DNA of 32,428 nt from Lachnospiraceae bacterium (GTDB lineage: Bacteria; Bacillota; Clostridia; Lachnospirales; Lachnospiraceae): positions 1 through 32,428 of the forward strand of contig CABJAV010000023.1 of assembly GCA_902363675.1 (NCBI GenBank), given 5' to 3'. A program made the translations under genes and the position numbers. Every line of letters begins with the position of its first letter. Position 1 is the stretch's first letter. Below the pieces are notes generated by a model that saw nothing but the letters and a program-made list of their open reading frames with translations, made no database searches and had not been told where the DNA came from. Below are positions 1 through 32,428 of the stretch, piece by piece.

Positions 1-143
1 TATTTTGTAGCTGTCCATATTCAACTCTCCTCATTCGCTTAGTTATTTTGTAATATAAACGATAATTTCTTATTATCACGACCATATTAATTATACTATT
101 TTTTTCATCACTTATCAATCAAAATATCTACATTTTTAAAATT

Positions 144-1070
144 TTAAAAATTCTTCTTAACCGCCATCTTATTTCTTGGATGTTTTGTTCTCAAAATTTC
201 TTTCTCTTTTTTCGTTGTCACATATGTATATATCTGTGTTGTCGTTATCGATGTATGCCCCAACATTTTTTGTATATATCGAATATTTACATCCTCTTCC
301 ATCAAATATGTTGCAAATGAATGTCGAAACATATGTGGTGTTATATTCGTATCTGCTTTTATCTCATGCGCATATTTATGTATCATATTTCTGGCTGATT
401 GCTCAGATAACCTATTTCCATACCTATTAACAAAAAAATAACCTTGCTGTTCTATTTCTTCCTCAAAACAACTTTTATAAGCATTCAGTATTGACAACAC
501 TTCGTTATTTCCTATCTGAATATATCTTTCCTTTTTTCCTTTTCCCTGAATGCATAATACCCCATTATGCAAATCAACATACTTACTTTGTAGATTACAT
601 AGTTCTGATATTCGAAGTCCCGTTGAAAAAAGTATCTCTATTACAGCAATGTCTCTCAAAATAATTTTTCTTCGCCACTCCGAATTATCCTGTGTAGTTT
701 CTTTTCTGTAAAGATGGGATAACAATTGTTCAATAACATCTCTTGGTATTATTTTAGGTAAAACAATTTCTTCTTTAAATTTAGTTTTTACTTTATGAAA
801 AGGATTTATCTCTATGATTTCTTCCTCTTCCATATAATGAAAAAAAGCTTTTACGCTAGCAATCTTTCGTTTCACAGTCTTTTGTTTATATGTACAATGT
901 AGATATAAAAGATATTTGTTCAATACTTCTTTATCTAAGTTTTCTTTTCCCACCAATTGAATAAACTGCTGAATATCTATCCTGTAAGCCCTTATCGTTT
1001 TATCATCAAGTTCCTTTTGAAATTTGCAATAATACAAATATTTTTCTACTTCTTCCATTAAAAGCATCAT
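144..1070 (-). CDS. XerC/D-like tyrosine recombinase
   Basis: Site-specific tyrosine recombinase of 308 aa, the usual XerC/XerD size. The N-terminal ~100 residues form the SAM-like core-binding domain. The catalytic domain shows R153 (GLRISEL), a Lys in the GKGKKER hairpin (K177/K179), H246-x-x-R249, H272 and nucleophile Y281, so all catalytic residues are present. It lacks an arm-binding domain. The start has an AGGAG box 6 bases before ATG. It lies 73 bp downstream of the capD-like gene on the same strand, but a strong terminator separates them, so it is probably transcribed on its own. Stand-alone enzymes like this often act on nearby invertible promoters in gut Firmicutes and Bacteroidetes. 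Polysaccharide phase variation is a natural guess, but I see no inverted repeat here to prove it. It could also be a second enzyme acting on the surface-protein cassettes. Family assignment is firm; target is unknown. Confidence 0.93.
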   Translation of the reverse strand: MMLLMEEVEKYLYYCKFQKELDDKTIRAYRIDIQQFIQLVGKENLDKEVLNKYLLYLHCTYKQKTVKRKIASVKAFFHYMEEEEIIEINPFHKVKTKFKEEIVLPKIIPRDVIEQLLSHLYRKETTQDNSEWRRKIILRDIAVIEILFSTGLRISELCNLQSKYVDLHNGVLCIQGKGKKERYIQIGNNEVLSILNAYKSCFEEEIEQQGYFFVNRYGNRLSEQSARNMIHKYAHEIKADTNITPHMFRHSFATYLMEEDVNIRYIQKMLGHTSITTTQIYTYVTTKKEKEILRTKHPRNKMAVKKNF

Positions 1071-1091
1071 TCATTTCTCCTATAACTCACA

Positions 1092-1134
1092 AAAAATCCG
1101 CCACAAAATGTTGTCCATTCTATAGCGGATTTTT
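1092..1134. terminator. Bidirectional rho-independent terminator
   Basis: A 10-bp perfect stem (AAAAATCCGC / GCGGATTTTT) with T-runs on both strands. It lies between the end of the capD-like gene and the start of the recombinase. On the minus strand it ends the polysaccharide operon just before the recombinase gene. Confidence 0.85.
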
Positions 1135-1143
1135 CTCCATTTA

Positions 1144-3021
1144 TTATTCTTTTTCAACCCGATAAGACGGCACCAATCGTTTCACTACCACCTTCATCTG
1201 CGGATCATCTTCATATGCCGTCTTCTTCAAATCTTTGAGATGTTCAAAGAACTCTTCCTGATCGAATTCAATCGGTTTGCCAATGAAGATCAGATCATTC
1301 TCTGTCTTCTGCAATCCCTCTTCTTCTTTCAGGCATTCTTCAAACATCTTCTCCCCCGGACGTAATCCGGTATAAACAATCGGAATATCCACATCCGGCT
1401 CATATCCGGACAATTTGATCAGGTTCCTTGCCATATCATCAATTTTTACCGGCTCTCCCATGTCAAGGACAAAAATCTCTCCCCCCTTGGCATAAGCTCC
1501 TGCCTGCAGCACCAAAGATACCGCCTCTGGAATGGTCATAAAGTATCGGATGATATTTTTATCTGTGACCGTAACCGGACCGCCCTCTGCGATCTGTTTT
1601 TTGAACAATGGGATCACGCTTCCGTTACTTCCCAATACGTTTCCAAATCGTACCGCCACATAATTGGTTTTTGTAAAACGATGCTGCATTCCCTGAATGA
1701 TCATCTCACAGATACGCTTGGATGCTCCCATGATATTCGTTGGATTCACGGCTTTGTCCGTAGAAATGAGAACCATGCGTTCCGTACCGGTTCTTCCTGC
1801 CGCCATCGCTACATTATAAGTTCCAAATACATTGTTCTTGATGGCCTCATTCGGGCTGTCTTCCATAAGTGGCACATGCTTGTGTGCAGCTGCATGAAAA
1901 ACAATTGCCGGTTTATAATCTGCAAATACGGTATCTACCCTATGCGTGTTTCGCACCGATCCAATGAGTACGACCAGATTCAGCTTTGGAAAGTTCTTTT
2001 TCAATTCCTGTTGAAGATCATAGGTAGTATTCTCATAAATATCGAAAATGATAAGCTGCGCCGGATGATGCGCCGCGATCTGCCTGCAAAGCTCGCTACC
2101 TATAGAACCGCCACCGCCGGTAACCAACACGACTTTTCCTGCAATATATCCCATCACTTCATCCAGATTCGTCTTTACCGGTTCCCTTCCGAGGAGATCT
2201 TCAATCTCTACCTCACGGAAATTCGATACGGATACTTCCTCATTGACAATCTGTGCCATACTCGGCAGAATCTTAATCTTACATCCGGTGTTCTTGCAGA
2301 GCTCCAGGATTTTCTTTTTTCTTGCTCCCGGAAGATTCGGAATTGCAATAAAAATCTCCCGCACACCATACTTTTCGGCAGCCCATGGAATTTTGCTGTC
2401 ATTTCCCACAATCGGGGTCCCAAGGATCTGGCTTCCGATCTTATTCTGATCTGCATCAATGACACAAGCTACGCGGTTACGGATCTGCGGACTGTTCTCC
2501 ATATTTTTGATAAGAAAGTATGCGCTGTCTCCTGCACCGATCACCATCGTCGGAACTACCTTTCCCACACTGATTCCAAGGTAATTATGACGGATAATAC
2601 GCAGTCCACGATACACAAACCGGCTCCCGGTAATCAATGCCAGCAAAAAGAAGAAATACAGGATGTAATAGGAACGTGGCATATTCCATTGCAACATATG
2701 CATTCCCAAACTTTGCAATGCTGCACTGAGCAAACACGCTACGACCACATTTAACAATTCCTGCACACTTGCATATTTCCACAAACTATTATACAGATGC
2801 ATGATTGCAAAAATCACAAGCGTGACACATACATTGATCCAGAAATAGCGAACTGCAGTCTCCAAATATGGTATGCACTGCTCATTTTTTAAACTGAATT
2901 CAAATCTTGTCCAAATAGAAATGATTTCTGCCAAAAACACTGCCAGAATATCATAAATCAATAATACAGCAATTCTTATATATTTCGCCGTTTCATTTCC
3001 GTTCGATTTCTTTTGTAACAT
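1144..3021 (-). CDS. FlaA1/CapD-type nucleotide-sugar 4,6-dehydratase, membrane-bound
   Basis: Polysaccharide biosynthesis protein of 625 aa, full length for the WbpM/PglF/CapD class. The family converts UDP-GlcNAc to a 4-keto-6-deoxy sugar for capsule or glycan synthesis. About four N-terminal membrane helices (residues ~15-140) precede a CoA-binding-like Rossmann fold (VIGAGDSAYFL, ~160) and the catalytic SDR domain with VTGGGGSIGSE (~295). The FlaA1 signature LISTDKAVNPTNIMGASKR is intact; in it Met replaces the SDR catalytic Tyr of YxxxK, which is normal for long-form dehydratases. It follows the O-antigen ligase-like gene by 24 bp and is presumably co-transcribed with it. The ribosome binding site is weak (AGGAT about 12 bases upstream), which suits translational coupling. 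The exact sugar product cannot be told from sequence. Confidence 0.93.
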   Translation of the reverse strand: MLQKKSNGNETAKYIRIAVLLIYDILAVFLAEIISIWTRFEFSLKNEQCIPYLETAVRYFWINVCVTLVIFAIMHLYNSLWKYASVQELLNVVVACLLSAALQSLGMHMLQWNMPRSYYILYFFFLLALITGSRFVYRGLRIIRHNYLGISVGKVVPTMVIGAGDSAYFLIKNMENSPQIRNRVACVIDADQNKIGSQILGTPIVGNDSKIPWAAEKYGVREIFIAIPNLPGARKKKILELCKNTGCKIKILPSMAQIVNEEVSVSNFREVEIEDLLGREPVKTNLDEVMGYIAGKVVLVTGGGGSIGSELCRQIAAHHPAQLIIFDIYENTTYDLQQELKKNFPKLNLVVLIGSVRNTHRVDTVFADYKPAIVFHAAAHKHVPLMEDSPNEAIKNNVFGTYNVAMAAGRTGTERMVLISTDKAVNPTNIMGASKRICEMIIQGMQHRFTKTNYVAVRFGNVLGSNGSVIPLFKKQIAEGGPVTVTDKNIIRYFMTIPEAVSLVLQAGAYAKGGEIFVLDMGEPVKIDDMARNLIKLSGYEPDVDIPIVYTGLRPGEKMFEECLKEEEGLQKTENDLIFIGKPIEFDQEEFFEHLKDLKKTAYEDDPQMKVVVKRLVPSYRVEKE

Positions 3022-3045
3022 AATATATTTTTATCCTATGCTTTC

Positions 3046-5010
3046 TTATTTCTTTTGATTTTTACGCTGTTTTCTGGATTGTTTCTTGCTTGAAGCTTTC
3101 TGTTTTCCATTTTTGTTTTCTGCCTTAACACTTTCATTAACCGGCGCGGCATCATTCTTCTGCTGCACCTCTGCATTGTCGTTCTCTGTTGTCTGTGTAT
3201 CTTCTGCTTTTACAAACAGATTTTCCTTTGTCACAAGCATACGGTTGACTGCCATGCCAAGACCAAGCATTCCCCAGAATACCGGAGCCGTGCATACGTT
3301 AGAATCATTGGCAACTGCTGCGATCACATACACGAGAACTGCTGCAAACAATCCAAATCCAACCCAGCTGAGATGTTCGTGCAAATCGACTCTGCGATAA
3401 ATCCGAACGGAACGAATGATATACCACAGTAAAAATCCAATCAATGCCAACGTTCCAAACAATCCGGTCTCCACCCACTGCTGAAGATACCAGCAATGCG
3501 CTTTTACATCATAATTGTTAAATCCATAGATATATGCCTGACCAAAATAATCATTTTGTGGACGCTCCAGCAAATAGGTATTTGCTCCTGATCCTACAAA
3601 CACATGCTTTCCTAAAACCGGTATGGTCGTATTCCAAATATGTCCACGGAAACTCATCGCATCCTCTTTGAACAGATTGGACTGTTTTACCTTTTCATAT
3701 TTGACAAGTTTTCCTGCCGGATTGAGGAACTCATATCCATCATCATCGGTTTTCACAAAATTCCAGGAAATACCATCAACATACACACTGATTCCAGCAG
3801 TCTGATCAAACATTACCGGCTGTACCTGCACATTTGCAAAACGCTCATCATCGATGGAATAAGTCTGTGTTCCTTCATCTGCCAGCGTCTGTCCCAGCGG
3901 ATTTCCATCACTGTCTTTGCACAGGATCTGAATAGTTCCATCTTCTGCGATATCATAAGAAACTGACAATGCGTTATCCCAGATTTTTAATACAACATCC
4001 TCGTCATTTGTAGCGATGTCATTTAATGAATACTGGTCTTCCATATGATAGGTACCGGTAATCGTGTTCTTGATTCTTTCCCCAAAAGATGTGGTATTGG
4101 CAATCACAATACTTCCAATGATGCCTGCCACCACCAACGCTCCACCTACATAACGGAGCTTTTTGCCACGGCTCAGCAATACCAATACTGCAATCGCAGC
4201 ACCTGCTGCCACTGCCATCCAACCGGAATCACTTCCACTTCCTTTCAGGCATATGATACAAAGGATTTCGGCCACAACCAATGCCGCTCTCTGCCATACT
4301 TTCTTTGCTCCGATAAACAAGCATGCCAACAATGGAATTAACATTCCGAAATAAAAGGACAGGAAATTCGGGTTATACAGTGTTGTATAAGAAGTTCCCT
4401 CTGCCATATTGAAATTCAAATTATCTAATTGATCCCAAAAACTTACATTCGTAATCAGATGTTTTCCGAAAACCGTCTTGAAAATATCTTTTCCGAAATA
4501 CTGGAGTACACCAATCAGCGTTACCATTGCCATTCCAACTCCGGCCCATAACAGAACTTTGTTCACCTGCTTCTCTTCCTGTACATAATTATATACGTAA
4601 TAGCACAATATCATATAGGCAAATACAGCCCATACCGGCTCAAACAATTCATAGGTGCCTCTGACAACCCAGTACTTATAGCTAGAAAATAATGCGGACA
4701 TTGCAACAAACATTGCATAAACAAACAGCATATAAAATGAATTTTCAAACTGAAACTGTTCTTTCTTTTTTAAATACCGATATAACATGATTCCGATCAT
4801 TACAACTCCAAGGATCACTATCGCTATCATTTTCCATGCGAAAAAGAAATCTGTCTGTAACCCGGAACTCGCTGGGAACCAGTCAAATTGCGACAGATTG
4901 GCATCATACTCAAACATATGCACGATCAACGGAACAAATCCCATCATAAGTATGATTGGAATCAGTAATGCGTTTGTTTTCTTCTTATTTGCATAAACAT
5001 TCTTACTCAA
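3046..5010 (-). CDS. O-antigen ligase / Wzy-like polysaccharide polymerase
   Basis: Polytopic membrane protein of 654 aa with about ten to twelve predicted helices. A large extracytoplasmic loop (roughly residues 310-475) separates the N-terminal helix block from the last helices, the usual plan of the O-antigen ligase/polymerase (Wzy_C) family. The loop includes FVGSGANTYLLERPQND, followed by HCWYLQQWVETGLFG; an invariant-type His before the C-terminal helices is typical of these enzymes. The C-terminal ~50 residues are very Lys/Gln rich and probably cytoplasmic. The start is TTG: a GAAGGAG box lies 8 bases upstream and no ATG is close by. It is the first gene in view of the minus-strand polysaccharide cluster and lies divergent to the integrase. 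Ligase versus polymerase cannot be separated from sequence; polymerase is likelier in a Gram-positive host. Confidence 0.82.
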   Translation of the reverse strand: MSKNVYANKKKTNALLIPIILMMGFVPLIVHMFEYDANLSQFDWFPASSGLQTDFFFAWKMIAIVILGVVMIGIMLYRYLKKKEQFQFENSFYMLFVYAMFVAMSALFSSYKYWVVRGTYELFEPVWAVFAYMILCYYVYNYVQEEKQVNKVLLWAGVGMAMVTLIGVLQYFGKDIFKTVFGKHLITNVSFWDQLDNLNFNMAEGTSYTTLYNPNFLSFYFGMLIPLLACLFIGAKKVWQRAALVVAEILCIICLKGSGSDSGWMAVAAGAAIAVLVLLSRGKKLRYVGGALVVAGIIGSIVIANTTSFGERIKNTITGTYHMEDQYSLNDIATNDEDVVLKIWDNALSVSYDIAEDGTIQILCKDSDGNPLGQTLADEGTQTYSIDDERFANVQVQPVMFDQTAGISVYVDGISWNFVKTDDDGYEFLNPAGKLVKYEKVKQSNLFKEDAMSFRGHIWNTTIPVLGKHVFVGSGANTYLLERPQNDYFGQAYIYGFNNYDVKAHCWYLQQWVETGLFGTLALIGFLLWYIIRSVRIYRRVDLHEHLSWVGFGLFAAVLVYVIAAVANDSNVCTAPVFWGMLGLGMAVNRMLVTKENLFVKAEDTQTTENDNAEVQQKNDAAPVNESVKAENKNGKQKASSKKQSRKQRKNQKK

Positions 5011-5184
5011 GATATTTTCTCCTTCGAATCAATGTATTTTGTATGTTTTTACTCAATTATTTCTATAAGTACATACCTATTCAACATAATACTCTTAAAT
5101 TTTCCTTTTGTCCACACCAAGAAAACTATAGTACCATCTATGTTAACTACTCTATAAATCACAAAAGAAAGAAGGATTACAACC

Positions 5185-6240
5185 ATGAGATTACCAAACG
5201 GATACGGCGGAGTCGTAAAATTATCCGGGAACCGAAGAAGGCCCTACGCAGCGCGAATTACCACCGGCTGGTACCACAATGACAAAACCGGAAAACGTGT
5301 ACAAAAATTCCAAGTTATCGGATACGCTGCCTCCCGGGCCGAAGCCTTACAAATACTAGCCAAATACAATGACTATCCAATTGATGCAGCTGCCCTGAAG
5401 CTTACCTTCCATGACATCTATCTGCGCTGGTCCGAAGAAAAATTTCCGACCACCTCCGCCTCCAACATCAAAGGATACCGCGCCGCATATTCCATTTGTG
5501 AAGATATCGCAGATGTACCATTCCGCAATTTGCGCCTGGATGATCTGCAACGCGTCGTCGACCGCTGTGGGAAAAATTATCCCACCCTAAAAAAGCTCCG
5601 CATCCTGTTCAATCAGTTATACGACTATGCGATGAAACACGAAATTATCTGCAAAGATTACTCTCCCTATGTCAACATCACCAAATATAAAGACCGTAAT
5701 CCAAATAAAGCAGAACGCAACCGCTTCACGGCGGATGAAATAGAAACCTTATGGAAACATACCGATGACCGCTATTACCAGACGGTTCTTATGCTCATCT
5801 ACAATGGGGTCCGTATTTCCGAACTGCTTGACTTGAAAAAAGAAAATGTCCACTTGCCTGAACGATACTTCGACGTAGTTGACAGCAAAACAGAAAATGG
5901 TATCCGCAAAGTCCCTATCGCCGAAAAAGTCCTTCCCTTTTACACCTCCTGGTACAATGACTGTTCGCACAGTGAATACCTTATCCACACCATGGACAGT
6001 GAGCATTTTACTTACCATAATTATTACATCAATGTATTTAAACCACTGCTGCAGCCCCTGAACATCGACCATACCCCACACTGCTGCCGTCATACAACGA
6101 TCTCAATGCTCGCCGATGCACATGTGGATCAGACCATTATCAAAAAAATTGTCGGCCATGCCGGAGCCATGACATTAACCGAACGTGTCTACACACATTT
6201 GGACATCCACGAACTCATTGAAGCAATCGACAAAATATGA
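5185..6240 (+). CDS. Tyrosine recombinase/integrase, candidate cassette-switching enzyme
   Basis: Integrase of 351 aa. Residues ~1-65 (GGVVKLSG..RPYAARITTG) look like the small beta-sheet arm-site DNA-binding domain seen in Tn916-like integrases. Residues ~72-165 are the core-binding domain. The catalytic domain has R210 (NGVRISELL), K235, H299-x-x-R302, H325 and Y336, so it appears active. A GAAGGA box lies 8 bases before the ATG. The gene ends 12 bases before the first of five GTTACTT-like repeats and about 200 bp before the first silent surface-protein cassette. No excisionase, mobilisation or phage gene lies beside it, so it does not look like the integrase of an intact mobile element. 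An enzyme with an arm domain encoded at the edge of a cassette array whose silent copies all carry phased upstream repeats is most simply the recombinase that shuffles them. That role is inference; the family is firm. Confidence 0.92.
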   Translation: MRLPNGYGGVVKLSGNRRRPYAARITTGWYHNDKTGKRVQKFQVIGYAASRAEALQILAKYNDYPIDAAALKLTFHDIYLRWSEEKFPTTSASNIKGYRAAYSICEDIADVPFRNLRLDDLQRVVDRCGKNYPTLKKLRILFNQLYDYAMKHEIICKDYSPYVNITKYKDRNPNKAERNRFTADEIETLWKHTDDRYYQTVLMLIYNGVRISELLDLKKENVHLPERYFDVVDSKTENGIRKVPIAEKVLPFYTSWYNDCSHSEYLIHTMDSEHFTYHNYYINVFKPLLQPLNIDHTPHCCRHTTISMLADAHVDQTIIKKIVGHAGAMTLTERVYTHLDIHELIEAIDKI

Positions 6241-6252
6241 AAAATCGGAATT

Positions 6253-6361
6253 GTTACTTGTGTGTTACTTAAATTTTTCCAGCAAAAATGTCTCACAAAA
6301 TATGGTCATATAAATTCAGTTTGTACTACCCCGTTTCTTGTGCGTTGCTTGTACGTTACTT
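6253..6361 (+). repeat. Phased 11-bp direct repeats, candidate integrase arm sites of silent cassette 1
   Basis: GTTACTT occurs at 6253 and 6264 (11 bp apart), then GTTTCTT at 6333, GTTGCTT at 6344 and GTTACTT at 6355, again exactly 11 bp apart. The last lies 89 bp before the TGTTAAG core of cassette 1. A constant ~11-bp phase puts the repeats on one DNA face, as in arm sites of lambda/Tn916-type integrases. Confidence 0.65.
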
Positions 6362-6443
6362 AAGATTGAAAGCTTCTTCAACATGCTATGCTGCAGATAC
6401 CTGTTTTATCCACTCTGCTGGCAGTATGGTCAGTGGAAAATAT

Positions 6444-6515
6444 TGTTAAGGTAACTGGTAAGAAGTCCGGTAAGGCTGTAAAGAAGACATTAAAGGCTAC
6501 TATTACAGTTAAGAA
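6444..6515 (+). repeat. Core site plus 71-bp constant block, silent cassette 1
   Basis: TGTTAAG-GTAACT followed by the block encoding VKVTGKKSGKAVKK and the next ten residues. It is shared almost base for base with the other four copies. The sequence left of TGTTAAG (AAATAT) differs from the expression site, so homology starts exactly at the 7-bp spacer. Confidence 0.8.
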
Positions 6516-8553
6516 CTCTTCAATTTCTATGAAGGGTGATTCTGAACTCCTTATTGGAGCAGAGAAGAGCTACAAAGCAACTGTTAAGCCAAGCGTAAAA
6601 GTTTCTTATAAGTCTAGCGATGAAGCAATCGCAACTGTAGATACTAAAGGTAATGTTAAGGGCGTTAAAGCTGGTAAAGTTACAATTACAGCTACAGCTA
6701 AAGTTGGTACAAAGACTATTAAGGCTACAAAGGATATCGTTGTAAAGAATGGTATCACAGAGTTCAAGGCAACTACTCCTAAAAAACTCACAGTTAAGTT
6801 TGCTGGAGCACTTGAGACTGTAGCAAAAGAGAACTTCACTCTTACAGATGCAAAGGGTGCTAAAGTTGCAATCCAGAAGGCAACATTAGATGAGACAAAG
6901 ACAATTGTAACTCTTGACTTATACAGCGAGCTTACAACTGCTACAGATTATACAGTATCTGCTAAAGTTGGCGAGGATACTTTCACAGAGACTCTTACAT
7001 TCGTAAAGGGTGCTGTTGCAAAGATTGTTGCTGCAAACCAGATTGTTAAAGCTGATGGAACTCCACAGCAGATTAAGTACACAGTTCTTGACGAGAATGG
7101 ATTAGATATTACAGATTCTACTGCTGTTTCATTTTCTTCAAACGTTACTACAATTACACCTGATGGAAAAATTACTCTTGCAGACGGTGTGCTTGCATAT
7201 GTAACAATTACATATGTAAACCCTACAACAGGTGCAGAAATCAAGTCTGAAACATTTTCAGTTACTGGATCAACTTCAGCAGCCGCTTCTATCGCAGCTG
7301 TTACTGTAGGATCTACAAGTGATACAGGTGCAACTCTTTCAGCTTGGCCAAAAAATGCAACAACAACAATTGCTAAAAATGCAACAGGACTTAAACTGTT
7401 CGCACAGTATGTAAACCAGTATGGTGATAAGGTTGTTGCAACAAACGGAACAGATGTTTCTTATGAATCATTAGATCCATCAATCTTAATTGTTGACACA
7501 AAAACAGGTGCACTTACTCCTATCGCAGAGGGTGCAGCTCAGATTAAGGTTACTTCTGGTACAGCCAGCCAGCTTTTCACAATTACAGTTGTTGCACCAG
7601 CTACAGCTTCTAAAATGGCTCTTGACGCATCAAGTGTATTAAAAGCATCTATGACTAACAGCTCTGTAAATACAGCTTCTGTTAAGATTAATGTTCTTGA
7701 CCAGAATGGAAAGAATTTCAATGATGATACAGATTCAAATGTATTAACATTCACATTAACATCTGGTGCAGGTGTTCTTAGTGAAGCTTCAACTGTAGGA
7801 GCTACTGTATCTGGCACAGCAGGTGTTGCAAAAACATTTACAGCTGCTAAAGCTGGAACAGCTACATTTAAGGTTACATCTAATAAGACTGGATTAAATT
7901 ATGTAATGGTAAGCATTACCGTTTATGGTACTGATAATACAGTAGTTAAATATGGTCTTACTGGAATTAAAGATTTGAATATTCAGGATTGCTATGATGG
8001 AGATTCAAACACCAACGATTACAAGACAACTGTTGAAGTGAAGGCTCTGAACAAAGATGGTTTCGTTGTAGCAGCTAGTGAAGTTAGCGGTGCTGCAATT
8101 ACTGTTACAAAGCCAGATAAGACACAGGTAACACTTGCAAGTGGTGCAGATAATTTTGATGCTACTGCATCTGCATTTAGCGCTGTTGGAGCATACTCAA
8201 TTGTAGCTACAAAGAATGGTACTACAATTGCAACAGCTACAATCAATGTTAAAGATACAGGTGTTAAGCCAGCTGTAACAATCAAGAAGAATTCTATTGA
8301 TTACACAGAAATTGCCGCAAGTGCAAATAATATCTTAGATAACTTTACTACAGAGACTGGTTGGACAGTTACAGGTGTTAAATTTGTATCTGGAAACTCT
8401 GCTGCAATTGCTTCAGCGCCTACAGCAGTTACTTCAATCACAAAGACTGGTACAGATAGTGTTACATTATACAACGTTGTAGTAGTTGTTAGAAATACAG
8501 CTTCAAACAGAACATTTGAAGTTGCTACAAATCAGTCTATTACAGTTAAATAG
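6445..8553 (+). CDS. Silent cassette 1: promoterless Ig-like (Big2) surface-protein body
   Basis: A 702-codon body in the same frame as the expressed surface protein, beginning at the constant VKVTGKKSGK block. It has an early Big2-type domain (SYKSSDEAIATVDTKGNVKG, VKAGKVTITA) and then further beta-sandwich repeats, including a segment with KADGTPQQIKYTVLDENG that recalls S-layer proteins. The frame can be extended upstream to an ATG at 6388, but there is no ribosome binding site and no signal peptide, so I treat it as silent. It is the most divergent of the five bodies and has no LPXTG or other anchor motif. It would be exported only after recombination places it behind the leader at 24.2 kb. 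It lies just after the integrase and arm repeats and ends in a strong terminator. Annotation pipelines may call a normal gene here. Confidence 0.8.
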   Translation, partial: VKVTGKKSGKAVKKTLKATITVKNSSISMKGDSELLIGAEKSYKATVKPSVKVSYKSSDEAIATVDTKGNVKGVKAGKVTITATAKVGTKTIKATKDIVVKNGITEFKATTPKKLTVKFAGALETVAKENFTLTDAKGAKVAIQKATLDETKTIVTLDLYSELTTATDYTVSAKVGEDTFTETLTFVKGAVAKIVAANQIVKADGTPQQIKYTVLDENGLDITDSTAVSFSSNVTTITPDGKITLADGVLAYVTITYVNPTTGAEIKSETFSVTGSTSAAASIAAVTVGSTSDTGATLSAWPKNATTTIAKNATGLKLFAQYVNQYGDKVVATNGTDVSYESLDPSILIVDTKTGALTPIAEGAAQIKVTSGTASQLFTITVVAPATASKMALDASSVLKASMTNSSVNTASVKINVLDQNGKNFNDDTDSNVLTFTLTSGAGVLSEASTVGATVSGTAGVAKTFTAAKAGTATFKVTSNKTGLNYVMVSITVYGTDNTVVKYGLTGIKDLNIQDCYDGDSNTNDYKTTVEVKALNKDGFVVAASEVSGAAITVTKPDKTQVTLASGADNFDATASAFSAVGAYSIVATKNGTTIATATINVKDTGVKPAVTIKKNSIDYTEIAASANNILDNFTTETGWTVTGVKFVSGNSAAIASAPTAVTSITKTGTDSVTLYNVVVVVRNTASNRTFEVATNQSITVK

Positions 8554-8559
8554 TGTTTA

Positions 8560-8630
8560 TAACTTTTATCATTATTTTCTTAATAGCAAAAACGGGAATC
8601 GGTTATATAAACAGATTCCCGTTTTAATTA
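8560..8630. repeat. 71-bp inverted repeat copy containing a terminator
   Basis: Near-identical (about one mismatch) to the reverse complement of 21819..21888. It holds a hairpin AAAACGGGAATC / GATTCCCGTTTT (8588..8625) that terminates transcription after cassette 1 and, read in reverse, would work equally well. Confidence 0.8.
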
Positions 8631-8788
8631 TGTCTAATTATTGAGCCATATTTATATTATAACGACTGAAGAGTAGTTTAATAATATTTTCTCATCTAAA
8701 AAATATAAAAGTTATTTTTGGATGTAGAAAGATTTTCACTATGTAAATAAACATTTGGCTTCTACGGAATAAATTTAGCATATTTTAT
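8631..8788. other. AT-rich spacer, no gene seen
   Basis: Between the cassette 1 terminator and the arm repeats of cassette 2. I found no open frame with a ribosome binding site, no convincing promoter and no clear hairpin. Confidence 0.6.
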
Positions 8789-8817
8789 GTTACTTATACA
8801 ACATTATTATGTTACAC
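8789..8817 (+). repeat. Candidate arm sites of silent cassette 2
   Basis: GTTACTT at 8789 and GTTACAC at 8811 are 22 bp (two 11-bp steps) apart. The first lies 87 bp before the cassette 2 core, matching the 88-89 bp spacing at the other three silent cassettes. Confidence 0.55.
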
Positions 8818-8875
8818 AGTTTATAAAAAATCCCTATTTTATCACCTTTTGAAGGCTATTTAAACTCGTATATAG

Positions 8876-8947
8876 TGTTAAGGTAACTGCTAAGAAGTCT
8901 GGAAAGGCTGTAAAGAAGACATTAAAGGCTACTATTACAGTTAAGAA
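8876..8947 (+). repeat. Core site plus constant block, silent cassette 2
   Basis: TATATAG-TGTTAAG-GTAACT, then the constant block with a few base changes (one gives TAKKSG in place of TGKKSG). The left flank ATATAG is shared with cassettes 3 and 4 but not with the expression site. Confidence 0.8.
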
Positions 8948-11171
8948 CCCAGCATTATCCGTATCCGCAGCTGGTGAAGTTGCAGTTGGATCTACAGAGG
9001 CTATCAAGGCTACTGTTAAGCCAGCAAACACAAAGGTTACTTATACAACAAGTGACGCAACAATCGCTACTGTTGATGAGAAGGGTGTTGTTACTGGCGT
9101 GAAAGCTGGTGATGTAACAATCACAGTTAAGGCTGGTAAGACAACTAAGACAGTTAGTATGAAAGTTAAGAACTATGTTCTTAAATCTGTAGCTCAGACT
9201 AAGGCAGATACATTTGAAGCATCTGTAGCAGGTGCTACAAAAGATATCAAAGCAACAGACATTACTGTTAAAAATACAGAGAACAATGTAACTGTTCCTG
9301 TTAAGTCTGTATCTGTAGATAGCAAAGATGCAACTAAGGTTACATTCGCTACTTTCGCTGGTCTTACAGATGGAAAGACATATGATGTAACTCTTGATGG
9401 AACAACTAAACAGATCGTTGTATCTGATGGTAAAGTTGCATCTGTATCTGTTAATAAGATTACTATCCCAGCTGCAACTGAAACAGAAATTAAGTTAGTT
9501 GCAAAAGATGCAAATGGTATTGTTCTTGATGAAGCTGCTTATGGAGCACAGGATGCATCTAAGTATGATTTCACACTTACCACTAACAATGGATATGTAA
9601 ACAGTTCTAAGTTATACTTAAACAAAGTTGGTGATACTGCAACAGCTGAGGTTACTTATAAGACTGGCAAGTATGATGCAAATGGTAAACCAGAGGGCAA
9701 TGTTACATCTGGAAAGGTTACAATTACCGCTGTAGATCAGGCTGCAGTTAATAACTTCAATGTTAAAGTGGCTGACAAGAATGCTCAGAGCAAGAAATTT
9801 GATAAGATTGATGCAAATGCACAGCTTGCTGTTGGCGAAAAAGACATGTATGCTTATTTCCAGATTAAGGATGCTGACAACAACGAAGTTTCTAATTACT
9901 ATGATTATTCAGTAGAATCTAGTGATAAGAATGTATTAATGCTTGGTGGTTCTTCTATTGATGCAGCAAGCAACAACAATCATAGAGTTCTTGTTACACC
10001 TGTAAAGGCCGGTACAGCTTATCTTTTAATCAAGAAAAACAATACAATTGTTAATTCTGTTGCAATCACTGTAGTTGCTGAAAGAGCTGTTGCAACTATG
10101 GATGTTGATAAGACAAGTGCAACACTTTCTAATAAAATGACAAAAACAGCTACTGTAACAGCTTCCTTCAAGGATCAGTATGCAAAAGATTTCCTTGGAG
10201 ATGGAACTGTAAAAGTAACTTGCCTGAGCACAACAGCTAAGGATGCTTCTGATAAGGCTATTGATGCAAAGACCGTAACTGCTAATGCATCTGAGAAGTA
10301 TTTTAAACAGAATGCAGCATCTGGAAATAAAGTTAAAGTTGAATTCAAGGCAGAGAATATTGAAGCTGGAACATACCAGTACAAGATCTCTTACGAGAAA
10401 GATTCTAAGGAAGTTTGTGCTAAGACAATCACTATTGTCATTCAGCAACCAGCAGATCCTTCTAAGGGAACTGAGTCTTTCGCATTAGATGTTGATAAGA
10501 CTGAGATTGACAACCTTGTTGATGACAACCACACAACTGCTTCTGATTATGTAGTAACAGCTAATGTAAATCAGTTAATCAATGGCGTAGCTAATCAGGC
10601 AATTAGTACTTCTACCACACTTAAAGATGGTTCAACTGTTAAATCTATTGATTATAAGTTGGAAGATAAGGATGGCAAAGATGTAACAACAACTACCGGA
10701 GCTGCTATTTCTTCTGGAAAGTTAACAGTAACTACTGTATCTTTTGATGGTACAAAAGCAACTAAGAATTTTGGTGCTGGTACTTATAAGATTACTGCTA
10801 CAGTTGTAACAACAAAGGACAGCAAAGATACCACAAAAACTTTCACTACTACATTTACTGTAAAGGATACTCAGCCAACAGGTTCTTTAACATTTGAAAA
10901 GAATTCTGTAGATGCTACTTCTGTAAAGGATGCAGTAGAGAAAACTGTTAAGTTTGTATATGGTGATACAACTTATTCTGCAAATGATGTAGCTCCAGTA
11001 ATTACTTCTATCGAAGGTATTGCAAATGATGGAACTGTAATCAATGCAAAGAATATGGCTTCCGTAAAGAAGTCTGAAGTAACCATTAAAAAGGTTACAT
11101 TTACAGTTGGTACTGATAAGTACAGTGTTGATGTAACAGCAGATGCTTCACAGGTAATTACAATTAAATAA
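8877..11171 (+). CDS. Silent cassette 2: promoterless Ig-like surface-protein body
   Basis: A continuous frame of 764 codons that starts at the constant block. An in-frame TGA at 8850..8852 closes it upstream, and no ATG, GTG or TTG with a ribosome binding site lies between that stop and the core. It therefore cannot be translated in place as a full body; an internal GTG at 9099 is only a formal start. The first domain is Big2-like (TTSDATIATVDEKG, VTGVKAGDVTITVKAG). The middle resembles cassettes 3, 4 and the expressed gene (GDTATAEVTYKTGKYDANG; GTAYLLIKKN). The C-terminus is a beta-rich domain with no cell-wall sorting signal. It is followed at once by a terminator. Role by homology: an alternative extracellular body for the surface protein encoded at 24489..22054. 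Confidence 0.8.
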   Translation, partial: VKVTAKKSGKAVKKTLKATITVKNPALSVSAAGEVAVGSTEAIKATVKPANTKVTYTTSDATIATVDEKGVVTGVKAGDVTITVKAGKTTKTVSMKVKNYVLKSVAQTKADTFEASVAGATKDIKATDITVKNTENNVTVPVKSVSVDSKDATKVTFATFAGLTDGKTYDVTLDGTTKQIVVSDGKVASVSVNKITIPAATETEIKLVAKDANGIVLDEAAYGAQDASKYDFTLTTNNGYVNSSKLYLNKVGDTATAEVTYKTGKYDANGKPEGNVTSGKVTITAVDQAAVNNFNVKVADKNAQSKKFDKIDANAQLAVGEKDMYAYFQIKDADNNEVSNYYDYSVESSDKNVLMLGGSSIDAASNNNHRVLVTPVKAGTAYLLIKKNNTIVNSVAITVVAERAVATMDVDKTSATLSNKMTKTATVTASFKDQYAKDFLGDGTVKVTCLSTTAKDASDKAIDAKTVTANASEKYFKQNAASGNKVKVEFKAENIEAGTYQYKISYEKDSKEVCAKTITIVIQQPADPSKGTESFALDVDKTEIDNLVDDNHTTASDYVVTANVNQLINGVANQAISTSTTLKDGSTVKSIDYKLEDKDGKDVTTTTGAAISSGKLTVTTVSFDGTKATKNFGAGTYKITATVVTTKDSKDTTKTFTTTFTVKDTQPTGSLTFEKNSVDATSVKDAVEKTVKFVYGDTTYSANDVAPVITSIEGIANDGTVINAKNMASVKKSEVTIKKVTFTVGTDKYSVDVTADASQVITIK

Positions 11172-11186
11172 TTGTAAAACATAATA

Positions 11187-11214
11187 AAAAGAGGTTGCTT
11201 CGGCAGCCTCTTTT
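11187..11214. terminator. Terminator after cassette 2
   Basis: GAGGTTGC-TTCG-GCAGCCTC hairpin with one G:T pair, a UUCG tetraloop and a following T-run, 16 bases after the cassette 2 stop. Confidence 0.85.
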
Positions 11215-11239
11215 CTTATATCAGGAAAGTGTATAATAA

Positions 11240-11440
11240 ATGAATGCAAAAGATCAAGAGGTTATAAATTGTTACCGCAAAGAGTGCCAGAAAAACAATC
11301 CTAATCATATAATGGACATTCCTAATGCCAGAAGATCTATCATTTATAAGGTATCAAAGGAATGTAATATATCTGAAGAAGAAGCTTGTAAAAGAATAGA
11401 TGCATATGAAAAATTTGATATTGAAAGCAGAAAGTTATAG
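11240..11440 (+). CDS. Small hypothetical protein, 66 aa
   Basis: A charged, mostly helical 66-aa reading frame (NCYRKECQKNN at the N-terminus, ECNISEEEACKRIDAYEKF near the C-terminus). I do not recognise it. AGGAA lies about 12 bases before the ATG, a weak ribosome binding site, and a terminator follows 83 bases after the stop. It sits between two converging silent cassettes, with terminators on both sides, so it would need its own promoter; a TATAAT-like box (TATAATAAATG) overlaps the start region but is too close to the ATG to serve. It could be a real small gene or a relic. Confidence 0.4.
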   Translation: MNAKDQEVINCYRKECQKNNPNHIMDIPNARRSIIYKVSKECNISEEEACKRIDAYEKFDIESRKL

Positions 11441-11522
11441 AATACATCAGATTGCATTTTATGCAAATGTAAAATAGTTCTTTAGATTTGGAAGGTACTT
11501 ATTTGCTATTTTTTAAGAAAAC

Positions 11523-11551
11523 AAAATCCTCGGCTTTTTACCGGGGATTTT
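11523..11551. terminator. Rho-independent terminator
   Basis: AAAATCCTCGG / CCGGGGATTTT stem with one T:G pair and a T-rich tail, downstream of the 66-aa frame. Confidence 0.8.
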
Positions 11552-11567
11552 GTTTATTCAATATAAC

Positions 11568-11582
11568 TTGACATAGAGCCTA
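11568..11582. mobile_element. Solo IS-like terminal repeat
   Basis: ACTTGACATAGAGCC is identical to the right end of the 63-bp mini-element at 21889..21951. It looks like one end of an ISL3-type or similar element left after the rest was lost. No transposase is present. Confidence 0.35.
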
Positions 11583-11616
11583 TGTTGATTTTGGATGCCC
11601 ATAAACATGTTGCTGT

Positions 11617-11651
11617 AAAAAGGAGAATTGAAAAATCAATCCTCCTTTTTT
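11617..11651. terminator. Terminator after cassette 3
   Basis: AAAAGGAGAATTGA-AAAA-TCAATCCTCCTTTT hairpin with T-runs on both strands, 25 bases beyond the cassette 3 stop on the minus strand. Confidence 0.8.
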
Positions 11652-11675
11652 AATCAAGCTATGATTCGAAAGTAA

Positions 11676-13868
11676 TTATCCAATAATAATTGTCTTTCCA
11701 ATAGCAATTTCTTTCTCAACATACTTTCCAGTAGCTACCTCGATCTTGAGTGTAACCTTAGCAATATTCGTTGCAGAAGTAATAGCATATGAATCAGAAA
11801 CTGCTGTTCCATTTACAGCTGTAATTTCATACTTTCCATCTGCAAGTTCGTTTCCATCATATACAACCTTCAAGTTAGACTTAAGTGTTGTGCCAGATTT
11901 TACAGCTGTATCTTTAAGAGCTGCTGTTGCTGCTGGCTGAGAATTTGTAACTTCGAAAGTCTTAACAAATTTCTTAGTATCATTAGCAGCAGTTTTATAC
12001 TCAGCTGTTAAAGTATAAGTTCCAGCTTCCAACTGCTTTCCAGATGTGAAATTATTAACATTAATAACTGCAATACCAGAACCAGTAGTTACACCAGTAA
12101 CATCTTTTACAGACTTACCATCCTTTTCAAGAGACCATTTAACATCACTTGATGAATCAACTTTCTTAACCTTTACACCGTTCTTGTCATAGCCCCAAAC
12201 AGTAGTTGTAACTTTTGCAGTTTCAGTAGCATCAGCTTTAATTACGGCATCAACCTTATCTGCGCTTAATACTAAGTCATATGTAGCTGGATCTCCAGTT
12301 TCAGACTTTCTAACAACGATAGTAAATGTCACTTTAACATCTTTATATTCAACAATGTAAGTATTTGATGAATCCTCACCTTTTTCATTAAGACCTGGGT
12401 TTTCAACCTTAACCTTGTCATTTGCTGGGTAAGTAATCTTTGTTGCCTGGCTAAGAGCTTTAGAATTTGCATTCTTACAGGTCAATCCAGAACCAATAGT
12501 AACGTCTTCGCCATACTGATCCTTAGCTGTTACTTTTACAGTCACATCATCATCGTCAACACCAGTTGCGTTAGACAATGTAAATGCATTTTTATCAAGA
12601 GATAAAGCTGTAACTTTTCTTTCTGCAACTACTGTAACAGGAAGTGTTGTAACAACAGCCTTTGTCTTAGAATCTTTAACGATGATATAAGCATTTCCAG
12701 CCTTGTATGGTTTAATAACAATTGCTGTTGCATCTTTAATCTTGCTTGTTGCACCTACAGTCATAACATCAATATCAGAAGACTCGAAATCATAGCCAGT
12801 TGAAGCATCAGCAACTTTGTTATCAGACTGAGTTCTCTGAATATATGCAACTGCCTTGGTATCACCTACAGCAACCTTTTTCTCTTTAACATTCTTGAAC
12901 TCTGTAGCACTCTTGTTGTCATCAGTAGTTCCAACTTTTACGTTCCAACCAATAGTTGTTACTGCAGTTGGATCAACACCTGTAATAGTAGCCTCTGCTG
13001 TAACATTTCCTTCCTCAACTGCGGAAGCATTGTATTTTCCAGTATGAGCAATAACTGTAATCTTTGCTGTGTTACCAACTTTGTAAAGGTTTAATGTCTT
13101 TCCTGAAAGGTATCCGTTGTTTGTAGCGTCTACTTTCCACTCAACATATGTGAAGCCAGCTAAAGAAGTCTGATCTGCATCTACTGTAGCGATTTCTACT
13201 CCATTAGCATCTGTAAATTTAGCAGAAATATCATTTGCATTCTTTCCATCAACTGTAGCTGGAGTTGGAACAACAACTGTAGCTGGAGAAATTGTTGCAG
13301 CAACAATCTTACCATCTGTAACAGTAATTGTCTTTGTTACATCAGCTAATGTAATTGTATAATCCTTACCATCAGCCATAGTTACATATGTTTCAAGAGT
13401 AACCTGTGTGCTGTCATTCTTATCAACAGATACGCTCTTCACAGCAACATTAGCCTTGGAGTATGTATTTGTGATTACGAAATCAGATGTCTTTAAAGCA
13501 GCTGTATTACCAGTAACTGTAGCTGTGAGCTTTGTTGTTGTAGCCTGCTTAACATCCTTAAGGATGAAATCTTTAACAGCCATCTTAACAGTCTTTGTTG
13601 TCTTGCCAGCCTTAGCTGTGATTGTTACGTCACCAGCCTTAACACCAGTAACTTCACCTGTTGTAGCATCAACTGTTGCGATTGTCTCGTCACTAGATGA
13701 GAATGTAACCTTTGTTGAAGCTGGCTTAACTGTAGCCTTAACTGTCTCCTTTGCACCAACTGCAACCTCGCTAGCTGCCTTTAATGTAAGAGAAGGATTC
13801 TTAACTGTGATAGTAGCCTTTAATGTTTTCTTTACAGCCTTACCAGACTTCTTACCAGTTACCTTAAC
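11676..13868 (-). CDS. Silent cassette 3: promoterless Ig-like surface-protein body, minus strand
   Basis: A frame of 730 codons starting at the constant block at 13868. An in-frame TAA lies about 20 bases upstream of the core, and there is no start codon or ribosome binding site at the head; the first in-frame ATG is at 13583 inside the body. The Big2 domain (TKVTFSSSDETIATVDATTGEVTGV) is nearly identical to those of cassette 4 and the expressed gene, then the sequence diverges (GNTAKITVIAHTGKYNAS; GNAYIIVKDSKTK). There is no anchor motif. It is the only silent copy in the same orientation as the expressed gene, so direct recombination with the expression site would excise DNA, not invert it. 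A hairpin terminator follows its stop. Confidence 0.8.
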   Translation of the reverse strand, partial: VKVTGKKSGKAVKKTLKATITVKNPSLTLKAASEVAVGAKETVKATVKPASTKVTFSSSDETIATVDATTGEVTGVKAGDVTITAKAGKTTKTVKMAVKDFILKDVKQATTTKLTATVTGNTAALKTSDFVITNTYSKANVAVKSVSVDKNDSTQVTLETYVTMADGKDYTITLADVTKTITVTDGKIVAATISPATVVVPTPATVDGKNANDISAKFTDANGVEIATVDADQTSLAGFTYVEWKVDATNNGYLSGKTLNLYKVGNTAKITVIAHTGKYNASAVEEGNVTAEATITGVDPTAVTTIGWNVKVGTTDDNKSATEFKNVKEKKVAVGDTKAVAYIQRTQSDNKVADASTGYDFESSDIDVMTVGATSKIKDATAIVIKPYKAGNAYIIVKDSKTKAVVTTLPVTVVAERKVTALSLDKNAFTLSNATGVDDDDVTVKVTAKDQYGEDVTIGSGLTCKNANSKALSQATKITYPANDKVKVENPGLNEKGEDSSNTYIVEYKDVKVTFTIVVRKSETGDPATYDLVLSADKVDAVIKADATETAKVTTTVWGYDKNGVKVKKVDSSSDVKWSLEKDGKSVKDVTGVTTGSGIAVINVNNFTSGKQLEAGTYTLTAEYKTAANDTKKFVKTFEVTNSQPAATAALKDTAVKSGTTLKSNLKVVYDGNELADGKYEITAVNGTAVSDSYAITSATNIAKVTLKIEVATGKYVEKEIAIGKTIIIG

Positions 13869-13869
13869 A
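13798..13869 (-). repeat. Core site plus constant block, silent cassette 3
   Basis: Minus strand GGATATAG-TGTTAAG-GTAACT, then the constant block. The left flank matches cassettes 2 and 4 (ATATAG). A coding relic of unrelated origin begins directly to its left. Confidence 0.8.
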
Positions 13870-13951
13870 CTATATCCGTGCAGTTTTTAGGCGCGAAAAA
13901 GTATAAAAATAAGGCTTTATTGGAATGGAGCTATGTAGAAAGTACTCCCAT

Positions 13952-13969
13952 AAGTAACATGCAAGAGAC
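13952..13969 (-). repeat. Candidate arm sites of silent cassette 3
   Basis: On the minus strand GTCTCTT (13969) and GTTACTT (13958) are 11 bp apart. GTTACTT lies 89 bp before the cassette 3 core, the same as at cassette 1. Confidence 0.55.
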
Positions 13970-14088
13970 ATATCTAAGACGGTCTGTTTTATTTGAAGAT
14001 TTGTTCTTGAATCAGGAAGCTATCCTTGTTTGAGAATTTTATGAGAACTTTTCGGTATCAAAATTGGATGACTTTATTGAGTTGCATC

Positions 14089-14117
14089 TTTACACATTTT
14101 TGCAGACAGGCTATAAT
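14089..14117 (+). promoter_or_regulatory. Promoter of the HipA-like/HIRAN operon
   Basis: TTTACA and a perfect TATAAT separated by 17 bp, about 30 bases before the HipA-like start codon. A TATAATTATATATATTGG-TTATAATTA imperfect repeat follows and could be an operator. Confidence 0.65.
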
Positions 14118-14147
14118 TATATATATTGGTTATAATTAAGGAGTGCT

Positions 14148-15032
14148 ATGAAGGATTTTTCATATTGGGAAGTTTATAATGGCTTCTCAGAAGGTAGTGG
14201 TCGGAGTGAAAAAATATGGTTATATAATCCCGATACACAAATTAGTGGTCTGTTTAAATTTAAAAAAGATATAACAACAACCGATCATATATCAGAATGT
14301 ATAGCATATAGCCTGGCGAATTATTTGAAAATTCCATGCGCCAGGTTTGAATTAGGAACCTATAATGGCCGTGAAGGATCATTTAGTTATAATATCATTA
14401 CTTCAGATATTAAGGCCCCGTCTTTGATTGAAGGGATAAATTATATTAATCTTTTTTATCCGGACTATGATGATGAAAAATTTATGGATTTAACATCTGG
14501 GAATGTATATTCTATTGAAATGATTAAAAGGGTCACAAATGGGGTTTTTGATTTTGCACGTTTTTTGAATATGCTGGTTTTTGATTTCCTGATAGGAAAT
14601 TCTGATCGTCATCAAAACAATTGGGCGGTTCTTAAGTCTGGTGATAATACTGATTTTTCACCCCTATATGATAACGGATCATCATTGTGTTCATTTATAT
14701 CTGATCAGCAAGCCGAATCGTATATGGGAAAAGATCTCGTTCGTTGGAAATCTTTGGTTGATACAAAATCCAAATCCTTAGTAAGACGAACGTTAAATGA
14801 TGCTAAAAGACCTACACATTTAGAAATACTTCAATATATTTTTCAAAATTATAAGGCAGAAACGATAGGCCTTGCACAACGGATATCTACGCTTTCACCT
14901 GAAAAAATAGAGGAAATTGTTGAATTAAGTTCGGAAAACCAATTACACATAATCAAAAAGAAACTAATATGCAAGTTTTTGAATACAAAAATAGATATGC
15001 TAAAGCAAGTTTATTTTAGTTTAGGAGAATAA
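14148..15032 (+). CDS. HipA-like (HipT-type) serine/threonine kinase
   Basis: Kinase of 294 aa. Members of the HipA/CtkA-like fold phosphorylate protein targets and often act as growth-arresting toxins. Visible motifs: a Lys-rich strand LFKFKK (K37/K39, probable ATP-binding Lys), E50 in the following helix, the catalytic loop DFLIGNSDRHQNNW with D153 and N157, and a metal-binding PLYDNGSSL with D175. It is shorter than classical HipA (~440 aa) because the N-terminal subdomain is missing. That subdomain seems to be encoded by the next gene, as in HipBST systems, where HipS and HipT are split. An AAGGAG box precedes the ATG by 4 bases and a strong promoter is visible. The downstream gene starts 2 bases after the stop. 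No HTH antitoxin (HipB) is next to it; a broken gene lies upstream. The kinase call is firm; toxin function is inferred. Confidence 0.82.
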   Translation: MKDFSYWEVYNGFSEGSGRSEKIWLYNPDTQISGLFKFKKDITTTDHISECIAYSLANYLKIPCARFELGTYNGREGSFSYNIITSDIKAPSLIEGINYINLFYPDYDDEKFMDLTSGNVYSIEMIKRVTNGVFDFARFLNMLVFDFLIGNSDRHQNNWAVLKSGDNTDFSPLYDNGSSLCSFISDQQAESYMGKDLVRWKSLVDTKSKSLVRRTLNDAKRPTHLEILQYIFQNYKAETIGLAQRISTLSPEKIEEIVELSSENQLHIIKKKLICKFLNTKIDMLKQVYFSLGE

Positions 15033-15034
15033 TA

Positions 15035-15733
15035 ATGTCTTTTAAAAACGGGAAAGATTATTTATATCTTATTTGGCAAGATAAAGTAAGTCGCCGACAA
15101 TATATTGTTGGGCAATTATCTAAAAACGGGCAATATGAATTTTGCTATTCTAATGAAATTAAAGATGCATTAGAAGCTGGATTTAAACCGTTAGTACCTT
15201 TCGACGATTTAAATAAAACCTATTATAGTGATACTTTATTTTCAACATTTTCAAGCAGACTTCCTGATAAAAAACGTAAAGATATCCGAAAAATTTTAGA
15301 AAAATATGGATTGCAGGAATATGATGCCTATGCACTTCTTAAAGCAAGTGGTGCTCGTTTGCCAATTGACAGTCTTCATTTTGTAGATCCTATTTTAGAT
15401 ATTAGTACTGCATTTGATCGTGATTTTTATATGGCTGGAGCCAGACATTATTTGGCATGTGATGGCGAAGATTGCCTCTTGGTAACAGAACTTGATCGTG
15501 GAGATCAGCTTTTTTTGAAAAAAGAGCCAGACAATAAACAGGATGCGTATGCGATAGAAATTATGACTGGTAATAACAAGCGAGTTGGTTATATTCCAAG
15601 ATATTACAGTAAAGCTTTCACGCGTCTTCTTGATGAAAATAGGGAAATTGTCTGTCATGTAAAACGAATTGAAAAGAATAAGCCTTGTAGTGAATGTGTA
15701 ACGCTTCATATTGAAGTTAGCGCAATTGCTTAA
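15035..15733 (+). CDS. HipS-like / HIRAN-domain fusion protein
   Basis: Protein of 232 aa with two parts. Residues ~1-115 resemble the N-terminal subdomain of HipA (HipS): GFKPLVPFDDLNKTYYSDTL and RLPDKKRKDIRKILEKYGL, then YALLKASGARLPID, matching the family pattern of an exposed loop, a short helical pair and LL..G..PG. Residues ~130-225 form a HIRAN domain: RGDQLFLKKEPDNKQDAYAI, then RVGYIPRYYSKAFTRLLD. HIRAN domains bind DNA ends or single-stranded DNA and are known from SNF2/HLTF helicases and from bacterial conflict systems. An AGGAG box precedes the start and the gap to the kinase gene is 2 bases, so the two are co-translated. The likely role is to restrain or aim the kinase, perhaps in response to DNA damage or phage DNA. 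The domain calls are good; the function is inference. Confidence 0.72.
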   Translation: MSFKNGKDYLYLIWQDKVSRRQYIVGQLSKNGQYEFCYSNEIKDALEAGFKPLVPFDDLNKTYYSDTLFSTFSSRLPDKKRKDIRKILEKYGLQEYDAYALLKASGARLPIDSLHFVDPILDISTAFDRDFYMAGARHYLACDGEDCLLVTELDRGDQLFLKKEPDNKQDAYAIEIMTGNNKRVGYIPRYYSKAFTRLLDENREIVCHVKRIEKNKPCSECVTLHIEVSAIA

Positions 15734-15767
15734 CCACAGGCAAGAGGAAAAATTATAATTTTTTGGA

Positions 15768-15797
15768 TAAAGGGAATCGGCAATACCGGTTCCTTTT
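15768..15797. terminator. Terminator of the HipA-like/HIRAN operon
   Basis: AAAGGGAATCGG-CAATA-CCGGTTCCTTTT hairpin with G:T pairs, about 35 bases after the HIRAN gene stop. Confidence 0.75.
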
Positions 15798-15809
15798 GTG
15801 TTAAGTAGA

Positions 15810-15995
15810 TTAAAAAGTGAGATAGCAGTTGGTAAAAGCAGAATATCCAATTTCTTTTAAGCTTTTTGGAAAAGATATTTTCTTTAAAGCTCCACATCCC
15901 CAGAAAGCAGAATCTTTGATGGAAGTCAGTTTATTAGATAAAAGTAACAAAAATAAGGATGAGCGTATGAGAAAGTCGGATCGTTTCATGACCAA
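15810..15995 (-). pseudogene. BspA-type leucine-rich-repeat fragment
   Basis: Minus-strand frame of about 60 codons whose last ~40 residues are a clear LRR_5 repeat (LTSIKDSAFWGCGALKKI, FPKSLKEIGYSAFTNC). The full-length BspA-like surface protein is missing on both sides, so this is a relic. It overlaps a plus-strand frame that I regard as chance. The rest of the 15734..16147 interval holds only the terminator above and the ribosome binding site of the next gene. Confidence 0.6.
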
Positions 15996-16147
15996 AATGA
16001 ATTATGAATGGAGAACTTTTAGAGAAACTAATTCAGACTATAGGTGTTCTAATTCTTTTGTTTCACATAAAGAAAAAGTTTGTTATACTATACATGTATT
16101 GTTAGGCAATACCATATATCGCGGATGCTTCAAAGGAGGATTTCGGA

Positions 16148-17809
16148 ATGGAAAACAAGATAACTCTTCCAATCGGAATGAGCAATTTTACAGAAATTCG
16201 AAAGAATCATTATTATTATATTGATAAAACCGAACTGATTGAGAACTTACTTCAAAATAATTTATCCAAGGGAACTTTGATTACCCGTCCGAGACGCTTT
16301 GGTAAGACATTAGCAATGTGTATGTTGGCAGATTTTTTTGATATTCGTATGGATAATCAATCGCTTTTTGATGGGTTATATATTTCCGGGCAGAAACAAT
16401 TATGCGCAGAATGGATGAATCAATATCCTGTTATTTTTTTGACATTGAAAAATATTGACGGTCTCAAATTTGAATCTGCATATGATATGTTGACTGCTGA
16501 ATTGGCAGATTTGTTTAAACAACATTCTTATTTGCTTGATTCGGATCAAATGGATGTCAGTGACAGAGCAATTTATGAGCGATTGAAGGACAATCGGGCT
16601 ACAACTGCGGAGATTAAGAAATCACTGTCTTTTCTAACCCGCATTATGGCTCAATATTATTATAAGCCAGTCATTCTGCTTATTGACGAATATGATGTTC
16701 CGGTTGCAAAAGCAGATTCCAGAGGCTATTATGATCAGATGCTTGAAATCATAAGTCCCTTGCTTGGTACTGCATTAAAAGATAATGCGTTCTTAAAATT
16801 TGCGGTTATTACCGGGTGCCTTCGTATTACCAAGGAAAGCATTTTTACCGGCACTAACAATTTTATTACAGATACGATTTCCGACAATCGATACAATGAA
16901 TTTTTCGGCTTTACGCAGCAAGAAATTACAAAGCTTCTGACTGATACACATTGTGAATCCTGTGCTGCCGACATTCAAAAATGGTATGATGGCTATCGTT
17001 TCGGTAATTTGGATATTTACTGTCCTTGGGATGTGCTTAACTACATTCAAAAAGTGATGGCAACCGGTATCTTAGAACCGGAAAATTTTTGGGAACATAC
17101 CAGTGATAATGCAGTCATTCGCACTTTTTTGGAACGAACCGATTTTGATGTGACCGAAAAATTTGAAACATTGATGAATGGTGGCACAATTTGCGAAACG
17201 ATAGAAGAAAACCTTACTTATAACGTGCTTACGTCTTCGGAACAGAATCTTTGGAGTTTGTTATACCTTACAGGATATCTTACCAAAGTTGACAGTGCAC
17301 GTAATTCATCTGAAACACTTCTTAAGATTCCGAATAACGAAGTTATGGATATCTTCCAAAAAAGCGTCACAGAATGGTTTTCAAATTCACTTGCACAAAG
17401 TAACCGGAATGCACTTTTTGAAGCTTCATGGAATGAAGATACGGAAAAACTTACAGAAATTATATCAGACCTACTGTTTAACACGATCAGCTATCATGAT
17501 TATGCGGAAAGCTTTTATCATGCATTTGTTGTAGGTTTATTTGCTAATGCAGGATATATTGTTGAGTCCAATTACGAAAATGGATTAGGACGATCTGATC
17601 TCGCAATTAAGGATCGAAAACTTCGCCGAGCCATTGTTATTGAATTAAAGATTTCGAAAAAGAAAGATGATATGGAAAACAAATGTCATGAAGCCTTGCA
17701 ACAAATCGAAGAAAAAAAATATGCGACAAAAATTGAACAGGTTGGTTTTAAAAAGGTAATTCGATACGGCATTGCTTTTTATAAAAAGGAATGTCTTGTA
17801 ATGAAATAA
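16148..17809 (+). CDS. AAA-ATPase-like / PDDEXK nuclease-family protein
   Basis: Protein of 553 aa of the AAA-ATPase_like plus PDDEXK_9 type, very common in Clostridia and Bacteroidetes. The N-terminus has the family opening LPIGMSNFTEIRKNHYYYIDKT and a P-loop RPRRFGKT (residues 47-54). A Walker B-like strand VILLIDEYD follows at ~175. A sensor-like ITGCLRITKESIFTG and the WYDGY...YCPWDVLNYI block are also typical. The C-terminal region has the nuclease-like core GRSDLAI...AIVIELKIS, supplying the D and ExK residues. The start has an AAGGAGG box 8 bases upstream. Length is normal and the frame is intact. Cellular function is not established; mobile-element or defence roles have been suggested for the family. 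A paralogue lies at 25377..27050. Confidence 0.85.
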   Translation: MENKITLPIGMSNFTEIRKNHYYYIDKTELIENLLQNNLSKGTLITRPRRFGKTLAMCMLADFFDIRMDNQSLFDGLYISGQKQLCAEWMNQYPVIFLTLKNIDGLKFESAYDMLTAELADLFKQHSYLLDSDQMDVSDRAIYERLKDNRATTAEIKKSLSFLTRIMAQYYYKPVILLIDEYDVPVAKADSRGYYDQMLEIISPLLGTALKDNAFLKFAVITGCLRITKESIFTGTNNFITDTISDNRYNEFFGFTQQEITKLLTDTHCESCAADIQKWYDGYRFGNLDIYCPWDVLNYIQKVMATGILEPENFWEHTSDNAVIRTFLERTDFDVTEKFETLMNGGTICETIEENLTYNVLTSSEQNLWSLLYLTGYLTKVDSARNSSETLLKIPNNEVMDIFQKSVTEWFSNSLAQSNRNALFEASWNEDTEKLTEIISDLLFNTISYHDYAESFYHAFVVGLFANAGYIVESNYENGLGRSDLAIKDRKLRRAIVIELKISKKKDDMENKCHEALQQIEEKKYATKIEQVGFKKVIRYGIAFYKKECLVMK

Positions 17810-17825
17810 TTTGGTAATCGAGTGT

Positions 17826-17995
17826 GCGATGCCTTTAAAATATAAACTGCACTTGTTTTATTAGAAATCTTAGGCTGATTTCCTGCAGGACACAGCAGAA
17901 TCCGGGTTCCGTCTTCTGAAAACTGAAAGTCTGCATAGATATCTCTGGCATCTCTAACAAGAAGAGCGGCTCAGCGTTTTATCGGAAAGAGGTTG
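17826..17995 (-). pseudogene. Probable IS transposase fragment
   Basis: A minus-strand frame of about 55 codons translates to ARDIYADFQFSEDGTRILL followed by CPAGNQP, which resembles the central part of IS1182-type transposases (a Cys-Pro-x-Gly segment after an acidic-rich strand). There is no start, no catalytic DDE core and no terminal repeats. The rest of the 17810..18145 interval shows only the terminator below. Confidence 0.35.
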
Positions 17996-18101
17996 TTCTT
18001 CAAAACTTGTTGTATGGAGTGTATACTGAAACCCCTGTTTTTATAATACCACTTATTGCTGACAAAATCCTCATATCATAATATATAAAAACAAAAATAG
18101 C

Positions 18102-18141
18102 ATCGCCTATCATATAATTCATATATGACAGGCGATTTTTT
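18102..18141. terminator. Bidirectional terminator
   Basis: ATCGCCT...AGGCGAT hairpin with an inner TATCATATA/TATATGA stem, T-run on the plus strand and A-run before it. It serves the end of the SecB-like gene on the minus strand. Confidence 0.8.
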
Positions 18142-18145
18142 AAGC

Positions 18146-18583
18146 TTATGATATACATTCTTTGTAATAATCAATAACATTAACAAATGGAATGACAATT
18201 TTTCCATTGTTAAAAACGGATGCAGATATGGATTCTAACTTCCCACGCGCAATACCTATAAGTGCAGACGCTCCATTTATGGCAACTAATTGCTGAAAAT
18301 CATCATAGTCAGTATCCCCATTTGATAAGAAAGCACCCTCTAAAGCCAAGTGAATTTTGCACACGGAATTTTCTGATTGCGTTATTTCAATTTCAAATTC
18401 TATAATCATTTCGGCATAAAACTCATTATTTTCATTATGTGTTTGAAATTTTGGCTCACATATATTTAATCCAAAGACTCGTTTGGCATCTTTTGCAATA
18501 TCTACAATTTGATTCTTGATTTCAAGCTCTTTAACAGTTGCACCAAGTAATTCAATTCCAGAAGCAATCAAATTTAGTTCCAT
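18146..18583 (-). CDS. SecB-like chaperone of a toxin-antitoxin-chaperone operon
   Basis: Protein of 145 aa resembling SecB-family export chaperones, notably the SecB-like partners of TAC (toxin-antitoxin-chaperone) modules such as Rv1957. The C-terminal half is the clearest: LVAINGASALIGIARGKLES, then the strand IVIPFVNVIDYY, which corresponds to the SecB pattern ending in a conserved Pro and an aromatic pair. I place the start at the ATG at 18583, which overlaps the antitoxin stop by one base (TAATG) and has AAGGGGG 9 bases upstream; a longer frame to 18622 lies inside the antitoxin gene. In TAC systems the chaperone binds the antitoxin's C-terminal tail and protects it from proteolysis. 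The gene order toxin-antitoxin-chaperone matches. Sequence similarity to SecB is moderate, so confidence is moderate. Confidence 0.7.
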   Translation of the reverse strand: MELNLIASGIELLGATVKELEIKNQIVDIAKDAKRVFGLNICEPKFQTHNENNEFYAEMIIEFEIEITQSENSVCKIHLALEGAFLSNGDTDYDDFQQLVAINGASALIGIARGKLESISASVFNNGKIVIPFVNVIDYYKECIS

Positions 18584-18981
18584 TATGCAATCGCCCCCTT
18601 TGTATCTATTTTCTTCATCCAACTGCTTTTTTTAGGCTTTGTTCTTTGCCTTATCTCATCCCATTTCAATACAGGGTACTCTTTAGCAACTGTAAGTGGT
18701 TGTATATCAAGAGATACGCATAGTTGTAATTTTTCACAGATTTCATTCAGGGATTTAATAGTAAAATTATATTCTCGGCTTTCCCATTTGGATACCATAC
18801 CTTGTGACACGTCCATATATTCAGCAAATTCTTTTTGCGTCATATTCATTTCTTGACGACATTTTTCAATTTTAGCAGAAATTTTTGCTAATTCTATTGT
18901 AGATTTTATTTCAGCTTCAGATAATGATTCTGTAACCCAAGTTGTTTCTTTGGCACGGGCAATTTTTTCTGTAATACTCAT
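18583..18981 (-). CDS. HigA-type XRE-family antitoxin
   Basis: Protein of 132 aa with an XRE helix-turn-helix at residues ~40-90 (CRQEMNMTQKEFAEYMDVSQ, then GMVSKWESREYNFT), preceded by a helical N-terminus. The C-terminal tail (KRTKPKKSSWMKKIDTKG-like, basic with a Trp) is longer than in plain HigA proteins and is a candidate chaperone-addiction region that the SecB-like partner would bind. Start: ATG with AGGAG 9 bases upstream. It lies 41 bases after the HigB-like gene and overlaps the SecB-like gene by one base. It should repress the operon through the two TTACTTAYATGTAW palindromes at 19444 and 19004. Identification as the antitoxin rests on the HTH fold and on gene order. Confidence 0.8.
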   Translation of the reverse strand: MSITEKIARAKETTWVTESLSEAEIKSTIELAKISAKIEKCRQEMNMTQKEFAEYMDVSQGMVSKWESREYNFTIKSLNEICEKLQLCVSLDIQPLTVAKEYPVLKWDEIRQRTKPKKSSWMKKIDTKGAIA

Positions 18982-19003
18982 TTTTGTTTCTCCTCGTATG
19001 TTC

Positions 19004-19019
19004 GTTACTTACATGTATT
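19004..19019. promoter_or_regulatory. Second operator-like palindrome, toxin-antitoxin gap
   Basis: GTTACTTACATGTATT, a near copy of the palindrome at 19444..19459, in the 41-base gap between the HigB-like and HigA-like genes. It may control a separate antitoxin/chaperone transcript. Confidence 0.4.
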
Positions 19020-19022
19020 ATA

Positions 19023-19412
19023 CTAGTCGTCATCTAACCACTTAAGTCGTTTCTTGGCGACTGTAATTGCTTTTTTGTAATCATTTGAACTTTTTTCTAA
19101 AAAGGCATGCAGTAAAATAATGTAAGTTCCATTTACGATTGTATATAGTACTCGAACATTCTTCTTAGTATTAGGATGTCTTATACTATATAATCGTTCT
19201 TCTCCTGTAAGTTTTTCATATTGTAATAATGTAATGGCGTCTTCTTTTTGATCATCAAGAACAGCACGATCTTCTAATAATTACTTCTGATATCTGGGAT
19301 AAGGATCTGTATCCTTCCATGGCTCATCTACAGAATTTCTGAATTCCTTTTTTACAACAGATAAAGAATATATATTGTTTAGTCCCGGAGCGACTATTTG
19401 TTCTAACTCCAC
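19023..19412 (-). pseudogene. HigB-like toxin with in-frame stop at codon 44
   Basis: Read from the GTG at 19412 (AAAGGAGG 9 bases upstream) this gives a 129-codon HigB/RelE-superfamily (Gp49-like) protein interrupted by TAA at 19283..19281. Before the stop: FRNSVDEPWKDTDPYPRYQK. After it: LLEDRAVLDDQKEDA, ERLYSIRHPNTKKNVRVLYT, ILLHAFLEKSS and AKKRLKWLDDD, the usual family sequence including the RVLY strand and the HAFxKK-like segment. Everything else is intact, so one base change would restore the toxin. Start and ribosome binding site are strong. It heads the operon with the antitoxin and SecB-like chaperone. It is either recently inactivated or a sequencing error. The ATG two bases upstream is in another frame and stops at once. 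Confidence 0.75.
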
Positions 19413-19443
19413 ATTTTACCACCTCCTTTGGTGTCTTAATTAT

Positions 19444-19459
19444 ATTACTTATATGTAAT
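19444..19459. promoter_or_regulatory. Operator-like palindrome upstream of the toxin-antitoxin-chaperone operon
   Basis: ATTACTTATATGTAAT, a near-perfect palindrome overlapping a TATAAT-like -10 element (minus strand) just upstream of the toxin ribosome binding site. Typical position for HigA autorepression. The -35 element is weak. Confidence 0.5.
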
Positions 19460-19585
19460 ATTTTCGATAAACATTTGAAAATATGAGAGGAAATTAAGAA
19501 ATTTAAATATCTATTAAGTTATTGAAATTTCGTTATTTACTAAAATTTTTGCTCCATTGTTTTTGTCGTTAAGCTTCGCATTTTT

Positions 19586-19603
19586 GTCACTTTTCTGTTA
19601 CTT
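19586..19603 (+). repeat. Candidate arm sites of silent cassette 4
   Basis: GTCACTT at 19586 and GTTACTT at 19597, 11 bp apart; GTTACTT lies 88 bp before the cassette 4 core. CCTATTTTA at 19641 lies 44 bp before the core, as at cassettes 1 (44), 2 (43) and 3 (45, CCTTATTTTT). Confidence 0.55.
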
Positions 19604-19684
19604 ATCAAACATTTTCACAAAATTTCAATTGCAGAAAATTCCTATTTTAATGCATTTTCTACAGTTATTTGAATTCAGATATAG

Positions 19685-19756
19685 TGTTAAGGTAACTGGT
19701 AAGAAGTCTGGTAAGGCTGTAAAGAAGACATTAAAGGCTACTATTACAGTTAAGAA
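19685..19756 (+). repeat. Core site plus constant block, silent cassette 4
   Basis: GATATAG-TGTTAAG-GTAACT, then a constant block that appears identical to that of the expressed gene. The 150 bases after it also match closely before the sequences diverge. Confidence 0.8.
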
Positions 19757-21794
19757 TCCTTCTCTTACATTAACAGCAACATCTACTGAAGTTGCAGTTG
19801 GTGCAAAGGAGACAGTTAAGGCAACAGTTAAGCCTGCTTCAACAAAGGTTACATTCTCATCTAGTGATGATACAATTGCAACAGTCGATGCTGCAACAGG
19901 TGAAGTTACTGGTGTTAAGGCTGGTGACGTAACAATCACAGCTAAGGCTGGTAAGACAACAAAGACTGTTAAAATGTCTGTTAAGACTTACATTGTTAAG
20001 AGTGTAAAGCAGACAAAGGCTGATACATTTGAGGCTGTTGTTCTTGGAAAGACATCTGATCTGAAAGCATCTGATGTTACTGTTTCTAACAAAACAACAA
20101 ACGCTGTATATGCTGTTAAGTCTGTAGCAGTTGACGAGAAGGATGCTACAAAGGTTACAATTACAACATTCACAGAGTTCACAGACGGAGCTACTTATGT
20201 AGTAACAGTTGCTGGTACTGCTGTAGAAGTAGTTGTTTCTGATGGTGTCGTTGCTGATGTAACAGTTAGTCCTGTTCAGATTCCTGCTAATACAGATGGA
20301 ACTGAAATCAAGGCTCAGACAGTTGATAAGAATGGCGTAGTTCTTAAAGACTTTACAACTGAGAGTAAACCAAACAACGTTGATTTTTCACTCGCTACAA
20401 CTCAGGGTTATGTAAACGGAACTAAGCTTGTTCTTCCTGTAGTTGGAAACAAGGGTACAGCAGAAGTTACATACCACACATATAAGTATGATGAGAACGC
20501 TAAGGAAGTTGGCGCTATCACAAAGAAAGTTGATATTACAGCTGTTGCTGAAGAAGTTGCAACTGTAGCTGGTTACAATTACACAATCGCAAAGAATGCT
20601 CCAGATTGGACAAAGACTGTTACAACTGTAAGCAAATTTGCATTGGGCGATTCAGTTAAAGCATACTTCCATTTCGTAAATACAAAGAAGAAAGATATCA
20701 CAGCAGATTACTCAGTAGTATCTAGTGATGATAGTGTACTTCTTTTACCAGAAACTTCTTTAAAGGCTAACCAGAGTGTTTCACTGGTAGCAGTTAAGAC
20801 TGGTACTGCTTACATCAACGTATTAAAAGATGGTAAGGTTGTTACTTCTTTACCTGTAACTGTAACAGAGACAAGAAAGCTTGTTAATATTTCTCTTGAC
20901 AAGACTGCACTTTCAGTTTCTACAAAGGCAACTAATTATACAACTGGATCCGTAGTTGTTAAGGGTGTTGACCAGTATGGTGAGGAAATTCCTGTTGACA
21001 CTGTTGTTCCAACAGTTCTTACAAAAGACTCTGCTAACGTTACAGCTAAATACGTTAGTGCTGATAAGAAAGTAAATGTAGATGTTGCTAATGCTAAGAA
21101 GGGCACATACGTTATTAAGATTGAGGCTCAGAAGGGCAATGATAAGGTAGCTAAGACTATCACAGTCAATGCAGTTGAAACAACTAAGACTGCTGATGAT
21201 GCAACTGATTTACGTTTAGAGCTTTCTGATAGCAAGGTTGATGCTGCAATTGCTAATGATACAACTGCTGATAAGGCAGCTAAGAAAGTTACTGCAACTG
21301 TAGCTGCATATGATCAGGGCGTTAAGGTTGGTGTTGTTTCTGGTGCATCATTTACATTAAATGATAAGACAGAAAAAATTGATGCTTCTGCAGGTACTGT
21401 TGATGTTGTAACTGTTTCTTCTAGCAACAAGGCTACAAAGGTTCTTTCTGCTGGAACATATGTTGTTAAGGCTACAGTTGTAACAAAAGATGCAAAGGGC
21501 AATAATGTTACAAAGACATTCTCTGGAAGCTTTGAAGTTGTTGATACTCAGGCATCTGCAACTGTAAAGATTAACTCTAAGAAGACAACTAAGACTGATG
21601 TAGCTGATATTCTTGCAGAGACATGCGTAGCTTCTTATAATGGAACAGAGTATACAACATTCGCTGTTGATTCAAAAGAGGTTAAGACAAGTGGTGGTTA
21701 CACTTATATCGGAAAAGCAACTGTAACTGTTAAAAACAGCAAGGGTGTTGAGTTCGATGTAACTGTTAACATTAACACAACATTTACAAGATAA
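19686..21794 (+). CDS. Silent cassette 4: promoterless Ig-like surface-protein body
   Basis: A 702-codon body closely related to the expressed copy: Big2 domain FSSSDDTIATVDAATGEVTG, then NKGTAEVTYHTYKYDENAKE and KKVDITAVAEEV, and the same C-terminal plan ending in VTVNINTTF. The frame stays open upstream to a TTG at 19557 and an ATG near 19649, but neither has a ribosome binding site and the encoded upstream residues come from the cassette flank, not from a signal peptide with a charged start. I treat it as silent. It is in inverted orientation to the expressed gene and only 4.5 kb from its core, making it the nearest partner for inversion. A terminator shared with cassette 1 follows. Confidence 0.82.
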   Translation, partial: VKVTGKKSGKAVKKTLKATITVKNPSLTLTATSTEVAVGAKETVKATVKPASTKVTFSSSDDTIATVDAATGEVTGVKAGDVTITAKAGKTTKTVKMSVKTYIVKSVKQTKADTFEAVVLGKTSDLKASDVTVSNKTTNAVYAVKSVAVDEKDATKVTITTFTEFTDGATYVVTVAGTAVEVVVSDGVVADVTVSPVQIPANTDGTEIKAQTVDKNGVVLKDFTTESKPNNVDFSLATTQGYVNGTKLVLPVVGNKGTAEVTYHTYKYDENAKEVGAITKKVDITAVAEEVATVAGYNYTIAKNAPDWTKTVTTVSKFALGDSVKAYFHFVNTKKKDITADYSVVSSDDSVLLLPETSLKANQSVSLVAVKTGTAYINVLKDGKVVTSLPVTVTETRKLVNISLDKTALSVSTKATNYTTGSVVVKGVDQYGEEIPVDTVVPTVLTKDSANVTAKYVSADKKVNVDVANAKKGTYVIKIEAQKGNDKVAKTITVNAVETTKTADDATDLRLELSDSKVDAAIANDTTADKAAKKVTATVAAYDQGVKVGVVSGASFTLNDKTEKIDASAGTVDVVTVSSSNKATKVLSAGTYVVKATVVTKDAKGNNVTKTFSGSFEVVDTQASATVKINSKKTTKTDVADILAETCVASYNGTEYTTFAVDSKEVKTSGGYTYIGKATVTVKNSKGVEFDVTVNINTTFTR

Positions 21795-21818
21795 TTAGTT
21801 TTAGGTTAAAGCTAAATT

Positions 21819-21888
21819 AATTAAAACGGGAATCAGTTTATATAACCGATTCCCGTTTTTGCTATTAAGAAAATAATGATAAAAGTTA
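21819..21888. repeat. 70-bp inverted repeat copy containing a terminator
   Basis: Reverse-complement partner of 8560..8630 with about one mismatch. It holds the AAAACGGGAATC / GATTCCCGTTTT hairpin that ends cassette 4, and it stops exactly where the mini-element at 21889 begins. Confidence 0.8.
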
Positions 21889-21951
21889 GGCTCTATGTCC
21901 AGTAATGGGGCGCAATTCAAAGAATCACACCCAAAAACTTGACATAGAGCC
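21889..21951. mobile_element. 63-bp mini-element with terminal inverted repeats
   Basis: GGCTCTATGTCCAGT at the left and ACTTGACATAGAGCC at the right form 15-bp terminal inverted repeats with about two mismatches around 33 bp of unrelated DNA. The right end recurs at 11568..11582. It looks like an internally deleted IS (MITE-like). No target duplication is evident. Confidence 0.4.
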
Positions 21952-21956
21952 CAAAG

Positions 21957-21993
21957 AAACGCCAGAAACGGCACATTGCCGAAACTGGCGTTT
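21957..21993. terminator. Terminator of the expressed surface-protein gene
   Basis: AAACGCCAG ... CTGGCGTTT stem with a second CGGCA-CAT-TGCCG hairpin inside, followed on the minus strand by TTTCTTT; about 60 bases after the stop of the expressed gene. Confidence 0.8.
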
Positions 21994-22053
21994 ACTTTAA
22001 ATGAAAGACTTATTTTACAGCCTCCATTATAAAACTATTTTACTAATAATCAA

Positions 22054-24489
22054 TTATTTTGCAGTGAATGTTGTATTTACATTTACTGTAACAGGATAGC
22101 TGATTCCATTGCTGTTTTCAACTGAAACATTTACGGTTCCAACATATACAGCTTTGTTGTCAACAACCTTGTAACCGTCTTTAACAGTAATCTGAGATGG
22201 TTCAAGATTCTTGTAATCTTTGCCATTGATACTAAATTTTACATTAGCAGCAACAACATTTGCAATTGCAGCCGTATCATTTGAAATTGCTACACTTGTT
22301 GTCTTGCTGTCAATCTTTGTAGTAACAACTGCAGATTGTGTATCTACTACAGAGAATGTAGTTGTGAATGTCTTATCAGCTGCCTTAACAGTCAATGTAT
22401 AAGACTTTCCAGCCTCAAGGTTCTTAGTTACTTTGTTTGCTGAGCAAGAAACAACTGAAACAGCAGCTCCGCTTACAACAGACTGTTTGCTGGAATCGCT
22501 GATCTTGCACTCTGTTACATTTGCGTAACCGATCTTAGCGCCCTTATCATATGCAGCAACTTTTACCTCAACTGTCTTAGCTGCCTTTGCTGCATCTGCA
22601 TCATCGGCTACAGCCATATCAACTTTACCATCTGTTAAGCCAGATACTTCAACTCTTAAATCAGTAGCCTTAGCTACATCTGTCGCTGTTGCTACAGTTT
22701 TTACTGTAAAGTAACGATTTAATGTAACATTGTCCTTCTTAACTTCAACTTTGATAGTGTATGTCTTTCCATCTTCAGCATTTGCACTAGCAGAAACCTT
22801 AACTGTTTTTGTTGTAGGATCGTATGTAGCGTTAATTGCCTTAGTAGCATCATCATTTACACCTGATGCTGTAATAGTTGTTGAACCAGTAATGTCATTA
22901 TTGTACTGATCAACGGCTTTTACACTAACAGAATTATCAACGCCTGTAGCAGTCTTAGAAATTGTCAGAGATGTATTTCCAAGTGTTGTATTTGTAAGCT
23001 TTCCAGCAGCTGTAACAACAACTGGTAAAGATTTAATTACTTTACCATCTTTGTCTAATACGTTAACAAAAACATTTCCTTCTTTAATACCTGTTGCAGA
23101 TACAGGAGTACTGCTACCGCTTAACTGAGTCTTTGGTAATAAAAGAATAGAATCATCACTTGATACTACTGAGTAATCAGCATATGTTGTGATTTCTTTG
23201 TTATCAGATCCTACAAATTTGAAGTATGCACTCTTGCTAGATCCAATTGCTAACTGATTTGTTGTCTTGTCTTTATCCCAGTTTGGAGCTTTAGCTGTAT
23301 CTGCAAATGTCATGTTGAATCCGTTTGTTGTGATTACGTCTTCAGCTACGGCTGTGATATCAACCTTCTTTGTATAAGCTCCAATTTCATTTCCGTTAGC
23401 ATCAAATTTGTATGTATGATACTTAACTTCTGCTGTACCCTTGTTTCCAACAGTAGGAAGAACAAGCTTGTCACCATCTACATAACCCTGTGTCGTAGAA
23501 AGAGTTAATTCAGCGCTCTTTGTACTAGCTTCACTTACCTTGAACTCATCAAGTACAATACCATCTTTATCAACAGTCTGTCCTTTGATTTCAGTTCCTT
23601 TTGTGTTTGCAGGAATTGTAACAGGTGTTACATTTACGTCAGCCACAACACCATCAGTTGCTGTAAACTCTTGAGTTACACCATCAAGTTCAACAGTGTA
23701 CTTAGCGCCATCCTTCATATCTGCAAATGTTTCAAGAGTAACCTTCGTAGCATCTGCCTTATCAGGTGTTACACTCTTGACAGCAATTGCATTCTGGTTT
23801 GCAGTGTTGGTAATCTTAACATCAGTTGTCTTGATATCCTTTGTTGTTCCAAGAATAGAAGTCTCTAATGTATTTGCCTTTGTCTGCTTTACAGACTGAA
23901 GAATAAAATTCTTAACTGCCATCTTAACAGTCTTTGTTGTCTTGCCAGCCTTAGCGGTAATTGTTACCTCACCAGTCTTAACACCAGTAACTTCACCTGT
24001 TGTTGCATCGACTGTTGCAATTGCATCATCGCTAGATGAGAATGTAACCTTTGTTGAAGCAGGCTTAACTGTTGCCTTAACAGTTTCCTTAGCACCAACT
24101 GCAACTGCGCTAGCTGCCTTTAATGTAAGGGATGGATTCTTAACTGTAATAGTAGCCTTTAATGTCTTCTTTACAGCCTTACCAGACTTCTTACCAGTTA
24201 CCTTAACAGTAACTTTTGCTTTACCAGCCTTAACAGCCTTAACAGTAACCTTCTTCTTAGAAGCCTTAACTTTTGCTACGCTCTTCTTGCTTGTAGTAGC
24301 TTTAACTTTTACGCTCTTCCAAGTCTTTGGAGTTGTAACTTTGATTGTCTTAGACTGACCTACATATACGGCAGCCTTTGTTGTGCTAAGCTTTGGAGCT
24401 GCAGCAGCATTTGCAGGAGTTACAGGTAAAGCTGTAACAACCATTGCAGCAGCAAGAGTTGAAGCTAACACTTTTTTGAATGTCTTCAT
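22054..24489 (-). CDS. Expressed Ig-like (Big2) surface protein, the active copy of the cassette family
   Basis: Secreted protein of 811 aa. I start it at MKTFKK (24489), with GAGAGG 7 bases upstream; the frame runs 10 codons further but without a better signal. Residues 1-37 are a signal peptide (basic start, hydrophobic LASTLAAAMVVTALPV, AxA-type cleavage near PANAAAA). Residues ~38-94 are a Lys-rich domain (about 19 Lys) that probably interacts with the anionic cell wall. Position 95 starts the constant VKVTGKKSGK block shared with four silent bodies. A Big2 domain follows (FSSSDDAIATVDATTGEVTG), then several beta-sandwich modules. There is no LPXTG, SLH or membrane anchor. It is the only member of the family with a promoter (24916..24944), ribosome binding site and export signal. 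The crossover site splits leader from body in frame. Predicted role: abundant, antigenically variable cell-surface or S-layer-like protein. Confidence 0.88.
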   Translation of the reverse strand: MKTFKKVLASTLAAAMVVTALPVTPANAAAAPKLSTTKAAVYVGQSKTIKVTTPKTWKSVKVKATTSKKSVAKVKASKKKVTVKAVKAGKAKVTVKVTGKKSGKAVKKTLKATITVKNPSLTLKAASAVAVGAKETVKATVKPASTKVTFSSSDDAIATVDATTGEVTGVKTGEVTITAKAGKTTKTVKMAVKNFILQSVKQTKANTLETSILGTTKDIKTTDVKITNTANQNAIAVKSVTPDKADATKVTLETFADMKDGAKYTVELDGVTQEFTATDGVVADVNVTPVTIPANTKGTEIKGQTVDKDGIVLDEFKVSEASTKSAELTLSTTQGYVDGDKLVLPTVGNKGTAEVKYHTYKFDANGNEIGAYTKKVDITAVAEDVITTNGFNMTFADTAKAPNWDKDKTTNQLAIGSSKSAYFKFVGSDNKEITTYADYSVVSSDDSILLLPKTQLSGSSTPVSATGIKEGNVFVNVLDKDGKVIKSLPVVVTAAGKLTNTTLGNTSLTISKTATGVDNSVSVKAVDQYNNDITGSTTITASGVNDDATKAINATYDPTTKTVKVSASANAEDGKTYTIKVEVKKDNVTLNRYFTVKTVATATDVAKATDLRVEVSGLTDGKVDMAVADDADAAKAAKTVEVKVAAYDKGAKIGYANVTECKISDSSKQSVVSGAAVSVVSCSANKVTKNLEAGKSYTLTVKAADKTFTTTFSVVDTQSAVVTTKIDSKTTSVAISNDTAAIANVVAANVKFSINGKDYKNLEPSQITVKDGYKVVDNKAVYVGTVNVSVENSNGISYPVTVNVNTTFTAK
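24137..24208 (-). repeat. Expression-site core plus constant block
   Basis: TGTTAAG spacer and the 71-bp constant block at codon 95 of the expressed gene. All silent copies match from TGTTAAG onward; none matches to its left. Confidence 0.8.
24196..24214. promoter_or_regulatory. Candidate recombination core, expression site
   Basis: Minus strand AGTTAC-TGTTAAG-GTAACT: perfect 6-bp inverted arms around a 7-bp spacer, the shape of a tyrosine-recombinase core. The silent copies keep the spacer and right arm only. No GTTACTT motif lies at the 87-89 bp position upstream (around 24296), so this site is simple, like an attB. Confidence 0.65.
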
Positions 24490-24909
24490 GTCTTTTCCTC
24501 TCTTTCCTTTTGTGATCAACCTCCATCAGAATTCTACTTGTTTGCCTCACACGTTTAAGTTCAGCCATCTTCACTTTTGACTCGCTGCGGACGATCCATC
24601 CATTCCAACGACATCACTAATTGCCTCCGCCGACCTCCTCGAGTAAATACTCATCGCCAGCATCATCTACAAACACATAAATCTTTCGATTGAAGCCTCG
24701 AACCCTCAAAGTCGCGTAGAGCTAAATCCAACATTGATAGTTCAGCATCAAATTCAGCAAGCTGCTCCTAACGGATCTCAGCTTCTGTATGTATCTGTAA
24801 TTGTAAGGTTGTCTGAAACCTATCTTTTCAGTTTCAGTTTCCATAGCTCCAATAGTTGCTAATCAGTTCTCGTACTTTTCTTTTAGCAGTACTATTTTAA
24901 CTACTCTAC
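24490..24909 (-). promoter_or_regulatory. Long (~420-nt) 5' untranslated leader of the surface-protein gene
   Basis: The only good promoter upstream of the expressed gene leaves about 420 nt before the ATG. I recognise no riboswitch or known leader in it. Short frames are present (for example ATGATGCTGGCG near 24655 with its own stop), none with clear support. Such leaders often stabilise very abundant surface-protein mRNAs. Confidence 0.45.
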
Positions 24910-24915
24910 GTGACA

Positions 24916-24944
24916 ATAATACACCAAGTATTGTGTCTTTGCAA
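24916..24944 (-). promoter_or_regulatory. Promoter of the expressed surface-protein gene
   Basis: TTGCAA (24944..24939) and TATTAT (24921..24916) separated by exactly 17 bp on the minus strand. It is the only clear promoter seen for any of the five bodies. Confidence 0.6.
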
Positions 24945-25034
24945 CCTAAAAATCGCATTTTGTTGAAAAAACTTTTTAATATTTTCTTAAGTTGTTAAGA
25001 TTTTTTTCACAAATTACAACTATTTCAACTGCAT

Positions 25035-25082
25035 ATAAAAAAAACGAGCCTTTTCATGCTATTTTAACATAAAAAGGACTCT
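25035..25082 (-). terminator. Terminator after the 44-aa small gene
   Basis: GAGTCCTTTTTATG / CATGAAAAGGCTC hairpin with one bulge, followed on the minus strand by a run of eight T. It insulates the surface-protein promoter from upstream transcription. Confidence 0.75.
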
Positions 25083-25123
25083 TTTCCCAATAGATTTCTT
25101 AGATTTGAATTAGTTTCTTCTTA

Positions 25124-25258
25124 TTATATATGGAAGAAACGCAGATCTCTTTCAAGGCTTCCTGCCATATCCTTTAACTGGTTTGCAATACTTGTGACGC
25201 CCATATGATCCTTGTTAACCGTTTTCTTTCTGGTGTTAACATTCTTACCTTTTGCCAT
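25124..25258 (-). CDS. Small basic protein, 44 aa
   Basis: Short gene with ATG at 25258, AAGGA 7 bases upstream and its own terminator 40 bases after the stop, which together support it as real. The protein has a basic N-terminus (MAKGKNVNTRKKTVNKDH) and a probable amphipathic helix at residues ~22-40 (SIANQLKDMAGSLERDL). I do not recognise it. It lies alone between the AAA-ATPase-like gene and the promoter of the variable surface protein. A small DNA- or RNA-binding regulator is possible; it is shorter than known excisionase-type directionality factors and shows no winged-helix signature. Confidence 0.6.
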   Translation of the reverse strand: MAKGKNVNTRKKTVNKDHMGVTSIANQLKDMAGSLERDLRFFHI

Positions 25259-25376
25259 ATTTATTCCTTCTGTGTCCTCCGGCTTCTCTCTATAAGCCCT
25301 TCTTTTGATAATTTTTCCCTAATTACGAACCAGGTCTATATTCTTGGCAATTGGTTAAATGATAAAACTGATTATA

Positions 25377-27050
25377 TTATTTCTTTTTCACAATGCATCT
25401 TTTCTTAAAAAAAGAAATTCCATAGCATAATACCTGATCGTATTCAGCCTCAAATTCTTTCGCATACATCCGATCATCGATCTGTGCGATCGCCCTGTCG
25501 CAATCCGATGCAAGGTTTTCCAGTTTGTGCGTATACTTGGCTTCAAATATGGCAACCTGTCCTGCCACCGGATTGTAGATAACAATATCGCTTCGTCCTT
25601 CCCCATGCTCACGGTTGGATTCGACCATGTATCCGGCTCCCGTGAAAATTCCGGCAAGAAATGCATGATAGAAATCTTCACGATAATCATGATAACTGAT
25701 TGTTCTGCGAAGCAATTTGTTCAATTCCTCCGTAATTCTCTGCGCATCACCATTCCATACTGCTGTAAACAGCTGCTCGCGATTCCAAATCTTTGCATTG
25801 TCATCAAACCATCTCATGATTGTTGACTCAAAGATTTCTTTTACTTCCAGGTTTGGTATTGTGAGAGCGACTTCCCCATTGTTTCTCAGCCCCATAACCC
25901 CAGAACCGGAAACCTTTGTTAAATATCCTGTAAGATACAAAACCGACCATAGATTATTTTCCGACGAATGTAGATAATCATACGTGAGATCTTCCTCTAT
26001 TTTCTGAACAATATAACCACCCTCCAACAAGGTTTCTAATTTTCTTGTAATACTTGTTCCGGCATAATCAATAAATGAACGAATGATGGTGTTGCCACTC
26101 GTATTCTTCCAATAACTCTGTGGAATAGCGGTATTATCGCTTTGTAAATCACGAATATAGTTTAATACATCCCATGGACAATAAATATCCAGATCTCCAA
26201 AGTGATATCCATCGTACCATTCACGTATCTTCTCTGCATATGCCTGACATCCGGTATCGGAAAGTAAGGTTTGAACCTCTGATTGGGTAAACCCAAAATA
26301 TTCATTATACCGATTGTCAGAAATCGTATCTGTCACAAAATTGTTGGCTCCGGTAAAAATGCTTTCTTTCGTGATGCGCAGGCATCCCGTAATAACAGCA
26401 AATCGTAAAGCTTCATTGTCCTTCAAAGCAGTGCCAAGCATTGTACTGATTACATCAAGCATTTGCGCATAATAATTTTTTTCTTCTGCTTTTGCAATCG
26501 GTACATCATACTCATCCAGAAGCATAATAACCGGCTTCTGATAGTAGGATTTCATCATTCTGGTGAGTAACAGCAGTGATTTCTTTATTTCAGCATCCGA
26601 AGCAAGATTTTCTTTGATTCTGCTGAAAATAACTTTGTCATCCGTATCAATCATATCGGAATCCAGTAAATAAGAATGTTGCTTGTACAAATCTGCAATT
26701 TCTAAGGTGAGCATCTCATAGGCTGATTCAAATCGAAGTCCATCTATATTTTTCATGGATAAAAAAATAACCGGATATTGATTCATCCATTTTTTACACA
26801 ATTCTTTCTGTGTTGCAATATACAAACCTTCAAATAATTTTTCATTTTTTCCCCGAATATCAAAAAAAGCCGACAACATACTCATCGCAAGTGTTTTTCC
26901 GAACCGACGCGGTCTTGTAATCAGGGTTACAGATGAAAAATCTTTTTCCAACAGATCCTGAATCAAACCTGTCTTATCAATGTAGTAATAGTTGTTGCGG
27001 CATATTTCTGTAAAACTACTCATTCCGACTGGAAGCATGATCCTGTTCAT
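25377..27050 (-). CDS. AAA-ATPase-like / PDDEXK nuclease-family protein (second copy)
   Basis: Protein of 557 aa, a full-length paralogue of the one at 16148..17809 with the same plan: LPVGMSSFTEICRNNYYYID opening, P-loop RPRRFGKT (~48-55), Walker B-like VIMLLDEYD, ITGCLRITKESIFTGANNF, YCPWDVLNYI, and the C-terminal nuclease-like core GRSDIVI...VAIFEAKYT giving D and ExK. The two are similar throughout but clearly diverged, so this is not a recent duplication. The start overlaps the stop of the 83-aa frame by four bases (ATGA), which indicates an operon and translational coupling. Molecular function of the family is not established. Confidence 0.85.
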   Translation of the reverse strand: MNRIMLPVGMSSFTEICRNNYYYIDKTGLIQDLLEKDFSSVTLITRPRRFGKTLAMSMLSAFFDIRGKNEKLFEGLYIATQKELCKKWMNQYPVIFLSMKNIDGLRFESAYEMLTLEIADLYKQHSYLLDSDMIDTDDKVIFSRIKENLASDAEIKKSLLLLTRMMKSYYQKPVIMLLDEYDVPIAKAEEKNYYAQMLDVISTMLGTALKDNEALRFAVITGCLRITKESIFTGANNFVTDTISDNRYNEYFGFTQSEVQTLLSDTGCQAYAEKIREWYDGYHFGDLDIYCPWDVLNYIRDLQSDNTAIPQSYWKNTSGNTIIRSFIDYAGTSITRKLETLLEGGYIVQKIEEDLTYDYLHSSENNLWSVLYLTGYLTKVSGSGVMGLRNNGEVALTIPNLEVKEIFESTIMRWFDDNAKIWNREQLFTAVWNGDAQRITEELNKLLRRTISYHDYREDFYHAFLAGIFTGAGYMVESNREHGEGRSDIVIYNPVAGQVAIFEAKYTHKLENLASDCDRAIAQIDDRMYAKEFEAEYDQVLCYGISFFKKRCIVKKK

Positions 27051-27298
27051 TCCAACATTCCCCCTATCATATATTTAACAACAGCATCCTCATAGTCACT
27101 GATGGAAGATCTTAAAGCTTCTATAAAGTCATTCTCTGTCACTTCCAGTATTCTTGTAAGTGAATATAGTTTTCCATTTTTCGTACTATTATTATATCGT
27201 TTTTGTACGATTTCATCAATAAATTTAGCTAAGAAAAAAGCAAAAGTAAAAACGGTGTCATACTGTATTAATCGGGTTCCATTTTTCTTCTCCACCAT
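27047..27298 (-). CDS. Small hypothetical protein coupled to the AAA-ATPase-like gene
   Basis: Protein of 83 aa with a hydrophobic-aromatic middle (TVFTFAFFLAKFIDEIVQKR) and an acidic C-terminal half (LEVTENDFIEALRSSISDYE). It ends in ATGA shared with the next gene. I do not recognise the family. The ribosome binding site is poor. An in-frame TAG lies 18 bases upstream, while another frame upstream reads MDEELVVDYSRDSHGG, so the 5' end may be frameshifted and the original protein slightly longer. Confidence 0.5.
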   Translation of the reverse strand: MVEKKNGTRLIQYDTVFTFAFFLAKFIDEIVQKRYNNSTKNGKLYSLTRILEVTENDFIEALRSSISDYEDAVVKYMIGGMLE

Positions 27299-27646
27299 GC
27301 GAATCTCTACTGTAGTCTACCACCAGTTCCTCGTCCATCGCAGTTCTTACAGTAAATCCGAAATGGTTTCAAAAAAAATAATTTTTTTAAAAATTTTTAT
27401 TTTCTTTTTACATCATGCAACATAGTACCTAAGTATCACAATTGTTTTGTAGTCCAATTTTTTCCATAAACAAAAAGACCTCATAGAACGGTTTTTCCGC
27501 TCTACAAGGTCTTTATTTTCTCGTTATTTTATTCATTCCCTAGGCTAAAGATGCCCCTTGAGGATAAAGGGCGTTGCCTTGGGATATGGAGAATTTGACC
27601 TTGTATGGGTATTATAACGTGTTTAACTTACTTTGTCAGGTCCATT
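27299..27646. other. Intergenic region with terminator
   Basis: Holds AT-rich DNA, the strong terminator at 27472..27516, and a short GC-richer stretch (27540..27600) that I cannot assign. No convincing gene. Confidence 0.5.
27472..27516. terminator. Bidirectional terminator
   Basis: AAAGACCTCATAGAACGG / CCGCTCTACAAGGTCTTT, an 18-bp stem with three mismatches, a T5 loop and T/A runs outside. Confidence 0.8.
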
Positions 27647-29011
27647 TTAGACCAAATTCTGTTTTTGTAATGAACATTTTACAAATTTATATTCGTTTAA
27701 ATCTTTGTTATTATCTTCTATTATTTGAACAATTTCATTATTATATTTAGCTATTATTCTATCATAACTATTTCTTCTAATACTAGCATTATTCTTTGAA
27801 TCTGGATTGCCTCTCATATTATCACTTTCTTCTAGTTCTCTATATGACAAATTTATTTTTTCAACTACATCAATATCCCACTCTACATATTCAAAGCATT
27901 TTTCAGGGAACATATCACACATATTAGAATCATATGCATAATAACTCCAATGAGAATTAGCATCATTAAAAAAATATTCTTTTCCTGCATTATACAAAAA
28001 CTTTTTAAAAACCTTGTTCTTATGTAAAACAGCAAGTTCCATTTGCTGTAATTCTATTTTTTCAATCATTCTAAATCTATTATAATTATTTGTAATTTTA
28101 TCCAAATTCACTAAATTAGAATCAACACCTAACACTTCAACCAATAATTTCCAAAACGTGTTTTCTTCAATGTAATATCCATTCTCCAAATAAGGCATTA
28201 ACCATTCTTGTATGAATGTTTTATGTCTGGAAACCATGAATACAAATATCTTTGGGAAATTTTCATACCATTCAATAAATGAATCTATATGTTGATACAA
28301 AAAATCAACAAATGCTTCTCTGATTAATTCATTATCTGTATCAATTACTGTCGTCCAAAATCCAATATTACTTTTGTTTAACATCAAACACGTCTTATTC
28401 TTTTCATAAAAATTTTCAAAACATTGTATAGTATTCCTTTTATAAACTAATGCTATATCTTTCAGAATATATCTTAATTTTTCTTCTCCAACAGTAATAA
28501 AATATTTATATGAATACATTAATCTGTCAAATAAATATACTCTTCCCCCTAAAACATAAAATTCTGATATATCATCTTGCATATAATTCCAAAACTGCTC
28601 CACTGTACATGATGTTATATGTTCACCTTTAGCATGTGCACAACTATTTCTAACATTTTTCCAATACTCATATCTATTCTTTATTCTTTCATAATTTGTA
28701 AATCTAAATACCGCACCCTCGCCTTTCCCATCTTGCTTAGATGCTGCCACTATAGCATTTAATTTTTCTTCCCACTTATTATCATTATCAAGTGGATTTA
28801 TAATCTGTTCTTCCCAACACTTATCATCAATTGTATCAGGTTTCACCGCTCCTAATACTCTTTCTCTTATTGTTGTTTTAAATGCAAGATATGACAACAA
28901 AAATGCCGCTCTGGACGCTCCTACTTTGTAACACATAACTGCTTCTGTCATAAGTTCAATCGCATTATAAGTTAAATTTTTGTCTGCCCAATCTTCAATT
29001 TGTATCCTCAT
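27647..29011 (-). CDS. HEPN-motif protein, member B of an overlapping pair
   Basis: Protein of 454 aa. The start is chosen at the ATG at 29011 because the AAAGGAG box is 7 bases upstream; the ORF extends to 29029 but those codons lie in or before the ribosome binding site. Residues ~10-135 look like a HEPN fold: a first helix with YNAIELMTEAVMCYKVGASR, a long second helix, and YWKNVRNSCAHAKGEHIT, where R121-x4-H126 matches the catalytic R-x4-6-H of HEPN RNases. The rest is helical and unrecognised. It overlaps the upstream gene by 17 bases, so the two are co-translated. HEPN proteins are common RNA-cutting effectors in toxin-antitoxin, Abi and other defence systems. Assignment to HEPN rests on motif and helical context only. 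Confidence 0.6.
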   Translation of the reverse strand: MRIQIEDWADKNLTYNAIELMTEAVMCYKVGASRAAFLLSYLAFKTTIRERVLGAVKPDTIDDKCWEEQIINPLDNDNKWEEKLNAIVAASKQDGKGEGAVFRFTNYERIKNRYEYWKNVRNSCAHAKGEHITSCTVEQFWNYMQDDISEFYVLGGRVYLFDRLMYSYKYFITVGEEKLRYILKDIALVYKRNTIQCFENFYEKNKTCLMLNKSNIGFWTTVIDTDNELIREAFVDFLYQHIDSFIEWYENFPKIFVFMVSRHKTFIQEWLMPYLENGYYIEENTFWKLLVEVLGVDSNLVNLDKITNNYNRFRMIEKIELQQMELAVLHKNKVFKKFLYNAGKEYFFNDANSHWSYYAYDSNMCDMFPEKCFEYVEWDIDVVEKINLSYRELEESDNMRGNPDSKNNASIRRNSYDRIIAKYNNEIVQIIEDNNKDLNEYKFVKCSLQKQNLV

Positions 29012-30059
29012 CGTCATTCTCCTTTCCAAACTTTTCCTTCATTTCTTCATAGCTCATCTGTAATTCTATTTTCCCTTTATACTTTTTAACTTCTTCATTT
29101 ATCCTACAATATTTAACAAACATAGGTTTACATACTTTACACTTATTATAATCTATTGCAAATTCACATAAATTTTCACATGGAACTAAAATCTGCTCCG
29201 CCTTATCTTTTAAAATATTTATGCTCCATGGTTCTATATCTTCTGCCACCTTACCACACTTCATATTACACTCAACTGTAACCATCATAATATTTTCAAT
29301 CAAAAAATTTTCTAATTTACTTACATACAGCTCCGCAAACCTTAAATATTTCTTTATGTCATCCAATACATATACAATATTTTCATATGGATGTTTTGGA
29401 AATACATTTCCCATATCCGCTTGTATTTTTCCATTATTATTTCTATGAAAAAGATATGAAGATGTTCCATCCAATGAATGCGTAAATTGATTCCTTAACT
29501 TTGTCCTAACTTCTTGATGGTCTGCGCTGTTTAAATACTTTCTTATTTTTTTCACTTCAGAATTACCAAGTTTTCTTCTAACAGTAGCATCATTCAAAAA
29601 AGAAAATATACTTATTTCCCTATCCTTATCATATCCACACTTAAAAAACTCGTTTATAAACTGCCGAAGTAAGTCCCATAATACAATATCTCTATACACA
29701 GCATCCTCCAAATAATACGCATACATCTGAGAATTTTCCGTTTCTTCCAATGGCCAATTCATTTTAACTGCATATACATAAGACCTGGATATTGCATAGA
29801 TAAAATTATTAATGACCTTGTTAATTCTGATAAGCCATTCTATTGAATTTCTTGCTCTCATTACTTCTTCTGTAATCTGTAGTTGTTCTTCTCTATATAA
29901 TCGACACTCATCTAAAACTTTAATGGAATCAATACTTTTTTCAATATAATCCTTAATCTCGTTATCTGAATTAAACTGTTTCACACAATCCCCATCCTTT
30001 AATAATAGTGATATAAATAAACTGGCACCATCTCTACCATTCTTATTTGTCAACAACAA
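28995..30059 (-). CDS. HEPN-motif, Cys-rich protein, member A of an overlapping pair
   Basis: Protein of 354 aa. Residues ~45-200 are helical and contain VRTKLRNQFTHSLDGTSSY, with R189-x4-H194 matching the HEPN RNase motif; the LDGTSSYLFHR continuation recalls the Cthe_2314-type HEPN group, though I cannot confirm that without a profile search. The C-terminal ~100 residues hold a Cys cluster (CNMKCGK, CENLC, CKVC, C) that could bind zinc. The start is uncertain: the frame opens with TTG TTG at 30059 behind a weak GAGAG box, and a TATAAT lies about 25 bases upstream. It reads into the start of member B. No recognisable partner (nucleotidyltransferase, ATPase) adjoins the pair. Confidence 0.58.
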   Translation of the reverse strand: MLLTNKNGRDGASLFISLLLKDGDCVKQFNSDNEIKDYIEKSIDSIKVLDECRLYREEQLQITEEVMRARNSIEWLIRINKVINNFIYAISRSYVYAVKMNWPLEETENSQMYAYYLEDAVYRDIVLWDLLRQFINEFFKCGYDKDREISIFSFLNDATVRRKLGNSEVKKIRKYLNSADHQEVRTKLRNQFTHSLDGTSSYLFHRNNNGKIQADMGNVFPKHPYENIVYVLDDIKKYLRFAELYVSKLENFLIENIMMVTVECNMKCGKVAEDIEPWSINILKDKAEQILVPCENLCEFAIDYNKCKVCKPMFVKYCRINEEVKKYKGKIELQMSYEEMKEKFGKENDDEDTN

Positions 30060-30342
30060 GAGTCTCTCATAGTATAAGTTTATTATATCATAGAAACTTT
30101 CTTAATGACGTTCACGCTCGAAATTTAGATTTTATCGAAACATGTTTTTACTGCCTAGATGTCATATCGTATTCTTTTGTCTATACCACAATTCCAACAC
30201 CAAAGCTTCTAAAGGAAAAATCAGATTGACTCACATATTCCCAAAAGTGATTTTTGAGTTGAATTTTAAACCAATACGTGATATATTAATAATACAAAAA
30301 GGGTGCCACCGATAGACGGCTGACCCATTAAATCAATTAACT

Positions 30343-30384
30343 AAAAATAGTCGCTCAACTTGCTAGGTCGGGGCGGCTATTTTT
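30343..30384. terminator. Terminator overlapping the small-gene stop codon
   Basis: AAAAATAGTCGC / GCGGCTATTTTT, a 12-bp stem with one mismatch; the TAG of the 32-aa gene (30377..30379) lies inside the stem. It would work in both directions, so an antisense transcript from the plus strand could also end here. Confidence 0.75.
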
Positions 30385-30475
30385 GTGTCTTATTATTATC
30401 CTTACCAAAAGAATACCCTAATCCAAAGCAGGTTAAGCCGAAGCTTACCACTGCGATAAAATCAACAATACTCAT
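30377..30475 (-). CDS. 32-aa membrane peptide, candidate type I toxin
   Basis: Single-helix peptide (MSIVDFIAVVSFGLTCFGLG, then YSFGKDNNKTQK) with a hydrophobic stretch at residues ~5-22 and a basic tail, the usual layout of holin-like or Fst/TxpA-type toxic peptides. The start at 30475 is set by an excellent AAAGGAGGG 9 bases upstream; the longer frame to 30574 runs through the structured leader and is unlikely to be used. A stable leader hairpin and a terminator stem that includes the stop codon fit a type I toxin mRNA with controlled translation. No antisense RNA promoter is proven. Confidence 0.55.
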   Translation of the reverse strand: MSIVDFIAVVSFGLTCFGLGYSFGKDNNKTQK

Positions 30476-30705
30476 ATGGCTTAGCCCTCCTTTCCAAGAA
30501 ATCAATGACTTCTTTCGATTCCCTTGCGGGTTTCTATGTAATCGGAGGGTCACAGTCCCTCCGTAGAAGGCCAACCGCCTACCGTTATGGTGGCACCCAA
30601 TGAAATTTTATCATAGCTCCATGGCATTTTCAATGTAATATCACTCTAAATCGACAAGAATGTACATCAAGGATATTGCATATTGTCTAAAGTCTGCTTG
30701 CCCGC

Positions 30706-31353
30706 TTAAAATTTGGATTCTATCACAACAGGGTTTCCTTCTTTATCCTTATAGTTACCGATAATGTCTACCAGCTTATCGAAATCACACATTCCATCTC
30801 TAATATCATTATCATGTCTAAGCTCATCAATCGCCTGGGTCAACGTTTTTCCAACTATATTCTTTCCTATTATAGTATTTACAGCTTTCACTTGACTTGG
30901 AAATGGCTCATAGCTTTTAAATTTCCACACCTTTTCCTTGACCTCATATATTGCGGTGTTTGGCTTAGCATCTATAATTACAATCACCCACATGACTGCA
31001 TTATATAGCTGTTTTGCAATTGGATTCCACTTCACTTCTTTGGATTCATTACCTCCAGAGGCCTTGCTGCCTTTCTTCCCTGTTCCTCCCTCTCCATGCA
31101 GGGGATTAAGCAATGGCAGTCCCTCATGATTTATTTTCTTAAGGAAATCTCTAGCTGCGGTCATCCCACATTGGATTATCTCTTTCTTGCCATTTGCCTT
31201 GCTTGTGGCTTCAAAAATATAATAATCATTTTCAATTGTCTGACCTGCGTCACTATATTTTGTCTGACCATTTAGCAGTTGAATGTGTGCTACTGGCACA
31301 ACATTATAATTATTTACGATATATTGTCTTCTTTCTTCACTTCTACACTCCAT
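30706..31353 (-). CDS. Hypothetical protein, 215 aa
   Basis: I do not recognise this family. The start is placed at the second in-frame ATG (31353), 9 bases after AAGGAG; the first ATG touches the box. The N-terminal half is mixed (YNVVPVAHIQLLNGQTKYSD, FEATSKANGKKEI, ARDFLKKI). A Gly/Lys/Ser-rich linker (GEGGTGKKGSKASGG) follows at residues ~90-105. The C-terminal half ends with a helical domain (QAIDELRHDNDIRDGMCDFD). It is a single gene flanked by mobile-element debris and probably accessory. Confidence 0.6.
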   Translation of the reverse strand: MECRSEERRQYIVNNYNVVPVAHIQLLNGQTKYSDAGQTIENDYYIFEATSKANGKKEIIQCGMTAARDFLKKINHEGLPLLNPLHGEGGTGKKGSKASGGNESKEVKWNPIAKQLYNAVMWVIVIIDAKPNTAIYEVKEKVWKFKSYEPFPSQVKAVNTIIGKNIVGKTLTQAIDELRHDNDIRDGMCDFDKLVDIIGNYKDKEGNPVVIESKF

Positions 31354-31423
31354 AAAAATCATCTCCTTCCTGATTCCTTATTGTATATGTCTTTCTATAA
31401 TAAAATGGCTGCTCCATGTGAAA

Positions 31424-31807
31424 TTAAATACCTGCTTCTAAGAAAGAAATGGTTAAGGCTCTTATTGTGGTATAGGCTGTCATCATAAACAAATTCTTTT
31501 TTAATGTCATAAGCTCTACTCCAAGGTCTGTTATCTGTGCAAAATTTTCTCCCTTATACTCACTTCCCTGGTCTGTCACAAGCTTTAAGGGTAATTGCCT
31601 GGATGGCCATTGTACTTCCTCAATCTCAATGCCATATTTTCTGCAATGCTTCACCTTATCAGCAATTACATTGAGCATAAGATTTCTTAGGGAATAGATA
31701 CCGCCTTCCCATGAAAGTGAATAACTGTTATTCGTAAATTTATCTGCTCCTGATGTCTTCTTTTTCATGCAAGTTAAAAGAAGGTACAGAACAAAACAAT
31801 CCGACAT
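31424..31807 (-). pseudogene. DDE transposase (rve-type) fragment
   Basis: A frame of 127 codons whose middle part matches an integrase core: LKLVTDQGSEYKGENFAQIT, then DLGVELM, the second Asp block of Mu/TnsB/IS-type rve domains. The first Asp and the Glu helix, DNA-binding domains and terminal repeats are absent. The N-terminal ~25 and C-terminal ~20 residues do not fit the family, so the element is truncated at both ends. Confidence 0.65.
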
Positions 31808-31875
31808 ATTTTTCTCCAGATTGTTTTATCCTGTACCTTCTTGTATTATCTTAGTTATGTAACTATCAAATAAAA

Positions 31876-31916
31876 GAGGCAGGAACCTCTCCGACCAAAG
31901 TTTGGTTTCCTGCCTC
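31876..31916. terminator. Strong hairpin upstream of the DUF6431-type gene
   Basis: GAGGCAGGAA ... TTCCTGCCTC, a perfect 10-bp stem with an inner ACCAAA-GTTTGGT fold. There is no long T-run, so it may be a transposon-end or regulatory hairpin instead of a terminator. Confidence 0.5.
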
Positions 31917-31927
31917 AACACCAAACG

Positions 31928-31944
31928 TACAGACAATGTCTGTA
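31928..31944. promoter_or_regulatory. 17-bp palindrome before the DUF6431-type gene
   Basis: TACAGACAATGTCTGTA is a perfect odd-centred palindrome 17 bases before the start codon; possible operator or transposon end. Confidence 0.35.
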
Positions 31945-31960
31945 TGTTTTAGACAAGGCT

Positions 31961-32428
31961 ATGATAACTCTTTACGTAGAAGAAAACAATCCTTTAACTC
32001 CAGATTTTTATAATAATGTAATCGCAAACCTCCAGTTCCACCGGCTCAGATGCTCCTGTGGTCAGGCCGGATGCCTGTCTGTTCATGCTTATTACCACCG
32101 CTACATCAAAGTACCGGATGGTAAGCTCTGCTTTCGCATCTGCCGGGTTCGTTGTGAATCCTGCAGAAAGACACATGCTTTACTTCTTTCATCTATGGTT
32201 CCCTATTCCCAGATATCCTTAAAGGATCAGATCTCTGTCATTGATGCATTTGAAAACGATCTTCCAACAGCTGAAGGACTCAGAAACCTCGATTCTGTTG
32301 ACGAAAGCAGCATCCGGTATGTCATCCGCCAGTATTTAAAACACTGGAAGCAGAGACTTCTGTCAGAACATCTCCTCCTCCACCCTGTTTCTGACCTGGT
32401 TGGGAACTGTCTTCACTCTTTCTGCAGG
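31961..32428 (+). CDS. Partial DUF6431-type zinc-finger protein, transposon-associated
   Basis: An open frame of 156 codons from ATG at 31961 that runs off the window without a stop. The N-terminal ~80 residues hold a Cys-rich unit: LRCSCGQAGCLSVHAYYHRY, then VRCESCRKTHALLLSSMVPY, the layout of the DUF6431 family, which typically precedes a DDE transposase in Firmicute IS elements. QISLKDQISVIDAF follows, then helical sequence with an HTH-like RYVIRQYLKHWKQ. There is no clear ribosome binding site. Base composition is more GC-rich than the neighbourhood, which fits transfer. The 3' end and any partner gene lie outside the window. Confidence 0.65.
   Translation, partial: MITLYVEENNPLTPDFYNNVIANLQFHRLRCSCGQAGCLSVHAYYHRYIKVPDGKLCFRICRVRCESCRKTHALLLSSMVPYSQISLKDQISVIDAFENDLPTAEGLRNLDSVDESSIRYVIRQYLKHWKQRLLSEHLLLHPVSDLVGNCLHSFCR

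Follow-up and report, generated by a model that had tools for sequence, protein, structure and literature searches.

The stretch of DNA analysed here (32,428 bp in full, hereafter the window, to which all coordinates refer) carries one complete gene for a protein with a signal peptide, together with four long open reading frames that resemble its body and lack its head. The question was whether these bodies are exchanged behind the single start and, if so, at which site and by which enzyme. In our assessment it is very probable that the locus comprises one expressed gene and four headless, S-layer-like bodies exchanged at a short site, with a neighbouring integrase as the likely agent, an arrangement that would change the coat of the cell.

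Layout of the expressed and silent copies

Five open bodies in the same frame, each beginning at GTTAAGGTAACTG, were located at 6445 (+), 8877 (+), 13868 (-), 19686 (+) and 24207 (-); in that order they encode 702, 764, 730, 702 and 717 aa, with no internal stop. The silent bodies s1 (6445..8553, plus strand, core site GTTAAGGTAACT at the 5' end), s2 (8877..11171, plus), s3 (11676..13868, minus) and s4 (19686..21794, plus) each carry a core site, and s3 has the orientation of the expressed body (22054..24207, minus). The shared frame and the lengths of about 700-765 aa given in a preliminary description of the locus were confirmed; the common block, reported there as 71 bp, was nearer 95-101 bp, with 88-96% identity in four reported pairs (pairs involving s2 were merged into longer matches of 77-79% and lie outside this figure). 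AAGGTAACT occurred five times in the window, only at the body starts, and is therefore not a chance repeat. The flanks of the expressed copy and of the silent copies diverged directly on the left side of TGTTAAGG, which bears out the abrupt end of homology at TGTTAAG described earlier.

The sole complete copy was the gene 24489..22054 (minus strand, 811 aa), headed by a constant leader (24208..24489, minus) that consists of a signal peptide and the first part of a basic Ig-like domain. Among the five copies, only this one had an SD-like sequence (AGAGAGGA) ahead of the ATG and a signal peptide (judged by sight). Its status as the only copy with expression signals was upheld for these two features; the promoter named along with them is a pattern that is weak alone. 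The statement that silent copies lack start signals and are preceded by stops had to be qualified: upstream of the joint, the frames of s1 and s4 stay open for 25 and 56 codons, respectively, and the s1 stretch contains an ATG with no SD-like sequence (by sight).

The expression-site core (24196..24214, minus), AGTTAC-TGTTAAG-GTAACT, has 6-bp inverted arms around a 7-bp spacer and occurs once in the window. Clear inverted arms around the core were present at the expression site only, and the left halves of the silent sites differ. As s3 and the expression site are in direct orientation, direct exchange between them would delete, not invert. The closest named relatives were from Agathobacter sp. 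(P0146, among the best 120 of 4086 matches, and L001) and other Lachnospiraceae.

Other genes and repeats are interspersed with the bodies. Between s3 and s4 lie genes for a HipA-like kinase and a HIRAN protein (14148-15733), which match the PADLOC candidate defence pair PDC-M03A/B, and a further pair of genes (18146-18981), one of them HTH antitoxin-like by models that stay below cut-off. Two opposed AAA-ATPase-like genes (16148-17809 and 25377-27050) flank the pair formed by s4 and the expression site; they are 71% complementary over 895 nt, and the first carries PDDEXK_9 (Pfam). Behind s1 and s4, a 71-bp block (8560-8630 and 21818-21888) is 99% identical between its copies and inverted relative to the bodies; it is the trace of another rearrangement. 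The repeated GGCTCTATGTCA ends at 11570-11590 and 21889-21945 resemble those of an insertion sequence or of a short derivative. By sight, the integrase or the array is near polysaccharide genes in the window (1144-5010; CapD-like, ligase-like) and in genomes G012 and G039.

Candidate promoter and 5' leader RNA

A promoter-like TTGCAA-N17-TATTAT was found upstream of the expressed gene (24916..24944, minus), on the basis of pattern and conservation. The pattern itself is weak evidence (4 occurrences in the scan versus 2.8 in shuffles); the TTGCAAAG part was present in all five loci that reach that far, out of ten aligned. Taking this site as the start, the 5' untranslated leader would extend over about 420 nt (24490..24912, minus). 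It was conserved in nine aligned loci, folded better than shuffles (z -3.28) and gave no Rfam match at gathering scores.

Arm repeats at the silent sites

The silent flanks, previously called unrelated, are not: in all four, GTTACTTA stands 88-90 bp ahead of the joint, and three have a second arm copy, 11 bp from the first, that agrees with it at 5 or 6 of 7 positions. The arm repeats lie at 6344..6361 (s1, plus), 8789..8796 (s2, plus, a single GTTACTTA), 13952..13969 (s3, minus, tandem with an 11-bp step, second copy 5 of 7) and 19586..19603 (s4, plus, the same step, second copy 6 of 7). A perfect tandem repeat, GTTACTT-N4-GTTACTT, is located 12 bp behind the integrase gene (6253..6270, plus). 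Tandem arm copies were counted six times in the window, against 0.1 on average and never more than 1 over 20 simulated sequences; the perfect pair is counted twice in this figure and one of the six (12529) falls inside a body.

Junctions were then counted over the window and the first set of relatives' loci, which gave 11 silent and 7 expressed junctions. The expressed gene of G003 could not be placed and was left out, the second silent site of G004 was scored as untestable (17 bp upstream only), and loci found later with the core in the search pattern were excluded. An exact arm copy stood 88-101 bp from the joint at 9 of 10 testable silent junctions and at 0 of 7 expressed ones, with the reservation that the flanks of the two silent sites of G039 are alike, so that not all junctions are independent. 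The silent junction lacking an exact arm was that of G046; a copy with one mismatch was seen at two expressed sites (150 bp examined). At the codon level, AAGGTAACT was kept at 17 of 18 junctions, against 1 of 51; the exception was G038, which has no close integrase.

Within the genus set of 62 genomes, the composite arm-core pattern occurred nine times, in five genomes that all bear the integrase, and never in the reversed arrangement; none was found in the other five of the ten integrase-bearing genomes, which are drafts. A draw from the family gave the pattern in 1 of 397 genomes (G001). A perfect arm pair within the integrase locus was also present in 3 of 15 fetched relatives (L030, L032, L035); among the remainder, L041 had a 13/14 match and 11 had none.

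The neighbouring integrase

At the edge of the array lies an open gene for a 351-aa tyrosine recombinase (5185..6240, plus; phage-integrase catalytic domain, PF00589), the proposed switch enzyme. It is intact, as had been stated: R210, K235, H299, R302, H325 and Y336, which we take to be the catalytic R-K-H-R-H-Y residues, were invariant across 56 aligned sequences. In the AF2 model the N-terminus forms strands 8-12, 21-31 and 38-48 and a helix 51-63. Three strands and a helix are also described for the arm-binding domains of Int-Tn916 (PMC8138268). The top fold matches were the Tn1549 integrase and lambda Int. Pfam returned no arm-binding domain, and the NCBIfam matches, none of which reached the cut-off, were confined to models of the Xer, integron and invertase types. 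The protein is named here a predicted arm-binding integrase; it may bind arm-type repeats, for which the GTTACTT copies are candidates.

In the genus set, the integrase (at least 73% identity) was present in 10 of 62 genomes and the leader gene (E 1e-8) in 10, with both in 8 (p = 5.6e-7; the genomes are not independent). In G046, the leader gene and one headless body are present with no close integrase and no exact arm, and G038 has the leader gene with no close integrase. Conversely, G005 and G035 have the integrase with no leader match at E 1e-8, G005 having a weak one. No array was seen in the portions examined of the contigs that carry the integrase in G001 and G035, and neither the integrase nor the joint pattern was found in viral contigs. 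Exchange by the neighbouring integrase is well supported, though inferred.

Reassorted joints in other assemblies

Protein lists consisted of the best 120 of 2545 matches, of 4086 (leader region) and of 738 (expressed body); the joint was not recognised in 18 of the 216 proteins. The earlier proposal of one expression site with silent bodies exchanged at one site was borne out by recombinant joints in other assemblies. Among the best 120 of the 4086 leader-region matches, 12 clusters had, behind the leader, a body that matches s4 at 97% or more; in one (P0191), a leader identical to that of the window is followed by the 702 residues of s4 with zero differences. Another cluster (P0180), which stands for 67 contigs, joins the leader to a body 65% like s3. 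Reciprocal joints were also obtained: at least eight proteins among the best 120 of 738 start with the s1 flank of the window and continue with bodies 78-98% like the expressed one. Seven bodies recurred unchanged in both settings, following a leader in some proteins and a silent flank in others, and the leaders and flanks concerned were of several kinds; one identical 94-aa leader (16 proteins) headed five body classes with 36-54% identity. In these lists, compiled from searches directed elsewhere, neither the s1 nor the s2 body turned up behind a leader. Because the joints come from assembled sequences, what they document so far is reassortment at the population level and not yet switches within a single clone.

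A pair of related genomes, G039 and G040 (92-93% identical over aligned stretches), was informative on the products. The contig of G040 runs parallel to G039 up to and including the flank of silent site 1 and continues with silent body 2 of G039. It lacks about 7.2 kb that lie between two silent sites in direct repeat. Since the change falls within the region alike between the sites, it fits exact excision or capture, at less than base resolution. Inversion, the route first proposed, need not be the only one, given this pair and the direct orientation of s3.

In P0243 and P0251, identity to the body of the window was 47-72% over the first 100 residues after the joint (51-56% in P0243) and 89-97% beyond. 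Such mosaicism inside bodies indicates that homologous recombination acts here too, and the assembly regions of bodies with other leaders seem, from sequence comparison, to travel between species by a second route.

Alternative explanations

The joints could have arisen by RecA-type homologous recombination across the 95-101 bp block, with the integrase as a passenger. The block, at the identities reported for the four pairs, is long enough for this, the mosaic P0243 needs exchange inside bodies, G046 and G038 keep the gene with no close integrase, and protein-level joints leave the crossover unplaced within the block. Such recombination gives no reason to expect the codon-level constraint on AAGGTAACT, the arm repeats that stand at a set distance and at no sites but the silent ones, or the co-occurrence with the integrase and the restriction of composite sites to integrase-bearing genomes of the genus set; as the source of the exchange we consider it improbable.

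Assembly chimaeras or old strain differences, imposed on a static family of silent relics, would account for the joints in another way. The joints are known at the protein level from assembled, largely metagenomic sequences, individual clusters may owe their joint to a false join across a repeat of about 97 bp, and G004 has four contig ends 69-97 bases past a joint, a place where assemblers struggle. The 12 clusters with an s4-like body and the 67 contigs behind P0180 speak against this, and headless bodies that stay open for 702-764 codons are probably under selection and hence read at times; we regard this explanation as very improbable. A purely static repeat family was rejected in view of the reassorted joints. 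The switching might also be attributed to another recombinase. The XerC/D-like gene at 144-1070 is an example: it encodes a tyrosine recombinase, lies 4 kb from the array and has homologues at 49-53% in 18 further genus genomes (among the integrase-bearing ones, G004, G005, G012, G039 and G040). Only G014, G015 and G016, all of them lacking the leader gene, carry this gene at 76% identity or more, and Pfam assigns it SAM-like and catalytic domains with no arm-binding part. It was rejected as the switch enzyme, and the involvement of any such recombinase in place of the integrase is barely credible.

The expressed protein

The model of the expressed protein was almost all beta, with a mean pLDDT of 85.6 and a pTM of 0.44, at which the packing of domains is unsure. 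The first domain is strongly basic (residues 30-94, in the leader, contain 19 K/R and no D/E; residues 30-118 contain 27 K/R and no D/E), and residues 195-811 have a pI of 5.7. For residues 194-718, the best fold matches were to the S-layer assembly regions of Sap, SbsC, EA1 and SbsB. The protein is therefore predicted to be S-layer-like, and formation of an S-layer is suggested by its fold, within the limits of that pTM. Pfam gave Big_2 only and no SLH wall anchor, an absence that is not decisive because many S-layer proteins lack SLH. No large tandem arrays were present in the bodies, only short arrays of 2-3 copies.

In the model, the joint (T94/V95) is placed inside strand 89-101 of the first domain. 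Every body must consequently supply the last strands of that domain, which would explain the 24 conserved residues after the joint. The basic first domain probably holds the protein on the wall, and the rest of the body is the variable and probably lattice-forming part.

Proposed mechanism

For exchange by the integrase, the enzyme would bind the arms of the silent sites as well as the cores of either class of site, and would cut within GTTAAG for strand exchange. Inversion between the expression site and an opposed silent site would turn over 4.5 kb with s4, 15.3 kb with s2 or 17.8 kb with s1. The old body would be parked behind a silent flank, and the new one would be read from the promoter, which would stay in place, as would the signal peptide and the long 5' leader RNA. 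Between sites in direct repeat (e.g. s3 and the expression site), the outcome would be excision. Each body would bring the last strands, to residue 117, of the constant, strongly basic domain.

A wider reading is tentative and, on balance, doubtful: an integrase that once belonged to a mobile element would now serve as a chromosomal coat switch, distinguishing the single core-only expression site from arm-plus-core silent sites and able to invert, excise and capture, so that the locus would be an integron-like S-layer store with defence genes in between. On the main reading, relatives of Agathobacter, which are gut bacteria, could replace a surface protein that phages and host antibodies would meet; an arm-binding integrase would be used for shuffling; and a constant basic domain would be divided at the joint, with each body supplying the remainder. 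As a defined candidate enzyme, defined sites and a defined protein are linked here, switching is measurable from long reads.

Comparison with known systems

No description of this locus was found in the literature searched, in which subscription journals are little covered; the gene-altering inversions of Milman 2023 may list it. The terms rectale and Lachnospir had 0 occurrences in PMC5903667 and PMC10939037. The integrase resembles the Int-Tn916 group (Tn1549 and lambda Int by fold) in its predicted N-terminal fold, catalytic residues and repeated candidate arms near a core; unlike members of that group, it had no phage or conjugation genes noticed beside it in an unsystematic look, and in the window, G012 and G039 its neighbours, by sight, are polysaccharide genes and the array.

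In the R64 shufflon, a constant N-terminus is joined to alternative C-terminal parts that each start at a site, and the segments are short. The recombinase Rci acts there on asymmetric sfx sites (PMC11852207). The locus shares with it the constant N-terminus, alternative C-terminal parts read from a site, asymmetric sites and a tyrosine recombinase; it differs in its bodies of 702-764 aa, an unrelated protein, arms about 90 bp away and other genes between the bodies.

In Campylobacter fetus (sapA) and Lactobacillus acidophilus (slpA/slpB), S-layer variants come to lie behind one promoter through inversion at a conserved 5' region, and sap switching in C. fetus is RecA-linked. The likeness to the present locus lies in these same features: S-layer-type variants, one promoter and a conserved 5' region. 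To our knowledge, neither system has a dedicated arm-binding integrase with its own arm sites. The slpB gene is called silent in PMC6015585.

The preliminary description knew of no system with this architecture; the vsa locus of Mycoplasma pulmonis is similar. Site-specific inversion there joins silent 3' ends to a promoter, an RBS and the first 714 nt (PMC2268961), and the gene of the tyrosine recombinase HvsR lies nearby (PMC2268961, PMC4534519). In both loci, one expression site provides the promoter, the RBS and a constant N-terminal part, and the silent copies have no 5' end. The vsa genes carry tandem repeats (PMC4534519), and the present locus was not filed as a vsa member because its variable parts have none. 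It is further set apart from vsa by a predicted S-layer-like protein, a Lachnospiraceae-type host, a predicted arm-binding integrase and silent sites that bear arms.
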